IMG/VR virus record: IMGVR_UViG_3300044692_000046 | Location: 1 to 64,000 of that record | DNA from: a virus | DNA: 64,000 nt | Direction: 5' to 3' (one strand) | Part shown: piece after piece, positions 1 through 64,000 of the stretch | Position numbering within the stretch: position 1 is the first letter of the stretch | Layout: each line of letters begins with the position of its first letter | Notes under the pieces: generated by a model | Database searches by the model: none | What the model saw: only the letters and a program-made list of their open reading frames with translations | Told to the model about the DNA's origin: nothing | Program-made: the position numbers and the translations under genes

Positions 1-753
1 GGTACCGCGGCCCAGCGCCTCATCGGCGGGGATGCGGATGCGTTCCTTGCGGGCGATGTCGCGGACGGTCTGCGTGAGGATGCCGACCTTCTCGCTGATC
101 TGCGCCGAGGAGTAGCCGCGCTCGGCCAACTCCTGGATCTGCTCGCGTCGCCGTTCCGCACCGCCAGGGCTCCGATCGAACTCGGCCATCGCCTTGGCGT
201 CTCTCTTGTCGCGAACTTTGCGGACGACGTTGGCGCGAGACAGATTCCGCTCGGCCTTGCCCTCGGTGATGGCTTCCTCAAACTCGCCGTCGGAGATGCC
301 ATCGGTCATGTGGTAGATGCCCGCGCCGTTGCCCGACAACTCGTCCGAGGAGACGAAGTCCGACGGTGCCGGCTTGCGCCCCATCAACTCGGTTTCATCG
401 TGTTGTTGCTTGGCCCGGCCGATGCGCCCGGCGTAGCTGGCCATCTCGGATCGCGTCGCCACGGTGCCGGCCTCCTGGCCGCGGCGGATCGCCACCCCGA
501 TTCCGCGCTCGGCCCGCCGCACGACCTCAGCCGCTGCGAGTTCCGCGTCCTTGCCGATCTGCTTCTGTGCCGTGTACACGCGGATCGCCTCGGACTGCGA
601 CTTGAGTTCAACAAGCTTGTCGATCTCGCCGTGCTCAAGAGCCTCGGCAAGCCACGATTTCGCCCGAGTGCACGCGTCGATCACGAACTGGCCGGGGTCG
701 GCGGCCCGCTCCACCACGGAGGTGTCGGAGGCGATGAGCGCGAGCTCGGTCAT
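1..753 (-). CDS. HTH-containing protein of mobile elements, C-terminus cut by window edge
   Basis: Function not recognised. About 251 residues are visible from an ATG at 753 and the frame is still open at base 1. The N-terminal half is helical and charged (ELAAAEVVRRAERGIG around residues 72-87). The visible C-terminal part holds a likely helix-turn-helix (AERGYSSAQISEKVGILTQ, roughly residues 211-229). The start overlaps the upstream stop as ATGA, so the gene is the last visible member of a coupled minus-strand operon led by an XRE repressor-like gene. A DNA-binding accessory role is plausible but inferred. Confidence 0.75.
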   Translation of the reverse strand, partial: MTELALIASDTSVVERAADPGQFVIDACTRAKSWLAEALEHGEIDKLVELKSQSEAIRVYTAQKQIGKDAELAAAEVVRRAERGIGVAIRRGQEAGTVATRSEMASYAGRIGRAKQQHDETELMGRKPAPSDFVSSDELSGNGAGIYHMTDGISDGEFEEAITEGKAERNLSRANVVRKVRDKRDAKAMAEFDRSPGGAERRREQIQELAERGYSSAQISEKVGILTQTVRDIARKERIRIPADEALGRGT

Positions 754-980
754 GACTCGCTCCCGAAGGCTGCGTCCAGCGCGTCTCCGAAGGCGTCGCC
801 CGTGCTGGCCTTCGCCGGCTCGCGCCGTACGTCGACCGGGATCTCGGAAGCACCGAACGCGTCGTCCAGCGGGTCCGAGTCGGCGACACCCAGCACCGAG
901 AGCGGGTCGTGCTTGGAAGTGGAGCCCAACTGGACCTCGCGGCCGGCGGGCTGGGCGGGGGCGTGGATACGGGTGGTCAC
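750..980 (-). CDS. small acidic hypothetical protein, 76 aa
   Basis: Function not recognised. The GTG start at 980 overlaps the upstream stop as GTGA, and its own TGA overlaps the next ATG. This coupling on both sides is the main reason for calling a gene with no domain. The product has a proline/alanine-rich N-terminus and an acidic tail with repeated DAFG/DDAFG segments, and looks low-complexity. Confidence 0.6.
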   Translation of the reverse strand: MTTRIHAPAQPAGREVQLGSTSKHDPLSVLGVADSDPLDDAFGASEIPVDVRREPAKASTGDAFGDALDAAFGSES

Positions 981-1258
981 GAGGCCCTCCGAGATGTCTT
1001 CCTGGCGGCGGCCTTCTCGGCGCGAGACTGTGCGGATCGGCGGGCGAGCCCCTGCATGTAGGCGCGGCGCAGCTGCGCGGCCCGCACTGCCCGGACTTCC
1101 GGCGTGAGTTCGCTGTTCGGGTCGACCTCGCGCTCGAACTTCGCCATGAAGGCATCGGTGCCGGGGGCGGTCGCGGCGGCGCGGTCGAGTTCCTTGGCCC
1201 ATCGCGTGTTCGACGCGATCTGGCAGATGCGGCTGCGGTCGGACTGCTGGCCGCTCAT
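977..1258 (-). CDS. basic hypothetical protein, 93 aa
   Basis: Function not recognised. It is a helical protein with a very basic C-terminus (RRSAQSRAEKAAARKTSRR), so it may bind nucleic acid. The ATG at 1258 overlaps the stop of the XRE gene upstream (ATGA) and the stop overlaps the next GTG start, so all four minus-strand genes from 1563 down are probably translated as one coupled operon. Confidence 0.65.
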   Translation of the reverse strand: MSGQQSDRSRICQIASNTRWAKELDRAAATAPGTDAFMAKFEREVDPNSELTPEVRAVRAAQLRRAYMQGLARRSAQSRAEKAAARKTSRRAS

Positions 1259-1563
1259 GCCGCGCCGTCCTGGTCCTCGTCGGCGGCCTCATCCTCGGCG
1301 GCCTGGACGGCGTCCTGGATGCGGGCGATCAGCTCCGGGTCGTGGTTCTGCAGCATCGTCACCGGGCACTGCATGGCCTCGGCGAACTTGGCCAAAACGG
1401 TGGGGGTGGCGCTGCGGGTACCGGACTCGATCTCGGACATGTGGCCGGCGGAGATCCCCGCGAACTTCGCAAGCTGGCCCTGGCTCCAGAGGCTGTGCTG
1501 CCGCGCCCATTTGAGGGCTTCGGGGCTGTGCCCGAGGGTGCGAACTGCTCGCTCTCGCTCCAT
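1255..1563 (-). CDS. XRE/Cro-CI family repressor, 102 aa
   Basis: Helix-turn-helix DNA-binding protein. The classic five-helix HTH_3 pattern is visible at about residues 14-70 (QLAKFAGISAGHMSEIESG is the recognition region), followed by a short acidic tail. It is the first gene of the leftward coupled operon. It is divergent from a second XRE gene at 1759, and the shared gap holds a perfect inverted repeat at 1585-1610, the expected position for an operator of a lysogeny or maintenance switch. Family assignment is firm; role as immunity repressor is inferred. Confidence 0.85.
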   Translation of the reverse strand: MERERAVRTLGHSPEALKWARQHSLWSQGQLAKFAGISAGHMSEIESGTRSATPTVLAKFAEAMQCPVTMLQNHDPELIARIQDAVQAAEDEAADEDQDGAA

Positions 1564-1584
1564 GCGAAGAACCTAATGCGAAGT

Positions 1585-1613
1585 CGCGCGAACCGTCAAT
1601 GGTTCGCGCGAAC
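1585..1613. promoter_or_regulatory. Operator-like palindromes between divergent XRE genes
   Basis: Ten-base perfect arms (CGCGCGAACC at 1585-1594 and its complement at 1601-1610) surround a 6-bp spacer. The right arm overlaps a second perfect 12-bp palindrome, GTTCGCGCGAAC, at 1602-1613. The site lies 21 bp upstream of the minus-strand XRE start. TGCGAAG-type heptamers recur at 1563-1583 and, inverted, near 1728-1737. The XRE proteins encoded on either side are the likely binders (inference). Confidence 0.6.
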
Positions 1614-1758
1614 TTCGTCCGTTCGGACGATGCAGGATGCTCGAACTGCTGTACGAATCTGTGCGCATTACATGCCCTGAGTCCCAATTTCCGCGAACCT
1701 GTGGCACCATGAGCCGTGACTTCGCACGCCTTCGCATGACCTTGGGGAGACGCGAGCC

Positions 1759-2382
1759 ATGCCCGCACCTGCCAGCACGCCCGAGCCTGAGCTCACCGAG
1801 CTCGGCCGCTACCTCGAAGACGCCCGAGAAACAGCCGGCCTCTCGAAGCGGGCAGCCGCTGGCCGGGCAGGCATCAGCGAAGGACGCTGGCGCCAGATCA
1901 CCCGCGGCTTCCAGCCCGCCGGCGAACATCAGATCCCCGCCAACCCCAAGAAGGACACCGTGGCGCGCATGGCCCGTGCCGTACGCGCCAACGTCCTCGT
2001 TGCCCAGCGACTCGCAGGCTTCGAGGTACCCGACCCCGACCCCGACGTCACGCCAGACGGGAAGTTCGGCAAGTGGTTGGTGGAGAAGCGTCAGATGGCC
2101 GGCTTCGGCACGAGCGCCGACCTGGCCGAGGCCGCGAACCTCGGCGCCGACGAGATCCGCGACTGGGAGGAGGGTCGCGCCCGGCCGGAGATCTGGCAGA
2201 TCACCGCGCTGGCCCGGGTGCTGGACGTCTCAGAGTTCGAGGCCCTGGCGATGGGTGACTACCTTCCTCCGGAGATCGCTGAGACCCTGACATGGATGAC
2301 GGACCCAGCTACACCCCCAGAGAGAGTGGCAGAGGTGCAGCGGTACCTGCGCTTCATGCGCTCCGAGGGCGCGACCGGCTGA
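1759..2382 (+). CDS. Transcriptional regulator with two XRE-like HTH domains, 207 aa
   Basis: The N-terminal HTH lies at about residues 13-60 (SKRAAAGRAGISEGRWRQI). A second HTH-like segment lies at about 98-145 (FGKWLVEKRQMAG and DLAEAANLGADEIRDWEEG). A short helical tail ends with RYLRFMRSEG. It is transcribed away from the XRE gene at 1255-1563 across a shared operator region, the arrangement of a CI/Cro-like switch. ATG is preceded by GGGGAGACGCGAGCC. Regulator identity is good; which of the two genes is the repressor is unknown. Confidence 0.8.
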   Translation: MPAPASTPEPELTELGRYLEDARETAGLSKRAAAGRAGISEGRWRQITRGFQPAGEHQIPANPKKDTVARMARAVRANVLVAQRLAGFEVPDPDPDVTPDGKFGKWLVEKRQMAGFGTSADLAEAANLGADEIRDWEEGRARPEIWQITALARVLDVSEFEALAMGDYLPPEIAETLTWMTDPATPPERVAEVQRYLRFMRSEGATG

Positions 2383-2624
2383 CCACCCGGACTGATCGAT
2401 GATCGATACTGACTGCTAGGCGTAGTCATTCGTTCGGGGGATAACCAATCACCGTGCGTCATTTGCCCTGCCTATACCGGTAATTGATCTACCTGAACGG
2501 ATGAGTGCGGTAACACACCGCCTACCGCTACTCTGGCTCACGTCTCGATGACGCCCAGGTGCCTGAGAGAGAGGGGTGGACGTCGGGAGGCAACTCTGCA
2601 AGGCACTCACCGGGGAGGGCCGAG
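2383..2624. other. Intergenic region with small repeats and lower GC
   Basis: No convincing gene. It contains GATCGATGATCGAT (about 2394-2407), the dyad GCGGT-aacac-ACCGC near 2507-2521 and an AT-richer stretch around 2450-2500. This is consistent with a promoter for the membrane protein that follows. No known regulatory motif was recognised. Confidence 0.4.
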
Positions 2625-3113
2625 TTGTCGGAACCCAGCAACACCAACCCATCAACCCTTGAGCGCAGCGCCCCGGTGATCCTGGGCTGCGGCGCTCTCC
2701 TATGGATCGTGTTCGGCGTGGCGACAGCCGTCACCGTGGCCGACCACGACAATGCGGTGCCACTCAGCCTGGAGATGATGCTGATCGCCTTCGGCAGCAC
2801 CGGCGTTCTCGGCGGACTGCTGCTGTACGGGGTCCGCATCGTCACGGCCAGGGTGCAGGTGGTCAAGGACAACCAGGTTCAGCTCGGCGCGAGGGTGGCG
2901 GCTAACACCACCGCCCTGCACGGCGCCACGGACGCGCTGGATGTCCTACAGAGCAAGGTTGACTCCAGCGCAGGCGCCACCGCAGGCATGGAGCAGGCCG
3001 TCACCGAGCTCGGCAAGTCGTACACCACCACGTTGCATCGCATCGCCGCCAGCAGAATCAACGGCGCGCATCTCGTCGCGGTCGGCGGGCAATCCGGCCG
3101 CGGCGACGGGTAA
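2625..3113 (+). CDS. Two-TM membrane protein with coiled-coil tail
   Basis: Hydrophobic segments lie at about residues 15-38 (LGCGALLWIVFGVATAV) and 48-72 (MMLIAFGSTGVLGGLLLYG). They are followed by a long helical, probably coiled-coil region with repeated VAANTTALHGATDAL-like heptads. TTG at 2625 is chosen because GGGGAGG lies five to seven bases upstream; a longer GTG start at 2559 is in frame but lacks a good site. A hairpin at 3141-3171 follows the stop. Function unknown; membrane-anchored phage or plasmid accessory proteins often look like this. Confidence 0.6.
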   Translation: MSEPSNTNPSTLERSAPVILGCGALLWIVFGVATAVTVADHDNAVPLSLEMMLIAFGSTGVLGGLLLYGVRIVTARVQVVKDNQVQLGARVAANTTALHGATDALDVLQSKVDSSAGATAGMEQAVTELGKSYTTTLHRIAASRINGAHLVAVGGQSGRGDG

Positions 3114-3140
3114 CCATCCCCGCTCTCGGCGAGCAGGCAG

Positions 3141-3171
3141 CCCCTACAACCCCGGACCCCGGTTGTGGGGG
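3141..3171. terminator. Bidirectional hairpin terminator
   Basis: Eleven-base arms (CCCCTACAACC at 3141-3151 and GGTTGTGGGGG at 3161-3171) pair completely if one G-U pair is allowed. The hairpin lies between the convergent ends of the membrane protein gene and the integrase gene. Confidence 0.65.
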
Positions 3172-3188
3172 CCGAACTGCATCCAGCG

Positions 3189-4214
3189 CTAAATCCGATC
3201 CCCCAGGTTGAGTTTTCGGTGCGCTTCCCGAGCCCGCTCGGCGGCCACGGAAGCACCGTACCGGCGCACCACCGGCGAGCCCTTCGCCCACCCTCCCTGA
3301 TTCTCCAGGTCCTCCTCCGATATGCCGGCGGCCTTGGCGTGGTGTGCCCAGGTGTGCCGCAGTCGGTGCGGCTGGATCTTCGGGATTCCGGCCTGCTCGC
3401 ACCGGCGCTCCAGCATTATCCCCACCGCGCCGCCGGTCATCCGCCACTCGACCGTTGGCACCGGTCCGGATCGATCAACCCGGGACCGGACCGACAGGAA
3501 CAGCGCCTTGCTCGCGGCGCCCGGGTGCTTGCGCCGGGCCCGCAGGTAGCGCGACAGCGCCAGCGTCGCCTTCGTGCCGGAGATCGCCACGAGCCGCGGC
3601 TTGCGGCCCTTCCCGAGGATGTAGATGTCACTGCGGTTGATGTCGACGCCAGCGGTGTCCGCGCGGACCAACTCCTCGCGCCGCACCCCGGTCGCATCCA
3701 TCAGCCGGATGATCGCTTCGTCGCGGAGGTCCACGAACGTGCGGTTGCTGCAGGTGGCCAGCAGCGCGGCGAGCGCGTCGTCGTAGACGATGGGCTTCGG
3801 CGGCGACGACACGACTGGTATGGGAATCCGATCGGTAGGAAGGATCTGCCCCACCCCGGATCCCGGTTCGTCGCGAAGCCATCGCCAGAACGATTTGAGG
3901 GCCATGAGGCGCCGGTAGCGGGTGCCGGAGCTGCGGCCGATGTCCTTGAGCCAAGCCAGGAAGCCTTCGATGTGTCTGCGCTCCACAAGGGACGGTTCGG
4001 TCACTTTGGAGTCGCCGACCTCGGGATCGTGGAGGTAGTCGAGGAATTGGCGGATGTCGATGAGGTAGGCGACGTGGGTGCCTTGGGACTGGGTACGGTC
4101 GTCGTGCTGGAGGTGGAAGTACCAATCGCGGACCCAGTCGTCCCAGTCGTCGCCGTGCTCGGGGAGGATGACGCGCACGTGTTCGAGGTTATCGGCACAT
4201 GGAGCGGCGTGCAT
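3189..4214 (-). CDS. int: Tyrosine recombinase (XerC/D-like phage integrase)
   Basis: Site-specific recombinase expected to integrate and excise the element. An N-terminal SAM-like core-binding domain (about residues 25-115) precedes the catalytic domain. With ATG at 4214 (341 aa) the catalytic set is visible: Arg178 in ATGVRREEL, a Lys near 202 in GKGRKPR, His283-x-x-Arg286 in PHRLRHTWA, Trp309 in QGGWAKG at the usual His/Trp position, and Tyr319 in RRYGAS. An upstream extension to 4340 and a GTG at 4178 are alternative starts; none has a strong ribosome site. No tRNA or core attachment site is recognisable beside it. Confidence 0.92.
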   Translation of the reverse strand: MHAAPCADNLEHVRVILPEHGDDWDDWVRDWYFHLQHDDRTQSQGTHVAYLIDIRQFLDYLHDPEVGDSKVTEPSLVERRHIEGFLAWLKDIGRSSGTRYRRLMALKSFWRWLRDEPGSGVGQILPTDRIPIPVVSSPPKPIVYDDALAALLATCSNRTFVDLRDEAIIRLMDATGVRREELVRADTAGVDINRSDIYILGKGRKPRLVAISGTKATLALSRYLRARRKHPGAASKALFLSVRSRVDRSGPVPTVEWRMTGGAVGIMLERRCEQAGIPKIQPHRLRHTWAHHAKAAGISEEDLENQGGWAKGSPVVRRYGASVAAERAREAHRKLNLGDRI

Positions 4215-4397
4215 AGTCCACGATCGGACGACGTGACCGTCTGTGCGGTTGTTGTTGCAGGTGAGCCGCCATATGCGAGACTCAGGTGCAGAGCGCTGCG
4301 ACCCGCGAGAACACCCAGTTCTCCGGCACCTGAGCGGCATCCATCGGGGTCATTCGAGCGTGCGGCGCCAAGCGCCGTTCGGCCAGTTATCGGCACA
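4188..4397. repeat. 12-bp direct repeat around the integrase 5' end
   Basis: GTTATCGGCACA occurs at 4188-4199 and again at 4386-4397, in the same orientation and 198 bp apart. One copy lies inside the first integrase codons if the ATG at 4214 is used, or just upstream of the alternative GTG at 4178. It could be an arm-type integrase site or an operator. Function is unproven. Confidence 0.4.
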
Positions 4398-4467
4398 CTA
4401 GTGGATCTCGTTCCGGGGGCCATTTGGCCGGTGCGCTACCGGGGTCTGGGGCAGCACACTCTGGGGA

Positions 4468-4514
4468 GGCGCCCCTCGACTGGTGCCTTGAGAGAGGAAC
4501 AGCCGAGGGGCGCC
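4468..4514. terminator. Hairpin between GntR gene and integrase
   Basis: Perfect 11-bp arms, GGCGCCCCTCG at 4468-4478 and CGAGGGGCGCC at 4504-4514, are separated by 25 bases. It lies downstream of the minus-strand GntR stop and upstream of the integrase, fitting a terminator for the GntR transcript. Another small dyad (GGCGCcaaGCGCC) occurs near 4362. Confidence 0.5.
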
Positions 4515-4652
4515 CCATTGGATCAACGGAGGCAACTTGCAGCGGTAACGGTCTTGACTGCAAGAATACTTACGGTGATCGATGTCCGGTTGGGACCCGC
4601 TCAGTCTACCCGACTGTGATCACGATCTGTGGCCACAGCCTCTGACCTAGCC

Positions 4653-5048
4653 TCAGAACTCCAGGCGTGTCCACCCCGGGTACGCCGTCTCGGTCCCGTC
4701 CACCGAAACGACGGTCACCGGCACCCCCTCCCCCAGGTCCCACCGGTCCCGTTCGGCCGGGGTGGGCATCCGGGAGTGCACCTCCACCACCGGCCGTACC
4801 CGCACCGGATCGACCTGGGGCTGTTCGCGGACGTAGGCGCCGGACCCTTTGCGTGTCGCCACCAGCCCATCCTGACGCAGGACAGCCAGTGCGTCACGGA
4901 TCGTGTCCCGGCTGACTTCGAAGTCGTGGGCCAGCGTGAACTCGGCCGGCAGCCGCGCGCCCGGTGCCAGTTCGCCGGACAGGATCTGCGCCCGGAGCTG
5001 CTCGGCCACACGCCGGTAGACGGGAAGCTCGGGGCCGCGGTCGGTCAC
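4653..5048 (-). CDS. GntR-family transcriptional regulator, 131 aa
   Basis: The N-terminal winged helix lies at about residues 8-75, with the family signature GARLPAEFTLAHDFEVSRDT and the wing KGSGAYV. The C-terminal part is only about 55 residues, far shorter than a full UTRA ligand domain. Short GntR regulators of this kind (KorSA-like) control transfer and replication genes in Streptomyces mobile elements. Position next to the integrase supports a maintenance role, but its target is not known. Confidence 0.85.
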   Translation of the reverse strand: MTDRGPELPVYRRVAEQLRAQILSGELAPGARLPAEFTLAHDFEVSRDTIRDALAVLRQDGLVATRKGSGAYVREQPQVDPVRVRPVVEVHSRMPTPAERDRWDLGEGVPVTVVSVDGTETAYPGWTRLEF

Positions 5049-5113
5049 GCATGAACGCTACGAAGCGGACAGGAGGGGATGTTCTGCGGCTACAGATCAG
5101 CGGATCGTGGTCC

Positions 5114-5119
5114 TACACT
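5114..5119 (+). promoter_or_regulatory. Predicted -10 element of a leaderless gene
   Basis: TACACT at 5114-5119 lies eight bases before the ATG at 5128, with no ribosome binding site between. Transcription would begin at or within a base or two of the start codon, a common arrangement in actinobacteria. The -35 is not distinct. Confidence 0.4.
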
Positions 5120-5127
5120 CGACTCTC

Positions 5128-5310
5128 ATGAGACGCAAGCACCGCGACACCCGCCCCGAGGGCTACTACGTCGACTCCGGCACCTACCCAGCCATGCCGA
5201 AGTCCCGGACGCTGACCACCGACCAGATCTTCGACGTGCTGGGCCGCATCACCCCGCAGGTGCACGCCGCGACCATGCACCAGTTCTCGCAGATCAAGCC
5301 CGGCGAGTAG
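5128..5310 (+). CDS. Small hypothetical protein, 60 aa
   Basis: Function not recognised. It is a basic N-terminus (MRRKHRDTRPEGYYVD) followed by a helical C-terminus (TDQIFDVLGRITPQVHAATM). The ATG at 5128 fits a leaderless transcript; a GTG seven codons upstream is possible. It is divergent from the GntR gene, whose product might repress it. Confidence 0.5.
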   Translation: MRRKHRDTRPEGYYVDSGTYPAMPKSRTLTTDQIFDVLGRITPQVHAATMHQFSQIKPGE

Positions 5311-5365
5311 CCGCCTCCCCGACTCGGACCCCGCCGCATCGACGTGCCCGGCGGGGTCCGCAATG

Positions 5366-6133
5366 TCAACTCACCATCGTCAGGCCACGGCGGGCCAGCC
5401 ACTCCTCCAGCTGACCATGCTCGGCGAGCTGGTCGACGTAGCGGCCAGGCCAGTCGATCGGCTTGCGCTTGTCCTTGCGGAACGCGTCGTAGTAGGCCCA
5501 CGCGGGGTGGACTCCGACCGGGCTCCACCGTCGGCCGTCGGTCTCCAACTGCTCGCCGACGATCGAGCGGAACAGGTGCACGTCCTCCTCGCGCCAGTCC
5601 ACGAACTCCTCCGAGCCGGTGTCAGGTTCGTTGTCCGAGGCTTCGAGGTGATCTTCATTCGTGTTCGCGCCGCCGGAGGGAGCGAAGCGACCGGAGGCGG
5701 GACACTCTAGTTCATCTTCGTTATCGGTTCTTCTTCTCGGTTCTTCTAAAGAAGTGCCTTTACCGCCGGATGGTTCACCGTCGGTGGCTGAGGGACTTAT
5801 GGTGCGACCTGCGGAAACGTCGGAGCCGGGTTCGCGGCGGACGTCGTAGACCTCCTGGACCCACACGAAGCGCCCATCTCGGTCACGGACTCGGCGGCGC
5901 ACGAGGTAGCCGGCGCGTTCCAGCTCGGCGAGAGTTGTACGGATTGCCTTGATGCCTTCGTTGGAGTTGCGGGACGCCGCGATGCGGTCGGCGCTGATCG
6001 CCCAGTCGTCCGGCCGCGACAGCAGTTCGACAAGCAGCCCGGTGGCTCGGTACGACAGCCGGGCGTCGCGGGCAACGTCGTTGCGGAGGATCTGGAAGTC
6101 CCGCTGGGGCTTCGGCGCCCGCTTGATCACCAC
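5366..6133 (-). CDS. Winged-helix replication-type protein, 255 aa
   Basis: The N-terminal 95 residues resemble the winged-helix domain of phage replisome organiser and RepA-like proteins: DFQILRNDVARD, LSYRATGLLVELLSRPDDW, then an HTH in ADRIAASRNSNEGIKAIRTT and a wing at GYLVRRRVRDRDGRF. The middle is long, polar and low-complexity. The C-terminal about 70 residues form a separate helical domain (WAYYDAFRKDKRKPIDWPGRYV). This is the best replication-initiation candidate in the window, but no helicase, primase or polymerase is adjacent. Confidence 0.7.
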   Translation of the reverse strand: MVIKRAPKPQRDFQILRNDVARDARLSYRATGLLVELLSRPDDWAISADRIAASRNSNEGIKAIRTTLAELERAGYLVRRRVRDRDGRFVWVQEVYDVRREPGSDVSAGRTISPSATDGEPSGGKGTSLEEPRRRTDNEDELECPASGRFAPSGGANTNEDHLEASDNEPDTGSEEFVDWREEDVHLFRSIVGEQLETDGRRWSPVGVHPAWAYYDAFRKDKRKPIDWPGRYVDQLAEHGQLEEWLARRGLTMVS

Positions 6134-6252
6134 CGCGCCACCGCCGGACGGCGGGTCGCTGAGTTGGTGTACCTGGTGCCCACAGTGGGCGCAGATGGCT
6201 TACCCTTGCGCACAGGGATCGTCCTTCCGGTGAGGCGGATGGAGGTTCCGAG

Positions 6253-6286
6253 GCCGGCCACGGGTGCTCCAACACCCGGGTCGGCC
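6253..6286. terminator. Imperfect hairpin
   Basis: CGGCC-ac-GGGTG pairs with CACCC-gggt-CGGCCG across a six-base loop. It lies downstream of the minus-strand gene ending at 6347 and upstream of the replication-type gene, so it may end the former's transcript. The rest of 6134-6346 shows no gene. Confidence 0.4.
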
Positions 6287-6346
6287 GACCTGTCTATTCA
6301 GGTATGTCGATCAATCATCGCACAGGTGTTCGACGGAACCGCGCCG

Positions 6347-6697
6347 TCATGGCCGGAAACCGGTTGGGAACGGATCGTCGGCGATGTATGTCTCGTTGGC
6401 GTGCTGAAGACCGGTCCAGATCTGATGCAGTGCCGAGCCTTCACCGTTGCGGTCGGCGATCACCCGCCAGACCGCCGGAATGTCCCATGCGACACCGCTG
6501 TCTTCGAACTCCTCATCCACGGCGACCCCCATCTCGGCGAGTGCCTCGATTGCCGATCTGGTTGCCCACCAGAGTTTGCTCTCGACGTAGTGACGCGAGT
6601 CGGTGCCTGCCGAGATGATCCGGGCCATGCCGTCCAGGGCATCACTCAGATGCCGCCCGATCCGTTCGTTACGATCTTGGTCTGGTGACTCAGTCAT
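6347..6697 (-). CDS. Hypothetical protein, 116 aa
   Basis: Function not recognised. Soluble, acidic and helical. The central segment runs ESKLWWATRSAIEALAEMGV and is followed by EEFEDSGVAWDIPAVW. ATG at 6697 is chosen; an in-frame upstream extension is possible but proline-rich and unlike the rest. Confidence 0.55.
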   Translation of the reverse strand: MTESPDQDRNERIGRHLSDALDGMARIISAGTDSRHYVESKLWWATRSAIEALAEMGVAVDEEFEDSGVAWDIPAVWRVIADRNGEGSALHQIWTGLQHANETYIADDPFPTGFRP

Positions 6698-6807
6698 GGC
6701 CGTAAGCGTAGGCGACCCTGAGGGGCATTGAGCCGGTCTCGTCGGCGAGCCTTCCGGTACCGTGGATCGCGCATCCACGAAGCGCTGCCACCCTGAGGAG
6801 ACCTACG

Positions 6808-7098
6808 ATGGCCGTCCAGCGCTACCGCCTCCGGATCTTCCGCGACGGGTCGAAGGCCAAGGTGCTCCGCGAGGGCGAGAAGGTGCACGAGACCACCGAC
6901 TACCTCGACCCGTCCTCCGACAGCCGACTGCGGGATCTGCTGGTGGCTCTCGCCGAGGAGTCCCACAAGGTCGACCCGTTCGGCACGTTCAAGCTGGAGA
7001 AGTGGCGGCTGGACGTCTACCCCGAGCATCCCGGGCACATGAAGCGGGTAGCTCGGGTGACGATCGACTCGGCCGGCAGGACTGTCGTCGAACGATAG
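6808..7098 (+). CDS. Hypothetical protein, 96 aa
   Basis: Function not recognised. A small predicted alpha/beta protein with a basic start (MAVQRYRLRIFRDGSKAKVL) and a C-terminal strand pattern (RVARVTIDSAGRTVVER). The sequence CTGAGGAG lies upstream of the ATG. The product is complete and its base composition matches its neighbours. Confidence 0.6.
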   Translation: MAVQRYRLRIFRDGSKAKVLREGEKVHETTDYLDPSSDSRLRDLLVALAEESHKVDPFGTFKLEKWRLDVYPEHPGHMKRVARVTIDSAGRTVVER

Positions 7099-7131
7099 AC
7101 ACGCCCGCCATCTGGGTTAGATGATCGACGC

Positions 7132-8145
7132 ATGCGGCTCCTGGTCCTCGGCGGTACCCGCTTCGTCGGGCGCGCGATCGCCGGCGCCGCCGTCGGGCGG
7201 GGCTGGCAGGTTACGACCTTCAACCGCGGCCAGGCCGGGCCCGACGTTCGTGGAGTCCAGCCGCTGCGCGGTGACCGAACCGACCAGGACGATCTTCGAC
7301 GGCTTGCTTCTGCGGGCCGTTGGGACGCGGTGGTCGACACCTCCGGCTACGTCCCGGTGAACACCCTGCAGGTCGCTCGAAGCCTCCAGGCGGTCGCAGG
7401 TCAGTACGTGTTCATGTCCACGGTGAGTGCCTACCGGGGATGGCCGATCGAGCCGTTGTCGGAGGCATCTCGGGTGCTGCTCTGCCCTCCCGACGCTGAG
7501 GCCGGCTTCGGTGAGGACACGGAGGATGGCCCCACCCGCTACGGCTATCAGAAGGCCGGCTGTGAGGCGGCCGTCGCGGAGATTTTCGGCCCCGACCGGT
7601 CTGTGATGCTGCGACCCGGCGTGGTGCTCGGGCCGGGCGAGTACGTGGGCCGCCTGCCCTGGTGGTTACACCGCGTGGCGACTGGAGGGCGACTACTCGC
7701 GCCCGGCTACCCGGCACGCACCATCCAGCCTGTCGATGTGCGGGACCTCGCCGACTTCACTGTGCGCACCGTCGAGGACCAGCTCACGGGGGCGTTCAAT
7801 GTGACCGCCCCGATTGGCCGCGAAACGTTCGGTGGGCTGCTGGAGGCATGTGTGCAGGCGACCGGTTCGCACCCCGACGTTGTATGGGTCCCAGACGATG
7901 TGCTGCTGATGCGCGGGGTTCGGCAGTGGTCTGAGATTCCGTTGTGGCGGACGTTTCCCGGCGTGTGGCATGTCGAGTCGACCAGGGCGCAGTCAGCTGG
8001 TCTTCGATGCCGGTCGCTCGCGGACACGGCCCGAGACACCTGGGCGTGGATGCGCGATGGCCAAGTGCACCTCGACGCGGAACGCTCCGGCGAGATCGGG
8101 CTCAGCCCAGAGCGAGAGCAAGCGATCCTAGCGGACGTGGCCTAG
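7132..8145 (+). CDS. NAD-dependent epimerase/dehydratase (extended SDR), 337 aa
   Basis: Extended short-chain dehydrogenase acting in the cytoplasm on an unknown, probably nucleotide-sugar-like, substrate. The dinucleotide-binding motif is at the N-terminus (LVLGGTRFVGRAI), a D-containing strand at WDAVVDTSGY, an active-site Ser/Thr at FMSTVSAYRG and the YxxxK pair in YGYQKAGCEA. Full length for the family. The gene ends four bases inside the convergent regulator gene and stands out as a metabolic gene among mobile-element genes, so it may be cargo. Confidence 0.85.
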   Translation: MRLLVLGGTRFVGRAIAGAAVGRGWQVTTFNRGQAGPDVRGVQPLRGDRTDQDDLRRLASAGRWDAVVDTSGYVPVNTLQVARSLQAVAGQYVFMSTVSAYRGWPIEPLSEASRVLLCPPDAEAGFGEDTEDGPTRYGYQKAGCEAAVAEIFGPDRSVMLRPGVVLGPGEYVGRLPWWLHRVATGGRLLAPGYPARTIQPVDVRDLADFTVRTVEDQLTGAFNVTAPIGRETFGGLLEACVQATGSHPDVVWVPDDVLLMRGVRQWSEIPLWRTFPGVWHVESTRAQSAGLRCRSLADTARDTWAWMRDGQVHLDAERSGEIGLSPEREQAILADVA

Positions 8146-9392
8146 CGAAGCGCGGTCGCCTCGGTCAGCCACTCCCCCACCTGGCCCGCCAGTTCGGCGG
8201 CCTGATCGTCGGTCCGCCATCGAGGGCCAGCCAGCACTTGCCGGACCCGCTCCATGCGTCCGGCGAGCGACACGTTGCGCAGCGGCATCGGTAGGTCCAA
8301 CACGGGACGAAGCGCGTCGGCCCCTCCGTCGCGGTTACCGCTGATCAGTCGCGCTGCGGCGAGATCGATGCGTGCTCCGTTGACCTGGGAGAACGGCTGC
8401 CGCGCGCCTGGCGCTGCGGTCAGCTCGTCGAGGGCCTGCTGTGCGTGCGTCTCCGCTTCGCTGCCGCCGCCCAGGTCGAGCCACGCAGCGGCGGCGCACG
8501 CTTCGGCGCGGGCCTGCCCGAACGCGAACTCGCCGCCCGTTTCCTCGCTGAGCGCGTCCCGATTCAGGTTGCTGTCCTCGCGGTCGGCAACCGCGCTCAC
8601 GAGGTCCTGAGTCACACCGGAGGCGTCGCCGAGGAGCGCGTGGGAACGGGCGGCGATGTAGCGAAGCCGGAACCGCGGCGCGCCGGCCGGGGCAAGTCGG
8701 AGGCCCTTCTCGTAGTAGGTGAGGGCAAGATCGGGTTCGTCGCGCCAGTTGGCGAGGGTGGCGCGCAATCCCAGCGTCCACGCCTGCAGCGACTGGTGCC
8801 CGGCGATACCGGCGTAGGAGGCGGCCGACTGGGCTAGTCGGGCGGACGCGTCCCAGCGGCGCAGGTCGAACGCTGTGCTGGCCATCAGCGCGGTGGCCTG
8901 GCCGATGATGACGTACAGGTCGGAGAGCAGGCCCGGTCGGCGGGTGTGATCCACCAACTCTCGGGCATTGCCGCGGATCTTGCGCGCCGCGGTGAAGACG
9001 TCGACCGCAGGGCGGCTGTGCACCCGTGCCAGAGCCTGCGTCTCCGACCACAGGTCCGCCACCGACGTCGGGTCGAGTTCGGTCGCGAGGATCATGTCGT
9101 CCGCGTCGGCCTCGTCGGCGGCTGCAAGCACGGCGTCTTCCTGCGTGTCCCAGCGTCCGGGCATGGCGCGCAGGTCAACGAAGCGGCGGCGAGCTTCCTC
9201 GCCGGCCTCCGATAGTGCCTGGGTGAGAGTGCGCTGCGCGTTGGCCGGCAGGATCTCTTCCCGCCAGCGCCGCCATGCGGCAACGGTGCGGACCGACATC
9301 TTGATCCGGTCGGCGAACCGTTCGTTTGTCAAGCCGGTCGCTTCTTGCAGCGCGCACAGGTCGTGGCGGGTCCATCGGATCACGTCGCTCAT
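8142..9392 (-). CDS. HTH regulator with TPR-like sensor region, 416 aa
   Basis: The N-terminal HTH is at about residues 10-55 (TGLTNERFADRIKMSVRTVA), followed by a long alanine-rich helical region of TPR-like repeats, for example ALTYYEKGLRLAPAG and AETHAQQALDELT. This architecture is widespread in actinomycete regulators. ATG at 9392 is chosen because AGGAG lies about eight bases upstream; an extension to 9746 is in frame but crosses the operator-like TGCA boxes. It is convergent with the epimerase gene, overlapping by four bases. Confidence 0.8.
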   Translation of the reverse strand: MSDVIRWTRHDLCALQEATGLTNERFADRIKMSVRTVAAWRRWREEILPANAQRTLTQALSEAGEEARRRFVDLRAMPGRWDTQEDAVLAAADEADADDMILATELDPTSVADLWSETQALARVHSRPAVDVFTAARKIRGNARELVDHTRRPGLLSDLYVIIGQATALMASTAFDLRRWDASARLAQSAASYAGIAGHQSLQAWTLGLRATLANWRDEPDLALTYYEKGLRLAPAGAPRFRLRYIAARSHALLGDASGVTQDLVSAVADREDSNLNRDALSEETGGEFAFGQARAEACAAAAWLDLGGGSEAETHAQQALDELTAAPGARQPFSQVNGARIDLAAARLISGNRDGGADALRPVLDLPMPLRNVSLAGRMERVRQVLAGPRWRTDDQAAELAGQVGEWLTEATALR

Positions 9393-9412
9393 TGCGTGAC
9401 TCCTAGCGAAGC

Positions 9413-9447
9413 TGCACTTACATGCATCGTCCTGCACTGCTACTGCA
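9413..9447. promoter_or_regulatory. Four helically phased TGCA boxes
   Basis: TGCA occurs at 9413-9416, 9423-9426, 9433-9436 and 9444-9447, spaced 10, 10 and 11 bp in context (C/A)TGCA(C/T). The array lies 21-55 bp upstream of the XRE-TPR regulator start, so it faces one side of the helix at its promoter. Autoregulation is the simplest reading (inference). Confidence 0.5.
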
Positions 9448-9524
9448 TGGTCTAGGCCGCCGGCGCCCGAGACTATGGACAGGTACCGATGTGCCGGCTG
9501 TGACGGTTGTGGCGGTGAATACCG

Positions 9525-9680
9525 ATGGAGTTGATGACCCCGGCTGAGCTTGCGGCAATCCGCGAGCGCCTCGCCTGGCTGGAGGCGGACATCGACAGCC
9601 TCACTCAGCGCGTGGATGACCTGGCCGGTCTCGCTCAAGCTCAGCGACCCGTCGATCGAGAGTCCGCACTCGTTCGCTGA
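9525..9680 (+). CDS. Possible small coiled-coil protein, 51 aa
   Basis: From ATG at 9525 a short frame encodes an amphipathic heptad segment (LAAIRERLAWLEADIDSL, then TQRVDDLAGL). Its last 80 bases are antisense to the 3' end of the GntR gene at 9601-9957, which also encodes a heptad coiled coil. The ribosome site is weak, so the gene is uncertain. Confidence 0.3.
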   Translation: MELMTPAELAAIRERLAWLEADIDSLTQRVDDLAGLAQAQRPVDRESALVR

Positions 9681-9957
9681 GCTGGTCAACCTTATCGATG
9701 ATCTCCTGATACGGGCCGGAGGCTGTCGCACTCTCTCCCGGTGCACCGATGACCTTAGTTCCCTTGCCCTGGTGTCGGTCGACGACCCGCTCCAGTTCCA
9801 GTTCGCTGAGCGCCATCCTGATCACGGTGACGGAGGAGTCGTAGCGACGCTGCAACTCCACCATGGGCGGCAGCCACTCTCCCACCGGGAACTCGCCGCG
9901 GGCGATACGTCGGCGCAGGTCGGCGGCCACCTTCTTGTAGGCGGGTTCCACAGGCAT
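9601..9957 (-). CDS. GntR-family regulator with C-terminal coiled coil, 118 aa
   Basis: The winged helix occupies residues 5-70 (LRRRIARGEFPVGEWLPPMV, SSVTVIRMALSELE, wing HQGKGTKVI). There is no ligand domain; instead a heptad coiled coil at about 85-110 (IIDKVDQLSERVRTLDRRVA). It is divergent from the excisionase-like gene that heads the conjugation module, and the shared gap carries GTGCC repeats, resembling KorSA/pra control in Streptomyces integrative elements. Target assignment is inference. Confidence 0.85.
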   Translation of the reverse strand: MPVEPAYKKVAADLRRRIARGEFPVGEWLPPMVELQRRYDSSVTVIRMALSELELERVVDRHQGKGTKVIGAPGESATASGPYQEIIDKVDQLSERVRTLDRRVAELERDRPGHPRAE

Positions 9958-9976
9958 TGAACGTCCTCACTTTGAA

Positions 9977-10072
9977 CACTGTGCCTACATAGTGCCGTAG
10001 GTGTGACCTGCGGCAAAGCATGTGACTGGCATGAAGCCTTGACGGATTGTGCCTCACAGTGCACTATGAGGC
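9977..10072. promoter_or_regulatory. Divergent promoter region with GTGCC repeats
   Basis: A good promoter reads right: TTGACG at 10039-10044, 17 bp, CACTAT at 10062-10067. Overlapping it is GTGCC-tcaca-GTGCA flanked by GCCTC/GAGGC arms (10051-10072). A related copy, GTGCC-tacata-GTGCC within CACT/AGTG arms, lies at 9977-9996 near the GntR start. Two such sites in a GntR-divergent gap fit autoregulation plus control of the transfer operon. Confidence 0.55.
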
Positions 10073-10100
10073 TGTTGTGTTCGTGGAGACAGGAGGGGCC

Positions 10101-10418
10101 GTGGGGAGCATCGCGCCGGTCGTGTCGGGTGAGACGCCTGACCAGCACGCCACGGGCCCGAACTACTGCACCGTCAAGGCACTCCAGACCGAACTCGGCG
10201 GTCCCGACTGCATCTCCCGGATGACCATCTACCGGCTCATCAGGGACGGCGAACTCGACGCGATTCAGGTCAGCCCGCAGAAGATCCTCATCCTGCGCAG
10301 CTCGATCACCGCATGGCTGGAGCGTTCCCGCGTCTCCACCGAGACCAGCGCGACCCCGACTCCCGGCATCCTCCCGCCGGAGTCGGGGTCGCGCTCTGCT
10401 GGCGAGGAAGTCGCCTGA
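10101..10418 (+). CDS. Excisionase-family HTH DNA-binding protein, 105 aa
   Basis: A MerR/excisionase-type winged HTH at about residues 25-75: CTVKALQTELGG, SRMTIYRLIRDGELDAIQV, then RSSITAWLERS. GTG at 10101 is chosen because AGGAGG lies four bases upstream; longer starts would run through the promoter repeats. It is first in the rightward conjugation operon. Such proteins act as recombination directionality factors or transfer-gene activators; which applies here is not visible. Confidence 0.75.
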   Translation: MGSIAPVVSGETPDQHATGPNYCTVKALQTELGGPDCISRMTIYRLIRDGELDAIQVSPQKILILRSSITAWLERSRVSTETSATPTPGILPPESGSRSAGEEVA

Positions 10419-10419
10419 G

Positions 10420-10611
10420 ATGTCCGCCCACGTGATGCGCCGCCGCGAGCACCCGCCAGTCACGCCCTCAGGCGAGCTGGTCCCGGATGCACTGCTCGGC
10501 GCGCTGCGGTTGGCGGAGACAGTGGTCGGCCACCGGCTGACCGGAGAAACGAACGACCCGGCCGACGCTGGCACGTCGAACCGGGCCCCTGAGTCCCTGG
10601 AGGTCTCGTGA
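10420..10611 (+). CDS. Hypothetical protein, 63 aa
   Basis: Function not recognised. The ATG follows the previous stop by one base and its TGA overlaps the next GTG, so it is coupled on both sides. It has one short helix (PDALLGALRLAETVVGHRL) between polar ends. Confidence 0.6.
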   Translation: MSAHVMRRREHPPVTPSGELVPDALLGALRLAETVVGHRLTGETNDPADAGTSNRAPESLEVS

Positions 10612-10883
10612 TGCACGCTACCGCAACCCTCGACCGCGACGCCAACCGAGCCGACCGGATCCGGCACGAGCTGGACCTCAAGACGCCGAGCCTGGCCAAG
10701 ACCGGCCTGGTCACCGCCGCGGAGCTGGACGAGGCGGCGGGCAGCGTCGGAGCCGACCTGTTCCTGCGGATCCTGACCGCCGCGAACCTCGGCGGCCTGG
10801 TCGACGGGGCGCGGGCGGAGGCGCGGGAGCGCGGCGACCGGACCTCGACCTACCTCGACCGGCTGGCGCACCTGACCGGCTGA
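10608..10883 (+). CDS. Hypothetical protein, 91 aa
   Basis: Function not recognised. GTG at 10608 overlaps the previous stop (GTGA). The product is mostly helical with an acidic middle (TAAELDEAAGSVGADLFLRI) and a C-terminal YLDRLAHLTG. A strong hairpin follows, closing this first block of the operon. Confidence 0.6.
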   Translation: MMHATATLDRDANRADRIRHELDLKTPSLAKTGLVTAAELDEAAGSVGADLFLRILTAANLGGLVDGARAEARERGDRTSTYLDRLAHLTG

Positions 10884-10893
10884 CCCACAGACC

Positions 10894-10937
10894 GCCTGCG
10901 GGGCGGGGCGCCCCCACCAACGCTCCGCCCCGCAGGC
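10894..10937. terminator. Strong 13-bp stem hairpin
   Basis: Perfect arms GCCTGCGGGGCGG (10894-10906) and CCGCCCCGCAGGC (10925-10937) with an 18-base loop and no T-run. Placed between two genes of the same strand, it may terminate or attenuate transcription into the transfer genes. Confidence 0.6.
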
Positions 10938-10975
10938 ACTCCACACGAACCGATCTTGAAAGCGGGATATCTGCA

Positions 10976-11221
10976 ATGTCTGGCTTGGTCAATGGCTTCA
11001 GCAAGACCGACACGACCGTCAACGCCGCCCTGGAGTGGATCGAGGGCGATCTCCGGGAGGCGCTGGTGACGGCGGTGGGTCGCATCAACTCGGCGCTGGA
11101 GGCGCCGTCCAACGACAACGAGGTTCTGCACTCGCACGCGGCGGACATCCACAGCCTGATCTCCACCATCGACCGGAACAAGCGGCGCCGCGCCGAGATC
11201 GCCCGAGGCGAGGACTTCTAG
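10976..11221 (+). CDS. Hypothetical helical protein, 81 aa
   Basis: Function not recognised. Soluble and helical, with amphipathic segments (LEWIEGDLREALVTAVGRI) and a basic C-terminus (DRNKRRRAEIARGEDF). It is the first gene after the hairpin and precedes the DUF2637 gene by 58 bases. Confidence 0.6.
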   Translation: MSGLVNGFSKTDTTVNAALEWIEGDLREALVTAVGRINSALEAPSNDNEVLHSHAADIHSLISTIDRNKRRRAEIARGEDF

Positions 11222-11279
11222 ACCAGCTCCATCGGCTGACTGACCCGACCATCCACGAGACCTGGGGAGACGGAGAACC

Positions 11280-12584
11280 GTGGACCTGCTACTCGACCCG
11301 ACCGCCCGGCGCTGGGCTGCGCTCATCGGCGCCTCCGCGGTGCTGCTCGTGGGCGTGTTCCTGCTGGTCTGGCTCGCGGGTTCCCGCTACGGCAAGCGCA
11401 AGGCCGCCGGCACCACCAAGGACGACACCAGCCGGGCTCGCACCAAGGACCGGCTGCTGTTCGCTGCGGCGCTCCTCGCGGGTCTGACCGTCTACGCCGG
11501 TTTCGCCGTCGGCTCCTACCAGGGTCTGACCGGGTTCGCCCGAGACTTCATCCACTGGTCGGACTGGCGGCAGAACATCGTGCCCGTCACCCTCGACGGC
11601 GGCACCGCCGCGTTCGGCTTCCTGGCGTTCCGGTCGGTCCAGCTGAAGAAGTCGGCGCTGCTGTGCTACATCGTGGTGCTCGGCTCGACCGGCGCGTCCG
11701 CGGTCTTCAACTTCACCGAAGGCGCCGAACATGCCTGGCAGGCCGGCGCGTTCCTCGCCTACCTGGCCTGGGCGGGCATGGCCATGGGCCATGTGTTCCT
11801 GGAGCAGTTCAAGAAGTTCGCCGGGCTCGGCCGGTACGTCAAGTACGGCGTCCGCTGGCTGACCTCCCCCCACTCGACGGCCTGCGCCGCGCTGGCGTGG
11901 GTGAACTACCCGCCCGAGGACGGCACCGAGGCGACCGTCCGGAACGGCCTGGCGCACCTCTCCGCGGTCCGTGCCCGCAAGCACTCCGAGGCTACGGGCC
12001 GGCGGGCCGCGCGTGCCATGACAGGTGGCATCACCCTGCGGCCGTGGGCGCGCCTCACCGCCGTTGCGGAGACCCTCGCGACGGTTACCGCCGAGCTCTC
12101 CGATAGCCGCGCGGAGAGGGCCTCCGAGAGCGCCCGGAGAGCCGAGGCGGAGACCCGCGTGGAGACCTTGGAGGCGAACCTCGCGGAGATGGCGGAGACC
12201 GTCCGAGCCCTCCGATCGGAGATGACCTCCGGAGACCCCTCCGGAGAGGGGGCGGAGAACCCTGCGGAGACCCCCCTCCGGCTGAGGCGGAGCACCAGCA
12301 AGAGGACCCTGGAGAGGCCCCTCCGAGCGGTGCCCTCCGGCGCCACGGTCTCCGACGAAGAGGCTGTTCAGCGGCTCCTCCGGGCGGAGGTCTCCGACGA
12401 CGACAAGCAGCCCGGCTACGCCTGGTCGAAGAACAAGGCGGTGCAGGTCTCCGGCGTGGGCTGGGGCCGCATCAACGACATCCTCCGGCTGCTCGCGGAG
12501 ACCCGCGCCAGCGGCCGGTCAGCGAACCCCTCCGGAGGGGACCGGAGCACCGGCTCCGACGACTCTGAGGAGCGTGCCGGATGA
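11280..12584 (+). CDS. DUF2637 membrane protein (Spd/transfer-associated), 434 aa
   Basis: Inner-membrane protein with about five transmembrane segments in the first 190 residues (for example residues 12-34, 59-82, 102-120, 126-145 and 153-172), matching the DUF2637 family. That family is common in actinomycete integrative elements and plasmids, where Spd proteins help intramycelial plasmid spreading. The cytoplasmic C-terminal half has a heptad helix (about 260-315) and a terminal HTH-like segment (GYAWSKNKAVQVSGVGWGRI) that could bind DNA. Its 3' coding DNA is packed with CGGAG/CTCCG pentamers. TraB lies 1.9 kb downstream. Confidence 0.8.
   Translation: MDLLLDPTARRWAALIGASAVLLVGVFLLVWLAGSRYGKRKAAGTTKDDTSRARTKDRLLFAAALLAGLTVYAGFAVGSYQGLTGFARDFIHWSDWRQNIVPVTLDGGTAAFGFLAFRSVQLKKSALLCYIVVLGSTGASAVFNFTEGAEHAWQAGAFLAYLAWAGMAMGHVFLEQFKKFAGLGRYVKYGVRWLTSPHSTACAALAWVNYPPEDGTEATVRNGLAHLSAVRARKHSEATGRRAARAMTGGITLRPWARLTAVAETLATVTAELSDSRAERASESARRAEAETRVETLEANLAEMAETVRALRSEMTSGDPSGEGAENPAETPLRLRRSTSKRTLERPLRAVPSGATVSDEEAVQRLLRAEVSDDDKQPGYAWSKNKAVQVSGVGWGRINDILRLLAETRASGRSANPSGGDRSTGSDDSEERAG
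12067..12558. repeat. Dense CGGAG/CTCCG pentamer array inside the DUF2637 gene
   Basis: By eye about 30 copies of CGGAG or its complement CTCCG fall in roughly 490 bp, where only two or three would be expected for this base composition. Copies fall in all three codon phases (gCG GAG, TCC GGA G, CGG AGC), so the pattern is at DNA level rather than a peptide repeat. Clustered short repeats are the binding sites of TraB translocases in Streptomyces plasmids. A clt-like role is possible but unproven. Confidence 0.55.
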
Positions 12585-12844
12585 GCCCCCGGAAGAACCG
12601 CCAGACCGACCGGCAGCGCGCGCACGAGGAGCGTGCCACCGCGTTCTGGGCGGCGAAGCTCAACGCCGCTCGAACGCCTGATGATCGCGCCCGAGTGATC
12701 TTCGATGAGACGCGCGCCCGGATCGACAACCACCGGGTGGCCGAGGTTCGTGACCGGGCGTGGCTGGCACTGGAGAAGCACGCCTGCGCCGGGCGTGAGC
12801 TTGTGACGCGGATCCTCACCGAGAGGCTCGGTGACACCGCGTGA
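12581..12844 (+). CDS. Small basic helical protein, 87 aa
   Basis: Function not recognised. Coupled to the upstream gene (ATGA overlap). Arg-rich N-terminus (MSPRKNRQTDRQRAHEERA) and an amphipathic helix (VRDRAWLALEKHACAGRELV). It lies directly before the iteron-like region at 12847 and might bind it, but nothing shows this. Confidence 0.6.
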   Translation: MSPRKNRQTDRQRAHEERATAFWAAKLNAARTPDDRARVIFDETRARIDNHRVAEVRDRAWLALEKHACAGRELVTRILTERLGDTA

Positions 12845-12846
12845 AG

Positions 12847-12935
12847 TTGACTGCCAACTTGACAGGGCCTGTTGACAGCCCGATCGCGGATCCACGCGAT
12901 CACAGACGCGCGCTGGCGCGCGCGCGAGTCCCGAT
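12847..12935. repeat. Iteron- and palindrome-rich non-coding locus (possible origin or clt)
   Basis: Three TTGAC repeats at 12847, 12859 and 12872 (12-13 bp apart) are followed by a perfect dyad GATCGCG-6 bp-CGCGATC (12882-12901). Then comes an alternating GC tract with GCGCGC arms around 12909-12930. The whole 12845-12983 gap has no gene. Iterons plus dyad plus Z-DNA-prone tract in a transfer module suggest a replication origin, a transfer locus or a complex promoter. Confidence 0.45.
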
Positions 12936-12983
12936 TGTACCCATCCATCACGCACAGCGACCACAGAAGGGAGGCGAGAAGCC

Positions 12984-13430
12984 ATGGAAGGACTGATCAC
13001 CCAGTGGGGGGTGCCGGCTGGTGTCGGCGTCATCTGCCTGATCGCAGCGGTCCTGCTGTTCACGCTCGGCAAGAAGCAGTGGCCGTGGCTGATCCTCGTG
13101 CTGATCATCGGAGCGTCCGACGCGCTCATGTCGACCCCCGTCGGAACCTACATCCACTCGGCCGTGACCTGGGCCAACACTGAGACCGGGTCCCTGATCG
13201 GGAGGTTCACGGGCGTGGTGGTCGGCGGGCTCGTGTCGATCACTGTCCTCGGCATCTTGATCATCAAGGTGATCAGGAAGGAGCGGGACAACTGGACCTA
13301 CACGGCCGGGGCACTCGCTCCGCCGTCTGTGGTGCTGATCCCGGGAGTGATTGGGACGGTGCTGACGTTCGCCATCACCCTGCCGATGTGGTTGGTGTCG
13401 CAGGTCGTCAGCCTGGCGCTGGGGTGGTGA
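12984..13430 (+). CDS. Multi-pass membrane protein, probable Spd-type, 148 aa
   Basis: Four transmembrane segments are visible: about residues 10-28, 33-50, 72-98 and 112-142. A short basic loop (KVIRKERDN) precedes the last pair. AAGGGAGGCGAGAAGCC provides the ribosome site. Small multi-pass proteins between DUF2637 and TraB genes are typical of actinomycete spread (spd) clusters, but no specific homologue is recognised. Confidence 0.65.
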   Translation: MEGLITQWGVPAGVGVICLIAAVLLFTLGKKQWPWLILVLIIGASDALMSTPVGTYIHSAVTWANTETGSLIGRFTGVVVGGLVSITVLGILIIKVIRKERDNWTYTAGALAPPSVVLIPGVIGTVLTFAITLPMWLVSQVVSLALGW

Positions 13431-13436
13431 GCTGAC

Positions 13437-14411
13437 ATGCCGATCCTGTTGATCGCGGTGCTCGTCGCCGGTGCGTGGTGGACGAAGAACACGCTGGAAG
13501 AGGTGCCGTTCGCGATGCGCGGCAAGACCTCCCCGCGGCGCCAGCTCAAGATGGAGCGCTTCAAGGCCAAGGCCGGCAACTCGGAGCGCCGCTACGGCTT
13601 CGCCCGCTACGTCGCCGACCTGTGGGCGTCGTGCTGGAAGGAGGCACTCCAGGCGCGGATGAACACCACCGACCACCGGGTGAACGCCCGCACCCAGAAG
13701 GCCATCCGCAAGCACGAGCGCCGCATCGACCGCCGGGACCGCAGGTGGGCCCGTCGTGACGATCGGCGCCAGCAGCGTCAGGTCCGCCGCGCCGAACGTC
13801 GGCTACCGCCCCCGGCCCCCGAGGAGCCTCGCGAGCCGTGCGCCGGGTGCGGCAAGTCGGGTCACGACCTGCCCTACTGCGAGAAGCCCGCCGACTCCAC
13901 CCCAGCCGACAGCGGGCCCGACGAGATGTCCGACCGCAAGTGCGGCTGGTGTGGAGGACCCGCCCACTCGTCCGCCGACTGCCCCGTCTACACGGGCAAG
14001 TCCGAACCGCAACCGAAGGAGAACACCGTGTCCGCATCCCCCGAGACCAGCACCGTCAGCAGCCTGCGGGCCGCCATGGAGGCGAAGGTGACCGAGGCGA
14101 CCGCCGAGCTGGAGGACGCCCGCGCCAACGCGAACCGCGCCGCCGGGGAGCTGGCCCGCGCCGACCAGATGGTGGCGAGCCTGCGTTCCCAGAAGGTGCC
14201 GGAGCAGACCGTCGCGCGCGTCCAGCAGCTGCAGGAGAACGCCGCCGCCGCGAAGAAGACCGCCGACGCGCGGGCCGCGCTCGCCGACTCGGACGTGGCG
14301 CTCGCGAAGGCCGCGCTGGCCGACGTGGCCGCGCACGAGCACGTCCAGGACGCCAGCACTGCGGCCGGCGGTGTCGCCAATGCGAGCTTCTACGAGCAGA
14401 GCAACAGCTGA
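13437..14411 (+). CDS. Membrane-anchored protein with two CCHC zinc knuckles and coiled coil, 324 aa
   Basis: Domain order: short hydrophobic N-terminus (residues 2-15), long very basic helix (about 75-122), two CCHC zinc knuckles and a C-terminal Ala-rich coiled coil (about 205-300). Both knuckles have exact C-x2-C-x4-H-x4-C spacing: Cys135, Cys138, His143, Cys148 and Cys169, Cys172, His177, Cys182. CCHC knuckles usually bind single-stranded nucleic acid. An internal in-frame GTG at 14028 has its own AAGGAG six bases upstream and could make a 127-residue coiled-coil-only product. It directly precedes traB; function unknown. Confidence 0.75.
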   Translation: MPILLIAVLVAGAWWTKNTLEEVPFAMRGKTSPRRQLKMERFKAKAGNSERRYGFARYVADLWASCWKEALQARMNTTDHRVNARTQKAIRKHERRIDRRDRRWARRDDRRQQRQVRRAERRLPPPAPEEPREPCAGCGKSGHDLPYCEKPADSTPADSGPDEMSDRKCGWCGGPAHSSADCPVYTGKSEPQPKENTVSASPETSTVSSLRAAMEAKVTEATAELEDARANANRAAGELARADQMVASLRSQKVPEQTVARVQQLQENAAAAKKTADARAALADSDVALAKAALADVAAHEHVQDASTAAGGVANASFYEQSNS

Positions 14412-14471
14412 CCCGGCGGGCGGTGCGGCCCACCACGAGCCGCACCGCCCCCAGAACGAAGGGATGAGATC

Positions 14472-16496
14472 GTGAGCCGCACCGCAACGCCAGCCCCACC
14501 GAGGCTCCCGTTCGGTGGCGGGCGACGCGTCAACAAGGCCGTGGACCGTATGGTCCGCGACAACCCGAACCTGCTGCGACAGGTCCGGTTGACCCGAGGC
14601 CAGCGATTCCGCCGCTGGCTCGGGCGCAGCGCATGGAAGGCTACCCACAAGTCCGCCCGGCACGGCTGGAAGAAGCGTCGCACCCTGGCCCCGTCGTACG
14701 TGGGGTTCGCGGTGATCCTGCTCGGCGAACTCGCCCACGTGTTGCCCACCGGCTGGCTGACCGCCGCGTGGCTGGGCTTGCCCGCCGCCGCGATTTGCTG
14801 GTGGTGGGTGGGTGGCACGGCATGGAAGCTCACCCGCAAGAAGCGGGCCCGCAAGACCCACCGCGGCTGGTGGCTTGCCGGGATCGGCGTGGCGTGGGCG
14901 CTGTTTCTGCTGGTGGCGCTGCTCAGCTGGGCGCCGCCGATGCCGTTCCCGGTCATCGTGGCAACCACCACGTTCCAGGTGCGGTGGCTGTGGCACCGCC
15001 GAGTCCGGCCGACCGCGGCGAAGAAGAACGACCCAGACGTGGCCACCTGGAAGGCGATCGACGGGTTCGCGAAGACCAGCATCGAGTTCACCGACCTACC
15101 GGCCGACCGCGGCCGGTCCGCGCTGGCCGACCTGTCCGACTCCAACCTCACCGCCGACGACGTGGTGGCGAAGCTCAAGGCGATCACGAAGGCGTACCGC
15201 AAGACGGCCGGCGCGGTGGTCGTGGAGCGCACCCCCGAGGAGTACGAGCACCTGGTCAAAGTCATGATCCTCAAGCGCAACCCCACGCAGGAGATCACCG
15301 AGTACGACGAGTCGTGGGTGCAGTTGGAGGACGGCTGCACGCCGTTCAGCACCTACCCGGACGCGGCGCGAGCGTGGCTGCGCATCTGGGAGCCCCGCTC
15401 GGGCTGCGTGCACGAGCTGTTCTCCGGCGACCCGCGCACCGGTAAGTCCCGGGGCATGGTCACCGCGATGACCCAGTCGGTGATGACCGGCCTGGTGTTC
15501 CCGATCGTCGGCGACCCGCAGCAGGGCCAGTCGATGCCCGGCTGGGCCGGCGCCGACGGCAAGGCGCCTATCACCGCCCTGGACGTCGAGTCGATCCACG
15601 ACGTGCTGCGCGCCCTGCGCACCGCCATGTACCGCCGGTCGAACTACTTGTCGAAGCGGCTGTGGACCGACGAGGACAACGACACGCACCGCGGCATGGA
15701 CTTCTTCGACCCGACCGTCGTCCCGGAACTGCCGATCCTGGAGATGACGATCGACGAGGCGCACCGGCTGCTGGAGTTCGACCACATCGCCGACCTGGTG
15801 GAGGAGATCGCGCTGATGGCCGGCAAGACCGGCATCCGGCTGCGGCTGGCCACCCAGTACCCGTCGATGGACAACCTCGGCAACCGGATGACGATCCGCA
15901 ACTCGCTGATCGGTGGGAACACGATCGCGTACCGCATCTCCACGGCCGTCGCGCAGGGCATGATCCTGCCGGCGTGGCTTCCGGGCCCGCACACCATCCC
16001 AAAGCGTCTCCCGTCCGGTGAGCACACGAAGGGGATGCTGGTGCTGGACTCGTCGGCGCCGAACTCGTCGCGGGGGACGTTCTCGCGCACGGTGTGGACG
16101 CGGCGGGAGCACCACTGGGCGGGGATCGCTGCGAAGCGCATCCCGAAGCTGCACGATCTGGATATGGAGGTGTTCGGCTCGGACTTCTCCGCCTGGCGGC
16201 AGAAGACACAGCTGGCGGTGGCGGCCCAGCCGTCGCAGACCGGCAGCGAGAACGGCGTGCAGGACCCGTCGGCGCCACTGGACGACCGGATTGCCGCCTA
16301 CCTGGCCACCGTGGACACCGGACGGACCGGCGTCATCGCCGACCACGTCGGTAAGGACATGGCGACCGTGAGCAAGACCCTCGCTCGAATGGAAGGCAAG
16401 CGGCGGGTCGACCTGATCGAGCGGGGTGTCTGGGCGCTCGTTCGTAGCGAATCCGATGAGCAGAACCACGCGACCGAGACAGCAGGTGCCGCATGA
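14472..16496 (+). CDS. traB: TraB/FtsK-SpoIIIE-like DNA translocase, 674 aa
   Basis: Probable conjugal translocase that pumps double-stranded DNA between mycelial cells; elements of this type need no relaxase. A basic N-terminus is followed by about four membrane segments (roughly 74-118 and 132-170), a linker, then a RecA-like motor with Walker A GDPRTGKS at 319-326 and Walker B-like ILEMTIDEA at 422-430. A C-terminal winged helix (about 603-657, TGVIADHVGKDMATVSKTLA) is in the place where TraB and FtsK read short DNA repeats. The stop overlaps the next ATG. A partitioning or phage FtsK-like role is an alternative. Confidence 0.87.
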   Translation: MSRTATPAPPRLPFGGGRRVNKAVDRMVRDNPNLLRQVRLTRGQRFRRWLGRSAWKATHKSARHGWKKRRTLAPSYVGFAVILLGELAHVLPTGWLTAAWLGLPAAAICWWWVGGTAWKLTRKKRARKTHRGWWLAGIGVAWALFLLVALLSWAPPMPFPVIVATTTFQVRWLWHRRVRPTAAKKNDPDVATWKAIDGFAKTSIEFTDLPADRGRSALADLSDSNLTADDVVAKLKAITKAYRKTAGAVVVERTPEEYEHLVKVMILKRNPTQEITEYDESWVQLEDGCTPFSTYPDAARAWLRIWEPRSGCVHELFSGDPRTGKSRGMVTAMTQSVMTGLVFPIVGDPQQGQSMPGWAGADGKAPITALDVESIHDVLRALRTAMYRRSNYLSKRLWTDEDNDTHRGMDFFDPTVVPELPILEMTIDEAHRLLEFDHIADLVEEIALMAGKTGIRLRLATQYPSMDNLGNRMTIRNSLIGGNTIAYRISTAVAQGMILPAWLPGPHTIPKRLPSGEHTKGMLVLDSSAPNSSRGTFSRTVWTRREHHWAGIAAKRIPKLHDLDMEVFGSDFSAWRQKTQLAVAAQPSQTGSENGVQDPSAPLDDRIAAYLATVDTGRTGVIADHVGKDMATVSKTLARMEGKRRVDLIERGVWALVRSESDEQNHATETAGAA

Positions 16497-16855
16497 CCGA
16501 CCACACGCTTCCCCGCCCGGCCGTCCTGCCGGAGGTCATCGCGCCTGGTGGCGCCACGGTGGCCCGCCGCGCCGCCGCCCCGCCCGCGCCGCGCGTCATC
16601 GACGTCCAGCCCACCAGCGTTCAGCAGGTGCGTCCCCGCAGCCGCAAGCGGCTCGCTCTGGCGATAGCCGCACCGTCCACGCTCGCCCTGCTGGCAAGCT
16701 CCGGCTGGGTCCTGGCCCGCGTCGACGCCGCCGTCCACCTGTTCATGTGGGTCGGCATCGTCGCGGCCGGGGCAGTCGTGGTGGCGCTGCTGATCCTGGC
16801 CGCGCTGTCGCGCCGCAAGTGCCCCGGCCTGCACTGCGCCGGCTGCAAGGACTGA
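16493..16855 (+). CDS. Two-TM membrane protein with Cys-rich tail, 120 aa
   Basis: Proline/alanine-rich N-terminus, two transmembrane segments (about 55-72 and 82-105) and a C-terminal KCPGLHCAGCKD with three cysteines that could hold a metal or disulfide. ATGA overlap with traB suggests co-translation and a role in the transfer apparatus. No family recognised. Confidence 0.6.
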   Translation: MTDHTLPRPAVLPEVIAPGGATVARRAAAPPAPRVIDVQPTSVQQVRPRSRKRLALAIAAPSTLALLASSGWVLARVDAAVHLFMWVGIVAAGAVVVALLILAALSRRKCPGLHCAGCKD

Positions 16856-16860
16856 CCGCC

Positions 16861-17475
16861 ATGATGGCCCCGACCCATATGGCCGCCTCTGCTGCGGGCG
16901 CTTTGGGTGTGCTGGCCCTCGCCGCGCACGAGGGCGTCCACCTGACCATCTGGCACGCTGCGATCGGCGTAGGGGTGGCCACTGTCTCGGCCCTGATCCC
17001 GGACGCGGATCACCCGTCGTCGCGGATCTCCCGCGCCGCCGGCATCGCCACGATCGGCCTGTCGCACCTCGTGCGGTTCGTCTCGGCGCGGGTGTACGAC
17101 GTGACCCGCACCGAACGGGACCGGCCGCGCGGCGGCAAGCACCGCGGCCTGACCCACACTCCGATCGGCGCGGTCACCTTCGGGCTGTTCGTCGCGGGCG
17201 CGCTGCTACTGGCCGGGCAGTGGTGGACGCCGGCCGCCGCCTGGGCGTGGCTCGGCGCGCCGGTCGGGTTCGGCTGCCTGGCGCACATCGCCGCGGACTT
17301 CTTGACCCGCGAAGGGGTGCCGCTGCTGTGGCCGTTGAAGGTCAGCGGCAAACGCTGGCGCCGCTTCCACGTTCCGCTGGTGGCGATCAGCACCGACCAC
17401 TTCGCGGAGCGCTTCCTGTACCTGCCGGCGTTCGTGTTCGCTGCCGGCTGGTGCGCTTACCTCACCCTCACCTGA
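16861..17475 (+). CDS. YdjM-like membrane-bound metal-dependent hydrolase, 204 aa
   Basis: Resembles the YdjM/DUF457 family of inner-membrane putative metal hydrolases. Key motifs are an N-terminal PTHMAASAAG, the acidic LIPDADHPSSRI, the histidine motif KHRGLTHTPIGAV and a later HIAADFLTREGVPLLWPL, all between transmembrane helices. The ATG at 16861 follows the previous stop by five bases. The family has no proven substrate; in this operon it is the last large gene of the transfer block. Confidence 0.75.
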   Translation: MMAPTHMAASAAGALGVLALAAHEGVHLTIWHAAIGVGVATVSALIPDADHPSSRISRAAGIATIGLSHLVRFVSARVYDVTRTERDRPRGGKHRGLTHTPIGAVTFGLFVAGALLLAGQWWTPAAAWAWLGAPVGFGCLAHIAADFLTREGVPLLWPLKVSGKRWRRFHVPLVAISTDHFAERFLYLPAFVFAAGWCAYLTLT

Positions 17476-17490
17476 ACAGGAGACCCCAGC

Positions 17491-17640
17491 ATGACCGACA
17501 CCACCACCTACCCCCTGTCCACCGCAACCTCAGCAGCGCTGCACTCGCAGGCGACCGGCCCGGCACACCTGACCGAAGACATCGTCGTGGCCCTGATGCA
17601 GGAAGGGGCGATCGGCGGCCCGACCCGCGGACGAACATGA
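17491..17640 (+). CDS. Small hypothetical protein, 49 aa
   Basis: Function not recognised. ATG at 17491 is preceded by AGGAGACCCCAGC, and the stop overlaps the next ATG (ATGA). Thr/Ala-rich with one short helix (TEDIVVALMQEGAIGG). Confidence 0.55.
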   Translation: MTDTTTYPLSTATSAALHSQATGPAHLTEDIVVALMQEGAIGGPTRGRT

Positions 17641-17801
17641 ACATGCCGGCGTTCCCCACGGTCCTCGACGCCATCCGCGAGGTCGTGGAGGCGTCCGTTG
17701 ACGCGCACGGGCTGCCCTGTACGTCAACCCGGCAGCACGCGGCGAAGCTTGCTGTCGAGGCGCTCCGTGAGGCCGGGCCGCTGATCGAGGGTGCGGCATG
17801 A
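17637..17801 (+). CDS. Small hypothetical protein, 54 aa
   Basis: Function not recognised. Coupled on both sides by ATGA overlaps. Helical, with the pattern FPTVLDAIREVVEASVDAHG and a C-terminal helix AAKLAVEALREAG, typical of small phage early proteins. Confidence 0.55.
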   Translation: MNMPAFPTVLDAIREVVEASVDAHGLPCTSTRQHAAKLAVEALREAGPLIEGAA

Positions 17802-18292
17802 ACGCCACGCTCACCTGGATCGAGACCGACCCCGGGCAGATCTGGCGCAGCCTCGACGGCCGGTACGCCATCATGGCCGTCACGCTCCCCGAGAACCCGC
17901 CTCACGTCGAATACCACGTCCGCAAGGTGGATCCGAACATGGCCGCCGCCTATCCGACCCGCGGCACGCTAGGTGTGCTGCTGGAGTCCACGCCATGGCT
18001 GTGGAACGACGAGAACAGTGTCCACTCGGCGCAGGCGATCGCGGAACGGGACGCTTGGAGCGACGCTCACTGGCGCAGCCGCAACGTCACCGAGGACTAC
18101 CCCGCCGAGGCAGTGAAGCCGTTCTACTGGCCCATCTCCAACGGCTGCATCAAGGGCGGCTTGGTCGTGGAGCGCGTGGACGGTCGGCTTGTCGCCCGAG
18201 TCGTTGGCATGGGTCGCCACGATGACGAGTACGAGCCTGGGACGTACGCCGAGATCGACCTGACCGAGTTGGTCGCGGGGGACGCGTCGTGA
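17798..18292 (+). CDS. Hypothetical protein, 164 aa
   Basis: Function not recognised. Predicted mixed alpha/beta with several tryptophans (LTWIETDPGQIWRSLDGRYA, PFYWPISNGCIKGGLVVER). Coupled to neighbours by ATGA and GTGA overlaps. One of the largest products in the small-gene array. Confidence 0.65.
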   Translation: MNATLTWIETDPGQIWRSLDGRYAIMAVTLPENPPHVEYHVRKVDPNMAAAYPTRGTLGVLLESTPWLWNDENSVHSAQAIAERDAWSDAHWRSRNVTEDYPAEAVKPFYWPISNGCIKGGLVVERVDGRLVARVVGMGRHDDEYEPGTYAEIDLTELVAGDAS

Positions 18293-18432
18293 ACGCCACC
18301 TACGAGGAGCAGGAAGAGTTCCTGTGGCAGAGCCTCGTTGACTACCCGTGTGAGTGTGGCGCCGAGCCGGAGGAGCACACGATCGCGGAAGACGAGCGCG
18401 GCCGAGCCCACGTCTACTGCCCGACGCGTTGA
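18289..18432 (+). CDS. Small CxC-containing protein, 47 aa
   Basis: Function not recognised. GTG overlaps the previous stop (GTGA). Acidic, with three cysteines (YPCECGAEPEE and a C-terminal HVYCPTR) in zinc-ribbon-like spacing. Confidence 0.5.
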   Translation: MNATYEEQEEFLWQSLVDYPCECGAEPEEHTIAEDERGRAHVYCPTR

Positions 18433-18521
18433 CGGTGCTGGTGGCTGGTGTGGGATTCCGCCCCTCGGCATCTCACACCAGCACGCCAGGACCGCCAAGG
18501 CAGGCGGCCAGGAAGGGCATG

Positions 18522-18686
18522 ATGAGGTACAGCGACGTGACGGCGGAGCAGGCGGAGACCTGGCGTGACGAGGCGCTGGTCGACGCGGAGGCGGCGCGGC
18601 TGCGCGGCGAACCGGAGAAGGCCGTCGAGTTCGAGCGCCGCGCCGACCTGTGGGCCGACGGGGCAGTGAAGGCGACGGCATCGTGA
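18522..18686 (+). CDS. Small hypothetical protein, 54 aa
   Basis: Function not recognised. ATG at 18522 (or the ATG just before it) has GGAAGGG a few bases upstream. Mostly one long amphipathic helix (TAEQAETWRDEALVDAEAAR). The stop overlaps the next GTG. Confidence 0.55.
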   Translation: MRYSDVTAEQAETWRDEALVDAEAARLRGEPEKAVEFERRADLWADGAVKATAS

Positions 18687-18916
18687 GCACCGAGGACGAC
18701 GCCAACGAGGCGATCCGGGGCGTGATGGACCGGCTCAACCGCATCACCGACGCGGGGGACGCCTACGACAAGCAGATCGAACCGCAGTACCGGAAGCTCG
18801 ACGATGCCCGCACACACCGCTGGCGTCTGGACTACGACAAGGCCGTCAGGGTGGCGGGCGAGGTCGGCGCGGAGATCGAGGCGCTGGAGCGTGACCTGTT
18901 CGGGGCGACGCGGTGA
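18683..18916 (+). CDS. Hypothetical coiled-coil protein, 77 aa
   Basis: Function not recognised. GTG overlaps the previous stop. Charged helical protein (VMDRLNRITDAGDAYDKQI then GEVGAEIEALERDLFG), probably a helical hairpin. The stop overlaps the next GTG. Confidence 0.55.
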   Translation: MSTEDDANEAIRGVMDRLNRITDAGDAYDKQIEPQYRKLDDARTHRWRLDYDKAVRVAGEVGAEIEALERDLFGATR

Positions 18917-19113
18917 GCGCCTACGACAGCGATCCCCGGGTCACGAGGGTCAGCGACGACCGCTACGACCTGCCCTCACCCGAGGGTTGGCATGTGGACA
19001 TCCACCCCAGCGGCTCCGCCTTCGTGTGGGCCGACGACTACGGCACCGCGAACGGAACCTGGTACGACACGGCGGATCAGGCGATCTGCTCGGTGATCGG
19101 GGCGCCGCAGTGA
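18913..19113 (+). CDS. Hypothetical protein, 66 aa; paralogue of next gene
   Basis: Function not recognised. Begins MSAYDSDPRVTRVSD and contains GWHVDIHPSGSAFVWADD. The following gene begins MSAYADVLADPRVAQCSD and has the same W-rich middle and a C-terminal helix, so the two look like an old tandem duplication. GTGA overlaps join both to the operon. Confidence 0.6.
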   Translation: MSAYDSDPRVTRVSDDRYDLPSPEGWHVDIHPSGSAFVWADDYGTANGTWYDTADQAICSVIGAPQ

Positions 19114-19328
19114 GCGCCTACGCCGATGTGCTGGCTGACCCGCGTGTGGCCCAGTGCAGCGACGTCGAGTTCTGGGTGTCCATGCCCGACGGCGTGTGGA
19201 AGGTGCGGTCGGAGAACTGGAGCTGGCGCGCCCACCCGCCGGCGTCCAGTGGTCGTACGGGCTACTGTCTGGCGTCGCTGGAAGCCGTCATCAACGACGT
19301 GTTGACGTGGCCGGAGGGTCCTCGGTAG
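19110..19328 (+). CDS. Hypothetical protein, 72 aa; paralogue of previous gene
   Basis: Function not recognised. GTG at 19110 overlaps the preceding stop. Shares the MSAY...DPRV start with its neighbour, followed by EFWVSMPDGVWKVRSENWSW and a C-terminal helix CLASLEAVINDVL. It is the last gene before a terminator. Confidence 0.6.
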   Translation: MSAYADVLADPRVAQCSDVEFWVSMPDGVWKVRSENWSWRAHPPASSGRTGYCLASLEAVINDVLTWPEGPR

Positions 19329-19333
19329 ACGAC

Positions 19334-19368
19334 GCTGCCCAGCCGGTGACAGGACACGGCTGGGCAGC
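19334..19368. terminator. Bidirectional 12-bp hairpin
   Basis: Perfect arms GCTGCCCAGCCG (19334-19345) and CGGCTGGGCAGC (19357-19368) with an 11-base loop, between a plus-strand gene ending at 19328 and a minus-strand gene ending at 19383. Confidence 0.7.
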
Positions 19369-19382
19369 AAGGAAGCGGGCGG

Positions 19383-19595
19383 CTACTCGGTTTTGGCGGG
19401 TGGCCGCTTCGGCATCTTGGCGCCAGGCTTGCGGAGCCACCATTCGAGGAACTGGCTTACGAGGTCGCCCATGCTGGTCTTCGGGGGCAGGGCGTCGTGA
19501 ACCTCGTCCAACACGTCCTTGTCCACGCGGATCGACGTGCTCAGCTTGGGGCCGCCTTCGCGCGGGGGCCGGCCGCGACCTCGATGCTCCGTCAT
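19383..19595 (-). CDS. Ribbon-helix-helix-like small protein, 70 aa
   Basis: Basic N-terminus (HRGRGRPPREGGPKL), then a beta-strand-like STSIRVDKDVLDEVHDAL and helix DLVSQFLEWWLRKPG, the layout of a ribbon-helix-helix DNA-binding protein. ATG at 19595 is chosen; a -10-like TACCTT lies about seven bases upstream, suggesting a leaderless transcript. It is one of only two minus-strand genes in the array, so it may be an independently expressed regulator. Confidence 0.6.
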   Translation of the reverse strand: MTEHRGRGRPPREGGPKLSTSIRVDKDVLDEVHDALPPKTSMGDLVSQFLEWWLRKPGAKMPKRPPAKTE

Positions 19596-19694
19596 GCGGT
19601 TAAAGGTACCACAACTAATCTTCGGATAGCCCTTGCGATCATGGATAGAGGCGAGCAATAATTGGGGTACATCAAAGAGAGATCGGAGCAGGTC

Positions 19695-19922
19695 ATGAGC
19701 ACCGACTACCACATCGTCACCCCAGCGCAGAAGGTTGGCGACAGGGTCCGTTGGAACAACATCGTCTTCGATCCCGACCTGGAGTACTTCAAGACCGGCG
19801 AGCCGGCCACCGGCGTGATCACGCAGATCCTCGACAGCTTCACCGTGGCCGTCCGGCCGGACAGCGACTCGGGGTACGTCGACGACATCGAGCTCGACGC
19901 GGACGCCGTCGAGCCCGCCTGA
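19695..19922 (+). CDS. Hypothetical beta-rich protein, 75 aa
   Basis: Function not recognised. ATG at 19695 with GGAGCAGGTC upstream. Short strands (GDRVRWNNIVFDPDLEYF, TGVITQILDSFTVAV) and an acidic end suggest a small beta-barrel-like fold. Confidence 0.55.
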   Translation: MSTDYHIVTPAQKVGDRVRWNNIVFDPDLEYFKTGEPATGVITQILDSFTVAVRPDSDSGYVDDIELDADAVEPA

Positions 19923-19934
19923 CCGCCCCTACTC

Positions 19935-19972
19935 GTCCCGGCACCGGAGACCTCCAGGACTGGCGCCGGGAC
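19935..19972. terminator. Intergenic hairpin
   Basis: Arms GTCCCGGC (19935-19942) and GCCGGGAC (19965-19972) enclose a 22-base loop that also contains short pairing segments. One of three hairpins separating successive genes here; could attenuate transcription. Confidence 0.4.
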
Positions 19973-20001
19973 CCCGAACCGAGAAGCGAGGGAACGAACC
20001 G

Positions 20002-20313
20002 ATGAGCAAGCAGACTCTCCCCGAGTGGCAGGCCCAGCAGTTGGAGAACTGCACTGAGAAGATCGCCAAGAGCCTGACCGACCTTGCTGAGCGGATCAAG
20101 CAGCAGGGTTCCGAGTTCTCGTGGCTGGCGGTCGGCAAGGCGCACCAGACCCGTACCGCCACGAAGATCGCGGCGGACATCGTGAACAGCTTCACTCAGG
20201 ACACCGGCCAGATCGGCGCGAGGCTGTGGACGCTGATCACCGACGCGGGCGAGCTGGACGCGGAGATGCAGCGGAACGGCACGCAGTCGCCCGACGCCGC
20301 GACCCGCCCCTGA
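20002..20313 (+). CDS. Hypothetical helical protein, 103 aa
   Basis: Function not recognised. Long amphipathic helices (EWQAQQLENCTEKIAKSLTD, TATKIAADIVNSFTQDTG, GARLWTLITDAGELDAEM). CGAGGGAACGAACCG precedes the ATG. Confidence 0.6.
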   Translation: MSKQTLPEWQAQQLENCTEKIAKSLTDLAERIKQQGSEFSWLAVGKAHQTRTATKIAADIVNSFTQDTGQIGARLWTLITDAGELDAEMQRNGTQSPDAATRP

Positions 20314-20317
20314 TCGT

Positions 20318-20353
20318 CCCGGTGTTCGGGTACCCCCGTTGCCCGACACCGGG
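20318..20353. terminator. Intergenic hairpin
   Basis: CCCGGTGTTCGGG (20318-20330) pairs with CCCGACACCGGG (20342-20353) with one bulged T. Lies between two plus-strand genes. Confidence 0.45.
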
Positions 20354-20380
20354 GCCTACAACCCGAAGGAGAACAGGAAG

Positions 20381-20581
20381 ATGAGCGACATCCAGCCGGG
20401 CCAGATCTTCAACCACTACGACGGCCTCGGCGCCTGCACGCGCTCCGTGCTGATCGTTGATGTCACCGACGGGCGTGCCCGTTGCACCGTGGTCTCGGAC
20501 CGCGACGACCGCATGGTCAACGTGGAGCTGACGATCAGCGTTGGGCGGCTCTCTCAGTTCGACTGGTGCCAGGTGGCGTAG
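20381..20581 (+). CDS. Hypothetical beta-rich protein, 66 aa
   Basis: Function not recognised. ATG at 20381 after AAGGAGAACAGGAAG. Strand-rich sequence (SVLIVDVTDGRARCTVVSD, DRMVNVELTISVGRL), likely a small beta-barrel or SH3-like fold. Confidence 0.55.
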   Translation: MSDIQPGQIFNHYDGLGACTRSVLIVDVTDGRARCTVVSDRDDRMVNVELTISVGRLSQFDWCQVA

Positions 20582-20589
20582 CGCTCTCC

Positions 20590-20635
20590 GCCTGCCGGAC
20601 ACCGATGTTGGGTGTACGCCGCGAACGCACCGGCA
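20590..20635. terminator. Intergenic hairpin with nested stem
   Basis: Outer arms CCTGCCGG (20590-20597) and CCGGCAGG (20628-20635), with an inner ACACC/GGTGT stem. Same position relative to the next gene as the two hairpins upstream. Confidence 0.4.
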
Positions 20636-20676
20636 GGTACCACTAGATCGAGACGACAACCGGAGAGGACAGCACG

Positions 20677-20904
20677 ATGCAGTACTACGCGAGCGAGAAG
20701 GACGCGCAGGCCATGGACGAGCTGGTCCGGCTGGCGCAGCAGATCGAGGGTCGGGCGGTGGGGGCGCGGGCCTGCGCCCACGAGGCCGCAGTGCTGCCGC
20801 CGGGGACCGCCCGCGACTCCGCTCAGGCCGACTACGACAGCCACCTGACCTGGGTGCGCAAGCTGGTCGAGGATCTGCACGCCGCCGCCAAGAACCTGCC
20901 GTAG
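20677..20904 (+). CDS. Hypothetical helical protein, 75 aa
   Basis: Function not recognised. Two helices (AQAMDELVRLAQQIEGRAVG and HLTWVRKLVEDLHAAAKNL) joined by a loop with one cysteine. CGGAGAGGACAGCACG precedes the ATG. Confidence 0.55.
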   Translation: MQYYASEKDAQAMDELVRLAQQIEGRAVGARACAHEAAVLPPGTARDSAQADYDSHLTWVRKLVEDLHAAAKNLP

Positions 20905-20934
20905 CGAGACGAGACGAGCGAAGGGAACGAGACG

Positions 20935-21231
20935 ATGGATCTGAAGCCGACTGCGAACCGCCTCGCGCTGCTGCGCGCCGCCGCCGAGGAGAAGTCCAGG
21001 GTGTACCGCTGCCGCGACTTCGACTCCGGCGAGGTGGTGGCCTACCTGGAGCGCCCCGACCAGGGCGAGTTGATGGTGACGGCGCGGGTGGACGAGCAGG
21101 TGAAGGCGGGCTGGCTGCGGTCGGGCGCACCGACTGGGCCGAGCTGGTATGCCCGGCGGCCGATGCTGGTGACCGATGCTGGTCGCGCGGTGTTAGCCGC
21201 CACCGAGCCCATCTCCGAGAGCAGCGAGTGA
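20935..21231 (+). CDS. Small protein with winged-helix-like C-terminus, 98 aa
   Basis: An N-terminal helix (NRLALLRAAAEEKSRVY) then strands and a WARRP-type turn ending LVTDAGRAVLAATEP. The end resembles the restriction-alleviation or winged-helix LTxAGRxxL motif, here VTDAGRAVL, also seen in the gene at 21963. DNA binding is possible; no family is certain. Confidence 0.6.
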   Translation: MDLKPTANRLALLRAAAEEKSRVYRCRDFDSGEVVAYLERPDQGELMVTARVDEQVKAGWLRSGAPTGPSWYARRPMLVTDAGRAVLAATEPISESSE

Positions 21232-21243
21232 GGGGTGGACGTG

Positions 21244-21483
21244 ATGGCCAGTACCGCGACGCAGCAGATGCCCGAGGAGGACTACCAGCGGCTCCTCGTC
21301 GCCGCCCGGAACCTCGGGAAGACCGACCCGGACCTCGACGGCCGTGGCATGTTCGTGGCGCTCGGCCTGCTGCCGGACGACCACACCGGCGGGTTCCTGG
21401 TGCACGTGGTCGAGCAGGTGGGCAGCGGCAAGCGGGCGTTCGCGATCCGGCGGGCGTTCCTGAGCGAGACGGGGTGGGTCTGA
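21244..21483 (+). CDS. Hypothetical protein, 79 aa
   Basis: Function not recognised. ATG at 21244 chosen over GTG at 21235 because AGGGGTGG lies five bases upstream. N-terminal helix (EEDYQRLLVAARNLGK) then strands (GGFLVHVVEQVGSGKRAF). The stop overlaps the next ATG by one base. Confidence 0.55.
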   Translation: MASTATQQMPEEDYQRLLVAARNLGKTDPDLDGRGMFVALGLLPDDHTGGFLVHVVEQVGSGKRAFAIRRAFLSETGWV

Positions 21484-21629
21484 TGGCCAGCAACCCGAAG
21501 ACCGCGGACCGCCGGTACCGCACCTCCGCTGAGCACCGCGCGGTGCACGTGGAGCTGTCGGGTGCCCGGTTCGGCAAGGAGCCCCGGGACGTGTTCCGGC
21601 GCGACGCACCTACCAGGGTGTTCGCGTGA
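21483..21629 (+). CDS. Small basic protein, 48 aa
   Basis: Function not recognised. Starts on the last base of the previous stop (TGATG). Arg-rich throughout (KTADRRYRTSAEHRAVHV, then EPRDVFRRDAPTRVF), so a nucleic-acid contact is possible. Confidence 0.5.
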   Translation: MASNPKTADRRYRTSAEHRAVHVELSGARFGKEPRDVFRRDAPTRVFA

Positions 21630-21661
21630 ACGAGCAGAGCAGGTAGAGGAGAGCAGGAGAG

Positions 21662-21961
21662 ATGAGCGAGCAGAACCGGGTACCGTGGTCGGACGCGATG
21701 GCCCGCGCCATCGACGATTCGGTCGCTCTTCCGGAGGTCCGAGAGCGGCTGCGGCTGGCCCGCAAGGATGCCGCCCAGGGAGCGGGCGGCCTGGACGACC
21801 TGTACGCCGGGGCGATCGACATCCTCAACCGGTGGGAGGAGGCGCACTCGATCCGCGCCACCGAGCCGTGGCGGGCCGACATCATCCTCAACGACTACCG
21901 GCCGGTCCGCCCGTACGCCGTGAATCTGGGGTCCTGGATTCAGGCAGCCGAGGAGGGCTGA
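21662..21961 (+). CDS. Hypothetical protein, 99 aa
   Basis: Function not recognised. Acidic helical protein (DDSVALPEVRERLRLARKDA, GAIDILNRWEEAHSI) with a C-terminal VNLGSWIQAAEEG. GGAGAGCAGGAGAG precedes the ATG; the stop is one base from the next start. Confidence 0.6.
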   Translation: MSEQNRVPWSDAMARAIDDSVALPEVRERLRLARKDAAQGAGGLDDLYAGAIDILNRWEEAHSIRATEPWRADIILNDYRPVRPYAVNLGSWIQAAEEG

Positions 21962-21962
21962 G

Positions 21963-22214
21963 GTGGCTTCTCTGACTCCCGCCCAGCGGCGTGTACTGGA
22001 AGCCGCCCGCGATGGCCGACTCGGCTACATGCAGATCGGCAACGACTACTACCTGACCGATCCCGACAGCGACGAGCTGCACAGCGTGAGCCCGGTCGCC
22101 CGCCGCCAGTTCGCAGCCGGGCTGATCGAACGCGTCGAGTACCACATGCACGGGCGGTTCGTCATGGGCCTGACCCCCGCTGGCCGTTCCGAGTTGGGCA
22201 TCGAGGAGGACTGA
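21963..22214 (+). CDS. Small winged-helix-like protein, 83 aa
   Basis: The pattern LTPAQRRVLEAARDG, VARRQFAAGLIERVEYHM and LTPAGRSELGIEED matches small MarR-like winged-helix proteins of actinobacteriophages, with recognition helix and wing ending in TPAGR. GTG start at 21963. DNA-binding is inferred from this pattern only. Confidence 0.6.
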   Translation: MASLTPAQRRVLEAARDGRLGYMQIGNDYYLTDPDSDELHSVSPVARRQFAAGLIERVEYHMHGRFVMGLTPAGRSELGIEED

Positions 22215-22217
22215 GAG

Positions 22218-22529
22218 ATGACCTGGCGTACCCCGGCAGCGCTCGCCCATCTGATGGACACCCGAGACGAGATCCTGAACGCTCTGCTGCTGGCCATGGT
22301 GGAGCGACCCGACCGGCAGGAGACCACTCCGAGCGGCGAGCTGGGCTGGGTGGTGTTCGAGCGGGAGACCTTGCGAGACGCCGTGAACAAGCACCGCACC
22401 GGGAGCCGAGGGCCGGTCACCTTGACGGACATCGAGGCGCTGGAGTCGCAGGCGGCCGGGCACGTGGACTACGCGGAGAAACTGGCCTACTCCTGCGCCC
22501 GACTGGCGCTCGGATACGAGGAGGACTGA
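22218..22529 (+). CDS. Hypothetical helical protein, 103 aa
   Basis: Function not recognised. Long N-terminal helix (DTRDEILNALLLAMVERPDR), a WVVFERETLRDAV segment and a C-terminal YAEKLAYSCARLALGYEED. The EED ending matches the C-termini of genes at 21963 and 24278, which may reflect shared ancestry or local codon context (GAGGAGGACTGA doubling as ribosome site). Confidence 0.6.
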   Translation: MTWRTPAALAHLMDTRDEILNALLLAMVERPDRQETTPSGELGWVVFERETLRDAVNKHRTGSRGPVTLTDIEALESQAAGHVDYAEKLAYSCARLALGYEED

Positions 22530-22532
22530 CCG

Positions 22533-22754
22533 ATGGCTTCGACCCGTATCCCCCGCTCCGAGGTGCTGTGGCGCGGGCTTCCGGGCGGCAACGTTAGGCA
22601 CGCCGTTGTCGCCGCCGAGCCGCCGAACCTGCGTACGTTGTGCCCGCCGATCGCCTACGCGCCACGCGGCTGGTGGACGGACTTCCGCACCGACCCGGAG
22701 TGCGCCGCTTGCGCCCGCCGTGTCGAGCCCGCACCGAACACCAAGGAAGGCTGA
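22533..22754 (+). CDS. Small CxxC protein, 73 aa
   Basis: Function not recognised. Cysteines at TLCPP and ECAACARRV give a possible zinc site (C-x-n-CxxC). The preceding stop is three bases away and its GAGGAGGAC acts as ribosome site. Confidence 0.55.
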   Translation: MASTRIPRSEVLWRGLPGGNVRHAVVAAEPPNLRTLCPPIAYAPRGWWTDFRTDPECAACARRVEPAPNTKEG

Positions 22755-22757
22755 ACG

Positions 22758-22997
22758 ATGAGCGACTGGATGCGTCTCGCCGGCAAGAACCGGACCAACT
22801 GGCAGAAGGTTGGCTCGGGCATGGTGGCGCACGTCACCCGCATCGATACCGGCTCGTCTTGGGAAGTGGTGGTCATGAACCCGACGACCGGCGATGTGAT
22901 CGTGCGAGCCGATGGTGTCGCACGGAACGGTGAAGCCGCGAAGCGCGAAGCCGACGCATGGATAAACCGATACCTCACTGACGAGTGGGAGAACTGA
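22758..22997 (+). CDS. Hypothetical protein, 79 aa
   Basis: Function not recognised. Strand-strand-helix pattern: VAHVTRIDTGSSWEVVVMN, then GEAAKREADAWINRYLTD, like a small dsRNA-binding or DUF-type domain of phage early proteins. AAGGAAGGCTGAACG precedes the ATG. Confidence 0.55.
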   Translation: MSDWMRLAGKNRTNWQKVGSGMVAHVTRIDTGSSWEVVVMNPTTGDVIVRADGVARNGEAAKREADAWINRYLTDEWEN

Positions 22998-22998
22998 G

Positions 22999-23253
22999 AT
23001 GGCAACGATCGACCAATCGTCGTGCCCGAAGTGCGGCGCCGGACCGGGCACGCTCACCCTGTCGAAGGGGATGCAGGCGCTGCCGATCGGCACGTGGTCG
23101 CTGGCCGGCGTGCAGTTGAAGACGTCCGCGATTGAGGTGCCGGTGGTGGACTGCTCGGCGTGCGGTCTGCACGTGGTCGGCTCGTACGACCCGGATGGGC
23201 GGCACGTCACGTTCCCGAACCCCGACGAGCCCGCACTGAACGAGGAGAACTGA
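22999..23253 (+). CDS. Zinc-ribbon protein, 84 aa
   Basis: Two CxxC pairs, CPKCGAGPG near residues 9-12 and CSACGLH near 52-55, separated by a beta-rich middle (TLTLSKGMQALPIG, SAIEVPVVD). This is a treble-clef or zinc-ribbon layout. One base separates it from the previous stop. Nucleic-acid or protein contact is inferred. Confidence 0.65.
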   Translation: MATIDQSSCPKCGAGPGTLTLSKGMQALPIGTWSLAGVQLKTSAIEVPVVDCSACGLHVVGSYDPDGRHVTFPNPDEPALNEEN

Positions 23254-23256
23254 GCG

Positions 23257-23511
23257 ATGGCAACGATCGAGCGTCCACTACCTGTCGGCACCCCCGTGCA
23301 CCACAGCAACCAGATCTGGTCCGCTGCCGCCCACGTCGCCACCGGCGTCATCGAGGCCGTAAAGGGTCCCTACTACGACGGCTCTTTCGAGTACCAGGTA
23401 CTCACCGGCGAGGACTTCGGCCGCCGCCCCGGCCCGGACAACCCGCAGACCCGCACCACCTGGTGGTCGTCGCTGGCCACCATCCCCGTCGGGGAGGACC
23501 GCGATGTCTGA
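23257..23511 (+). CDS. Hypothetical protein, 84 aa
   Basis: Function not recognised. Starts MATIERPLPVGTPVHHS, echoing the MATIDQSS start of the upstream gene, then SH3-like strands (VATGVIEAVKGPYYDGSFEY) and a WWSSL tail. It overlaps the next gene by eight bases. Confidence 0.55.
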   Translation: MATIERPLPVGTPVHHSNQIWSAAAHVATGVIEAVKGPYYDGSFEYQVLTGEDFGRRPGPDNPQTRTTWWSSLATIPVGEDRDV

Positions 23512-23785
23512 CCTTTCTCCCGCCACGCGAGCCGCCGCGGACGCCCTCCAGCGCCACGCCTCCCGCAACGGCTACCCGCTGATCGGTGACGCTGAGGCGC
23601 TCGCCTGCGCGGCGATGCTGGCCGCCGGGCCGATCGTGGAGGCCGAACTGGCGGAGAAGATCGCGCTGGCTATCGAGGAGCGTTGCAAGGACATGCGGCA
23701 CGCCTGGTCCACCGGCTCGGGTGCCTACGTGTGCATGGTCTGCGCATCGCACGCCACTCTCGCCCGCCAGCACGCCACCACCTGA
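23504..23785 (+). CDS. Hypothetical protein with CxxC tail, 93 aa
   Basis: Function not recognised. Helical (AADALQRHASRNGYPLIGDA, EAELAEKIALAIEERC) with a late CMVCASHATLARQH that resembles half a zinc knuckle together with the earlier cysteine and histidine. Confidence 0.55.
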   Translation: MSDLSPATRAAADALQRHASRNGYPLIGDAEALACAAMLAAGPIVEAELAEKIALAIEERCKDMRHAWSTGSGAYVCMVCASHATLARQHATT

Positions 23786-23818
23786 CCCAACCAACAACCC
23801 GAGGGGGGATCGAGCACC

Positions 23819-24196
23819 ATGGCAGGGCAGTACGCCACCAGCACGAAAGTCGGCTCCGACCGCAGCATCGCGGAGATCGAGCGGACCCTGATGCGCTACG
23901 GCGCCCGTGGCTTCATGTACGGCCGGGACGAGGATCGGGGCGCGGCGGTGATCGCGTTCAAGGCCAACGACCGGCAGGTGCGGTTCGTGCTGCCGCTGCC
24001 CGACATCCGCCGAGTCGGCCCGGAGGGCATCCTGCCGAACGGCGGCGCGGTGTACTCGCTGTGCGAACCGGACTGGTGGACGCACGGCTGGGATATCCCC
24101 GGCCTACACCCGTCCGTCGAGGAGAACAAGCGGCAGGGCGACCAGCTCTGCCGAGCCTGCGTCTCCGCCTTCGACGCCGCGGTGAGCCGTTCCTGA
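23819..24196 (+). CDS. Hypothetical protein, 125 aa
   Basis: Function not recognised. The N-terminal SIAEIERTLMRYGARGFMYG and FKANDRQVRFVLPLPD resemble a small alpha/beta domain found in actinophage early genes. The C-terminus has a CRAC pair (GDQLCRACVSAFD). GAGGGGGGATCGAGCACC precedes the ATG. Confidence 0.6.
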   Translation: MAGQYATSTKVGSDRSIAEIERTLMRYGARGFMYGRDEDRGAAVIAFKANDRQVRFVLPLPDIRRVGPEGILPNGGAVYSLCEPDWWTHGWDIPGLHPSVEENKRQGDQLCRACVSAFDAAVSRS

Positions 24197-24277
24197 AGCT
24201 TCCGGGTCGGCTCGTGGACGCAATCCAGGGCCGGGCCGGTGGCTGCCAGATCGGCGCCAGGAAGGACAGAGACCGAG

Positions 24278-24748
24278 ATGAGCGAGACGAACACGGTGCC
24301 GGCGAACAGGGTGCTGCTGGCGGTGCTGGAGAACAAGCCAGCGGACGGCGTGCTGGCCGTGGCCCGGCTGATGCGCGAGCGGGCGGAGGCGGCCACGCAG
24401 GGCACCTGGGGGCTGGGGTTCGGCACGGACATCGTGTCGGGCATCACCCGGACCGGCCGGGCGTCGTACAGCTGCGACCACCACGTGGCGCGGGTGGTCG
24501 AGGATGACGACCGCTTCTCCGGGGACAACGTTCACAACGAGGCGGATTCCGAGGACGACGCCGTGCACATCGCCACCATGGCCAACCCGGCGGTGGCGCT
24601 GGCACTGGCCGACTGGCTGGAGGGCTCAGCGAACCAGATCCGCCACCTCGGGCCGGCGGCCGTATCGCAGCTCCACGACAGGTACGGGCCGGGCGCGGCG
24701 GTCGCGGTGGCCCGCGCCTACCTGACGGCCGACGTCGAGGAGGACTGA
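24278..24748 (+). CDS. DUF6221-like or helical hypothetical protein, 156 aa
   Basis: Contains NPAVALALADWLEGSANQIR after an ATMANPAVAL segment, which resembles the actinophage pattern in which a His/Ala-rich motif (HIATMANPAV) precedes a long helix. N-terminal LARLMRERAEAATQGTWG-like sequence. Function unknown. ATG at 24278 after AGGACAGAGACCGAG. Confidence 0.55.
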   Translation: MSETNTVPANRVLLAVLENKPADGVLAVARLMRERAEAATQGTWGLGFGTDIVSGITRTGRASYSCDHHVARVVEDDDRFSGDNVHNEADSEDDAVHIATMANPAVALALADWLEGSANQIRHLGPAAVSQLHDRYGPGAAVAVARAYLTADVEED

Positions 24749-24749
24749 G

Positions 24750-25001
24750 ATGAGCGACAACCGACCGAACCTCGCGGACACGGTGCCCGAGCCGGAGGAC
24801 GGCACCGTGCTGGTGCTCGAAAACGACTTCCGGGAGTTCACGCCGATCATCCGCGACGACGAAGCCGCATCCGACGCTGGCTACGACCCGAAGGCGCGCT
24901 GGTTCATCGCCACGGACAACCCGGAGGAGGCGGAGACGTGGAGGGAGATCGTGATGGGTTCGATCCGACTCCACTCGCTCACGGAGATCGCTAAGGTGTG
25001 A
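24750..25001 (+). CDS. Acidic hypothetical protein, 83 aa
   Basis: Function not recognised. Very acidic; strand-rich middle (DGTVLVLENDFREFTPII) and a helix EEAETWREIVMGSIRLHSL. One base after the previous stop, whose GAGGAGGAC serves as ribosome site. Confidence 0.55.
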   Translation: MSDNRPNLADTVPEPEDGTVLVLENDFREFTPIIRDDEAASDAGYDPKARWFIATDNPEEAETWREIVMGSIRLHSLTEIAKV

Positions 25002-25004
25002 CCC

Positions 25005-25244
25005 GTGCTGACCGAACTGATCCCCGACGAGCTGCGCGACCCGCAGCGACTGTTCACGCTGGGCGAGTTCTGCGACCTGAACCGGCCGCCGTGCCCGACC
25101 TGCGGGAAGCCTGTCGAGTACACGCCGAGGCGCCCGGTTGGCTTGCCGGACACGGAGGTGGCTCGGCAGCAGCGGGTGGTGGCGGTTGGCTGTGCCGTGT
25201 GCAAGGTGCACGAGCCGTTTCCGTGGCAGGAACAGCCTGCCTGA
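25005..25244 (+). CDS. Zinc-ribbon protein, 79 aa
   Basis: GTG start. CPTCGKPVEYTP at about residues 30-33 and CAVCKVHEPF near 63-66 form two CxxC knuckles. The last gene of this rightward block before a terminator. Function unknown. Confidence 0.6.
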   Translation: MLTELIPDELRDPQRLFTLGEFCDLNRPPCPTCGKPVEYTPRRPVGLPDTEVARQQRVVAVGCAVCKVHEPFPWQEQPA

Positions 25245-25260
25245 GCCTGGACACGATGAT

Positions 25261-25294
25261 GCGCCCCCGCCTCCAATCTGGAGGACGGGGGCGC
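25261..25294. terminator. Bidirectional hairpin terminator
   Basis: GCGCCCCCG-CCTCC (25261-25274) pairs with GGAGG-a-CGGGGGCGC (25280-25294), 14 bp with one bulge and a 5-base loop, followed by TCTACTGTCT on the plus strand. It lies between convergent genes. Confidence 0.7.
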
Positions 25295-25295
25295 T

Positions 25296-25526
25296 CTACT
25301 GTCTCCGCTCTACCCACTCCGCGGCGGCGATCGGGTCGATGGTCTGGACCGTCTCGGTGGCCCGGCCTCCCCGGATGATGGCGGCGTGCCAGCGGCGGGA
25401 GGCCCGCTCCTGCGGTAGCTCGGTGACCCGCCCACGCCAGTCGGCGCCGTCGCGCTGGTAGATGGCGGTGCGGCCCTCGATGGTCCAGCCGGGGCGGGTG
25501 GCGAGGGTGGACAGGTTATGGGGCAT
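25296..25526 (-). CDS. Small hypothetical protein, 76 aa
   Basis: Function not recognised. Beta-rich with conserved-looking tryptophans (GWTIEGRTAIYQRDGADW, RWHAAIIRGG) and a C-terminal AAAEWVERRQ helix. ATG at 25526; minus strand in a plus-strand array, divergent from the kinase-like gene, so the two may share control. Confidence 0.55.
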   Translation of the reverse strand: MPHNLSTLATRPGWTIEGRTAIYQRDGADWRGRVTELPQERASRRWHAAIIRGGRATETVQTIDPIAAAEWVERRQ

Positions 25527-25586
25527 GGGGACATCGCAGCACGCTCGAGGCGCATTCACAGCCCGAACGCCCGGACTGTCGACGGC

Positions 25587-25616
25587 TCTACAGGTTGAGG
25601 TGTAGAGTGGTCTACA
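25587..25616. promoter_or_regulatory. TCTACA/TGTAGA repeats at a leaderless promoter
   Basis: TCTACA at 25587-25592, its complement TGTAGA at 25601-25606, and TCTACA again at 25611-25616, touching the ATG. TAGAGT at 25603-25608 is a good -10 for a transcript starting near 25615. The repeats therefore overlap the promoter and should act as an operator (inference). Confidence 0.5.
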
Positions 25617-26062
25617 TGAGGACAACGGCTCGAGCCATCGGCAGCCAGCAGCGCGCAGCCCTAGCCGCCGAGTACCACCACGACGCGGCCGGCGCGCAGG
25701 AGTACGACAGCCTCGAGTACCTCGCCGCCGGCTCCCAGCGCACCGTCTACCTCGACCACCACGCCGGCATCGTCTACAAGCTCGGCGACGACTCCGCGAA
25801 CCGCCGCGAGGTGCGCGTCCTCGCCGAGCTGCGCGCTCGAGGTGTCACCCACGCCCCCGAGGCGACCCTGTACGAGGTCACGCTGACCGACCAGTGGGGC
25901 GACACGATGACCTGCACCGTCGTGGCCATGCCCTACCTGCCCGACGACGGATCGATGCCCCGGCCCTACCCGCTGCTCGAGGGTGCAGCCGACCTCAACC
26001 CGTACGGCAACGTCCACGCCCACGGCGGCCAACTCTGGCTGATCGACGCAGGCGGACTGTGA
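25616..26062 (+). CDS. Compact protein-kinase-like protein, 148 aa
   Basis: Kinase-fold motifs appear in order: Gly-containing strand LEYLAAGSQRTVYLD (about 33-47), a Lys strand GIVYKLGDD (about 51-59), a Glu-bearing helix RREVRVLAELRARGV, a hinge-like VVAMPYLPDDGS, then an abbreviated catalytic region DLNPYGNVHAHGGQLWLIDAGG (given here as two halves: DLNPYGNV and LWLIDAGG). At 148 residues it lacks most of the C-lobe, so activity is uncertain. It is under its own repeat-bearing promoter. Confidence 0.55.
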   Translation: MRTTARAIGSQQRAALAAEYHHDAAGAQEYDSLEYLAAGSQRTVYLDHHAGIVYKLGDDSANRREVRVLAELRARGVTHAPEATLYEVTLTDQWGDTMTCTVVAMPYLPDDGSMPRPYPLLEGAADLNPYGNVHAHGGQLWLIDAGGL

Positions 26063-26070
26063 GGAGACCG

Positions 26071-26436
26071 ATGACCACCATCACCCAGCGGCACGAGATC
26101 GAGGCGTGGCTCGGCGACGACCACGACCTCACCGACGAGCAGGTCACAGAACTTGTCCGGCAGGCCGAGGACATCAGCGAACGCTACCCAGACCACTCGG
26201 ACTACGACGTGCGGGAAGCCGCGCTGATCGCCGCTTGCCGTGTCCTGTCCGGCGACGACCCAGTGGCGGAGCTGAGCGGCGCGCTGACTCGAGCGCGGCT
26301 CGCCGAGATGCGCGCACTGGCGGGGCTGCGACAGGCTGCGGTGATGGCCGTGGCTGCTGGCGAGTCCGAGGCTGGCTTCGCCCGGCGGGCCGGCATCGAC
26401 CGGATGGCCGTGCGCAACTGGCTCGGCAAGCGCTAA
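26071..26436 (+). CDS. HTH-containing hypothetical protein, 121 aa
   Basis: A helical N-terminal region (LTDEQVTELVRQAEDISERY) is followed by a C-terminal HTH: AGESEAGFARRAGIDRMAVR then NWLGKR. Coupled in position to the kinase-like gene (8-base gap, GAGGAGACCG ribosome site). A regulator or adaptor is plausible. Confidence 0.6.
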   Translation: MTTITQRHEIEAWLGDDHDLTDEQVTELVRQAEDISERYPDHSDYDVREAALIAACRVLSGDDPVAELSGALTRARLAEMRALAGLRQAAVMAVAAGESEAGFARRAGIDRMAVRNWLGKR

Positions 26437-26450
26437 GGAAAGGAACTACC

Positions 26451-26666
26451 ATGCCCGGCCCGAAGTACCCGCTCTCCGTCGCCCTCCCGGGTGGCCGGGT
26501 GAGGCACACCGCCAAGCTCGTTCAGGACGGTCCAGCCGTGGTGACGCTGTGCGGGAAGCGCGGCACGCCGACCGGCGACGGCGCCCATCTCGGCTGGTGC
26601 GCGGCATGCGCGCGCAGGCCCAACCCGCAGGACCAGAGAAGTTGTGGCTGGCCACAGACACAGTGA
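26451..26666 (+). CDS. Zinc-ribbon-like protein, 71 aa
   Basis: Function not recognised. Contains TLCGKRG and WCAACARRP, giving C-x-n-CxxC, and a final lone cysteine. Similar in style to the 22533 gene. It is the last rightward gene before the strand switch. Confidence 0.55.
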   Translation: MPGPKYPLSVALPGGRVRHTAKLVQDGPAVVTLCGKRGTPTGDGAHLGWCAACARRPNPQDQRSCGWPQTQ

Positions 26667-26667
26667 G

Positions 26668-26718
26668 GCGCCGCGCACCCGTCCTGCCGGAGGGAGGCAG
26701 GAATCGGGTGCGCGGCGC
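26668..26718. terminator. Cruciform-like terminator of the rightward array
   Basis: Perfect 14-bp arms GCGCCGCGCACCCG (26668-26681) and CGGGTGCGCGGCGC (26705-26718). The loop itself carries a CCTGCC/GGCAGG stem. It starts right at the end of the last plus-strand gene. Confidence 0.75.
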
Positions 26719-26794
26719 ACTCATCGGGGGCGGGAGGGAAAGTCAGCCGGCCGGTCGAAGCGAACCGTCACAGGTTGCCGGTAGCGTTGCGAGT

Positions 26795-26846
26795 CCGGTC
26801 TCGCCGCCGGCAGGGGGGTTGCTCGGGGGTGGGGCGGCGAGACCGG
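26795..26846. terminator. Terminator of the leftward late operon
   Basis: Perfect 14-bp arms CCGGTCTCGCCGCC (26795-26808) and GGCGGCGAGACCGG (26833-26846), adjacent to the stop codon of the minus-strand gene at 26847. Together with 26668-26718 it insulates the two convergent blocks. The 76 bases between show no gene. Confidence 0.75.
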
Positions 26847-27023
26847 TCAAGCCGTCTCGTGCAGCTCCCGCCCGTCGAGGCTGTGGTGCACCAGCAGCCA
26901 GCCCATCGACCCGTCGTCGCGCGGCACCGGCTCGACGCGCGGCCCGCACACGCAGCCGTCGCCGCACGTGTCGTGCTCGATCAGGTCGCCCAGCGGCACC
27001 ACATGCACGGCGTCCGCGCTCAT
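26847..27023 (-). CDS. Small Cys-containing protein, 58 aa
   Basis: Function not recognised. Has a CGDGCVCGP cluster and a C-terminal GWLLVHHSLDGREL. ATGA overlap with the upstream membrane protein. Last gene of the leftward late operon. Confidence 0.55.
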   Translation of the reverse strand: MSADAVHVVPLGDLIEHDTCGDGCVCGPRVEPVPRDDGSMGWLLVHHSLDGRELHETA

Positions 27024-27184
27024 CGCAGCAGCCCCAGCGCATTCGCCTCCGGCAGCACCACCAGCGCCAGCACCAGACACGCCGCTGCCAGCCACTCCGG
27101 GCGGCCCTTCCCCGGCCAGCCCACGCCCGCCGCGAGGAACAGCAGCAGCGCGGCAAGGCCGAGCAGCAGTTGGGCACCCAGCAT
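27020..27184 (-). CDS. Two-TM mini membrane protein, 54 aa
   Basis: Two hydrophobic helices (LLLGLAALLLFLAAGV and LAAACLVLALVVLP) separated by PGKGRPEW. Located a few genes downstream of the holin, so it could be a second holin or a lysis accessory; that is inference. Confidence 0.55.
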   Translation of the reverse strand: MLGAQLLLGLAALLLFLAAGVGWPGKGRPEWLAAACLVLALVVLPEANALGLLR

Positions 27185-27186
27185 GG

Positions 27187-27618
27187 CTACACCGACCCGT
27201 ACTGCTCGCCGGGGCCGTCCCACATCGCCTCGACCACCTCGCGGGTTCGGTGCTCATCGCACAGCGCCGCACCGAACCACATCGGCGTGATCTCCGCGAA
27301 CCCCTTTGTCGGGGCGTCACACACACCCTCACCGACAGGGGCGCGGCAGCCTGACCAGTTGCCGAGTGTCCCGTCCAGCCGCAGCCGCTCGTCCAGCAGC
27401 CGCTGCCGCATGTGCGCGGTCGCCTCCTCGCGGGTGGCGTGCCCGATCCGGTCCCACGCAGGGGAGGCGTCACGCTGCTCGCCTGGCGTCTGGAGCATCT
27501 CCCGCCACGCCTCCGAGCAGCACTCGGCGTACCGGCCGCCCGTCTCACTGCCCCCGGCGTAGATCCAGCGTCCGGCGGCCGGGCCACGCTCGATCTGCTG
27601 GGCCATGTGCACCTGCAT
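27187..27618 (-). CDS. Hypothetical protein, 143 aa
   Basis: Function not recognised. Contains cysteines in WSGCRAPVGEGVCDAP and LCDEHRTREVV, similar to the zinc-ribbon CxxxxxxxxC...CxxH tails of several other small genes. ATG at 27618 overlaps the upstream stop (TGATG). Confidence 0.6.
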   Translation of the reverse strand: MQVHMAQQIERGPAAGRWIYAGGSETGGRYAECCSEAWREMLQTPGEQRDASPAWDRIGHATREEATAHMRQRLLDERLRLDGTLGNWSGCRAPVGEGVCDAPTKGFAEITPMWFGAALCDEHRTREVVEAMWDGPGEQYGSV

Positions 27619-27821
27619 CAGCACGTCACCACGGTCATCTGGAGCTGGCCGTGGACCGGGCAGGGCGGCGGCGGGATGATGGCGTGCCAGATCGTCGGGC
27701 AGGTGCACCGCGCGGCGTGGCCCCGGCACATGCGCCGGACCGGCTGGCCGTCCGGACCCCACGTGTAGTTGCAGGCGCACGGCGCCCCGACATGCGCGTG
27801 CTTGAGCGTCCTGATGTCCAT
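27618..27821 (-). CDS. Small Cys/His-rich protein, 67 aa
   Basis: Probable zinc-binding protein: PCACNYTW, RMCRGHAARCTCP and PPCPVHG supply seven cysteines and two histidines. AGGAGGTCTG precedes ATG at 27821. Function unknown. Confidence 0.6.
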   Translation of the reverse strand: MDIRTLKHAHVGAPCACNYTWGPDGQPVRRMCRGHAARCTCPTIWHAIIPPPPCPVHGQLQMTVVTC

Positions 27822-28081
27822 CAGACCTCCTCGAACAGCAGCGGAAACCTGTCCCGTCTCAGCGCAGACCACTCCCCGTCCGGCCCGTACACCAGCCACC
27901 AGCCCGGAGGCACCTGCACCAGGCCCTCCGCGCCGCTGACCCAGATCGAGCCGTCATTCACCAGCGGCACCTGCCGGGACCGGTCCGTGATCCAGTCGCA
28001 GAGGTCGGCGGCGTTGTCCCCCTCGAACAGCGCCGCCTCCACCTCCAGCGGGATGCGGCGGAACCTGCGGGCGACCGTCAC
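27821..28081 (-). CDS. Hypothetical protein, 86 aa
   Basis: Function not recognised; the sequence FRRIPLEVEAALFEGDNA, PPGWWLVYGPDGEW and a C-terminal PLLFEEV resembles small phage proteins with a conserved W-WLV-Y motif. GTG at 28081 is chosen because it overlaps the upstream stop as GTGA; a longer GTG start at 28099 is possible. Confidence 0.6.
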   Translation of the reverse strand: MTVARRFRRIPLEVEAALFEGDNAADLCDWITDRSRQVPLVNDGSIWVSGAEGLVQVPPGWWLVYGPDGEWSALRRDRFPLLFEEV

Positions 28082-28338
28082 GCCGAACGGGTCAGCCACG
28101 TCACCTCGGCGACCCCACCCGTGGTCACCGACGGGTAGCCGACGTGCATGTTCAGCGTCTGGCCTCGCGCCGCGGTCAGGCCCTTCGCCCGCAGGAACGC
28201 CGACAGGGTCATGCCGGCCCGGTTCGCCGCGTCCCGCAGCTCGGCCGCCTCGTCGGCGCTGAGCCGTACCGAGATGACCGAGTCGAGTCGGCGGGGCTGG
28301 ATCGGGCCGATGACCTCCCAGTCGTCGTTGTCGTCCAT
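28078..28338 (-). CDS. Ribbon-helix-helix/CopG-like protein, 86 aa
   Basis: The strand DSVISVRLSADEAAELRDAA followed by helix AGMTLSAFLRAKGLTAA is a ribbon-helix-helix DNA-binding pattern, as in CopG, MobC or antitoxins. No toxin gene is adjacent. It lies directly downstream of the holin gene in the late operon. Confidence 0.65.
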   Translation of the reverse strand: MDDNDDWEVIGPIQPRRLDSVISVRLSADEAAELRDAANRAGMTLSAFLRAKGLTAARGQTLNMHVGYPSVTTGGVAEVTWLTRSA

Positions 28339-28343
28339 CGCGA

Positions 28344-28700
28344 TCACTTTCCGGCGCTGGCTCGGACCGCGAGCATCGGGGACACCTGCGAGCGGGTCAG
28401 CAGCGACAGGAACGCCACCACCAGCGCGTCCACGCCGCCGATGAGCTCCGGGGAGGCGTGGTAGCCCCAGCCCGCAGCGAGCGCCGCCAGGGCGCCGACG
28501 AGGGTGGTGAACACGGCCGGCGCGATCGGCCGGGTGAACACGGCCTGCACCGCCCCCAGCACCGCGTTCAGCGCCGCGACGATGAGCCCGACGATCGCCG
28601 GGGTGAGGCTGTGGAAGCCGAGGGTCGCGAGCACACCGAGGCCGGCGCTGGCGAACCCGATCACGAGGGCCGGCTCGCGGCCCAGCAGCCAAGACTTCAC
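28344..28700 (-). CDS. Phage holin, 118 aa
   Basis: Three or four hydrophobic helices (about residues 10-30, 32-55, 60-80 and 85-100), short basic N-terminus (MKSWLLGREP) and polar C-terminus, the size and layout of an actinophage holin. It lies downstream of the lysin and two lysis-region membrane proteins. It would permeabilise the inner membrane to release the lysin (known for the family). Confidence 0.75.
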   Translation of the reverse strand: MKSWLLGREPALVIGFASAGLGVLATLGFHSLTPAIVGLIVAALNAVLGAVQAVFTRPIAPAVFTTLVGALAALAAGWGYHASPELIGGVDALVVAFLSLLTRSQVSPMLAVRASAGK

Positions 28701-28787
28701 GTTCGTACCCTTTCCGGGTGTTTAACCGTCCACCCGGGCGGGCGACGGAACTTGAGACACTCACGCACACGTGTTCGAATCGGGCAC

Positions 28788-29054
28788 ATGGCGGAGGTGA
28801 TCGAGCACAAGATCGTGGAACGCTGGTGGAACGGCAGCTTCGGCGACCTGCACCGGCAGCGCCTCCGCCTGCATCGGCACGTCACCGACGACGGAGCCGA
28901 GCACTGGGCTGTTGAGCTCGACAGCACCGGCGAACATCTGGCCTACCCGTGCGACAACGAGCAGCAGGCCCACGACACCATCGCGCGGCTATGTCAGGAG
29001 CGGCCCGGCGACTGGCGGCGAGTCGATGCGGCGGCGCGAGGCGAACAGGACTGA
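28788..29054 (+). CDS. Plus-strand moron in the lysis region, 88 aa
   Basis: Function not recognised. Small alpha/beta protein (EVIEHKIVERWWNGSFGDLH, EHWAVELDSTGEHL, DTIARLCQERPGDWR). Antisense to the direction of the late operon, with its own weak promoter: TTGAGA 28752-28757, 17 bp, TCGAAT 28775-28780, ATG at 28788, so probably leaderless. Independent expression suggests a lysogenic gene. Confidence 0.55.
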   Translation: MAEVIEHKIVERWWNGSFGDLHRQRLRLHRHVTDDGAEHWAVELDSTGEHLAYPCDNEQQAHDTIARLCQERPGDWRRVDAAARGEQD

Positions 29055-29058
29055 GCGG

Positions 29059-29859
29059 TCAGTTCGACCTGCGCGAGTTGCTGGTGCTGCTGGTCTTCTC
29101 GCACACCACCGCCGAGATTGTGCCAGCGTCCAACGTCAGCCACGTGTGCGCCTGCGCCGTGGTGCCGTCCGGGCAGACAGGCAGTGGATGCGCCTCGAAC
29201 CACTGCTCCACCGCCGTGGCGATCTGCTCCGCCGTGGGTGGGTCACCCTGATCGCCCTTGTCGCCCTTCGGGCCGGCCGGGCCCGTTGGGCCTGCGGGAC
29301 CCGTCGGACCTGTTGAGCCAGCCGCCGGCGGGTGCTGCGTGTACACCGCCAACACCGCGTCATACACCTGCTGCGGGGTCGGTGCGATCGCTGTCGGCGC
29401 GTGCTGCGCCAGCCAGTTGTCCACGTCCGCCATCAGCGTCGCCGGATCAGGCTGCACGTGCAGCCACTCCGGATGCTGCTGGATCGCCGCGACCACCGCC
29501 GACAGCACCTGCTCCGTGGTCGGCCCTGGGCCCTGCGGACCGGATGGGCCCGGCTCGGGCGTCACGGTCGGCTGGGCCGGGTTCGCCCGGATCTCCGACG
29601 GCGGCTTCGCCACACACTGCTGGCCGAGCTTGCGGGTCTGCGAGCACTGCGCCGACACCGCCACCGACAGCCCGTGCACTTGGTCCTGCGTGTGCGCCAA
29701 CGTCACCGACAGGATCGCCAACGCCACCACCACGACCAGCGACAGCGGCAACAGCACCCACACCATCCGGTTGATGAACCGCTGCCGGTGCCGCTCCGCC
29801 GTCTGCTGAGGCCGGACCGGCTCCGCCTCGGCTACCGTCTCGGCTGGCTGGCCGCTCAC
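29059..29859 (-). CDS. Membrane protein with collagen-like Gly-X-Y segments, 266 aa
   Basis: A basic N-terminus, one transmembrane helix (WVLLPLSLVVVVALAILSV, about residues 34-53), then a large external part with collagen-like triplets (GPSGPQGPGP and a longer GPTGPAGPTGPAGPKGDKGD run). Short helical repeats lie between, of the form TxxQVxxAVxxxxxQHP, seen three times. GTGA overlap with the upstream gene. Between lysin and holin genes; perhaps a spanin-like or surface protein. Confidence 0.65.
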   Translation of the reverse strand: MSGQPAETVAEAEPVRPQQTAERHRQRFINRMVWVLLPLSLVVVVALAILSVTLAHTQDQVHGLSVAVSAQCSQTRKLGQQCVAKPPSEIRANPAQPTVTPEPGPSGPQGPGPTTEQVLSAVVAAIQQHPEWLHVQPDPATLMADVDNWLAQHAPTAIAPTPQQVYDAVLAVYTQHPPAAGSTGPTGPAGPTGPAGPKGDKGDQGDPPTAEQIATAVEQWFEAHPLPVCPDGTTAQAHTWLTLDAGTISAVVCEKTSSTSNSRRSN

Positions 29860-30221
29860 TTGTTCACCACCACCGTGATGATCGGAGCGATGATCGACGC
29901 CAGGATCGCGCCCACGAACCCCAGGATCCCGATCCACTTGGTGCGCCTCCACTCGCCTTGGTTGCGCTCCCTGTCGGCGGCCTGGGCGTCGCGTTCACGC
30001 TCCCGCTTGCGCTGATCCTCCACCCGCGCCTGCTCCAGCGCCGCGACCCGCCGCTCGAACTCGGCCTTGAGAGCGGCGACCTCGGCGCGCAACCGCTCGT
30101 GCTTCTCCATGTACAACTCGCGCGGCAGCATCCTGCCAAGCGACTCGTTCACGGTCTCGAAGTCGTCGTGCATGTCCGCGCGGAGTTGCGCGATCTCGCG
30201 GGCTACCGCGTCATCCGCCAC
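29856..30221 (-). CDS. Coiled-coil protein with C-terminal TM, 121 aa
   Basis: N-terminal heptad regions (REIAQLRADMHDDFETVNES, LRAEVAALKAEFERRVAALE) and a single C-terminal membrane helix (ILGFVGAILASIIAPIITVV). This layout resembles XhlA-like hemolysin/lysis proteins. Position after the lysin fits a lysis accessory. Confidence 0.65.
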   Translation of the reverse strand: MADDAVAREIAQLRADMHDDFETVNESLGRMLPRELYMEKHERLRAEVAALKAEFERRVAALEQARVEDQRKRERERDAQAADRERNQGEWRRTKWIGILGFVGAILASIIAPIITVVVNK

Positions 30222-30300
30222 GGGCTAGCCCCGTTCTGTCGCAGGGTCATGTCCTCTCTGCGGCGGGCACCCGGCCCCACTCCGGGATGCCGCCCCGTCG

Positions 30301-31245
30301 TCAGGCCGCCGGCGTTCCCTGCCGGGCCATCAGCTGCTGGTAGAAGCTGTAGGTGATGAACCCGCCCTCGCTGATGCCGGCCTGCTTGAGGCCGTCGAGG
30401 TTGTCGGACAGGCTCTTGTCGCCGTTCGTCTTGGCCTGGGCCGGCGGGATGTGCACCAGCTCGCCGTTGCCGGTGAGCAGGAACCAGCCGGGCCAGGGCG
30501 TGCCCGCCGGCACCGTGTTGCGGTCGACCTGGACGATGACCATGTCGGTGTCCTCCGTTGCGTTGCTGGGAGTGGGGGTCGGCGGGGTGACCGCCGGGGT
30601 GAAGTAGCTGGTGAGCTCCGCCAGGGAGCCCTCGAAGGCGTTCGCGTCGACGCGCTGGCCGGCGACGAGCGCGCCGTCAGTGAACTGCCACAGCCGCGGC
30701 TTGAGGCCGCCGTAGCTGGCCCAGCCGGCGCCGGACGCGCCCGGGTACATCGCCGCCGCGTAGCCGCCCGCGCCGACATAGTTGCTGGACACCAGCTCCA
30801 GTCCGGCGGCAGCCAGCGGAGCGAGGCTCGGGGAGCCCATCGCCTGCCACACCCAGTGCGGCAGGTACTCCAGGCCCACCAGCTTGCCGCGCTGGCGCAT
30901 CGCCTTCGCGAACGCGAGCGCATCCGACAGCGACGGGATCGGGGCACCGGAACCGTCCGGCTCGTGGTCGATCATCACGCTGGCCACGTTCCCCAGCGCC
31001 GACGCGCACACGTCCGCCTGGTGCTGGATCGACACCTCGTACGAGGGGTACAGGAAGTGGTAGCCGCCGAACAGGCCGCCCACCGCTTTCGCCTGCGCGC
31101 GGAAGTTCGGGAACGCGCTGTCGGCCGAGCCGCCGTTGTAGCCCGTCGAACACCGGGCCATCACCGCCGAGAAGCCCTCCCGGTACACCTGCGCCAGGTC
31201 GAGGCCACCCTGGTAGAACGCGATGTCGATCGTGAACAGGGTCAT
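30301..31245 (-). CDS. GH25-like lysozyme endolysin, 314 aa
   Basis: Predicted peptidoglycan muramidase for phage release. The GH25 barrel occupies about residues 1-210: start TIDIAFYQG (Asp7), catalytic-type MIDHEPDGSG, and the terminal WQFTDG and VDANAFEGS. A proline/threonine linker (TPPTPTPSN) leads to a C-terminal about 80-residue domain, probably wall-binding. ATGA overlap with the HNH-like gene upstream; holin genes follow. Confidence 0.8.
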   Translation of the reverse strand: MTLFTIDIAFYQGGLDLAQVYREGFSAVMARCSTGYNGGSADSAFPNFRAQAKAVGGLFGGYHFLYPSYEVSIQHQADVCASALGNVASVMIDHEPDGSGAPIPSLSDALAFAKAMRQRGKLVGLEYLPHWVWQAMGSPSLAPLAAAGLELVSSNYVGAGGYAAAMYPGASGAGWASYGGLKPRLWQFTDGALVAGQRVDANAFEGSLAELTSYFTPAVTPPTPTPSNATEDTDMVIVQVDRNTVPAGTPWPGWFLLTGNGELVHIPPAQAKTNGDKSLSDNLDGLKQAGISEGGFITYSFYQQLMARQGTPAA

Positions 31246-31742
31246 GCCGAGCCCTCCTCGCCGGGAGTGAACTCCCACTCGTCCTTGGCCAGCCGGTCCA
31301 ACTTCCACACCGGGTACGTGATCGAGTGGATGCCCCGCGCCGCCGCACGATGGTGGATGTCGCAGAGGATCATCAAGCCACCCTCGGACTCTGCCGCGTT
31401 GAGGAAGTCCTCCTGCGAGTGGACGTCCAACTGCGGGAAGTCCGCCGCGACCTTCCGCCAGTCGATCTCGTTGAGACCCGCGAACTCCGCGATATCGTGA
31501 TGAGCTTCCAGTTGCTTCGCCCCGTGGCAGCGGTGCCCTGCCGGCAGCCCGGAGTGGATCTGGTCGATGGTCGCGCCGCCGATCCAGCAGCCCACTTTCA
31601 GCACGTGGATCAGGTGGTGCTGCGCCTGGTGGAAGACGCGGTAGTGCGGGTCGGACTCTCGTGGCCCGTGCGGCGGGTAGGCGGCCAGCTCGTGCAGGGT
31701 GCGCCGCTCGTAGTGCGCCGGCGGCGGCTGTTCATCGGCCAT
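31242..31742 (-). CDS. HNH-like protein, 166 aa
   Basis: A His/Cys-rich region fits a beta-beta-alpha HNH fold: GHRCHGAKQLEAHHDIAEFA followed by LMILCDIHHRAAARG. Such proteins may cut DNA or be degenerate structural relatives. It lies between a tail gene and the lysin with ATGA overlaps, so it is a regular operon member, not an insertion. Confidence 0.6.
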   Translation of the reverse strand: MADEQPPPAHYERRTLHELAAYPPHGPRESDPHYRVFHQAQHHLIHVLKVGCWIGGATIDQIHSGLPAGHRCHGAKQLEAHHDIAEFAGLNEIDWRKVAADFPQLDVHSQEDFLNAAESEGGLMILCDIHHRAAARGIHSITYPVWKLDRLAKDEWEFTPGEEGSA

Positions 31743-32047
31743 CAGGACACCGCGCCGGTCACCGGGTCCACCGTGTACATCACCTGGTCGTTGGTCATGC
31801 CGAACCGGCTCAGTGCGATCTGCGGCGCGCTGTCTGCCGGGGCGTACTGGTGGTAGGCGGCTACCACCGCCGTGATGAACGCCTTCGCATTCGCGTCCGT
31901 CCAGTCCGCGATGGCGCCCTGAACCGGCTGGTTCCACGGCCCATTGAACGTGTTGCCGAGGCACACCAGCACCTGGTTGCCGCCGGGGCTGCCGTCGTAG
32001 ATGGAGAGCTGGTAGGACACCTCGGTGCTTGTGAAGTCCTGGCTCAA
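31742..32047 (-). CDS. Minor tail-region protein, 101 aa
   Basis: Function not recognised. Beta-rich start (STEVSYQLSIYDGSPGGNQV) and mostly helical middle. TTG start at 32047 with GAGAGGCA upstream. It sits between the jelly-roll-like tail genes and the HNH/lysin pair. Confidence 0.55.
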   Translation of the reverse strand: MSQDFTSTEVSYQLSIYDGSPGGNQVLVCLGNTFNGPWNQPVQGAIADWTDANAKAFITAVVAAYHQYAPADSAPQIALSRFGMTNDQVMYTVDPVTGAVS

Positions 32048-32058
32048 GGCACTGCCTC

Positions 32059-32595
32059 TCAGGTGTGGACCCAGCGGGTCGTCATGAATGCCTGCACCAC
32101 GCCCGTTGCGGAGCCGGTGGAGATGGAGCCGCCGTTGTCCTGCAGGGCCTGCAGCTCGACGTAGTCACCGACGTTGAGGAACACAGTGCGGCCGAGCCCG
32201 AAGCCGGTGGCCGACGTGCCGGCGACCATCGTGGACTGACCGCCGTTGATCTGGGTGCCGTTGATGGCCCAGATGGACAGACGGCGGCCAGTCGCTGTGC
32301 CGGCAACGAGCGTCCAGCCGCCTTCGATCTCGTACCAGCCGGCTGTCTGGCTCGTGTAGCGGCTGGTGTTGCTGACGGTCGAGTGACCGTTGTCGGAGTC
32401 AATGTCCTCGGTGTCGTAGAGCAGGGCGGTGGCCGCGCTGGGGCCCAGCGACTGCGCAACCGTCTGCCGGAGACAGCACAGGGGCGGCGCCGACAGGTAC
32501 GCGAACGCGCTCACCGTGTTGTTGTTGATGTTGCTGGCGGTCGCTACCTCGCCGGTGGCGAACGTGTGCATGGTCGGGATCGTGGCCACGCCCAC
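32059..32595 (-). CDS. Jelly-roll-like minor tail protein, copy 2, 178 aa
   Basis: Predicted beta-sandwich (C1q/TNF-like pattern). It starts PTMHTFATGEVATASNINNN, then DSDNGHSTVSNTSRYTSQTA, GWYEIEGGW and FLNVGDYVELQALQDNG. The neighbouring gene at 32623 has the same length and the same motifs in the same order, so they are tandem paralogues. Likely virion surface or receptor-binding accessories by position. Confidence 0.7.
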   Translation of the reverse strand: MGVATIPTMHTFATGEVATASNINNNTVSAFAYLSAPPLCCLRQTVAQSLGPSAATALLYDTEDIDSDNGHSTVSNTSRYTSQTAGWYEIEGGWTLVAGTATGRRLSIWAINGTQINGGQSTMVAGTSATGFGLGRTVFLNVGDYVELQALQDNGGSISTGSATGVVQAFMTTRWVHT

Positions 32596-32622
32596 CCCCG
32601 GATCGGTTGCTGCGGACGGGGG

Positions 32623-33159
32623 TCAGGTGTGTATCCAGCCGATGTTGAACGTCGGGAAGCAGTCGCCGCCGGAGGCCAGCGCGTTGAGCGTGATCGTGCC
32701 GGAGGTGGCCTGGATGCCGACCTCCACGTAGTCGCCCACGTTGAGGAAGCGGGTCGCCACAGCTGTCGGCGCGCAGGCGATGCTGGACGATACGTAGCCG
32801 CCGGTTTTGCCCGCCAGGAAGCTGGTGCTGCCGTTGGTTTTGAACGCCATCTGCACAACCACCGCCGACGCGCTCGACGACAGGCACTGCATGGAGGCCG
32901 TCAGGTCATACCATCCGGCCGTCTGCGCCGTGTACCGAGACGTGTTGGTGACGGTACTGTGGCCGCCGTCGCTGTCCTCGTCCTCCGTGTCGAACAAGAC
33001 GCTCGCCCATCCGGACAGGGAGGTCTGGAGCACCGTCTGCCGCAGCACCGCCAGCGGTGGGGCGCTGGAGAAGGCGAACGCGGAGACCGTGTTGTTGTTC
33101 AGGTTGCTGGGCGTCACCACTTCGCCGGCGGTGAAGGTGTGCATGCTGGGGATGATCAC
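32623..33159 (-). CDS. Jelly-roll-like minor tail protein, copy 1, 178 aa
   Basis: Shares with the next gene the start PSMHTFTAGEVVTPSNLNNN, the central DSDGGHSTVTNTSRYTAQTA, then GWYDL, and FLNVGDYVEVGIQ. Both are 178 residues and end in W-x-HT. GTG start at 33159. The diverged exposed segments between shared motifs suggest diversification of a surface protein (inference). Confidence 0.7.
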   Translation of the reverse strand: MIIPSMHTFTAGEVVTPSNLNNNTVSAFAFSSAPPLAVLRQTVLQTSLSGWASVLFDTEDEDSDGGHSTVTNTSRYTAQTAGWYDLTASMQCLSSSASAVVVQMAFKTNGSTSFLAGKTGGYVSSSIACAPTAVATRFLNVGDYVEVGIQATSGTITLNALASGGDCFPTFNIGWIHT

Positions 33160-33174
33160 GCGGCCATCCCCCGA

Positions 33175-33639
33175 TCACCTGCTGATGCGCCACTCGTGGA
33201 AGCGGCGCGGGATCTCGGCCAGATGCTCGTGGTTGACCTGCGGCGCGTCCCAGTCGTGGGGCAGCCAGCCGACCGAGCCGCGGCACCGGGCCTCACGGCA
33301 GGAGATCGGCGGCTTGATGTGGTAGGTGTTGCCCTGCTCGTCGTGCCACACCGTGTCCAGCCAGACTCGCGGCCACGGGTCCGGCAGGAGTCGCAGCGGC
33401 TGGCCGGAGATGTTGTCCAGGTACCAGACGTTCGCGTCGGGCGTCCCGTCGTCGTTCAGGAACGGGTGCCCCTGAACTGCCGTGACGACCGCCTCGACGA
33501 GGTCTCCGAACTGCTGAGCCCGGTACCAGACGATGTCCCCGACCTCGGGGATCGGTGTCGGTCGCGGCCGGGCGTGCACCGACAGCGTGATCTCCTCGCG
33601 GGTCAGGGGCACGGAGCGAAGGTCAGGGTCGTAGTCCAC
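33175..33639 (-). CDS. Minor tail-region protein, 154 aa
   Basis: Function not recognised. N-terminal VPLTREEITLSVHARPRPTP, then PEVGDIVWYRAQQ and a Cys pair in CREARCRGSVGW. GTG start at 33639, ten bases downstream of the LamG tail gene. Confidence 0.55.
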   Translation of the reverse strand: MDYDPDLRSVPLTREEITLSVHARPRPTPIPEVGDIVWYRAQQFGDLVEAVVTAVQGHPFLNDDGTPDANVWYLDNISGQPLRLLPDPWPRVWLDTVWHDEQGNTYHIKPPISCREARCRGSVGWLPHDWDAPQVNHEHLAEIPRRFHEWRISR

Positions 33640-33648
33640 GCCACCCCC

Positions 33649-36156
33649 TCAAAAGGCGCACACGGCGGAGACATCGAGCTGGCCGAACACCGGGTCCCCG
33701 ACGATCCACACCTGCTGCCGGTCCACCGGGGATGCCTGGATGCCGACGGTCCACTGCCCGGCAGAGAAGTCGATGCTGTGGTCGAGCTTCTCCAGGAAGA
33801 AGTCGTGCGACATGGTGAACACCGGGTTGCGGCGCTTGACCGTGATCCTCTGGTTGAGCTCCATCCCCAGCACCGTCGCGAACGCCCCGTACGGGTTGGA
33901 GCCAGCGTCGATCGTCAAGGCGCCGAGCCGCTCGACCGGTGTCTTGTACCGCCACAGCAGGTAGTTCGCGTGGTCGATGGTCTCGGAGTCGTACGCGATC
34001 CCGATGGTCTGCGTCAACTGTCGGTCGAAGTTCGCCAGGATCGAGGTCGGGTCGGTGACGTGCTGGACGATCCCGCCGGATCGGGTGACTTCGACATCGT
34101 TGTACACCTGCGTCGGGTCCAGCGAGTAGTTGATGTCGTCCAGGTACGGGACCTCAAGCTCGCCGAACGTCCACTGCGAGGTGGTGGCCAGGAAGCGGCT
34201 GTTGCGGCCCTTGAACCGCAGCGTGCCGCCCGCGTCGACGAAGAGGAAGCCCTGCTCGCTGATCGCCACGTCGTTCATCACGTCGAGAGCGAAGTTGCCG
34301 TTCTGGGCCAGCGAGAACCCCATCGTCGACGACCCCACATCAGCGAAGCTGGGGATCGTGTAGTAGATGTTCGCCAACCGCGTCACCCGCGTGCCGCTCG
34401 ACTCGCCCCAGAACCCACCGCCAGCCGTGTTGAGCGTGCTGATCTGGCTTGAGGACAGCACCGAGTTCCACAGGGCGACATGTGCGATCTCGCCGTCGAA
34501 CATCTGAGTCACGCGGCCGGTGTCGTTCTCCCCACCCACCATCACCGACGTGGCGTTCGACGGGAGCATGCCACCCAGCGAGCTGGTGGTCACAGTCGTC
34601 GAGGCCGCCGACGTGCCGTCGATCCAGACCGTGACCGTCGTGTTCGTCGAGTTCTGCGACACCGTGGACACGATGTGGTGCCAGTTGCCGTCGTTGATCT
34701 TCTTGGTGGTGATCGCCTGCACATAGCCAGCGGACGCGCCACCACCCACCGCATAGCCAACCTCCGCGACGATCGTCGCGTCGCCCTGCATGAACATACC
34801 GATCGGCAGGGTGGTGTTGTTGCCGGTAACCTCCCCGACGAGCGCAATGTCGCCGGCGACGTTCGGTGCGACGCCGACCGCGTCACAGTGCACCCAGGCG
34901 GCCAAGGTCGCGCCCCACGCTGAGCCCGGCGTAGCAGGAACGGCGACGATGCCGGTTGTCTTGTTCGCCGACCGGCCGGCCCCGATCGCGGTGCCGTTGC
35001 TGGAAGTCGCCTGGTCGGGGAAGAACTGGGCAGCCACCCCGCCGGGGTCTCCGGTGATGGCCGACGATTGACCAGCGGAGACCCCGCTGCCCGCACCGTA
35101 CTTCGACACCATCAGGCCGAGGCTCGGGCCGTTGTTGCCGCTGGCCTCGGCGAAACTGGAAGCGCCCTGAGGCTCCCAGAGAGGCCAGTAGTAGGCCGGC
35201 TGGTAGGACAGGATCTGGTTCGCGACCTCGCCATGGACTGCTTGCTGGCTCAACACCGCCAGGGAGTCCACGCACGTGATCTCCGCCATCCCGTAGGTGC
35301 CCTGGAAATCCCACCGGGACGGCCACCGCTCGACGTAGCCCGTGAACACCGAGTACAGCACCGGCCCGCTCGTCGACCAGGTGGTGGCGGTGGCTCCGCT
35401 CTCCTGCTGGATGGCGTCCACGTACACGGTGCCCGTGTTGGCCGGGCTGGGCGCGTACACCCACAGGTTGATGCGGGGCTGCGTCGCCGTCCACGTGACC
35501 GTGATGCGCGTCCAGGCTCCCGTGGTGCTCGTGCCCGCACCGGTGGCCGCGAACGACGCGGGCGGGTCAACGAGGCTAGTGTCGATACCGAGCTGCACCG
35601 TGTACGCGGCGGTCAGCCACACGTAGGCGCTGAACGTGTACTGCTGGCCGGGGGTAACGGTCAGCTTCCAGCGCATCCCCTGCAGGCCGCCGCCGGACGA
35701 CACCGGCCACGAGACGCTCTGCGTGCCCTGGAACGCCTGCGCAGTGGACACCGTGGGGGGCGAGGTCAGGAACCAGTTGATATCCCCCGCCGGCAAGCCA
35801 CCAACAGCCGCCGCCTCGAATCCCGGGTCCATCTTGGTCAGCATGTTCGGCCCGCCCGCCGCAGTGTTCGTCGGCGGCCACAGCGCCTGCGTGATGATGC
35901 GGCGGTAGGGCACCACGTTCGGGTAATAGGCGGAGGCGGTGTTAGCCGGGTTGAACGCCTCGTTCGAGTCCAGCAGTACCATGTTCGCGGTGCCGGCCTG
36001 GATCGTGTCCAGCTCGTACTGCCGGCCCCGCGTGGTGCTGAGGCTCTGCACCTGACTGGAGATGTCCGTCCACACCGGCGTCACGTTGCTCGCTGGGCCA
36101 GCGTTGAACGCCACCTGCGTGGTGAGGATCGGCCAGTTCGGGTTGGGAGAGGTCAT
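33649..36156 (-). CDS. Tail protein with LamG-like domain, copy 2, 835 aa
   Basis: Baseplate/tail-tip type protein. The N-terminal about 110 residues (SPNPNWPILTTQVAFN, TRGRQYELDTIQAG, YYPNVVPYRRI) match the neighbour at 36175. Next come a carbohydrate-binding-module-like beta domain (about 130-260, AFQGTQSVSWPV, PGQQYTFSAYVWLTA), a LamG/concanavalin-like domain (about 370-590, NDGNWHHIVSTV, DGEIAHVALWNSVL), and a C-terminal region again shared with the paralogue (TSQWTFGELEVPYLDDINYS, QRITVKRRNPVF). Probably binds cell-surface glycans. Confidence 0.8.
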   Translation of the reverse strand: MTSPNPNWPILTTQVAFNAGPASNVTPVWTDISSQVQSLSTTRGRQYELDTIQAGTANMVLLDSNEAFNPANTASAYYPNVVPYRRIITQALWPPTNTAAGGPNMLTKMDPGFEAAAVGGLPAGDINWFLTSPPTVSTAQAFQGTQSVSWPVSSGGGLQGMRWKLTVTPGQQYTFSAYVWLTAAYTVQLGIDTSLVDPPASFAATGAGTSTTGAWTRITVTWTATQPRINLWVYAPSPANTGTVYVDAIQQESGATATTWSTSGPVLYSVFTGYVERWPSRWDFQGTYGMAEITCVDSLAVLSQQAVHGEVANQILSYQPAYYWPLWEPQGASSFAEASGNNGPSLGLMVSKYGAGSGVSAGQSSAITGDPGGVAAQFFPDQATSSNGTAIGAGRSANKTTGIVAVPATPGSAWGATLAAWVHCDAVGVAPNVAGDIALVGEVTGNNTTLPIGMFMQGDATIVAEVGYAVGGGASAGYVQAITTKKINDGNWHHIVSTVSQNSTNTTVTVWIDGTSAASTTVTTSSLGGMLPSNATSVMVGGENDTGRVTQMFDGEIAHVALWNSVLSSSQISTLNTAGGGFWGESSGTRVTRLANIYYTIPSFADVGSSTMGFSLAQNGNFALDVMNDVAISEQGFLFVDAGGTLRFKGRNSRFLATTSQWTFGELEVPYLDDINYSLDPTQVYNDVEVTRSGGIVQHVTDPTSILANFDRQLTQTIGIAYDSETIDHANYLLWRYKTPVERLGALTIDAGSNPYGAFATVLGMELNQRITVKRRNPVFTMSHDFFLEKLDHSIDFSAGQWTVGIQASPVDRQQVWIVGDPVFGQLDVSAVCAF

Positions 36157-36174
36157 GCTCGACCTCCCCCGTGC

Positions 36175-39100
36175 TCACCAGCCCAGCTTGGTTGTGCTGC
36201 CGAGCACCCCGAACACAGGATCGTTGAGTAGCCACGCCTGTTGCAGGTCGGCGGGGCTGGCCTGGACCGACAGATCCCATTCGCCGGCCGCGAAGTTGAC
36301 GCTCACGTCGAGCTTCTCGATGAAGTAGTCGTCGATGTCGGTGAACGCCGAGGTGCGGCGCTTCACCGTCGCCCGGTCGTTGAGCTCCATGCCGAGCACC
36401 ACCGACCACGCGGTCGGCTTGCCGCCTGCGGAGATGGTCAGCGTGTCCAGTCGGCGCAGCGGCTGCTTGTACCGCGACAAGAGATAGTTCGCGTGGTCTA
36501 CCGTCTCGCTGTCCGAGGCCGTGTTGACCTCGGCGGTGAGCTGCCGGTCCCCGTAGGCCAGCATGCTCGGTCCGTCCGTCACGTGGCAGACGGTGCCGCC
36601 GTAGAAGTTGTCCGACGAGTTGATGCCCGACTGGAAGTTCAGGTACGAGGACGCGTACGCGGGCAGCGCCTGCCCACCCACCCGGCTGATCGTGATGTCG
36701 TTGTAGACCTGCGTGGGGTCCTCCGAGAACGCCACATCCGCCTCGTACGGCGTCTCCTGCTCCCCCAGCGTCCACTTCGGTGTGGCGGTCTGGAACCGGG
36801 CGGTGCGCGCCTTGAAGGTGACCGTGCCCGCCTTGTCGGCGTACAGCAGCCCACCCTCGCCCAGCACTACACCGTTCAGGGCGTCCAGGGCGTAGTTGGC
36901 GCGCTGCACCGGGGACACGTCCTGCACCGACTGGCCGGCGTCCACCGCCGTCGTGCCGGTGAACACGTAGCCCAACCAGCGGCTCACCCGCGCCCCGGAC
37001 TTCTCGGTGAAGAACGTATACGGCCCCCAGCCGATCTGCCCGGCGGAGTAGATGTTGCCGATCGCGCCCGACGGCAGCGCCGAGTTCCACAGGCTGACGT
37101 GTGCGACCTGACCGTTCCAGGTCTGCCCGGTCAGGCCGAGCGTGGACTGCCCGCCGACCTGCACGATGCTCGCCCCGGCCGGAAGCTGACCGCCCAGACT
37201 CGCTGTGGAGGCTGTGGCGGAGGCATTCTGTGTGTTGTCGACCTGCAGCGAGACCGTGGTGTTGCCGGCCGGGTCCTGGATGACCTGCGCGACGAACATG
37301 CGCATCTTGCCGTCGGCGTCGTTCGTGCCGGTCTCCATCGCGGTGAGCGTCTGACCGCCCGGCCCTTCGTAGGTGACGAAGGCGTTGCCGTAGTTGGTGG
37401 TGAATGCGGACGCCGCGGGCCCGGCCTCGACCTGCATGCCGTCGATGTAGACGGTGCTGTTGTTGGCGGGCGCCGAGGAGTAGACCCACATGTTCTGCGA
37501 CGTGCCGTTCGCGGTGAAGCTAACGGTCATCGTGACCCAGGTGTTCACCGAGGTCATGCCCGACGAGTTCGCCAGCCACGACGCCGGCGGGATACCCGAG
37601 TCGGCCGCCGCGCCCAGCAGCATCGTGTTCGCGGCGGTCTGCCGCACGCCGCACGAGAACGTGTACTGCTGACCGGAGGTCAGCCCGAACGCCGTGATGA
37701 GCACACCCTGCAGCCCGGAACCCGCGCCGATGGGGAACTGTGCGGAGTTCGCGCCGTACAGGTGCTGCGTGTTGGTGACCGTCATCGCGCCGATCAGCAG
37801 CGACCCAAGGTAGGTGGGTGTCGCCCCGGAGGACTGCCCCTCGAAGCTGGGGTCCTGCTGCCACAGCACGTTCGTTCCGGTCACGCCGATCGTGAGGGGC
37901 TGCGCCTGGTTGGAGCCCTGCGGGGGACACACCAGCGTGGCCAGGGTCTGCGTGGTGCCTTTGCGGCTGTCCGTGGGCAGGTTGGCGCCCGCCCACACGA
38001 TCAGCGTCGCCGACCAGGAGACGGCCGGGTTCGCCGGGATCGCCTGGATGCCCGTCGAGCCGCTGGTGCCGACAGGACCGGCGTTGAGGATCTGGCAGTC
38101 CATCTGCGAGGCGTTGGTGTTGTTGCCGGGGGCGAACGTGACCCGCACCCCGCCGTTGTCCCCCGGGATCGGCAGAGCCGAGTCGCCCGCCACCAAGCCA
38201 TTGCCGGCGCCGAACGGGCCGGTGTACACGCTCAGCGGCGGCTGCCCGGCAAGGGTGGTGTTGGCGAACGCCTGGCTTCCCTGCGGCTCCCACAGGGGCC
38301 AGTAGTAGGTGGGGGCCAGTGCCTCGATCTGGTTGGACAGCTCCGAGTCGAGGGTGGCCTGCGACAGCACACCCAGTGCGTCGACGGCGGTGATCTGACA
38401 GATGCCGTAGGTGCCCTGATGATTCCAGGTCGACGGCCAGCGCTCCACGAACCCGGCGAAGATCGGGTAGATGACGGGGCCGATGCTCGACCAGGTGGAC
38501 GCCGAGGAGCCGGTCTCCATCTGGATCGCGTCCAGCCACATCGACCCCGACAGGGACGGCGCCGTGGACCCCACGTACACCTGATGCGCTGTCGATGTCG
38601 CGGTGAACGTCACCGACAGGCGCGTCCACGTGGTCGTGGCGGTGGTGTTCGTGCCGCCAGCGCCGCCGTTGATGAAGATAGCCGTCGTGTTGCCGGCGGT
38701 CTGGTAGACGTAGGCGGAGATAGTGTATTGCTCGCCCGGCACGCACAGCAGGTTCCAGCCGGTGACCTGCTCCCCCGAGCCGCCCGTCACTGTCCATGCC
38801 AGCGACTTGGTGCCCTGGAATGCCTGCGCCGACGAGACGTTCGGGGTGGTGGCGAACGTGACAATCCACGACGGGACCGCGGTGTACGACTCGAACGACG
38901 GGTCATACGGGCCAGGCGCCACCGCCGAGGAGTTCAGCAGGTTCGGGCCACCGGCCGCAGTGTTACCGGGTGGCCACATCGCGGCCAAGGCCAGCCGCCG
39001 GTACGGCACCACGTTCGGGTAGAACGGACTGGCGGTGTTGGCCGGGTTGAGCTGCTCGTCGGAGTCTCTCAGAGTCGCCGTGAACTCGCCGGCCTGCACC

Positions 39101-39258
39101 TGATCCAACTCGTACTGCCGGCCGCGCGAGACGGTGAAGTCCAGCAGCCGGTCGGTCAGGTCCGTCCAGGTCGGCGTGCCCGCGGCCGGGTCATTCGGGT
39201 TGATGTTGAATGCGACCTTGCACCACAGCAGCGGCCAGTTCGGGTTCGGGGAAGACAT
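36175..39258 (-). CDS. Tail protein with LamG-like domain, copy 1, 1027 aa
   Basis: Longer paralogue of the gene at 33649. Same N-terminus (SPNPNWPLLWCKVAFN, RGRQYELDQVQAG, FYPNVVPYRRL), two carbohydrate-binding-like modules instead of one (FQGTKSLAWTV and a second near LTSGQQYTFSCGVRQTA), a LamG-like segment (NGQVAHVSLWNSALP) and the shared C-terminal block (TPKWTLGEQETPYEADVAFS, DRATVKRRTSAF). The extra about 190 residues are the added module. It directly follows the tape measure gene, as tail-tip proteins do. Confidence 0.82.
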   Translation of the reverse strand: MSSPNPNWPLLWCKVAFNINPNDPAAGTPTWTDLTDRLLDFTVSRGRQYELDQVQAGEFTATLRDSDEQLNPANTASPFYPNVVPYRRLALAAMWPPGNTAAGGPNLLNSSAVAPGPYDPSFESYTAVPSWIVTFATTPNVSSAQAFQGTKSLAWTVTGGSGEQVTGWNLLCVPGEQYTISAYVYQTAGNTTAIFINGGAGGTNTTATTTWTRLSVTFTATSTAHQVYVGSTAPSLSGSMWLDAIQMETGSSASTWSSIGPVIYPIFAGFVERWPSTWNHQGTYGICQITAVDALGVLSQATLDSELSNQIEALAPTYYWPLWEPQGSQAFANTTLAGQPPLSVYTGPFGAGNGLVAGDSALPIPGDNGGVRVTFAPGNNTNASQMDCQILNAGPVGTSGSTGIQAIPANPAVSWSATLIVWAGANLPTDSRKGTTQTLATLVCPPQGSNQAQPLTIGVTGTNVLWQQDPSFEGQSSGATPTYLGSLLIGAMTVTNTQHLYGANSAQFPIGAGSGLQGVLITAFGLTSGQQYTFSCGVRQTAANTMLLGAAADSGIPPASWLANSSGMTSVNTWVTMTVSFTANGTSQNMWVYSSAPANNSTVYIDGMQVEAGPAASAFTTNYGNAFVTYEGPGGQTLTAMETGTNDADGKMRMFVAQVIQDPAGNTTVSLQVDNTQNASATASTASLGGQLPAGASIVQVGGQSTLGLTGQTWNGQVAHVSLWNSALPSGAIGNIYSAGQIGWGPYTFFTEKSGARVSRWLGYVFTGTTAVDAGQSVQDVSPVQRANYALDALNGVVLGEGGLLYADKAGTVTFKARTARFQTATPKWTLGEQETPYEADVAFSEDPTQVYNDITISRVGGQALPAYASSYLNFQSGINSSDNFYGGTVCHVTDGPSMLAYGDRQLTAEVNTASDSETVDHANYLLSRYKQPLRRLDTLTISAGGKPTAWSVVLGMELNDRATVKRRTSAFTDIDDYFIEKLDVSVNFAAGEWDLSVQASPADLQQAWLLNDPVFGVLGSTTKLGW

Positions 39259-39276
39259 CCAGCCCTCCCCGAACCG

Positions 39277-42200
39277 CTACGACAGCATGGTCCCCGACTT
39301 GGCGGAGTTACGCCGCTTGTGCTGCTGCACTAGGGCCGCCAGGTTCGGGTACACCGCCTTAGCGAAGGTCTTGCCGTCAAGGTCGAAGTACAGCGTCACC
39401 GGCCCCGAGTTCGCGCCGGACGTTGCCGCGCTGTTCGCGCCGACCGCCAGCGACGCCGTGTTCACCGCCAGCGTCCCAGTCTGCGTGCCGATACCGACTG
39501 GGCCAGCCGCGCCGGCCGCCGCCACCTGGAGCGTGGGGCTGCCGAACCCAGCCATCGCCGTGTTGGCGAGCGCCTTGGCCTGGTCGGACACGGTCCCACT
39601 CATCGACTTGAGGCCGTTCACGAGACCCTGCGCGATGTTCTGACCAAACGAGTGGAACACCTTCGACGGACTGGAGATGCCGAGGGCTTTCATGAACCCG
39701 CTACCGATGGAGCCCGCGAAGTCCTTGACCCACTTCACCACCGTGTCGGCCATCGCCTTCAAGCCGTTCAACAGCCCGGTGATGATGTTCTTCCCGAAGT
39801 TCACCGCATCAGAGACCAACTGGTTCCAGAGCTTGGAGATCTGCCCCGGCAGCCCGCTCACCACCGACACGACCTTGCCAGGCAAGGAGGTGAAGAAACT
39901 GACCACGTCGTTCCACAGCTTCTTGACCTCTGCGATCGCGCCGTTGTACAGGTCGGTGAAGAACTTCGCGATCTTGCCTGGCATCGACGACACCCACGTG
40001 ATGGCCTTGTTCAGGCCAGCCACGAACGTGCTGTACAGGTCGTCCCAGGTCTTCGACACCCAACTCGTCACGCCGTTGTAGGTGTCGACCGCGAACTTCT
40101 CGATCTTCCCTGGCAGGGAGGTCACCCAGTTGATGACCTTCGTGCCACCCTGAACAAAGAAGTTGTACACGTCCGACCAGGTCTGCTTGACCAGCCGCAC
40201 GACCTCATGCCAGTTGTCGACGAAGAACTTCTCAATCCTCGCCGGCAACGACTTCACGAAGTTGACAACCTTCGTGGCGCCCTGCACCCAGATCCGGTAG
40301 CCCTCATCCCACAGGTGGGTGATCGCATTCCAGATCTTGACAGGCATCTCAATGAACTGCTTGACGATCCACCCGAGCGCGTAGCCGATCGCGAATCCCA
40401 GCTTCTTGAGCCCGGCGTCGAAGATCTTCGGAAGCTGCTCGATCCCCTTGAGGACGTTGCCCGGCAGCGCCTTCACGAAGCCGATGAACTTGTCGAACGC
40501 GGCGCCCGCCTTCTTCGGCAACCCCTCGACCCACTTGATGGCCGCCGAGATCGCTCCGCCGATGGCGTGCACGGCGTCCCAGAAGATCGCCTTGATGTCC
40601 TTCCACAAGGCGGAGAAGAACTTGCTGACCTGCTTCCAGTGGGTGACCAGCAAGATCACGATCGCTATCAGGGCGGCGATCGCCAAGATGATCAAGCCGA
40701 CGGGGTTGGCGTCCATCGCGATGTTCAAGATCCACTGGGCGACGGCCGCTGCCTTCTCCGCGATCGCAGAGGCGACCACGGCGACCTTCTCAGCCACCCA
40801 CGCGGCGGCGGTCTTCACTGCCTGGGCCGCCTGCAATACCAGCGACTTGGTGACGCTGCCGATGGCCATCGCAGCCTGCTTTGCCCCGGAGGCGATCGTG
40901 CTGAACAGGGAGCCGAGCTTGTTGGCGACGGTGGCCTCCTTGACCACCTTTTCGTTCTCGACCACCGCGTCCGAGACGCCCTTGAAGCCCTTGATGAGAC
41001 TGGAGGTGGTGGACACCGCTGACTTGCCGATATCCACCATGCCCTTGACGAACGACATGGTGGTCTTGCCGGCCCATGTCACCACCGCGATCGACAGCAC
41101 CCCGGCGATCACGCCCGCCAGCACCTTGAGGGTGCCGGTGTTCTTCTCCGCCCATTTCATGGCGTCGATCAGCGGCGGGATCAGCTTCGTGCCGAGCTGG
41201 ATGCCAGCCTTCTCCGCTACCTCACGCAACTGGGCGAGCTGGAAGTTGAAGGTCTTCTGCACCTCGGCGAAGCCGGAGACGCTCTTGTTGCCCTTGTTGT
41301 AGGCGTTGATCGTGTTGTTGACGTTGTGCTCCATGCCAACAAATCCGTCGGAGCCCAGTTGCAGGGCGAGCTGGAGGCCGTTGGCGCCGCCCAGCATGTT
41401 CTTGAGTTCCTGCTGGTAGGTCTTGGCCTGCGGGGTGCCGTTCTTCAGTTCCTGTGAAAAGCCCTTGGCCTTGTTGTTCATGGCCACGAACTGCTGCACC
41501 AGTGCCGCCTGGTCGGCCGGCAGACCCTTCAGTTCCAGCCGGTAGTCCGCGAGCGTGATCTTTCCGTCGGCGTAGGACTGCGCGACCTGCTTCGCCGCGT
41601 TCGGCAGCTTCGACAGGGCGACCTGGGCGTCCTGCGCTGCAGCGGCGGATTGGTTGAACGCGTTCAGCAGGACCAGGCCGCTCGGCCCCATGTGCTGCAG
41701 CACAGCCCGTGATAGGTCGAGGACCGTGCCCGACAGGCCCTTCTGCCCAAGCTGCTGGGACACATCGGTAGCGCTGATCCCCAGTTGCGCCATCGTGTTC
41801 ACGGCGACGTTCGACGGCGCTTCCAGCGACCGGATCGTGAACGCCATCTGCTGGGTGGCTTCCTGCGCCGACACACCGTGATCGGTCAAGGTGGCCAGCA
41901 CGCCGGTCATGTCGCCGAGCTTGATGCCCGCCGAGGCCGCCAGCGCCTGCACAGTGGACAGGCTCGACGCGAAGTCCTGGAAGGTGGTCTTACCCTCGGA
42001 CACGGCCGCGATGTACGTGTTCACCACACGGGTCGAGTCGCTGGCCTTGAGGTTGTAGTCCCGCAACGCGGTCGTCACCGCGTCCGCGACCACTGACAGG
42101 TCGGCGTTCTCGGACTTGGCGCCCTTCGCCGCCGCGGTCAGCACCGTCAGCCCCTGCGCGCCGTGGAAGCCCGCCGACTCGATGGTGTACAGGCCCTGCG

Positions 42201-42525
42201 CGAGCTGCTTGGTGGACGTGCCGGTAGCCACGGCGATGTCCAGCACGCCCTTGGACACCTGCGCCAGCGCCTTCGTGGACTCGCCGGCGCTGGTGACCAG
42301 TCGAGTCATGTTGGCCTGGAAGTCGCCGGCCATCTTGACGCTGACGACCGCGACTCCGGCTGCTGCGGCGACTGTCGCTCCGCCCAGCTTCGACAGGGCC
42401 CCGCTGACGCCGCCCATCTTCGAGATGAAGGACTCGCCGGTCTTGCTGGCGTCGTTGAAACCCTTCGTCAGCGGGTCGGAGACGGTGCGCAGGGTGATGA
42501 ACAGGTCCGCGATCTCGGAGGCCAC
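39277..42525 (-). CDS. Tape measure protein, 1082 aa
   Basis: Determines tail length and occupies the tail tube. Long helical N-terminal region with phage tape-measure TP901-like features (GVSGALSKLGGATVAAAAG, LAQGLYTIESAGFHGAQGLT), hydrophobic membrane-like stretches around residues 470-490 and 620-640 (LIILAIAALIAIVILLVTHW), then repeats of a W-x-SLPGKI-x-F unit between about 760 and 930 (e.g. WVTSLPGKIEKF, WVSSMPGKIAKF, FFTSLPGKVVSV). GTG start. About 1080 residues predict a tail of very roughly 160 nm by the usual 0.15 nm per residue rule. Confidence 0.9.
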   Translation of the reverse strand: MASEIADLFITLRTVSDPLTKGFNDASKTGESFISKMGGVSGALSKLGGATVAAAAGVAVVSVKMAGDFQANMTRLVTSAGESTKALAQVSKGVLDIAVATGTSTKQLAQGLYTIESAGFHGAQGLTVLTAAAKGAKSENADLSVVADAVTTALRDYNLKASDSTRVVNTYIAAVSEGKTTFQDFASSLSTVQALAASAGIKLGDMTGVLATLTDHGVSAQEATQQMAFTIRSLEAPSNVAVNTMAQLGISATDVSQQLGQKGLSGTVLDLSRAVLQHMGPSGLVLLNAFNQSAAAAQDAQVALSKLPNAAKQVAQSYADGKITLADYRLELKGLPADQAALVQQFVAMNNKAKGFSQELKNGTPQAKTYQQELKNMLGGANGLQLALQLGSDGFVGMEHNVNNTINAYNKGNKSVSGFAEVQKTFNFQLAQLREVAEKAGIQLGTKLIPPLIDAMKWAEKNTGTLKVLAGVIAGVLSIAVVTWAGKTTMSFVKGMVDIGKSAVSTTSSLIKGFKGVSDAVVENEKVVKEATVANKLGSLFSTIASGAKQAAMAIGSVTKSLVLQAAQAVKTAAAWVAEKVAVVASAIAEKAAAVAQWILNIAMDANPVGLIILAIAALIAIVILLVTHWKQVSKFFSALWKDIKAIFWDAVHAIGGAISAAIKWVEGLPKKAGAAFDKFIGFVKALPGNVLKGIEQLPKIFDAGLKKLGFAIGYALGWIVKQFIEMPVKIWNAITHLWDEGYRIWVQGATKVVNFVKSLPARIEKFFVDNWHEVVRLVKQTWSDVYNFFVQGGTKVINWVTSLPGKIEKFAVDTYNGVTSWVSKTWDDLYSTFVAGLNKAITWVSSMPGKIAKFFTDLYNGAIAEVKKLWNDVVSFFTSLPGKVVSVVSGLPGQISKLWNQLVSDAVNFGKNIITGLLNGLKAMADTVVKWVKDFAGSIGSGFMKALGISSPSKVFHSFGQNIAQGLVNGLKSMSGTVSDQAKALANTAMAGFGSPTLQVAAAGAAGPVGIGTQTGTLAVNTASLAVGANSAATSGANSGPVTLYFDLDGKTFAKAVYPNLAALVQQHKRRNSAKSGTMLS

Positions 42526-42574
42526 AACAACCTCCCCGATCCGGCGTCAGGGGTCGGGAAGGTCGCGTGCGGTG

Positions 42575-43039
42575 TCAGGCGAAGCGGGCCCAGGCCTCGC
42601 CGTACATCGCCTTGTAGATCTGCGGTGCCGCGATCGTGCCCACGAACAGGCCCGCAGGTCTCAGGAACGGGAACTTGGCGCCGTTGCGCAGACCCTTCGC
42701 CTCCAGGTACCAGCCGACCAGCGACGCGTTCGTCTTGCTGTACGGGGCGCGCCTGCCGACAGCCGTGCCTATCAGGCACTCCCAGCCAGTGGGGATACGC
42801 TTCACGATCGACCGGTCGAGTGACGCCCGCAGCGTTCCCGAGATCATCGCCGGTCCGTTCCCCGGGTGCGCCGGTGTGGGCGTGCCCCGGGCGTGCCGAC
42901 CGTTGCCGGCGTTGATGCGGGCCTGCTTCACGATGGCGTTCGCGACCGGCTCCAGTGCTGCGCGGGAGCGGCGGCCCGACTCTGCGGCCACCTTCGAGAA
43001 CACCATCTCCAGCACGCCAGGGCGTAGTTCGGTGGCCAC
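42575..43039 (-). CDS. HK97 gp10-like or minor tail protein, 154 aa
   Basis: Contains AVGRRAPYSKTNASLVGWYL and FPFLRPAGLF, resembling the C-terminal pattern of HK97 gp10-like tail-completion proteins (pFLrPA). The position, between the tail chaperone and tape measure, is unusual for gp10, so identity is tentative. GTG start. Confidence 0.55.
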   Translation of the reverse strand: MATELRPGVLEMVFSKVAAESGRRSRAALEPVANAIVKQARINAGNGRHARGTPTPAHPGNGPAMISGTLRASLDRSIVKRIPTGWECLIGTAVGRRAPYSKTNASLVGWYLEAKGLRNGAKFPFLRPAGLFVGTIAAPQIYKAMYGEAWARFA

Positions 43040-43043
43040 GGCC

Positions 43044-43282
43044 TCACCCCTTGCTGGCCTTCTTTACTGCGGAGTCCTCGGCCTGACGGCGGGCCAGCAG
43101 CATGTCCCAGCAGTACTGCACCACGTAGACCGGAGTCTGGCGCAGCTCCCAGAACGTCCAGCCCATCTCCCGCATCAGTTCGAAGTCGCGCAACTCATCC
43201 GGTGGCGGCCCGGACGACCACGTGCCCTCGTAGATGGACTCGGCGGGCCAGAGCACATCGTTGAGGTACGGGGAGTCCGGGC
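43044..43282 (-). CDS. Tail assembly chaperone, frameshift extension (gpT-like)
   Basis: No good start of its own. The frame lies -1 to the upstream chaperone and continues right across that gene's stop: NP then QLGPDSPYLNDVLWPAES. It encodes MREMGWTFWELRQTPVYVVQ and ends in a basic tail. Siphophages generally make a G-GT pair by programmed -1 frameshifting just before the tape measure gene. The end of the first frame reads AAC CCC AGC TAG, where the run of four C bases could allow the slip. Confidence 0.65.
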
Positions 43283-43678
43283 CTAGCTGGGGTTCACGAC
43301 GTCCGTGATCGCCTTGATCATCGCCTGCTGGATCTCCATGGGCAGCTTCCGCACGCTCGCTGGGGTCGCCGGCAGCGGCAGGGGGCGCTGGTCGTCGGAG
43401 TCGTCGGTGGCGTCGTACACGTGCCACGCCTTGACCAGCGGCGCGAGGATCCCGTACGACGCTTCCGTCATCTGGGTGACGTCGGGCTCCCCATTAGCGC
43501 CCGTCGGCACGTCGCTGGCGGTCAGTTCGTCTAGCGGCACCAGTCGGGGGTTCTTCATGACGACGTGCACGAGGTCGCCCGGCTCCGACAGCTCCTCGAA
43601 GTTGAGGGTGATCACCCGGTTGGCGTATCCGGCCACGGTTGTTCTCCTTGCGGTGAGGGACTGAGTGATGGACGCCAA
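43283..43678 (-). CDS. Tail assembly chaperone (gpG-like), 131 aa
   Basis: Small acidic protein directly after the tail tube gene: VITLNFEELSEPGDLVHVVM, VPLDELTASDVPTG, then a helical end PMEIQQAMIKAITDVVNP. TTG start at 43678. Size, charge and place between tail tube and tape measure identify it. A -1 shift near its stop would fuse it to the 43044-43282 frame, giving about 209 residues. Confidence 0.75.
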   Translation of the reverse strand: MASITQSLTARRTTVAGYANRVITLNFEELSEPGDLVHVVMKNPRLVPLDELTASDVPTGANGEPDVTQMTEASYGILAPLVKAWHVYDATDDSDDQRPLPLPATPASVRKLPMEIQQAMIKAITDVVNPS

Positions 43679-43681
43679 CCG

Positions 43682-44854
43682 TCAGTAACTGGTCGACTGG
43701 AAGTTGTTCAGCGTCGCCTGAACCGCGCCGCCGTCAGTGCTGTTGTAGATGCCGGAGATGGAGTAGTCGGCCTGGACGTAGCCCTGGCCGAGATCGCGCT
43801 TGCCCTTGTACCAGCCGGACTTGCTCATCGTGAACGACAGCTTGTTGCCGCCGAACGCGATCGGCTGGGCCAACGACGCCACGAGCGGCTGCTGCGACCA
43901 CTGCGCGAACAGGTTCAGATCGAGCTGGTTCTCGAAGATGGCCTTGAAAGTTCCATCGCAATCCAACGTCCCGGCGAAGATCTCGCGCGGGATCTGCACG
44001 CCGTTACTGGTGTGCAGAGCTTCCACGGCCCGCTTGATGGTCAGGTCGAGGGTCAGGCCGCGGGTGGAGGCGGTGCCGGCCTGAGTCTGCGTCCACTCCC
44101 AGCCCAGCATCGGCTGATCCTGCGTGTAGGTCTCCGACACGGTGGTCTGCACCGCGCCGGGGAACGCGGTCAGGTCAGCGGTGAGGCTGACGCCCGCCTT
44201 CGGGTCGATCTTGACCTGGAGCTGGCTCATCTTCGCCCCGACGTACCCGAGGTACTGGAGGGTGTCGTAGACGGTCAGCGAGTAGGTGGGCCAGGTCTGG
44301 CCCGGCGACTGCTTGAACAGGTGCGTGGACTGGCTGATCACCGTGCACGTCGGCGCGGTGTGCGCGTACTGGAGCGTGGTCCCGCCGTTCGGGTTCGACG
44401 TGCTGGTCAGCGGGATCGTGTACGGGCCGGCACCCGACGGGGACCCGGTGACCGCGTACTCGGTGTTCGCACCGCCCGTGTCCTGAATCTGAATCGTGGA
44501 ACCGGCGGTGATGGACGCAGTGGTCTGGATGGAGTTCGCGCCAGCCGTCGACGACGTGGACAGGGTGGTGGACACGCCGGCGGTCACCGTGTCAGGGCCG
44601 ATGATGCCGCGCAGCCAGTGCCCGGTCAGCAGCGGGTAGGCGAGCACGTCGATCGACCAGGTGGCCTGCTGCACACCCGGGTACAACCCTTGCAATGTCG
44701 TGTCGTTGCCCCGGATGCTCTCGTCCTTGATGCTCTCCGTGACGTCTTCGAAGTCGCCCTTCGTGAAGGGGACAGCGATCACGGGGCTCTGGTAGGTGTT
44801 CGGCGTCGTCTCCTTGGCGATGCCGAGGGTGGACAGGTGGGAGAGCTGAGTCAC
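43682..44854 (-). CDS. Major tail (tube) protein, 390 aa
   Basis: Virion tail tube subunit. Starts QLSHLSTLGIAKETTPNTY and has the typical KGDFEDVTESIKDESIRG region. An inserted, probably Ig-like beta domain at about 90-170 is rich in Ser/Thr (TTLSTSSTAGANSIQTTASI). The C-terminus (YVQADYSISGIYN) returns to tube-type strands. GTGA overlap with the upstream small gene. Followed by the chaperone pair and tape measure, the fixed siphovirus order. Confidence 0.85.
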   Translation of the reverse strand: MTQLSHLSTLGIAKETTPNTYQSPVIAVPFTKGDFEDVTESIKDESIRGNDTTLQGLYPGVQQATWSIDVLAYPLLTGHWLRGIIGPDTVTAGVSTTLSTSSTAGANSIQTTASITAGSTIQIQDTGGANTEYAVTGSPSGAGPYTIPLTSTSNPNGGTTLQYAHTAPTCTVISQSTHLFKQSPGQTWPTYSLTVYDTLQYLGYVGAKMSQLQVKIDPKAGVSLTADLTAFPGAVQTTVSETYTQDQPMLGWEWTQTQAGTASTRGLTLDLTIKRAVEALHTSNGVQIPREIFAGTLDCDGTFKAIFENQLDLNLFAQWSQQPLVASLAQPIAFGGNKLSFTMSKSGWYKGKRDLGQGYVQADYSISGIYNSTDGGAVQATLNNFQSTSY

Positions 44855-45135
44855 GGCGCCGGCTCCTCATCGGTCGCGGCCGACGCGCGGCCAGGCTTGC
44901 GGGGTGGCTTGCTGGGGCCCGCGCCCGTCCCCGGTCCCTCGGCGGAGTCAGGCGCGGGCGGCTCGGGGGTGGGGTTGTCGGCGGGTTCGAACCCGGCGAT
45001 CGGGACCGGCCAGTCGACCTCGCCGCCCGGCGGCACCTCCACCGCGGCGAACACCTCGCCGGTGTCGGGGTCCCGGGTCTCCATCAGGTCGACCGGCCAC
45101 GGGTTGGGGTTGCGTTGCCGCACGGCGTCCTCCAA
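44851..45135 (-). CDS. Pro-rich small structural protein, 94 aa
   Basis: Function not recognised. Short folded part (GEVFAAVEVPPGGEVDWPVP) then a disordered Pro/Glu tail (PTPEPPAPDSAEGPGTG, KPPRKPGRAS). Immediately upstream of, and coupled to, the tail tube gene. Similar short Pro-rich proteins are seen in actinophage head-tail regions. Confidence 0.6.
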   Translation of the reverse strand: MEDAVRQRNPNPWPVDLMETRDPDTGEVFAAVEVPPGGEVDWPVPIAGFEPADNPTPEPPAPDSAEGPGTGAGPSKPPRKPGRASAATDEEPAP

Positions 45136-45200
45136 GGCATGCCGAAGAACCCGCCGTGGCGGGCAAGGGGGGTTAGCGGGGTGGGTGAGGGACGCTGCGG

Positions 45201-45719
45201 TCAGGTGACGATCTCGGGGTCGTCCGCGCTGTAGGTGACGCTCGCGGTGAGGATCCCGGCCGGAATGTCCACCTCTGGGTCGCCGTATTGGACGTCGATC
45301 TCCGCCCGGCCGTCCGCCTCGGCGACCGACAAGAACCGACCGCCGTGAGTGTGGTCGTCGCGAAACGCTCGGATCCGCAGCAGCAGATCCTCGACCGCGT
45401 TGTCCAACGCCTGCTGTTCCTGCTCGGCGATGTCAACCGCCTGTGTCGTGGAGCCGATCTTCCAGTACAGCTTCAGTCGGAAGTCGTGCGAGTTGCGGAC
45501 CCGCTGCATCGCCACGCGGTGGCTCTGGAGCCGTGCCCTGGTGACGTAGATGCGGTTGACGGTGGTCTTCGAGGTGCGCGGCACGTACGCCTGCACCACA
45601 TCCCACAGGCCACCCTGCGCCACGACAAGCGCCGGCAGCGTCTGCCCCGTCGTGCCCGATGTGATGGCTGCTCCGGACAGCCAGTCCGCTTCACGCTGCA
45701 CCGCGTCCGCAGAGCTCAC
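45201..45719 (-). CDS. Head-tail connector/tail completion protein, 172 aa
   Basis: N-terminal ADAVQREADWLSGA, central QSHRVAMQRVRNSHDFRLKLYWK and late helical EQQALDNAVEDLLLRIRAF, then a strand-rich end (ILTASVTYSADDPEIV). Size and position just upstream of the tail tube fit a tail terminator or neck protein. GTGA overlap with the NUMOD3-repeat gene. Confidence 0.6.
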   Translation of the reverse strand: MSSADAVQREADWLSGAAITSGTTGQTLPALVVAQGGLWDVVQAYVPRTSKTTVNRIYVTRARLQSHRVAMQRVRNSHDFRLKLYWKIGSTTQAVDIAEQEQQALDNAVEDLLLRIRAFRDDHTHGGRFLSVAEADGRAEIDVQYGDPEVDIPAGILTASVTYSADDPEIVT

Positions 45720-46231
45720 TTCGCCGCCCTCCCCCGAACCACAGGACGGTGATGGCGGTGCCCGAGCACCTGCTCGCGGTGCCGCCGATGCCGGTTGCGG
45801 TGCTGGTCGATCGTCCGGTGGCGCGTGTCCAGCTTCGCCACCGCCGAGCGCACCGCGGCCTTCCGGCCGTGATGACGCGAGGCTGTTGGATGCTTGGCCT
45901 TCGCGTGTCGGGCCACCGCCGCGCGGTGCTGGATTGACCCGGACCGGTGCCGGCCCTTCAACGCCTTCGAGATCTTCGCCTTCGTGGCCGCCGACAGCTT
46001 GTGCCCGACGTGATGCCTACCGCGCAACGCCGCCGAGATCTTCGCCTTGGTCGCGGCGCTTAGCCGGTGGCCTTTGTGGTGCCGGCCGCGCAGAGCCTTC
46101 GAAATCTTCGCGCGGGCCGCCGCCGACATCGGATGGCCCTTGTGGGGGCGCTTCTTGCCCTTCATCCGCGCGGACATCTTCGCCCGCGCCACCGCGGACA
46201 GGTGGTAGCCCTTGCGGTGCTTCCACGCCAC
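45716..46231 (-). CDS. NUMOD3-repeat basic protein without nuclease domain, 171 aa
   Basis: Four tandem units of the form KGHxLSAxxxAKISxALKGR (starts near residues 8, 32, 54 and 76; for example GHRLSAATKAKISAALRGR). This matches the NUMOD3 DNA-binding motif normally attached to HNH or GIY-YIG homing endonucleases. Here no nuclease domain exists; the rest is a His/Arg-rich tail (HRTIDQHRNRHRRHREQ). It sits in frame with neighbours by short overlaps, inside the connector block. DNA binding or packaging help is inferred. Confidence 0.7.
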   Translation of the reverse strand: MAWKHRKGYHLSAVARAKMSARMKGKKRPHKGHPMSAAARAKISKALRGRHHKGHRLSAATKAKISAALRGRHHVGHKLSAATKAKISKALKGRHRSGSIQHRAAVARHAKAKHPTASRHHGRKAAVRSAVAKLDTRHRTIDQHRNRHRRHREQVLGHRHHRPVVRGRAAK

Positions 46232-46234
46232 GGC

Positions 46235-46894
46235 TCAGCCCCGCGCGTAGTCGGCGAGCATCCCGATCGCCTCTTCCCGCAGCAGGTCCGGGTCGTGCTG
46301 GCTGGAGCCGGGCTCCAGCTCCCGCACAGCGATCGCGCCCGCCATGAACTTCGCGGCCTGCGCCAGGTCCCACGGGATCGTGGAGTAGCCGCCCGAGTAG
46401 GTGCAGACGATGGTGGTGCCGGGCGGCACGAAGGTTCCGAGCTGAAACCGGACATGCCCCGTGTCGGGCTCGTACTGGATCTGGCTGGTCACCACGTCTT
46501 GGTCGCCGGAGAACGACCGGCGCAGCAGGATCGAGGTGATGCTGCCACTCCACAGTTCTGGGTAGCGGGGAGGGAACTCCCGCACCCAGAAGTGCCGGAC
46601 CAGCAGCGTCGAGCCCAGCGACATGGCCCGCGAGAACCCGAGTTGTGAGGTGGGGTCCAGCGGCACGTACGCGTCGAGGGCGTCTTCCACGTCGAGGGCG
46701 TCGGCGCGCTGCGTCTCGACCACGTTGGTGAACGGGGCGAGCCGCCGGTCACACACCGACTCGCAGGCCCGGGTCGCCGCGTACAGCAGGTCGTTCTGCG
46801 GCTGGCCGTTGGCGTAGGTGCGGAACAGGTCCGCCAACGGCCCCTCCGTGAGCTGTGCCCACGTGCACAGCGGCGTCGGCGCGTCAGCGGGCAT
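46235..46894 (-). CDS. Head-tail connector (adaptor) protein, 219 aa
   Basis: Helical start (LADLFRTYANGQ, AATRACESVCDRRLAPF) and late helices (LAQAAKFMAGAIAVRELEPG, LREEAIGMLADYARG), with strands between. This is the HK97 gp6-like adaptor layout, and it lies two genes below the capsid. Confidence moderate because no motif is diagnostic. Confidence 0.65.
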   Translation of the reverse strand: MPADAPTPLCTWAQLTEGPLADLFRTYANGQPQNDLLYAATRACESVCDRRLAPFTNVVETQRADALDVEDALDAYVPLDPTSQLGFSRAMSLGSTLLVRHFWVREFPPRYPELWSGSITSILLRRSFSGDQDVVTSQIQYEPDTGHVRFQLGTFVPPGTTIVCTYSGGYSTIPWDLAQAAKFMAGAIAVRELEPGSSQHDPDLLREEAIGMLADYARG

Positions 46895-46897
46895 CAG

Positions 46898-47170
46898 CTA
46901 CTCCTCGACAGCGGTGCGCCGTCGGTAGGCGCGCTTCGCCGGCTTCTCCTCGGCCTGCTCGCCATCCTCGGCGTGCGTCTCCGGCTCCTGCGCCTTGCCC
47001 TTCGCCGCCTTCGGGGGCTCGTCCACCTCCGAGAACCCGCCGCCCGGGATGTCCAGCAGCGATTCGCCCAGGTCGTCGGGCACCTCGATCACGTCCCCGT
47101 TGTTCTTCCACTCGAAGACCTGCCCGCCGCGGTAGCCGCAGGAGCCCGCCTTCGCCTTCCGGATCCACAT
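46898..47170 (-). CDS. Small capsid-region protein, 90 aa
   Basis: Function not recognised. Folded N-terminus (MWIRKAKAGSCGYRGGQVFE, GDVIEVPDDLGESLLDIPGG) and a disordered Lys/Glu/Pro tail. Similar DUF-type small proteins occur just after the capsid gene in actinophages. ATG at 47170 chosen; GTG at 47182 possible. Confidence 0.6.
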   Translation of the reverse strand: MWIRKAKAGSCGYRGGQVFEWKNNGDVIEVPDDLGESLLDIPGGGFSEVDEPPKAAKGKAQEPETHAEDGEQAEEKPAKRAYRRRTAVEE

Positions 47171-47253
47171 GGGTCCGTGCACCTCTTCCTCATGGGTAGG
47201 TGGGCAGGATCCGGCCCGGCCGCGCTCTTCCACACGGCCGAGCCGGACCTGGC

Positions 47254-48663
47254 TCAGATGGAGCTCACGATGCCGTGGCCCCGGCCCACGTACTTCGGAC
47301 CCCGCAGAGCGAGGGCCGTGTCCGTGACCAGCGCGAACGGCAGGGTGTCGGGGCTGGTGACAGTCGGCGCCAGCGGGATCACCTGCATGTCCCGGGTGTA
47401 CGGGCGGACCATGAAGTTCGGGTCCCGCGGGATCAGGTAGATGTCCTCGACCGGGTTCGCCGAGCCGTTCAGGCGGGCGAACATGTTGCCGAGCACGCCG
47501 CCCGCGCCGACGCCCTGGTAGGCGGCGGCCTGCGCGGTGCCGGTGTTGCCGGAGGAGTTGGTCAGCAGCGCCGCGCCGGTGTCGATGATCGACGTGGTGG
47601 CGGTGCCGGTGGTGTCGAACGCGTCGACCACGCCCACGAACACCGGCGTGCCAGCCGCGCCCGTCGACCGGTACACCTTGTACAGGATCGGGGTGAGGCC
47701 GTCAGGGAAGTTCGTCGGCGTCGAGAACGACAGGGTGACGGTGCTGGTCGAGCCGGTGGTGGTCTGGGTGACCTCCGCGCTGGCCAGCGTCTCACCGAAC
47801 CGGGCCACGACCGCCGACACCGAGTACCGGTAGGTCGCCGCCGCCAGCGTGCCGCCCGTGGTGGCGGTCGCCGTCGACACGGTGCTCATCGCCGTGGACC
47901 GGGGGCTCAGGAACGACGACTTCACCAGCGGGATGTCGCGGTAGGACGGCACGTTCAGACCGGCGGCGATCTCGACGGTCGGCGCCATGAACCGCTGCTG
48001 GTTGGTCAGCAGCTGCCCGACGCTGGACACCATGCGCGGCGACATCACGAACATCCAGTCCGAGCCGATCGGCTGGCCGGCGTTGGTCTCCACCAGGTCG
48101 ATGATCTCGTCGAGGTTCTTCAGGGCGAGGGTGCCGCCACCCGACGCCGACGCGTACTCGATCGCGTTGACGTAGGCGTTGGAGCCGGTGCCCTGGGAGA
48201 AGTTCGCGGCCAGGTAGTCTAGGCCGGAGCAGATCGGGTAGGCGCCGGCGCTGGTGGCGCCGTCGTTGCCCCACACGAACGCGTTCTCCACCGACCACAG
48301 CATCGACTGGACAGTGCCGTCGACTTCGAGCTGCCGCAGATCGCCCACCAGGTCGCGGGTGACGGTCTGCGCGAAGCCGGTCACCGACCCGACGGCCTGG
48401 AACAGCCTGATGTTGTAGACGGCCTGCTCGTAGGTGGAGTTGCCGATCGGGCGGGCGCCGCCGTCGACCACGCCGCCGGCGTCGGGCCGGTTCACCCGGC
48501 GGTTGAAGAAGTACTGGGTGGAGCCCCACTGCTTGCTGGGCAGCGCGCGCAGCAGAGGCGCGTAGCGGCGCTGGTACTCCAGCAGGAGCGGGTCGATCTG
48601 CTTCTGGATCAGGGGGGTAACTGACGCCGCAGCGGTCAGAGCCTCCTGGAGTTCGGTGGGCAC
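47254..48663 (-). CDS. Major capsid protein with Fn3-like insertion, 469 aa
   Basis: HK97-fold capsid. N-arm and E-loop type sequence (LRALPSKQWGSTQYFFNRRV, GVVDGGARPIGNSTYEQAVY), P/A-domain segments (VENAFVWGND, LDEIIDLVETNAGQPIGSDW, QLLTNQQRFMAPT). Between about 260 and 350 lies an apparent fibronectin type III-like insert (TYRYSVSAVVARFGETLASA, LYKVYRSTGAAGTPVFVGVV). The fold resumes at NPVEDIYLIPRDPNFMVRPY. GTG start with GAGGAG upstream. Surface-exposed Ig/Fn3 inserts are known on phage capsids. Confidence 0.82.
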   Translation of the reverse strand: MPTELQEALTAAASVTPLIQKQIDPLLLEYQRRYAPLLRALPSKQWGSTQYFFNRRVNRPDAGGVVDGGARPIGNSTYEQAVYNIRLFQAVGSVTGFAQTVTRDLVGDLRQLEVDGTVQSMLWSVENAFVWGNDGATSAGAYPICSGLDYLAANFSQGTGSNAYVNAIEYASASGGGTLALKNLDEIIDLVETNAGQPIGSDWMFVMSPRMVSSVGQLLTNQQRFMAPTVEIAAGLNVPSYRDIPLVKSSFLSPRSTAMSTVSTATATTGGTLAAATYRYSVSAVVARFGETLASAEVTQTTTGSTSTVTLSFSTPTNFPDGLTPILYKVYRSTGAAGTPVFVGVVDAFDTTGTATTSIIDTGAALLTNSSGNTGTAQAAAYQGVGAGGVLGNMFARLNGSANPVEDIYLIPRDPNFMVRPYTRDMQVIPLAPTVTSPDTLPFALVTDTALALRGPKYVGRGHGIVSSI

Positions 48664-48684
48664 GAGAGGGTTCTCCTCACAATT

Positions 48685-48752
48685 CAGGCCCGCACGAGGC
48701 GGGCCTGCGAGTGGTCAGGGCATGACGAAGGCCCCGCGTCGGGCGGGGCCTT
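48685..48752. promoter_or_regulatory. Two stacked hairpins upstream of the capsid gene
   Basis: CAGGCCCGC-acgag-GCGGGCCTG (48685-48707) and AAGGCCCCGC-gtcgg-GCGGGGCCTT (48728-48752) are perfect 9- and 10-bp stems. They fill the 109-bp gap between the protease-scaffold stop and the capsid start, the first ending about 20 bases before the capsid start. Possible RNA processing/stability elements or partial terminators. Confidence 0.6.
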
Positions 48753-48772
48753 GGGGTGGCGCTGGACGGGGG

Positions 48773-50581
48773 CTACTGCTGGTCGGACGGTGCCACCGGG
48801 ATCGGCGCCTGCTGGCCGATGCCCAGGTTCGCCCAGACGTCGCTGCGGTTCTTCCACAGCTCCTCGGGGGTCGGCTCCTTGCTGTCCGCCGACTCGGTGG
48901 TGCGGTAGCCGCGGCGCGGCGGCAGGCCGAAGTCTCGGCGCAGCTCGTCGCGCAGGTCGTCCTTGATCCCGCTCATCGCGTCCTTGACCGCCTCACGGGC
49001 CGTGGTGGCCACCTCCTGGGCCAGGTTCACCGTCTCGCTGGCGTCCGCCTTCGTGGTGCTCTCGGCGGTGATCGCCTGCTCCGTGGTGTCGCTGGCGCCG
49101 GGGGCCGGCGCGGTCTCGGTGCTGGTGGCGCTGGTGTCGGCGGCGGGGGCCGCCGGCTTGCCGACCGCGGCGAGCAGCTGCTGGAACTGGTCCGGGGTGA
49201 AGGTCACCACGGGCGTGTTCGCGGTGGGCTGCTCGGCCGGCTGGTCGGTGGTCTCGGAGGTGGCGACCGCCTCGGCGGCCTTGTCGGACTCGCTCACGGC
49301 GGTCTCCTCGGGGGTCGTTTCGGTCGTGGTGGTCTCCTCCGCCTGCGCGGGCGGGGAAGTCTCGGTGGCGGGCTGGGCGGCGGGCATGGTGGCCTCGGCC
49401 GTCTTCTGGTCGGCGCGCAGCTTCGCGGCGACCGCCTCGGCGATCTGGTCCACGGTCGGCGCCGCCGACTCCATGTCGTTGTCGTTGGGCGCCTCGCCCA
49501 TGTCGCCGTCGGTGTCCGCCCCGGGTGCGCCCGGCACGTCGATGTCGGCGTCCATGTCCGGGTCCATCGCCTTCAGCGCCTGGCACGCCGCGTCCATCGC
49601 CGCCTTCGCGATGACCTCCAGCTCGCCGGACTCGATGCCGTCGTAGGCGTAGATGGAGATGTGGATCGGGCCGTTGTTCGCGCTGATCGAGAAGCCGGCG
49701 CGGCCGTCGTCGTAGCAGCACTCCTGCACCGGCTCGAACGTGGATTCGGCGGCGAGGGTCCGCGCGGCGGGGTCGGTCATGGTGGCGGTCTCCTTGCTCA
49801 CCTGGACGCCGAAACCCTTCAGCGCCTTCACGATGCGGGCCTTGATGCGCTTGAGCTGTGTGGAGGTGTAGAGCTTGGCGTTGTCGGCCTGGTTGATGTA
49901 GGACCAGGCGGCCTTCGCCCGGGACTTGGTGTCCAGTGGGTAGCGCTTCTGCTTGTCCTTCTGGTAGCCCGGGTCGGCGTATGTGACGTTGCCGTAGGGC
50001 TTCTTGTTTGCCTCATCGGCAGTCACGTCGACCTCCTCGACGACCAGGGCGACGGTGGCGTCCACGGCTTCACTGATCAGTACCCGCGACTCCGCAGCCT
50101 CGGAAGCGGTCAGGTTCACGCTGTCCAGCCGCGAGGCTGGAACCCCCGGGAAGTGGGTGAAGTCCAGGGCGTTGATCTCCAGGTCGTCGCCGGTCTCGAC
50201 CGGCTCCCCGTCGTGGTCGACCTGGCGGGTCGGGCCGAGCCACCAGCCGTAGATGGAGGTGTTGCGTAGCGGCCCCGACGTCTTCTTGTCACCGAGCAGC
50301 GCGGCGATGTCCTTGCCGGCCTGCGACGAGTACAGCTGCGCCTCGTACTTCGCCGAGCCGTCACCGACCTGCTTGATCGCGGTGATGTGCCCGACGATGC
50401 GGGTCGAGTCGTCTCCGGCGCCGTGGTGGGAACGCATCACCACCGGCTCAGCGTCAGCATCCGCGAGCCGGGCCCGCATCCGCTCCACGGCCTTGCCGAT
50501 GATCTCCTTGGTGTACAGGCGCCCGTTGCGGGACACACCCGGGGCGAGCATCGTGCCGGAGATGGTGCCAAGAACCCCCAT
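48773..50581 (-). CDS. Prohead protease-scaffold fusion, 602 aa
   Basis: N-terminal about 190 residues fit a prohead protease: SRNGRLYTKEIIGKAVERM, a His in VMRSHHGAGDD, then GHITAIKQVGDGSAKYEAQL and NALDFTHFPGVPASRLDSV with a possible catalytic Ser/His set. A DUF6582-like insert follows at about 205-260 (RYPLDTKSRAKAAWSYINQ, YTSTQLKRIKARI). The rest, about 290-602, is acidic, low-complexity and helical like a scaffold (ASETVNLAQEVATTAREAVK). Precedes the capsid gene. Catalytic residues are not certain by eye. Confidence 0.7.
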   Translation of the reverse strand: MGVLGTISGTMLAPGVSRNGRLYTKEIIGKAVERMRARLADADAEPVVMRSHHGAGDDSTRIVGHITAIKQVGDGSAKYEAQLYSSQAGKDIAALLGDKKTSGPLRNTSIYGWWLGPTRQVDHDGEPVETGDDLEINALDFTHFPGVPASRLDSVNLTASEAAESRVLISEAVDATVALVVEEVDVTADEANKKPYGNVTYADPGYQKDKQKRYPLDTKSRAKAAWSYINQADNAKLYTSTQLKRIKARIVKALKGFGVQVSKETATMTDPAARTLAAESTFEPVQECCYDDGRAGFSISANNGPIHISIYAYDGIESGELEVIAKAAMDAACQALKAMDPDMDADIDVPGAPGADTDGDMGEAPNDNDMESAAPTVDQIAEAVAAKLRADQKTAEATMPAAQPATETSPPAQAEETTTTETTPEETAVSESDKAAEAVATSETTDQPAEQPTANTPVVTFTPDQFQQLLAAVGKPAAPAADTSATSTETAPAPGASDTTEQAITAESTTKADASETVNLAQEVATTAREAVKDAMSGIKDDLRDELRRDFGLPPRRGYRTTESADSKEPTPEELWKNRSDVWANLGIGQQAPIPVAPSDQQ

Positions 50582-50584
50582 CGG

Positions 50585-51037
50585 TCAGCCCACCTGCCGG
50601 GCCACGATCGTCGCGCTGTAGACCGCTGACGCGCCGCCCGCGCCGATGGCCTTCACCGCGAGGGTGTCCGATGCGGCGGCCGACACAACCAGCACCGTGG
50701 GCTGCGGGAACGCGTTCGCGGTCGCCGGCATCAGGATCGGGTTGAGCACGTCGACGGCGTTCTGCACCAGCTTCACGTTGTTGGCGTCGCCGGCCGCGAC
50801 AGTGCCGGACAGGAACACCGAGACCGTGACCTCCCACATGCCGGCGGTCGGGATCGTCACGTTCCCCGCGACCGTTGCCCCCGCGGCGGGCGCTGTGGCG
50901 GTGCCGGACTTCTGCTGGGTGGCGTGCGAGTCGCGGGTCAGCGGCACGGGTGTGCCCGTGAACACCGGCAGCGAGCCGCCGACTGCGAGGGAGTTGCCGG
51001 TGTCGTCGACCAGCGTGACGACCGGGTTGTGAGGCAT
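50585..51037 (-). CDS. Probable decoration/fibre-like head protein, 150 aa
   Basis: Beta-rich, Ala/Val/Thr-rich with no helices: PVVTLVDDTGNSLAVGGSLP, AGMWEVTVSVFLSGTVAAGD, then ASAVYSATIVARQVG. This pattern suits a capsid decoration or fibre trimer. It lies three bases upstream of the protease-scaffold gene. Identity is inferred from composition and place. Confidence 0.5.
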   Translation of the reverse strand: MPHNPVVTLVDDTGNSLAVGGSLPVFTGTPVPLTRDSHATQQKSGTATAPAAGATVAGNVTIPTAGMWEVTVSVFLSGTVAAGDANNVKLVQNAVDVLNPILMPATANAFPQPTVLVVSAAASDTLAVKAIGAGGASAVYSATIVARQVG

Positions 51038-51045
51038 CGGTCCTC

Positions 51046-51969
51046 CTAGGCTGGGGCGAGGATGCAGCGGCAGCTGGGGTGCAGGGGCGGGCTGGGGGCG
51101 TTGAGGGGCGTGTACGGGGAGTTCGCCTCAGCGTCGTCGCAGGCCGGGCACACACGCGTGTCGCCCGCGGTGAGGAAGTTGACGGCCTGCACACCAGAAG
51201 CGAGGTAGCGGGCGGCCATGCCCGCCAGGTAGGCGGCGGAGATCGCGGTGTCGAGGTCCACGTGCAGGGAGCGTGGGTCGTCGAGGGTGTCGGACAGGTC
51301 CCCGTCGAGGCCGTCGTCGCCCGGCTCGTAGCCGTCGGCCGTCAACTCCCACGCCACCCGGTCGGAGGTGTGGTCGAGGATCCCGAACAGCAGCTGCTGA
51401 GCGGCGGCGTTCGCCTGATCGTCGTCGAGCCGGGGCACGTCCCCGCCGTCGAGACTCGCCGGGTCCACACCGGCCTGCTGGGCGACCAGTGCGAGCCCGG
51501 CGTCCCAGCCGTGCTGCTGCGCCGACCGCAGACCGGCCGCGACCACGGCCACCAGCGAGGCCCAGCCGGAGCGGCGGGCCAGCAGCATCAGTGCCGCGAG
51601 GATCGCCGCCGTGGCCTGCTGCTGGCGGCGCTGCCGGTCGTCGTCCGCCTCACCCAACCCGAGCAGCGTGCGCAGATGCTCGGCCAGAGCCGTGGTGTCG
51701 AGGTCGGCGAGCAGGTCCCGCCACGCCGTGCTGACGTCCGCGTCGACCTGCCGGTGGAGGGTTTCCCGTTTGGCGTAGATGTCCGCCCAGGTGCCTTCCA
51801 GCTCGCCCAGCTTGAGGGTGACCTCCAGGACATCCGGCTGGTCGGCGTGCTCGACTGCGAACTCGACCGCGGCGAGACAGCCGGCCTTGACCCGTTCGGT
51901 CATCGGACCGCCCGACGACGCCCAGCCCTGGGCGAACGCGGTGCGGGCGTACGGGACGATCGGGTGCAC
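51046..51969 (-). CDS. Mu gpF/SPP1 gp7-like head morphogenesis protein, 307 aa
   Basis: Helical N-terminal region (LAAVEFAVEHADQPDVLEVT), then the C-terminal Mu-F domain with the diagnostic metal-like motif: GDTRVCPACDDAEANSPYTP and HPSCRCILAPA. Such minor head proteins follow the portal in HK97/SPP1-type phages and are packaged few per virion. GTG start with GGGGGTGG upstream. Confidence 0.78.
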   Translation of the reverse strand: MHPIVPYARTAFAQGWASSGGPMTERVKAGCLAAVEFAVEHADQPDVLEVTLKLGELEGTWADIYAKRETLHRQVDADVSTAWRDLLADLDTTALAEHLRTLLGLGEADDDRQRRQQQATAAILAALMLLARRSGWASLVAVVAAGLRSAQQHGWDAGLALVAQQAGVDPASLDGGDVPRLDDDQANAAAQQLLFGILDHTSDRVAWELTADGYEPGDDGLDGDLSDTLDDPRSLHVDLDTAISAAYLAGMAARYLASGVQAVNFLTAGDTRVCPACDDAEANSPYTPLNAPSPPLHPSCRCILAPA

Positions 51970-51986
51970 CGCCCACCCCCGAAGCG

Positions 51987-52064
51987 TCAGCCGATTTGCT
52001 TGGAGATGAGCGGCAGCACATCCTGCGCGCGGGTTGGATGGCCGGGGTTCGTAGCACCGTTCAT
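51987..52064 (-). CDS. Possible 25-residue peptide coupled to the portal stop
   Basis: ATG at 52064 overlaps the portal TGA (ATGA). The frame encodes MNGATNPGHPTRAQDVLPLI followed by SKQIG and stop. It fills the only gap between the portal and head-morphogenesis genes. Coupling makes it credible, but 25 residues is short and it may simply pass ribosomes on. Confidence 0.4.
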   Translation of the reverse strand: MNGATNPGHPTRAQDVLPLISKQIG

Positions 52065-53674
52065 GACGCCTCCTTCGCCGGGTCAGGAAGCTCCCTCAGC
52101 GCCTGCCGGCGCCTCGCCCGGTACGTGTGCTGCCACGACTCGGACAGGCGGCGAGCGTCGCGCTGGTAGGCGTCCTCGCGGGGTGCTTTGCCCTGCGCGG
52201 CGTCGTCCGGACCGCCCGGCCGGTTATCGGGGGACTCGTCGTCCGAGGGCGGGTTGTCCTGCCCGGCGAATGGCTTCAGCACGTCCGGCACCGGGGCCGG
52301 CTCGGGCTTCTCCACGCTGATCGGCTCGCCCTGTTTCGGCTCGCTCGGCTCCAGCGCTGAGCCTTTCAGCTTGGCCGCCACGCCTGCCTTCGACATGGCC
52401 TCCATGTCCGACCACAGCACCAGGTTCTGCCGGTCCACCAGCACCGCCGCGTCACCGCCGTCGACTGGCGGTTCGCCGATCTCGTCGCGGTAGCGGTTCA
52501 GGACGTACGAGCCGTTGCGGAGCCGCATGTCGCGGATCTCCTCGACCACCTTCGAGTCCCGGTAGTCGATCTCGTTGAACTCCAGGTGCCAGTCGGTGAT
52601 CCCGAAGCCGACCTGCAGCAGGATGTAGTTCAGCTTCTCCAGCACGAGCGACTGCACCGGCAGGACCGTGTTCACCCGGAACGTCTTGTCCTGGCCTTCT
52701 GCCGTACCGCCGCCGAGGTTGCCGGACTCGATGATGCCCAGCTTCGCAGGCGGCACCCCGAAACAGGCGATGATCTCGTCCCGCAGCTGCTTCGACGCGG
52801 CCAGGTAGTCGGTGACCTTCCGCGGGTCCAGCACCGACACGGCGCCGTTCTTGGTGGTGATGACCGGCGTACCCACGGCCTTCGGGCCGAGGTTGAACAC
52901 CCGGTACTTCTCCCGCCACTGCTGCACCTCGGGATCCTGGTAGGAGCCCAGGTCCACGTGCAGGCGCGGCGGGTCACCCTGCCGGAAGTTCTCCTTGATC
53001 GTCGCCTCGGTGAACAGCCACGCCGTCACCGGCAACAGCGCCTTCTGCGCTGGCGACACCCCGTACACGCCGCCCCGGGGGGCGTCGAGTGAGATGTGGA
53101 TGACCTGCTCGGGCTTGAACTCGGCCTTACGCACCCCGTCCACGGCTTGCACGTAGCCGGACACCTCGCCGTGCTGGTCGGTGACCGCCGTCATCGTCGT
53201 CGCGTCCAGGGTGTACAGCGCGACCGGCTCACCCAGCAGCCACACCACCTCGATGAACGCGTCCCCGAACAGCTTCAGGTCCGTGACCGTGTTGCGCAGC
53301 AGCTGGACCATGTCCTCACGCGGGTTGACGAACTTCATCAGCCGCGTCAGCCGCTGCACCACCGGAGGCTGCGGCGGCACCTTCCCTTCGGGAACGTCGT
53401 TGTCGTACACCACCTGCACGCCGCCGGCCGTCACCGTCCGGGCGATCAGATCGATCGGCGCCGACACCCACGGGCACGTCAGATACGCCTGGTGCAGCTG
53501 GGTGAGGATCTGCAGCCGCTCCTGCGACTCCGCGACCTGCGCTGTCGGGGAGGAAGCGCTGAGACTGACTCCGTACTCGAACCCGACCCGCTTCACCTGC
53601 GCCGCGCTCGGCTGCTCCGCCGGGGCGGCGAGCTTCTCCGACAGCCAGCGTCGCGCCCGCTCTACAGCGCCCAC
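52061..53674 (-). CDS. Portal protein (HK97 type), 537 aa
   Basis: Forms the dodecameric DNA entry vertex. Recognisable portal segments are WVSAPIDLIARTVTAGG (about 70-86), DLKLFGDAFIEVVWLLGEP, VIHISLDAPRGGVYGVSPAQ, IIACFGVPPAKLGIIESGN and FNEIDYRDSK. The C-terminal about 110 residues are acidic and Pro-rich, ending in RARRRQALREL. Overlaps the terminase gene by 13 bases. Gene order TerS-TerL-portal-protease-capsid is canonical. Confidence 0.88.
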   Translation of the reverse strand: MGAVERARRWLSEKLAAPAEQPSAAQVKRVGFEYGVSLSASSPTAQVAESQERLQILTQLHQAYLTCPWVSAPIDLIARTVTAGGVQVVYDNDVPEGKVPPQPPVVQRLTRLMKFVNPREDMVQLLRNTVTDLKLFGDAFIEVVWLLGEPVALYTLDATTMTAVTDQHGEVSGYVQAVDGVRKAEFKPEQVIHISLDAPRGGVYGVSPAQKALLPVTAWLFTEATIKENFRQGDPPRLHVDLGSYQDPEVQQWREKYRVFNLGPKAVGTPVITTKNGAVSVLDPRKVTDYLAASKQLRDEIIACFGVPPAKLGIIESGNLGGGTAEGQDKTFRVNTVLPVQSLVLEKLNYILLQVGFGITDWHLEFNEIDYRDSKVVEEIRDMRLRNGSYVLNRYRDEIGEPPVDGGDAAVLVDRQNLVLWSDMEAMSKAGVAAKLKGSALEPSEPKQGEPISVEKPEPAPVPDVLKPFAGQDNPPSDDESPDNRPGGPDDAAQGKAPREDAYQRDARRLSESWQHTYRARRRQALRELPDPAKEAS

Positions 53675-55155
53675 GGGTCACCCCCGTTCAGCACTGGGAA
53701 GCCGCCGATGGAGGGCACAGGCGCATGAATCGCGTGCGGGTTGGTGGCCTGCGGATCGAGGGTGGTAGTCGACACCTCCCCGTCCTCCGGGAAGTGGAAC
53801 CGCGACTCGGTGCCCAGGTTCGTCAGCAGGTAGCGCAGCGCGTCTGGGGCGTGGTCCTCGGAGTTCGTGTCCGCGTCCTCCGGGTTACCGGTTGTCGCGT
53901 GCGGTAGCGCCGCCAGCGTCCGGATCAGATTCGAGCAGGTGCGGAACACGTGCAGCTTCGGGCACTTCTCCCAGCCCTGCGCCCGGTGATGCGGACACGC
54001 CGGCGCCTCAGCCAGGTAGGAGTGGATGCGCTGCCAGCCGATCACCCGCGACCCCGGGCCCTTACCGGCGGCAGTCAGCGGCACACCCTCGTCGGCGTAG
54101 ACCTCCGCGATGGGTTTCGCGTCGCCTCTAGTTGCCCACATGGCGTCGTCGGCGAACCGGCCCGCGATGCTCTCCCCGTCAGCCTCGGCCGCGAGGATTC
54201 GCTTCGCCTGCTCCGACTCGCCCACCTGCACGTCGTACAGCTCGCGGTACACCCAGACGCGGCCGTCCTCGTCGACAGCACCCCACAGCACCGCCCACGG
54301 CTTCGAGAAACCCCAGTCCAGGCCGTTGTAGCGGCGCCACGAGCCGGCCAGCGGGATCGGGTTGAGGGTGTGCCGGTCGTAGCGCCACTCCCCGAACACC
54401 TGACCCGCGAACTGGTCCCAGTCGCCGTCACGCATCGCCGCCCGGCGCTGCGGATCCGGGATCGAGTCCAGCCGCTTGAAGTACCCGTCGTCCAGGTGCG
54501 GATTGTCGGTGGCCTTCGCCTGGATGAACCGCACCGACAGGCCGTTGTCGTCGGTAACGACCTGCTTGCCGTGGTCGGTGGCGTCGATGTAGCGCAGCTT
54601 CACCTGCCCGTGCGACGGGCCGCCCGGGTTGCAGGTGGAGCGCACCCCGATCACCGGCACCGTGCCGTCGGAGCGGATCCGCTCGAACCGCAGAATGTCG
54701 ATCACGCCCGGCGGCATCAGCGTCGCCTCATCCACCAGCAGCAGCTGATACTGGCCGCCCTGCCGGCGAGACGCGTCCGTCACCGACTCCAGGTACCGGA
54801 ACCGGATCAGCGACCCGTTCGGGAACCGCAGCTCCCGCTCCGTGCCGTTCCAGCGCGCACCCAACGCCTCCGCGTAGCCGAACTTCCCCAACGTCGGGAA
54901 GATCGACTCGTTGAGTTCGTCGTAGGTCCGGCGCACCAGCAGCACCCGCATCTGCGGGAAGCGGGCCGCCGCCCTGATGCCCTCGGCTACGATCGCGACG
55001 CTTTTACCGCCGCCGGCCGCGCCGCCGTACAGCACGTCGAACTCGGTCGCGGCATGAAACTCGGCCTGCCGCTCCGACGGGGCGTAGCCGATCTCGGCGA
55101 ACACATCGACTGCGGCGAGGCGGTCCTGGTCCCGCCGCTGCTTCTCCAACTGCAA
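53662..55155 (-). CDS. Terminase large subunit, 497 aa
   Basis: DNA packaging ATPase/nuclease. Counting from the upstream frame start at 55239, Walker A is GGAAGGGKS at 72-80, Walker B LLLVDE at 166-171 followed by the coupling motif STCNPGG near 201, and the nuclease acidic residues are in YNGLDWGFSKP (Asp308), near DDAMWATRGD, and EDHAPDALRYL. TTG at 55155 is chosen because it follows the TerS stop by one base (TAGGTTG); the frame extends to another TTG at 55239, which would overlap TerS by 83 bases. The nuclease identity follows from motif order. Confidence 0.9.
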   Translation of the reverse strand: MQLEKQRRDQDRLAAVDVFAEIGYAPSERQAEFHAATEFDVLYGGAAGGGKSVAIVAEGIRAAARFPQMRVLLVRRTYDELNESIFPTLGKFGYAEALGARWNGTERELRFPNGSLIRFRYLESVTDASRRQGGQYQLLLVDEATLMPPGVIDILRFERIRSDGTVPVIGVRSTCNPGGPSHGQVKLRYIDATDHGKQVVTDDNGLSVRFIQAKATDNPHLDDGYFKRLDSIPDPQRRAAMRDGDWDQFAGQVFGEWRYDRHTLNPIPLAGSWRRYNGLDWGFSKPWAVLWGAVDEDGRVWVYRELYDVQVGESEQAKRILAAEADGESIAGRFADDAMWATRGDAKPIAEVYADEGVPLTAAGKGPGSRVIGWQRIHSYLAEAPACPHHRAQGWEKCPKLHVFRTCSNLIRTLAALPHATTGNPEDADTNSEDHAPDALRYLLTNLGTESRFHFPEDGEVSTTTLDPQATNPHAIHAPVPSIGGFPVLNGGDPWAL

Positions 55156-55156
55156 C

Positions 55157-55690
55157 CTACGAAGCCGCTCCAGGCGTTCCAGCTTCAGAGCGGCCAAGCT
55201 CTGCGGAGAGTCGGCTGATCTCGGCGTCGATCGCGTCAAGGCTCAACACCTCAACCTTCGACGGCGCGTCCAGCCCCAGCAGCTTCGCCCGCCGCTCCTG
55301 GATCTTCAGCAGCCGGTCGATGGCGTTGAGGACCGGCGCGTCGTCCTCCAGCGGCACCCCGTCGTCGCTCTTAACGACCCGGCCCTGCGACACGTGAATG
55401 TGGGTGCGTTCCAGCACCTTCAGCGCCTCGCGGGTCAGCCGGTCCAACTGGGCGAGCTGGATCTGCCGGACCTCCTCGGCCGGCTCCCGGACCGTGTCCG
55501 CCAGGGCCCGCTGCACGGCCTTGCGAGCCGCCGACCGGTTGGCGAAGTTGAGTTGGTCTGCGATGTGCTGGTAGCTTGCCCCGCAGGCCCGAAGCTGTGC
55601 TGCCTCAGCATCCCGCCGCGCCGTATCGGCTGTTCGGGTGTACCGGCCGTTGTGTCCTCGGCCTGGGGTGTCCTTGGTTGTGGTGGCCAT
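55157..55690 (-). CDS. Terminase small subunit-like protein, 177 aa
   Basis: N-terminal HTH for packaging-site recognition (LRACGASYQHIADQLNFANR, RKAVQRALADTV) and a long helical oligomerisation region (IQLAQLDRLTREALKVLERT, LLKIQERRAKLLGLDAPSK). Directly upstream of TerL. The ATG opens the late operon; the 174 bases upstream to 55865 hold its promoter and that of the divergent lipoprotein gene. Confidence 0.78.
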   Translation of the reverse strand: MATTTKDTPGRGHNGRYTRTADTARRDAEAAQLRACGASYQHIADQLNFANRSAARKAVQRALADTVREPAEEVRQIQLAQLDRLTREALKVLERTHIHVSQGRVVKSDDGVPLEDDAPVLNAIDRLLKIQERRAKLLGLDAPSKVEVLSLDAIDAEISRLSAELGRSEAGTPGAAS

Positions 55691-55864
55691 CCGACACCAC
55701 CGATTCTCACTCTGCGTCGATCTTTTCGGGATCGGGGTGGTCTCAGCCCGGGAATCCGGAGCACTCGGCGCTACGGTCGGTGATCTGCGGCGCCGTTCGG
55801 ATGTCCGCTGCCTCAGCCGTTCGCCCCATGTCGTACCGAACCGGGCAGGTCGTACGGTGCGGCC

Positions 55865-56257
55865 ATGCTTCCTCGCCGTGCCGCGCTAGCGGCTGCCTCA
55901 GCCCTGCTCATCCTGCCCGCAGCGTGTAGCTCCGTATCCCAGGGCTACAAGCAGGGCTCGTCCACCAAGAAGTCCACTGGCGGGACGGTGCTCACGTTGC
56001 AGGCGTCCGCCGACAAGGGCGTCACCTTCGACGTGAACTGGTTCCCCGGGAGCGGGAAGGCGCAGGTCAAGAACTCGCTGACCGGCTCGTGGTCAACCAG
56101 CGTCACCACCGACAAGCCGGCGGCCGTCAACATGGGGGTGCAGGCCGAGTCCGGCAGCGGGAACGTCACCTGCAAGATCCTGAAAGGGTCGAAGGTGATG
56201 GTCGAGCAGACGAAGCCCGGTTCCGATGGGGCGAACTGCGCCTACCCGGCCAGCTAG
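55865..56257 (+). CDS. MmpS-like secreted lipoprotein moron, 130 aa
   Basis: Signal peptide MLPRRAALAAASALLILPAA then Cys21, a probable lipid anchor though Pro at -3 is imperfect. The mature part is a small beta domain like the MmpS transport-accessory family: VTFDVNWFPGSGKAQV, then GSWSTSVTTDKPAA and VTCKILKGSKVMVEQ plus a final cysteine (likely disulfide). Divergent from the terminase genes with TACGGT at 55853-55858, so probably leaderless and expressed in lysogens. A host-surface role such as superinfection exclusion is inference. Confidence 0.65.
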   Translation: MLPRRAALAAASALLILPAACSSVSQGYKQGSSTKKSTGGTVLTLQASADKGVTFDVNWFPGSGKAQVKNSLTGSWSTSVTTDKPAAVNMGVQAESGSGNVTCKILKGSKVMVEQTKPGSDGANCAYPAS

Positions 56258-56316
56258 CCGCAGGTCAGCCGCCCGGCTGATAGATGGGCGTTGATCTGTC
56301 GGAGCACACTGGGAGC

Positions 56317-56448
56317 GTGAATCCGTGGATGCAGCTCGCCCTCGTGGTGGTCGCGTTCGTCGTCATCGGGGGCATGTGCTTCGGGGCGGGGATGGCTACT
56401 GCCGAGGCGCTCGCTCAGCGTGCCGGCCGTCGGCAGTCTCGCCCGTAA
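56317..56448 (+). CDS. Single-TM micropeptide, 43 aa
   Basis: GTG at 56317 with GGGAG five bases upstream. One membrane helix (LALVVVAFVVIGGMCFGAGM) and an Arg-rich tail. It follows the lipoprotein gene on the plus strand, and its 3' end runs 53 bases antisense into the next minus-strand gene. Could act with the lipoprotein; unproven. Confidence 0.5.
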   Translation: MNPWMQLALVVVAFVVIGGMCFGAGMATAEALAQRAGRRQSRP

Positions 56449-56632
56449 CCTCCACGTGCAGTGCCTCGACCTTGCCGTGCAGGTCGTCGACGTGCCCGTA
56501 CAGCCGCTCCAGCTTCTTGCCGATGCGCCAGTGGTGCACCAGGATGCCGGCGCCGAACGCCAGCGCCGAGGCTTCGAGGTTGGGGTAGACGGCCAGCCAG
56601 TTCGTCCACGCCCAGTGCAGGAGGCCGTTCAT
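56396..56632 (-). CDS. Membrane protein with coiled-coil tail, 78 aa
   Basis: Hydrophobic segment (LEASALAFGAGILVHHW) then heptad helix (GKKLERLYGHVDDLHGKVEA). Similar layout to the membrane-coiled-coil gene at 29856 and to common small actinophage proteins. ATGA overlap with the previous gene. Confidence 0.55.
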   Translation of the reverse strand: MNGLLHWAWTNWLAVYPNLEASALAFGAGILVHHWRIGKKLERLYGHVDDLHGKVEALHVEVTGETADGRHAERAPRQ

Positions 56633-56736
56633 TGCTGGCCCTTCCTCGCGCCAGCCGCAGCGCCGATCAGTGTCTTCATCGCCTCAGCGCCGCGCTGTGC
56701 GGCCTCCGCGATCAGGTGCCAGTCGTTCTCGGTCAC
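56629..56736 (-). CDS. Micropeptide, 35 aa
   Basis: GTG at 56736 overlaps the upstream stop (GTGA) and the stop overlaps the next ATG. One amphipathic helix (DWHLIAEAAQRGAEAMKTLI) and a basic end. Function unknown; coupling on both sides supports it. Confidence 0.45.
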   Translation of the reverse strand: MTENDWHLIAEAAQRGAEAMKTLIGAAAGARKGQQ

Positions 56737-56972
56737 GCCGGCGCCCCCTGTCCGTTGTCGCCCGGCATGACGTGTCGGGCGAACTCTGCCGCGTCGATGT
56801 GGAGTTCGACCGGCAGGTCCGGGACCATCCGCAGTTCGGTGCCGCCGTCGGTGACGCGGGTGTAGCGCCTCGTCGGGATGCCGTAGTGCTGCATCCACAT
56901 CCAGGCGGGCATCGAGGTTGAGGAGGCCAGCCGCAGCAGGATCTGCCACAGGAGCGCGCGCGGGTGCTGCAT
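56733..56972 (-). CDS. Hypothetical protein, 79 aa
   Basis: Function not recognised. N-terminal helix (ALLWQILLRLASSTSMPAW) then strands (TELRMVPDLPVELHIDAAEF). The stop is coupled to the micropeptide gene. GGAGGCTGCC precedes the ATG. Confidence 0.55.
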   Translation of the reverse strand: MQHPRALLWQILLRLASSTSMPAWMWMQHYGIPTRRYTRVTDGGTELRMVPDLPVELHIDAAEFARHVMPGDNGQGAPA

Positions 56973-56981
56973 GGCAGCCTC

Positions 56982-57173
56982 CTAGCTCAGGGCGCTGAGG
57001 ATGCCGTCGTACGGCTCGGTCAGCTCCGGGCAGATGTGCTCAGTGACCGAGCCTGTGTCTACCTGCACGAACACCCGGCCGGACCGGTCCGAGGTGGGCG
57101 TTGCGGTCACGGTGAGCGGCTCACCGCAGACCGGGCAGGTCGTGTTGTATTCGAAGGTGCCTGCGCTCGCCAT
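56982..57173 (-). CDS. Zinc-ribbon-like protein, 63 aa
   Basis: CPVCGEPLTV near residues 13-16 and CPELTEPYDG near 49 give three cysteines with a His beside the last (EHICPEL), a small zinc-ribbon layout. AGGAGGCCCTC precedes the ATG. Function unknown. Confidence 0.6.
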   Translation of the reverse strand: MASAGTFEYNTTCPVCGEPLTVTATPTSDRSGRVFVQVDTGSVTEHICPELTEPYDGILSALS

Positions 57174-57183
57174 GAGGGCCTCC

Positions 57184-57540
57184 TCAGTCCCAGGGCAGCT
57201 TGCCGGTGCGCTCCTTGTGCGCCCCGATCGCCGCGAGCAGGTCCGTGATGAGTTCCTGCCGCTCGGCGCGCTTCGCCTCGGCCGCGGCCTGCTGCTCGGC
57301 CTCGGCCTGGAGCCGGGCCGTCTCGACCTGCTGGCGGATCTCCTCGTCCAACTCCGGGGTGCACCCGGTCCACTGCGTCAGCGTCCCGTCCGCGTTCCGG
57401 CCGACGTGCGGCACCCGGTTGCCTTCCTCGTCCGGGTGCTCAGGTCGGATGCACACGGCGCCGCCGGAGTGGTGCTCGCAGGAGTGCCCGCACACCTCCG
57501 CCTGCCCGGCCTCGGCCAGCGCCACCTCATCAGCGATCAC
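57184..57540 (-). CDS. Hypothetical protein with Cys/His start and long helix, 118 aa
   Basis: The N-terminal CGHSCEHHSGGAVC-type cluster suggests metal binding; the rest is a charged helix (EIRQQVETARLQAEAEQQAA) ending in GKLPWD. GTG at 57540 is the likeliest start, although no clear ribosome site precedes it. Function unknown. Confidence 0.5.
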   Translation of the reverse strand: MIADEVALAEAGQAEVCGHSCEHHSGGAVCIRPEHPDEEGNRVPHVGRNADGTLTQWTGCTPELDEEIRQQVETARLQAEAEQQAAAEAKRAERQELITDLLAAIGAHKERTGKLPWD

Positions 57541-57563
57541 GTCGTGAAAGGTTCGCTGCCGCC

Positions 57564-57740
57564 TCAGTCCGACCGGGGCTTGTACCGGATCGGGGTGTTG
57601 ATGCTCCGCGGCATCGGCCCGTGTCGCTGGCGGGCGAGCTGTCGGCGCTGCTGCCGGTTCAGGTCCCGGTACCGGATGTCCCACTCCTGGCGCGGGGACT
57701 CCTGGTTCAGGTCCGTTCGGGTGCACTTGCGCTCCTCCAC
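57564..57740 (-). CDS. Small basic protein, 58 aa
   Basis: GTG at 57740, three bases after the peptidase stop. Very basic (QEWDIRYRDLNRQQRRQLAR, then RSINTPIRYKPRSD). Likely nucleic-acid binding by charge; no family recognised. Confidence 0.5.
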   Translation of the reverse strand: MEERKCTRTDLNQESPRQEWDIRYRDLNRQQRRQLARQRHGPMPRSINTPIRYKPRSD

Positions 57741-57743
57741 AAC

Positions 57744-58511
57744 TCAGTCCAGCGCGTCCAGGTCGGCCAGCAGTTGCCGGAGGTCGAGGCCCTGGGGGTC
57801 GTGGCCGGTCTTGTCGAGGAAGTCCGAGGTCACTACCGCGTAGCACTCTTCGAAGTAGGTGTCGAGGAACCGGCCAGTCATGGCTTGGAGAGCGCCCCAC
57901 GTCACCGTGTAGTAGTTCGCCGGGTCGTAGCCGAGGATCGGCACCGCGTGCGCGCCGATGATCGGGGAACCGTCCACCACGTGCCAGTGGTCGCCGACCG
58001 CGAACTGATCCTCAGCGGACTGCGGTACGTTGAAGCCCGCGTACACGCCGCCGAACGTGGCGATGGCCTGCTTGAGTTGCCGGTGGTTGTGCGGGTCGAT
58101 CCGCAGGAACGCCACGATCTTGTGTCCGGCGATGCCGTGCCGTCGCCAGTACTTGAGTACGTCGAGCTCGTTCGCGCCGCGGTCGGTCGGGTTGGTGCCG
58201 TCCGGGCGGGTCTGCGACGGGTCGTAGCCGGTGATCGCCTCGTAGGTACGCTGCACGTCCTCGTCGGTGACCGAGACCTCGCGGCCGAGAGCGTACTGCG
58301 TCCACGCCTCGATCATGTGGGCCAGCGCCGCGATCGTGCAGTCCCCGATCCGATCGTTCAGAAAAACGGGCCATTCGGTCACATCGCCGTACCAGTTCGC
58401 CCGCAGCGGCGGAGCGACCAGCCGCGCCTTCTGATAGGTGGCGTAGTTCAGGGTCCGCTCGTCATGCCGGACGGGGAGCCGGCCGTAGCAGTGCTGGACG
58501 TGACGGGACAC
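57744..58511 (-). CDS. Papain-like cysteine peptidase-fold protein, 255 aa
   Basis: The catalytic pattern of a C1/C39-like peptidase is visible: Cys in NDRIGDCTIAALAHMIEAW (about residue 58), His in SPIIGAHAVPILGYD (about 188), and a following TVTWGALQAMT where the third residue would lie. No signal peptide or membrane segment. In phages such proteins are rare; the target could be a host or virion protein. Activity is inferred from motif order. Confidence 0.6.
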   Translation of the reverse strand: MSRHVQHCYGRLPVRHDERTLNYATYQKARLVAPPLRANWYGDVTEWPVFLNDRIGDCTIAALAHMIEAWTQYALGREVSVTDEDVQRTYEAITGYDPSQTRPDGTNPTDRGANELDVLKYWRRHGIAGHKIVAFLRIDPHNHRQLKQAIATFGGVYAGFNVPQSAEDQFAVGDHWHVVDGSPIIGAHAVPILGYDPANYYTVTWGALQAMTGRFLDTYFEECYAVVTSDFLDKTGHDPQGLDLRQLLADLDALD

Positions 58512-58551
58512 GGAGGCTCCTCGATGGCGTTGTCAGGGATGTTTGTGCAGG

Positions 58552-58761
58552 TCAGCCGTTCTCGTCGGTGGCGAGAACCTGCTGGACGTAGGCGTCGAAG
58601 AACTCGCGGGTCACGGGGTGGCCGCACGGTTCGAGCCAGTACGTCATCGGCTGCGGCTCGTCGCGCTCGTACTGCCGGCCGCCCTGGGAGTGCAGCGTGG
58701 ACGCTTCGCCGCCGCAGTCGGGGCAGGTCAGCGGCGTCAGGTAGGGCAGAGTGAGGCTCAC
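58552..58761 (-). CDS. Zinc-ribbon-like protein, 69 aa
   Basis: CPDCGGEAST near residue 13 and a later PCGHPVTREFFDAYV give a C-x2-C...C-x-H site. GTG at 58761 overlaps the upstream stop as GTGA, so it is coupled to the amidase-like gene above. Function unknown. Confidence 0.6.
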   Translation of the reverse strand: MSLTLPYLTPLTCPDCGGEASTLHSQGGRQYERDEPQPMTYWLEPCGHPVTREFFDAYVQQVLATDENG

Positions 58762-59264
58762 GTCAGCGGCCCCGTCCACACCTCGACGCCGGGCCGGCTG
58801 GCGAGGTCGGCTGGGGTCACCTCGTCGGCGTTCGCCCGGCCGCACATCCAGTCCAGCCCCGCCGCCGCACCAGCCACGGCACAGAGCTGACTACAGATGG
58901 TCACGTGCTCCTTGCCGAGGAGCTTGAACAGCCACCGCCAGTGCCAGCCCAGCGCGTTCAGGCCCAGCGCCCCGAGGTCGAGGTACGAGTACGGCTCGTT
59001 GACGGCCTTCACGGCGGTGTCGACCACCGTGCGGCGCTGCTGGTCGGTCATAATCTCGCCCGTGTTGAACGCGAGCGGCTTGCCGGCGTACTCCGACAGC
59101 CACTCGACCCGCACGCCGCGGGCTGCGGCCTCCACCACCTGGCCGTTGTCCCCGACGATGAACGCGTGGTCGTAGGGGCTGTGGGTGGCCTTGCGGATCA
59201 GCCACGACAGCAGGCCGCCGGAGTTGACGACGCCGTATCGGCCGGGCTGTATGGCACTGGGCAT
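58758..59264 (-). CDS. NlpC/P60- or YiiX-like permuted papain-fold protein, 168 aa
   Basis: The permuted papain order is visible: His in THSPYDHAFIVGDNGQVVEA (about 33) and Cys in EHVTICSQLCAVAGAAAG (about 124-128), with SGGLLSWLIRKAT before the His. This order fits the YiiX/C92 and related phage or bacterial amidases that act on peptidoglycan or lipid. GGAGGGG eight bases before ATG. Substrate unknown. Confidence 0.6.
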   Translation of the reverse strand: MPSAIQPGRYGVVNSGGLLSWLIRKATHSPYDHAFIVGDNGQVVEAAARGVRVEWLSEYAGKPLAFNTGEIMTDQQRRTVVDTAVKAVNEPYSYLDLGALGLNALGWHWRWLFKLLGKEHVTICSQLCAVAGAAAGLDWMCGRANADEVTPADLASRPGVEVWTGPLT

Positions 59265-59611
59265 GCGGGCGCACCCCTCCCAGGTGAAGGGTCCTTCGGA
59301 GTGGAGGAACGTGCGGCGAACGTCAGGCAGCGGTCCGTTCACGGCCGCCTCCGGGGGTACGCCGGCCGGGCGCAGCGTGAGGGGAGAGGAAGGTGCTGCG
59401 CCCGGACCGACGCGGGTAGACGGCTGGCCACCGGGCAGGCACCCGTAGGTGCGGCGACAACCCGATAGAGGGGTCAGGCTCACGGTCGTCTCCACCGTGG
59501 ACGCAGTGGCCAGCACGAGGTGGAGGGGTGGGCACGAAGAAGCCCGCCGCGGCCGTGTGGGTGGCGTGTGCGACGGGCTCTCAGAACAGACTATGAAGCA
59601 GCCTTATGCGA
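59265..59611. other. Intergenic region upstream of the peptidase genes
   Basis: No convincing gene in 347 bp. AT-richer sequence around 59588-59630, near the end of the upstream gene, may hold a leftward promoter. Several short GC dyads are present but no clear terminator. Confidence 0.4.
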
Positions 59612-59872
59612 TCACGTTAAGGTGCTGGTCAGAGCGTTGTCAACTCGCCGCGTCTCGCGTGTCGCCGCGCGGCGGTCGCGCTCGCACATCAAGATCTCCG
59701 CTTCGATCACGTACGTCCCGGTTCGATTCGTCCACGAGCGGACCCCGTGGACCCTGATCCACTGACGGATCGTTGCGGGCTTCCGGCCGGTACGCTCGGC
59801 CACCTGCTCCAGGGACATCAGGGTGCACCCAGGGCAGGAGTTCGGCCGGCGACAGGAGCAGGTGCGGTCCAT
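59612..59872 (-). CDS. Excisionase/MerR-like HTH with N-terminal zinc knuckle, 86 aa
   Basis: Starts with a Cys cluster (RTCSCRRPNSCPGCTLMS), then an HTH: SLEQVAERTGRKPATIRQWI, a wing RSWTNRTGTYVIEAEIL and a basic tail. Small HTH proteins with this fold act as excisionases or activators. ATG at 59872 chosen because AGGTAGG precedes it. It is far from the integrase, so assignment as excisionase is not claimed. Confidence 0.65.
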   Translation of the reverse strand: MDRTCSCRRPNSCPGCTLMSLEQVAERTGRKPATIRQWIRVHGVRSWTNRTGTYVIEAEILMCERDRRAATRETRRVDNALTSTLT

Positions 59873-59881
59873 TGCCGGCAC

Positions 59882-60205
59882 CTACCTGTTCCTCGGCAGT
59901 GCGCCGGGCGGCTGCGCCTGACCCGCTACGAGCCGGCCGCACGTTGGGACGACTCCGTCCGCCATCCGCGTCGACAGGATGTGGGTGCCCGGCCCGAACA
60001 TCTGCCTGATCTGATCCCGCTCCGATCGCGGCGGGCAGGCGTGCGAGCGGCTCAGGACGTGTACCTCGTCCAGGTCGGCCACGTAGTAGTTCCTGCCGCA
60101 CACGTCGTGGGTGAGCTTCACGAACGGCGGGCTGTCCTCGATGCTGGCCAGAGACCAGCCGGAGAGGCGCCGGCGGCCGGTCAGCCACGCCCACAATCTG
60201 CGCAT
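59882..60205 (-). CDS. Hypothetical protein, 107 aa
   Basis: Function not recognised. Basic N-terminus (MRRLWAWLTGRRRLSGW), strands (CGRNYYVADLDEVHVL) and a late GPGTHILSTRMADGVVPTCG. TGATG overlap with the upstream stop. Confidence 0.55.
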   Translation of the reverse strand: MRRLWAWLTGRRRLSGWSLASIEDSPPFVKLTHDVCGRNYYVADLDEVHVLSRSHACPPRSERDQIRQMFGPGTHILSTRMADGVVPTCGRLVAGQAQPPGALPRNR

Positions 60206-60798
60206 CACGCGATCGCCTCGAACCTGTCGAGCCTTACCGGAGTACCGCAGTTGGAGCACGGGATCGGCGGGGTAGCGAACCACACCCGCCAGAACGGCAG
60301 GCTGGCCTGCTGCACGATGTGCTTGTGCTCGTCGCACAGCAGCATCGGCGCCCACAGTGGTCCCTCACCTTGAGGGCGTCCCGTAGTCCACGGGGTCGCC
60401 TCCTCGGGGAACTCGATGGTCTTGTCGATCAGCGCGCCGACAGGCTCGTCCGGCGGCTCCTCGAACTGCTCGGGCCGGTAGTACACGCTCAGTTCCAGCC
60501 GCCCGTCCGCTACCAGGCCGTCCGTGCCGTCCTGCTTGTGGAACACCTCGCCGCCGATGCGGATCTCGGGGTGCTGCTCCCAGCCGAAACCCATCGCCTC
60601 GAACGCGAGGATCACCGTCTGCGCCGAGTCGAACATCGCCGCCCGCACCTCCGCTGGTGTTGTCGGGTTGCCGCGCGGCTTGAGCTGGAAGACGAACTCG
60701 CAGGTGGTCGGGTATCCGCGCAGGCTGACCTTGTGGGTCACGTTCCAGCCCGCGATCTCGTCCGCAACGATGGCGATGATCTCGTCAGGGAAGCTCAC
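60205..60798 (-). CDS. Hypothetical protein with C-terminal zinc ribbon, 197 aa
   Basis: Strand-rich N-terminal half (VTHKVSLRGYPTTCEFVFQL, EIRIGGEVFHKQDG, RLELSVYYRPEQF). C-terminal LLCDEHKHIVQQ and PIPCSNCGTPVRLDRF give a Cys/His plus CxxC site. GTG at 60798 overlaps the upstream gene by 14 bases. Function unknown. Confidence 0.6.
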   Translation of the reverse strand: MSFPDEIIAIVADEIAGWNVTHKVSLRGYPTTCEFVFQLKPRGNPTTPAEVRAAMFDSAQTVILAFEAMGFGWEQHPEIRIGGEVFHKQDGTDGLVADGRLELSVYYRPEQFEEPPDEPVGALIDKTIEFPEEATPWTTGRPQGEGPLWAPMLLCDEHKHIVQQASLPFWRVWFATPPIPCSNCGTPVRLDRFEAIA

Positions 60799-61192
60799 AG
60801 CGCCATTCCTCTCGGTACCCGGGGTGGTTGGAGTACGCCTCGGCACGCACCTTGATCACGTCTTCCAGCGCAGCGATCCGCGCGTACTCGCCGCCATTCC
60901 AGAGCGTCCGCTCTCCGACTTCCAGCGAGGCCCTGTAGAGGTCGAGGAGCTTCCGGTCGGCGGCCACCTGCGCCAGCACGGAGGCCGGGTCGTTCGCGGC
61001 GATGTGCGCGGCCTGCTCGTCGGTCGGGTGGCATTCGTCGTGCGCCACGTCGGTGCCGTCGGCGTCGATGATGCGGTTGCCGTCGTGGCCACCGGTGTGC
61101 CAGCGGCCCTCCGGGGTGTCGCCGCCGACGTCCTGCGCCAGCCGCTCCCGCTCGTCCAGCACGCCGCGCCACCACGTCACCAGGTCATCCAT
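60785..61192 (-). CDS. DUF6221-like protein, 135 aa
   Basis: Matches the actinobacterial/actinophage DUF6221 pattern: N-terminal DDLVTWWRGVLDERERLAQD, a central HIAANDPASVLAQVAADRKL and a helical end (YARIAALEDVIKVRAEAYSN). ATG at 61192 overlaps the upstream TGA as TGATG. The family function is unknown, but it is a good marker of actinophage DNA. Confidence 0.7.
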   Translation of the reverse strand: MDDLVTWWRGVLDERERLAQDVGGDTPEGRWHTGGHDGNRIIDADGTDVAHDECHPTDEQAAHIAANDPASVLAQVAADRKLLDLYRASLEVGERTLWNGGEYARIAALEDVIKVRAEAYSNHPGYREEWRCELP

Positions 61193-61824
61193 CACGGCGA
61201 CACCATTGTCGAATGCGTCCACCGGTACACCCAGAACGTCACGTCGTCCTCCAGTTCCGCTCGCTCGTACGAGTAGTACGACATCACTTCGCCGTCACGA
61301 GGGTCTTTCGTGATTCGGGCATATTGGTGCCCCGGAGACGGGCTGATCGTGCCGGTGTCTGCGTACGACTCGGGCGTCTCTCCATGGTGGGGACCGCCGT
61401 CGAGACGCATCACAATCCGGCGAACCGCCGAGCAGTCCACGTGCGTAGACGCATGGTTCCGGTAGGCGTCCCACGCCTCCTGGTCGGTGTCCTGGGCTTC
61501 GCCTTGCCAGGGCTCGTCGTGGAACGCTGGGGCGTCACACCGCCACATCCACCGACCAGCCTTTTGGTAGACGCCGATGCCGACAGGGCCGACGACGTGC
61601 TTCTTCTTCTCGATGGCAACCGTCAGCCGGTCCCGCAGCAGTACCGCCGCGTCCGGCCTGAGCCTCACCTCGAACACGTCGCCGCCGTGACCATCGGAGT
61701 AGCCGCACAGCCGGATCTCGTCCGTCCAGGACGCCGCCGTTGCCACGTCGAGGATCGTGTCGTTGGGCTGATCGTGCTCCGCGAGCACCTCGCGGCCGTC
61801 GTGGATGCTGCCCCAGATGCTCAC
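61192..61824 (-). CDS. Hypothetical protein, 210 aa
   Basis: Function not recognised. Contains strand-rich blocks (IRLCGYSDGHGGDVFEVRL, GPVGIGVYQKAGRWMWRC) and a C-terminal YSYERAELEDDVTFWVYRW. Coupled to both neighbours by short overlaps. Confidence 0.6.
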   Translation of the reverse strand: MSIWGSIHDGREVLAEHDQPNDTILDVATAASWTDEIRLCGYSDGHGGDVFEVRLRPDAAVLLRDRLTVAIEKKKHVVGPVGIGVYQKAGRWMWRCDAPAFHDEPWQGEAQDTDQEAWDAYRNHASTHVDCSAVRRIVMRLDGGPHHGETPESYADTGTISPSPGHQYARITKDPRDGEVMSYYSYERAELEDDVTFWVYRWTHSTMVSP

Positions 61825-62270
61825 CGCTTCCCGCCTTCCAGTCGGTCCATCTCGATCCAGGAGTCGTCGGCCGGGGCGGGCTGCGGCTTCCAGGACGGAT
61901 CGGCGGTACGTCCCGGCTGCTCGGTGTGCCCGCGCGACGGATCGTGCATGAAGGCTGCCAGCACGTCGGGCGGGATGGGCGGCATCGGCCGGCGCATGGA
62001 CTCCTCGATCAGCCGCTGCCGTTCCGCGATCCGCGCCATCGCCGCCTCCTCATCCGGGGAGCCGTACATCGCCACCGTCAGCACGTACCGGCGGTCCTCG
62101 TCCGGCACGCCCCGATCCTGCATCGCCATGTCCGCGAGGCTCAGCGTGCGACGCAGCCAGCCGACATGCGCGTTGTACGTCGGGTCCTTGAGGAACGCTT
62201 CGTCGGCTCGGGACATGCGGTCCAGGTAGTTGCCGATCAACTCGTCCACGAGGTCGCTCTCGCCTCTCAC
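61821..62270 (-). CDS. Hypothetical helical protein, 149 aa
   Basis: Function not recognised. GTG at 62270 overlaps the upstream stop (GTGA). Helices LVDELIGNYLDRMSRADEAF and EEAAMARIAERQRLIEESMR, then a proline-rich acidic tail. Confidence 0.6.
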   Translation of the reverse strand: MRGESDLVDELIGNYLDRMSRADEAFLKDPTYNAHVGWLRRTLSLADMAMQDRGVPDEDRRYVLTVAMYGSPDEEAAMARIAERQRLIEESMRRPMPPIPPDVLAAFMHDPSRGHTEQPGRTADPSWKPQPAPADDSWIEMDRLEGGKR

Positions 62271-63106
62271 GCCGCCCCTCCTGCCTGCTCCGCTTCCATC
62301 GCCGCCAACTCGGCCTCCACCCGCTCGTCGAACTCCCCAGGACGTGGCTCCCTGCGCCCCGGCACGCGCCGTGGGCCCACCAGTGCGTGGCAGAACGAGC
62401 ACTCCTCCCACGCCGACAGCGGGAACCGCTTCAACGTCAGCAGGTCGCATTTCGGGCACGGCACCGGCAGCGCCTTGGCCGACATGCCCGTGACGCGGCG
62501 CATCAGCGCCAGATGCTCCCGCAGCTCCTCGCAGAAGTCCCCGAACGCCTCATCGTGGTCCGCCGCCCAGTCCACCCGCGCCCGCAGCCAGCCGGCCAGC
62601 CGGTCCGGGGTCGGCACCGGCAGCCGCTCCGGCAGCATGTCGGCGCGCGCCTCCTGCCAGTACCTCGCCCACTGATCCAGCCACCGCAGCGTCGGAATCT
62701 CCCCGGTCTGATCGTTCGCGGGCACCAGCTCCGGGGAGCCGTCCGCGGCGCGCACCAGGTGCCGTTCCCACGTCACCACCTGCCGGGAGCCGCCCTCCAC
62801 GTCCACTGTCACGACTCGCCGCTGTGTCACGATGTGCGGCACCAGCCCGTCAGACACGCCGTCCCGTAGCCGGTGGGAGTGGATCGACGGGACGGGCAGC
62901 ATCAGGTCCAGGGCGTGCAGGTTCAGCCGGCCTGTCGAGGTCAGCACCTCATCCGGCAGGTGGTGCGTCCACAGGTCCACCAGTTCGTCCAGCGCGGTCC
63001 GCGGCCACTGCCGGCACCACCAGCAGATGTCGCCCTCGCCGGGTTTCGGGTCGCGGCGGAAGCACAGGACGCAGGAGCCTTCCGGCTGCACGGTCTCCTC
63101 GGTCAT
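62267..63106 (-). CDS. Zinc-finger protein, 279 aa
   Basis: An N-terminal treble-clef-like site (SCVLCFRRDPKPGEGDICWW then CRQW) and a C-terminal four-Cys zinc ribbon (VPCPKCDLLTLKRF and EECSFCHALVG) flank a helical middle that includes HHLPDEVLTSTGRLN and an HTH-like LALMRRVTGMSAKALPVP. DNA binding is likely; resembles regulatory/late-control proteins of actinophages without clear family. ATGA overlap with the upstream gene. Confidence 0.65.
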   Translation of the reverse strand: MTEETVQPEGSCVLCFRRDPKPGEGDICWWCRQWPRTALDELVDLWTHHLPDEVLTSTGRLNLHALDLMLPVPSIHSHRLRDGVSDGLVPHIVTQRRVVTVDVEGGSRQVVTWERHLVRAADGSPELVPANDQTGEIPTLRWLDQWARYWQEARADMLPERLPVPTPDRLAGWLRARVDWAADHDEAFGDFCEELREHLALMRRVTGMSAKALPVPCPKCDLLTLKRFPLSAWEECSFCHALVGPRRVPGRREPRPGEFDERVEAELAAMEAEQAGGAA

Positions 63107-63993
63107 CGCCGCGACCCCCTGAGTTCGTAGGGTCGGCCGGCGCCGACGATGGAGTCGATGGATCTCCACGTCGGGACCGGCTCGTTGTCGTAGGGCTCGA
63201 ACAGGACAGCCACGCTCCTGAGTGGCTGGCGCGTTCGCTCGGCCAGCCGGGCGACCACCGCCGCCTCTAGTGCCCCGTGCTTCTCGTGCTCCAGCGGCGG
63301 GCGGTACTGACGCTCCCAGCCCGCCTCGTGCGCCATCGAAGGCGCGGGCGGTAGAGGTGGCGGCTCGTACGTCGAGACGGTGTAGGACGGCGGCGGCCAC
63401 TCCTCTAGCGAGTACGCCTCTTGGCCCACCGTCAGCGAGGTCCCATCAATCTGGGAGCCTCCGATGATTTCCCGCAGGAAGTTGCCGGCGTAGGCGCCAA
63501 AACCCGATGGGTAGGGCGTGAGCTCCACGGGGCACGTCGCTCCGCTGGTGCGGACCGCGGAACCGTGGTGTCCGCCGCCGGCTATGTTGTCCAACTCGGC
63601 ACGCGGGACAGCTCGTTCCCCCGACCCATCGTCCATCAGGAGCGTGCCCTCACGGCGACAGAACGCGCATGCGCACGCGAGGTCCACGGTGAGCGTGACG
63701 GTGCCCGCATCTCTTCCAGGTTGGAATCCGGCCTCGGCCACGACCTCTTCAATCGGTCGCCACAGGCCAGAAGGCGTCGGCGTTGATTTCGGCGCCCACC
63801 GCATCGAGTCGCCACGCGTGTAGCCCGACATGTCGCTGTCCAGCGGGAAGAGTTGCCGTGCTCCTACCTGCTCGGCCGTCCATCCGCGCTGGCACGCTGG
63901 CGAACAGAACCAGCCCGACTCGCCATCTGCGGGCAACGGCTCGCCGCAGTGCGCACACCGCTCCTCGACTGCGCTGTCGATGGCGTCCAGCAC
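63103..63993 (-). CDS. Hypothetical protein with N-terminal zinc ribbon, possibly cut by window edge
   Basis: Function not recognised. CAHCGEPLPADGESGWFC followed by SPACQRGW near residues 13-38 is a zinc-ribbon knuckle pair. ACACAFCRREG at about 110 is a second Cys cluster. The rest is Pro-rich with AALVVARL-type helices late. The GTG at 63993 is only seven bases from the window end and the frame stays open, so the true start may lie outside. Confidence 0.6.
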   Translation of the reverse strand: MLDAIDSAVEERCAHCGEPLPADGESGWFCSPACQRGWTAEQVGARQLFPLDSDMSGYTRGDSMRWAPKSTPTPSGLWRPIEEVVAEAGFQPGRDAGTVTLTVDLACACAFCRREGTLLMDDGSGERAVPRAELDNIAGGGHHGSAVRTSGATCPVELTPYPSGFGAYAGNFLREIIGGSQIDGTSLTVGQEAYSLEEWPPPSYTVSTYEPPPLPPAPSMAHEAGWERQYRPPLEHEKHGALEAAVVARLAERTRQPLRSVAVLFEPYDNEPVPTWRSIDSIVGAGRPYELRGSRR

Positions 63994-64000
63994 GCTGTCC

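Follow-up and report, generated by a model that had tools for sequence, protein, structure and literature searches.

The virus record examined here, whose first 64 kb form the window (64,000 of 95,148 bp), is probably a temperate siphophage of a mycelial actinomycete, about 95 kb in size and at least sometimes circular, with a built-in plasmid-type transfer module. This reading is based on observed features: phage and transfer genes on one molecule, their content, the superfamily of the translocase, synteny with plasmids and recurrence in related phages. The two ends of the record share 127 identical bases, so the record closes as a 95,021-bp circle, an appearance that a circularly permuted virion genome would share. 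A siphophage head-tail-lysis block and a TraB-type module (10.1-17.5 kb) both lie on this closed molecule, and a phage structural operon and a transfer gene share a single replicon, as in the pZL12-type plasmid-phages. The initial annotation had proposed that phage and transfer functions belong to one element with no host genes between them; the circle bears out the former, and the latter holds even more strongly since the record is circular. Its term "conjugative prophage" is apt as regards one closed element but not as regards an integrated state: the record is a closed circle without host DNA and has no host junctions with attL/attR. Given a circle with one terminase, virion DNA is expected to include the transfer module, and judging from its sequence the element may spread both as a virion and as a plasmid-like element. 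An assembly chimera of phage and plasmid in the metagenome is extremely improbable: one virus contig without host context makes up the record and the 127-base overlap equals a common assembler word size, but composition is continuous and the same phage-traB association is seen in isolate genomes.

The phage functions listed in the initial annotation were recovered by our searches. A repressor-like protein of 207 aa with a double helix-turn-helix (1759-2382, + strand; Pfam HTH_31 2e-15, HTH_3 3e-7; PHROG transcriptional repressor 1.6e-10) precedes the integrase, an XerC/D-like tyrosine recombinase (3189-4340, - strand; Pfam Phage_integrase 1.8e-20; phrog_1 integrase 2.6e-33). A second XerC/D-like tyrosine recombinase lies beyond the window at 65769-66854 of the record, which corrects the earlier description. 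Then come an NAD-dependent epimerase-like cargo gene (7132-8145, + strand; Epimerase 5.9e-11) and an NsdA-family TPR-like regulator (8142-9392, - strand; NCBIfam NF053720 7.5e-21). The small-gene array comprises around 30 + strand genes (17491-26436), mostly unique and with few homologues. Head, tail and lysis genes form a late block on the - strand (28.3-55.2 kb), running from the large terminase TerL (53662-55155; phrog_2 6.7e-36) through portal (52061-53674; phrog_12 1.5e-40), major capsid protein (47254-48663; phrog_752 1.7e-23), tail tube/minor tail protein (43682-44854; phrog_290 1.9e-21), tape measure protein (39277-42525; phrog_2723 8e-64), two paralogous tail tip/fibre proteins (36175-39258 and 33649-36156; phrog_5313 2.9e-59 and 2.4e-81) and a GH25-type endolysin (30301-31245; phrog_3084 1.2e-41) to the holin (28344-28700; phrog_9752 5.6e-16). 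No match to ParA (AAA_31) was found on the element, its only ParB-like gene being DUF6551; Rfam returned no match, the plasmid collection held no near-identical DNA, and searches for a tRNA-based attP (T-loop pattern, ARAGORN) gave nothing convincing. A tRNA-Pro call within traB was taken as spurious.

The transfer module brings together a GntR regulator, a DUF2637-like membrane protein, a 4-TM protein, a coiled-coil protein, a TraB/FtsK-superfamily translocase and a YdjM-like protein. The GntR gene (9601-9957, - strand; Pfam GntR 1e-15) is divergent from the transfer operon, with half-sites CACTGTG/CATAGTG nearby (9977-9994 and 10055-10068), and its product is a candidate repressor of that operon. 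On the + strand the operon opens with an excisionase/MerR-type HTH protein (10101-10418; HTH_17 9.4e-8, excise 2e-6), followed by a 434-aa membrane protein with three TM helices and a coiled-coil tail (11280-12584) that resembles DUF2637 proteins adjoining plasmid traB genes, though weakly (profile match 1.8e-4). Next are a small 4-TM membrane protein, Spd-like by position (12984-13430; profile match 1.2e-15 to the same-place gene of plasmid modules), and a coiled-coil protein with a hydrophobic N-terminus (13437-14411; 7.7e-11 to the plasmid gene directly upstream of traB). Immediately 3' of traB lie a small protein with two predicted TM helices (16493-16855) and a YdjM-like inner-membrane protein (16861-17475; Pfam YdjM 5.4e-23 for the longer frame). 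The contiguity of a TraB-like translocase with small membrane proteins, as initially annotated, is thus upheld, while the accompanying DUF2637 call is weak (5.4e-4, under the Pfam cut-off); the lack of a relaxase agrees with our search, in which TrwC relaxase was not found.

The TraB-like protein itself (14550-16496, + strand, 648 aa; alternative GTG start at 14472) is a membrane DNA translocase of the FtsK/HerA superfamily with two N-terminal TM helices (46-64 and 108-126), the Walker A motif GDPRTGKS and LPILEMTIDE for Walker B. Searched alone it had no Pfam match; its family profile matched FtsK/SpoIIIE (4e-21) and EccC (5e-13) in PDB, and the C-terminus matched winged-helix chains at just 0.002. 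An AlphaFold model from three sequences reached pLDDT 33 and was discarded. Streptomyces plasmids move between hyphae by this kind of membrane DNA pump, and we infer that the module moves DNA between cells. Octamers of the pSVH1-type clt (GACCCGGA) are scattered without a cluster. Repeats alone mark a candidate clt at the start of traB (14418-14485; a 12-bp inverted and a 12-bp direct repeat), which might function as such by analogy with the clt of pWTY27 (PMC3583192). The longest perfect inverted repeat of the 95-kb circle, 17 bp, lies at 10347-10395 (random controls reach 11-12 bp), and another of 17 bp (94%) at 10894-10937 (z = -7.5) is a candidate attenuator-like hairpin or cis site.

With tblastn we found no such TraB in deposited phages and, since TraB peptide patterns had no match in IMG/VR, relatives were reached via the terminase instead. 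They occur in Streptomyces, Kitasatospora, Catenulispora and Amycolatopsis, and the TerL-portal-MCP-tube-tape measure block is homologous and collinear with a pAmyja1-related siphophage lineage. Among the relatives with which this phage shares head-tail genes, many encode a TraB/FtsK-like membrane ATPase, and in two (G002 and G009) YdjM-like homologues lie near traB; no translocase was detectable in roughly half of the related contigs of large size (G004, G005, G006, G008 and G010). A chromosomal relative in S. olivoverticillatus (capsid 72%, terminase 63%) allowed the empty-site comparison called for by the initial annotation: its traB lies inside a 74.5-kb prophage whose ends are 28-bp direct repeats, and the unbroken site is present in other genomes of the genus. 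Streptomyces and Micromonospora plasmids, as well as PhiNon1, have the genes of the module in the same order, the significant matches there being the 4-TM and coiled-coil genes. In the tree the window TraB is sister to a Micromonospora plasmid TraB (100/100), a pairing that suggests repeated plasmid-phage exchange of TraB.

AICEs such as pSAM2 are like the window element in having a TraB-type dsDNA translocase, a tyrosine integrase and a regulator beside tra, without a relaxase. In size they fall below it (one survey gives 11.9-36.2 kb, PMC9513070); they lack virion genes and are defined by Int, Rep (RepSA/RepAM/Prim-Pol) and Tra (PMC3218068). A search of the element for a Rep of the Prim-Pol type gave no match, and its Int and Tra genes are not framed by att-type repeats around the module. 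That a separate AICE-like conjugative element, inserted in or beside the phage, merely shares its contig is very unlikely. The module does carry regulators of its own besides an excisionase-like gene, and its traB is plasmid-like, but the circle is closed and without host genes, no att-like direct repeats bracket the module above chance, and the relative's traB sits within defined prophage ends. A prophage beside an unrelated integrative element, the main alternative in the initial annotation, is unlikely because the element is closed, such repeats are missing and the pairing recurs in related phages; the circle was our ground for rejecting that arrangement, while the repeats and the recurrence led us to dismiss an AICE inserted within the phage.

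The FtsK-like ATPase could instead serve the phage, either in dimer resolution and segregation of a circular prophage with the XerC/D-like recombinases or in replication, and not in conjugation. Two such recombinases are on the element, FtsK/SpoIIIE-like proteins form an established category among phage proteins, with a replication role suggested in Geonosis (PMC11536984), and translocases are frequent across this lineage; nevertheless we consider this unlikely, as the ATPase gene is one of several in a membrane module that has homologues on plasmids, apart from recombinase and replication genes, and its closest tree relative is a plasmid protein. Still more doubtful is a reading in which recombination brought the module in from a plasmid and it now rides along, decayed or silent, without a function. 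Its detection in only some relatives and the divergence of their translocases, down to 19-34% identity, would fit such a passenger, but all frames are open, the main genes have the high third-position GC (0.90-0.93) that is usual for coding DNA, Walker A is intact, the operon is compact and several lineages retain the module.

Phage and transfer genes on one element have precedents. The Streptomyces plasmid-phage pZL12/PhiZL12 (NC_013420, 90,435 bp; relative pSLE1) is likewise circular, about 90 kb, and combines a phage operon with tra, whose FtsK/SpoIIIE-like product (gp071) meets our family profile distantly (1.7e-11). Its conjugal transfer depends on tra and two neighbouring genes, according to PMC3583192 (pZL12 results are also cited in PMC4487206); it has ParA/ParB, whereas no ParA was found on the window element, and none of the window's head or tail genes has a homologue there. 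PhiNon1 of Nonomuraea gerenzanensis (NZ_LT559120, 59,257 bp) has DUF2637, small genes, coiled-coil and TraB genes in the order of the window, but its head genes differ and what the two have in common is limited to genes at the tail end (tape measure region and fibres); the accessible part of its description (PMC5431353) presents a plasmid-phage seen circular and integrated at tRNA-Val and does not mention a transfer module. The circular plasmid pAmyja1 of Amycolatopsis japonica (NZ_CP008954, 92,539 bp), similar in size, is homologous over the whole head-tail block (terminase 61%, capsid 50%, tube 52%) and encodes a membrane FtsK-like protein (PHROG FtsK/SpoIIIE 2.5e-8; P-loop AMTQVGKS) very distant from ours (E 0.0086 with profile A2). 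In another phylum, the "conjugative prophage" Phi1207.3 of Streptococcus pyogenes shows conjugation-like transfer; the accessible part of PMC4260502 reports no transfer module of the FtsK type. Given pZL12/PhiZL12 and PhiNon1, the combination of phage and conjugation is not new in kind, and the element is a variant of an existing category; what is new is a different siphophage lineage, which also integrates.

DNA transfer, its regulation and its cis site are what we infer for a temperate phage with two routes of spread. In the virion route, as its genes suggest, induction would lead to replication by a DnaB helicase and RecT/YqaJ proteins for recombination, all encoded by the element itself, then packaging and lysis. 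In the plasmid-like route, relief of the GntR regulator would allow expression of the operon from 10.1 kb; TraB would form a hexameric motor in the membrane, kept in place by the small membrane proteins, bind a cis site, perhaps 14418-14485, and pump double-stranded phage DNA across septa in the mycelium and into neighbouring hyphae, without relaxase or virion. We speculate, only tentatively, that the whole siphophage lineage keeps a TraB-type translocase, swapped repeatedly with plasmids, as a non-lytic second infection route, prophage dsDNA passing through septa and between touching hyphae, and uses virions for distance only.

Phage and conjugation are usually handled as separate gene-transfer routes. 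The dual-route idea is directly testable in culturable Streptomyces, as the lineage offers a dsDNA pump, clean-ended integrated members, an empty site and apparent pump exchange with plasmids. If true, it would explain how a virus spreads inside a multi-compartment mycelium without lysis.

The virus record, of which the window covers bases 1-64000, totals 95,148 bp and repeats bases 1-127 at its end with 100% identity, so that it closes as a 95,021-bp circle with a GC content of 68.7%. The 127-base overlap has the length of a common assembler word, and the circle may represent a plasmid-like or excised form, or else a packaged genome with circular permutation; under every one of these readings the phage and transfer genes lie on one element, as the initial annotation had proposed. 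Its main alternative, a prophage next to an unrelated integrative element, is unlikely given the circle and the lack of exact direct repeats above chance bracketing the transfer module (10.1-17.5 kb), the longest being 15 bp against 16-20 bp for controls anywhere.

Gene calling relied on codon statistics learned from the sequence itself, and annotation on HMM searches. Late genes are on the − strand, starting with the large terminase (53662-55155) and followed by portal, major capsid, tail tube, tape measure, two paralogous tail-tip/fibre proteins, a GH25-type endolysin and a holin. The tail-tip/fibre genes are adjacent (33649-39258) and share a PHROG, a second adjacent pair encodes two 178-aa proteins (32059-33159) matching the same genes in relatives, and one late gene contains a 66-bp tandem repeat in 2.5 copies (45946-46111). 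Outside the window, the gene for a second tyrosine recombinase (65769-66854) precedes genes for an endonuclease VII, a DnaB helicase, a DnaC/IstB-like ATPase, RecT, a YqaJ nuclease, two DNA methylases and WhiB. Neither ParA nor a TrwC relaxase was found in the HMM-annotated record, the latter in agreement with the earlier description of the module as relaxase-free. A metabolic-type NAD-dependent epimerase gene is located at 7132-8145, and an epimerase is also encoded by plasmid pS1D4-14.2.

Divergently from a GntR regulator gene (9601-9957), the transfer operon encodes an excisionase-type HTH protein and then 3-TM DUF2637-like (below the Pfam cut-off), 4-TM, coiled-coil, 648-aa translocase, 2-TM and YdjM-like proteins. 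This gene order is common to Streptomyces plasmids, Micromonospora plasmids and the Nonomuraea plasmid-phage PhiNon1, with sequence support from the 4-TM (1.2e-15), coiled-coil (7.7e-11) and DUF2637-like (1.8e-4) genes. The translocase has two N-terminal TM helices, a Walker A (GDPRTGKS) and a Walker B (ILEMTIDE). As a single sequence it had no match in Pfam and reached FtsK in PDB at 0.91 only, and a profile built from ten relatives hits FtsK/SpoIIIE (4e-21), FtsK (9e-15), EccC (5e-13) and DNA translocase coupling proteins (3e-9). ARAGORN called a tRNA-Pro, most likely spurious, within the traB coding sequence (15944-16032, − strand).

Terminase relatives (48-73% identity) were found at 50 IMG/VR loci and 20 genome loci, the latter in Streptomyces, Kitasatospora, Catenulispora and others, and the whole head-tail block is common to the circular Amycolatopsis plasmid pAmyja1. 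Among 11 related contigs >50 kb, the translocase is present in five (G001, G002, G007, G009, G011), borderline in G003 and undetected in G004, G005, G006, G008 and G010. It is also present in a 30.6-kb contig (G019), S. xanthochromogenes, pAmyja1 (via PHROGs), pS1D4-14.2 and, distantly, pZL12. The nearest genome relative, Streptomyces PH10-H1 (terminase 72%), has a 994-aa translocase ORF (1.4e-11). Since all these members went into the motor-domain profile, the way they score against it does not count as independent evidence. Genomes behind related loci matched the translocase profile in 19/19 cases, many at ~1e-17 with ORFs of ~930 aa resembling chromosomal FtsK. Judged by its genes, pS1D4-14.2 (NZ_CP041606, 98,815 bp), deposited as a plasmid and typed non-mobilizable, is another phage-plasmid, encoding portal, capsid, tape measure and a TraB-like protein. 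Both S. olivoverticillatus (4e-94) and pS1D4-14.2 (5e-52) have TraB-like proteins that match phrog_24831, a family of unknown function with 700 positions, for which TraB/FtsK-type translocase is thus a probable annotation.

S. olivoverticillatus carries the phage genes on a chromosomal contig of 758 kb, where two exact 28-bp direct repeats (416,755 and 491,261), 74,506 bp apart, delimit a 74.5-kb prophage. A MerR regulator flanks it on one side and a hydrolase gene on the other, and an integrase is on the right side. The traB homologue (452,898-454,931) and a DUF2637-like gene are inside this interval. The flanks joined over one repeat copy match many other genomes of the genus unbroken (e.g., 85% across all 728 bases), while in S. 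olivoverticillatus itself the two halves lie apart. The empty site suggested as a check by the initial annotation is thus established for this relative's prophage, a result that does not extend to the window element itself. The 28-bp repeats fall in the promoter region of the MerR regulator.

Streptomyces TraB proteins assemble into hexamers that pump dsDNA and bind to repeats close to their own gene (PMC9513070, PMC3583192). An inverted plus direct repeat at 14418-14485 is a candidate cis site by this analogy, and we infer that the module would carry the phage circle from one compartment or hypha to another. The transfer module holds three of the circle's 14 strongest hairpins. The longest perfect inverted repeat of the circle (17 bp, 15-bp loop; 10347-10395) sits within the excisionase-like gene at its 3′ end, and CACTGTG/CATAGTG half-sites at 9977-9994 and 10055-10068, in the GntR gene leader and transfer-operon promoter region, are candidate operators.

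pZL12/PhiZL12 is reported to combine a phage cycle with conjugation, which requires tra and two adjacent genes (cited in PMC3583192), pSLE1 is homologous to pZL12 (PMC4487206) and PhiNon1 occurs in circular and integrated forms (PMC5431353); the transfer module that we see in PhiNon1 is unmentioned in the consulted passages of its description. The combination is therefore already known, and what sets the window element apart is its phage lineage, its translocase clade, the absence of ParA and relatives integrated in the chromosome. In a tree of 15 translocases, whose deeper order is unsure owing to long branches, the window protein and one from a Micromonospora plasmid form a pair (100/100), and phage proteins are interspersed among plasmid ones. 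Related phages have ~60% of terminase residues in common but only 19-34% of translocase residues. The simplest reading is that the module has been repeatedly exchanged between plasmids and this phage lineage.

Follow-up and report, generated by a model that had tools for sequence, protein, structure and literature searches.

What reads a short DNA word that is written again and again into the coding sequence of a membrane protein? The question is raised by a 64,000-nt stretch (hereafter the window), the first part of a 95,148-bp viral contig, in which copies of CGGAG and its complement CTCCG crowd into the 3' half of one gene of a transfer cassette. It is understood only in part how the DNA of an actinomycete element is selected for transfer by TraB. 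The original prediction was that this array may be a recognition locus for the TraB protein encoded nearby.

CGGAG repeats in a phage-borne transfer cassette

The array contains exactly 31 copies of CGGAG/CTCCG, 16 on the plus and 15 on the minus strand, and uses all three codon phases (3/10/3 for plus copies, 5/0/10 for minus copies), which bears out the first estimate of about 30 copies in both orientations and all phases. Positions 11960 and 11984, slightly ahead of the 12067-12558 interval, hold two extra copies. The window as a whole has no excess of the word (282 copies seen versus 310 expected), the window mean predicts 2.2 copies per 500 bp for the array region, and a scan of window 5-mers returned CGGAG as the top clustered one. 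A longer, non-palindromic core, CGGAGACC, occurs nine times in the array, seven times elsewhere in the window and once in the other 31 kb of the record.

The shuffled-codon controls proposed with the original prediction were each run 5,000 times. Permuting codon order, with loss of the protein, gave a mean of 6.3 copies (maximum 15), taking synonymous codons from adjoining genes gave 8.7 (maximum 19) and shuffling the array region's own synonymous codons gave 15.4 (maximum 24). As the 31 observed copies beat every synonymous control, codon choice in the region is bent towards CGGAG; as the mean obtained with neighbouring codons already exceeds background, the amino acids are partly bent in this direction too. 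The array is a genuine DNA-level feature. Two other classes of repeat were considered for it and set aside: KOPS-like orientation guidance (FtsK-orienting sequences) is ruled out because the repeats have no strand polarity, and in the case of origin iterons, the cassette has no identified replication gene and the array sits in the membrane protein gene in relatives as well.

Table 1. Features of the cassette in the window, and arrays in related elements.
Feature	Position or element	Strand	Basis
CGGAG/CTCCG array, 31 copies, core CGGAGACC x9	12067..12558	both orientations	counts, synonymous controls, spacing pooled with relatives
DUF2637-type membrane protein gene hosting the array, 434 aa, GTG start	11280..12584	+	profile matches, hydrophobic helices
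C-terminal HTH-like segment VSDEEAVQRLL...YAWSKN...VGWGRINDILRLLAET, candidate array reader	12348..12509	+	homology to L047/L016 C-terminus
TraB-like FtsK/SpoIIIE-type translocase	14472..16496	+	phrog_1358 E 1.6e-6; aligns with annotated transfer proteins
TraB C-terminal winged-helix-like segment (TGVIADHVGKDMATVSKTLARM...GVWAL)	16281..16439	+	alignment
Small ORF upstream in cassette	10976..11221	+	
Small ORF overlapping the array gene's end, same operon	12581..12844	+	
Small membrane protein ORF; position in gene order conserved in plasmid relatives	12984..13430	+	
324-aa ORF, ahead of traB in gene order as in relatives	13437..14411	+	
CCGATCG array	L002 (Micromonospora plasmid)		
GCGGACAAC array	L003, L008		
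CGCGAG array	L005, L009, L061		
GCGGAAC array	L013		
CGGACCG array	L037		
CGTGAAC array	L042		
CCGCACG array	L063		
TGAGAC array	L064, L069		
CCGAAGC array	L066		
TGAGCC array	L133		
TACGG array	L141		

The product of the host gene matches PF10935 (DUF2637) at 15.9 bits (E 5e-4), under the curated cut-off of 22.8, and is matched at E 5e-23 by a profile iterated from the DUF2637 domains of relatives, a profile that may include the window protein itself. As had been proposed, the host gene is of the DUF2637/Spd type and belongs to a transfer cassette with TraB, and its distance of 1.9 kb from the traB start was also as claimed. The predicted structure has hydrophobic helices followed by a coiled coil at residues 255-317, at low confidence (pLDDT 47-58 for models of the whole protein and of its C-terminus, 57 for the latter). 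The C-terminus had no Pfam match; it resembles, around a DEEAVQ motif, the C-terminus encoded at the Actinoplanes locus L047/L016 (z 11.6). The HTH-like segment pointed out earlier proved relevant, as the repeat word tracks the C-terminal domain in relatives. Its fold was not confirmed by the model.

Terminase, portal, tape-measure, endolysin and integrase genes are found on the viral record, as are RecT, YqaJ and DnaB genes. The order of the cassette (membrane protein, small ORFs, 300-aa ORF, traB) recurs in actinomycete plasmids, and Streptomyces phage-plasmids (L133, L135, L137, L140, L143, L144, L145) resemble the window in having terminase/capsid genes that adjoin a complete TraB/DUF2637-type cassette. 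Because phage genes accompany a plasmid-like transfer gene order that also occurs in phage-plasmids, the window represents a phage carrying a conjugation-type cassette; the phage is probably temperate. Its TraB-like protein had no Pfam match, and a tRNA-Pro call by ARAGORN inside traB (15944-16032, minus strand) is probably a false positive. A single-protein pattern search of viral and genome contigs found no near relatives of either the window TraB or the array protein. The array protein and the L047 C-terminus had no match among plasmids, and the window TraB had none among annotated phages.

Arrays of other words in related genes

Clustered short words were sought de novo, with CGGAG not presupposed, in related plasmids, phages and integrated elements that carry traB. 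In many of them, an array of some other short repeat occupies the corresponding position: it falls in the linker-coding stretch of a DUF2637-type gene, between the parts that encode the N-terminal transmembrane domain and the C-terminal HTH-like domain (Table 1). For many of these arrays, z exceeds 7 against whole-gene synonymous shuffles. Related elements keep their arrays despite divergence of the encoded protein, the pattern that had been named as a check on a DNA-level role. Arrays with z >= 4 were present in 11/29 TraB-linked and 3/59 unlinked DUF2637-type genes (Fisher p 0.0002), in a profile-selected set whose members are phylogenetically non-independent and in which array-bearing genes missed by the profile are uncounted; 18 of the 29 TraB-linked genes have no array at this threshold.

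Could such words arise by chance from a low-complexity coiled-coil linker, through protein-level repeats or codon bias? In L004, L131/SCP2, L091 and L104, the top word is indeed largely confined to a single phase and orientation and coincides with repeats in the amino-acid sequence, and the arrays of L004, L012, L131/SCP2, L136 and L138 are weak or explained by such repeats. However, the arrays of the window, L002, L003, L037, L063, L133 and L141 lie above all synonymous shuffles and use three to six phase-orientation classes, and the L013 array runs on beyond the stop codon into non-coding DNA. For the window array, an origin in codon bias or protein repeats therefore has very little probability.

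Array position also bears on autoregulation, in which the protein bound to the array would repress its own gene, or the array would act as a titration sponge for the level of the protein, and the DNA address would play no part in transfer. A site within its own gene, an HTH-like C-terminus and the near absence of arrays from unlinked DUF2637 genes would fit this reading. Nevertheless, the arrays are found 0.5-1.5 kb inside the gene, with some extending past its end (L013, L067, L106), and not at promoters, and a membrane-anchored regulator with ~30 sites would be unusual, so we regard autoregulation as improbable.

Some loci showed further peculiarities. At L152:13243-13724, a GGGCACC array spans the 3' end of a membrane protein gene and the DNA downstream, and the encoded C-terminus contains the HTH-like GVSRRTVNRHL, which makes this locus another candidate of this type. 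The C-terminus encoded at L070:4084-5073 seems, by eye, to contain a tandem pair of one HTH-like domain, and a single element, L061:5998-10328, has two adjoining traB-like genes (G513).

The repeat word tracks the C-terminal domain of the host gene

Short repeats clustered in or close to tra genes are a hallmark of Streptomyces clt loci, and the short distance from array to traB, together with the enrichment of arrays in TraB-linked genes, would likewise suit the original proposal of a clt/TRS-type locus with the winged helix at the TraB C-terminus as its reader. A comparison of words with TraB proteins argues against it. The TraB proteins of L066, L068, L069 and L070 are close relatives of one another (normalised similarity 0.61-0.76); the words at these loci are CCGAAGC, CGTGAG, TGAGAC and CGGACA, respectively. 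The recognition helices of the TraB winged helix are near-identical in L068 (VTRKTVENTLSRL) and L070 (VARKTVENTLSRL), yet their words differ, and the same was found for the plasmid pairs L133/L143 and L137/L145, in which the S. anulatus plasmid L143 carries CGAAGC and pSLE1 (L145) carries TGAGCC. Conversely, loci with unrelated TraB have words in common: TGAGAC in L064/L069, CGTGA- in L042/L068, CGGACA in L003 and L008/L070, and GATGCG in L134/L140. In most of these word-sharing cases the C-termini of the DUF2637 proteins are demonstrably related.

A pair test covered 31 loci with automatically chosen motifs and was restricted to pairs that separate the TraB from the C-terminus hypothesis. Where TraB was unrelated but the C-termini were related, the two words of a pair were more alike than in other pairs (permutation p 0.0004 for z > 4 and 0.002 for z > 5, thresholds that were picked after the weak outcome of a first test was known). 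In contrast, pairs with related TraB and unrelated C-termini had words no more alike than others (p 0.42 and 0.51; 0/64 versus 2/347 pairs alike). The first test, a whole-set Mantel test on 27 hand-picked motifs, was weak for each protein part (r 0.07-0.09, p ~0.1), with the C-terminus no better than TraB.

In a forward test, words were predicted automatically for six more plasmids, five of which have arrays. Prediction from the nearest C-terminus was correct in 5/5 and from the nearest TraB in 0/5, in a sample where several plasmids are close homologues of known or training genes and so probe gene linkage more than recognition. L149 likewise combines a C-terminus of the L035/L036 type (GAELDRRFGTKNYG) with their word, CGAGAC. 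An exception is formed by L005/L009 and L063, in which related C-termini go with different words. Overall, the repeat word tracks the C-terminal domain of its host gene, not TraB. The predicted recognition by TraB was not supported, as the word does not co-vary with the TraB winged helix, and we now consider a TraB-read locus quite unlikely.

L047 alone has a C-terminus related to that of the window protein. The words of the window and L047/L016 (CGGAGA and CGGTGA) are similar but not identical (similarity 0.25), and their TraB proteins are only remotely related (0.06). As this is a single supporting pair, the case for the window depends mostly on the pattern seen across the relatives.

Because the array lies inside the gene, a gene swap by itself would carry word and C-terminus along together. 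Site turnover and parallels between helix and word suggest more than such linkage, and site spacing may point the same way. The array-coding parts of L064 and L069 are 33% identical, with 6/13 sites aligned and the word kept; sites at aligned positions number 4/16 in L035/L036, nine in L066/L137 (of 44 and 27) and two in L003/L070 (of 30 and 16). One HTH family shows parallel changes in the word and in the helix presumed to recognize it (SRATAGRRL with TGAGAC, SPATAGRRL with TGAGCC, QTTA(F/Y)DRL with CGAAGC). Site spacings pooled from 26 loci have a period of 10.5-11 bp, the strongest of the periods from 5 to 20 bp, which is partly confounded by alpha-helical codon periodicity; it persists once multiples of three are removed from the spacings (p 0.0025-0.005) and is not clear among all opposite-strand pairs combined (p 0.25). 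C-termini of one family had weak matches to many HTH families, and a profile of one C-terminal family had no significant match among solved structures.

A possible DNA address at the membrane

Together, these comparisons suggest a model, to which we give a probability of about 0.6, in which the array is an element-specific set of sites in the linker-coding part of its own gene that is read by the HTH-like domain at the C-terminus of the encoded protein. The N-terminal helices would hold the protein in the membrane, with the DNA-binding C-terminal end borne on a long linker that is either a coiled coil or disordered. With many copies on similar helix faces, many protein molecules could gather on one stretch of DNA, and binding would both tie the element's own DNA to the membrane and mark it there. 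DNA tethered in this way may be passed to TraB, guided through cross-walls in spreading or retained at inheritance. We infer binding, tethering and any such role from sequence comparison; the most likely purpose would be to bring the DNA to the TraB translocase or hold it there, for transfer or for spreading within the mycelium, or else to secure stable inheritance.

A purpose in inheritance and not in transfer would make the array a partition or centromere-like site, with the same protein as reader and the tethered array stabilizing the element. It has a precedent in SpdA2 of pIJ101, which binds the sps palindrome in its own coding region and affects segregational stability but not transfer; sps could be removed by synonymous changes, with an effect on that stability (PMC4170104). 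Plasmids or phage-plasmids are also many among the relatives. Against it, the arrays accompany traB-linked genes, and several carriers (for example L012 and L132) have a separate ParA/ParB pair elsewhere. We see a pure partition site as a serious but rather unlikely alternative.

The model of a membrane protein that reads sites in its own gene combines features of two known proteins, with an address that varies per element. From SpdA2 comes the site in its own gene: like the window gene, it is a case from a spread or stability region with a site inside the gene, which in the window the encoded protein would bind. Unlike the window protein, SpdA2 is small and has no DUF2637 membrane domain. Moreover, sps is a 12-bp palindrome (CGTCACGTGACG) in one to three copies that is conserved between plasmids, whereas the window and its relatives have ~10-35 copies of short, mostly non-palindromic, element-specific words. 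From SpdB2 of pSVH1 come membrane, double-stranded DNA and TraB: this spread protein is described as an oligomer and an integral part of the membrane, able to bind dsDNA and to interact with TraB (Tiffert et al. 2007, in the summary given by PMC4170104). We liken the window protein to it on the strength of this description, in which DNA binding is reported as non-specific and no array in its own gene appears. PMC4170104 also gives the molecular function of most spd genes as unknown.

Repeat clusters read by transfer proteins are likewise known. According to PMC3583192, TraB of pSVH1 and TraA of pWTY27 bind their own repeat clusters, and the clt/TRS loci of pIJ101, pJV1, pSVH1 and pWTY27 are plasmid-specific clusters of short repeats close to or partly in transfer genes, as the window array is. 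These loci are read by TraB or TraA, whereas the words of the window and its relatives do not follow TraB; also unlike them, the window array lies wholly within another gene and has no net polarity. For pSAM2, the archetypal integrated element, no clt motif had been described (PMC9513070). A 'putative multidomain membrane protein' of plasmid SCP2, SCP2.27c (AL645771), matches the window protein in its position upstream of transfer genes, in its HTH-like C-terminus and in a repeated word in its gene (GCCGAAG x9), which unlike the window array has a single orientation and lies within the range of synonymous shuffles. In the open literature on clt, spdB2 and Streptomyces conjugation, as far as its text was accessible and with subscription papers outside the search, there was no description of arrays inside DUF2637-type genes, and DUF2637 appeared in an unrelated context only. 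Sites in their own gene (sps) and repeat-cluster transfer loci (clt) are already known, and what appears new is an element-specific array in a DUF2637-type gene.

On balance, we slightly favour a more general view, in which transfer elements of actinobacteria, be they plasmids, integrated elements or phages, would in many cases carry a self-addressing module. It would consist of a membrane protein with a C-terminal DNA-binding domain and of the multiple sites for this domain, encoded on top of each other in a single piece of DNA, exchanged between elements as a cassette and with a word of its own in each element. If so, the module would be an overlooked specificity determinant of TraB-type transfer or spreading, separate from TraB. 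Many plasmids and phage-plasmids would then bear a readable address word alongside a named protein expected to bind it, so that specificity could be tested directly. The array would represent a dense DNA-level message that is written over coding sequence and co-evolves with a domain encoded a few hundred bases away.

Other repeat clusters were seen in the related elements. At L130:5862-6310, AGCCTGTGA is repeated 56 times in 449 bp, in one orientation and outside called ORFs. Nine copies of CGCACACTC, in both orientations and with no well-scoring ORF, lie at L016:845-1070 (L047:849-1072 on the same contig), ~2.4 kb upstream of the DUF2637-type gene, and could be iterons or a partition site. 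Clusters resembling CCGGTGACA, in both orientations, occur in two unrelated elements (L002:2075-2211 and L057:816-1060), the former within an annotated gene (1690-2763), and the clusters L068:3915-4129 and L149:17799-17968 have GCTACC in common. In the plasmid table, a Streptomyces plasmid (L142:15144-15419) is further credited with a predicted LEN-4 beta-lactamase at 100% identity, which looks doubtful.
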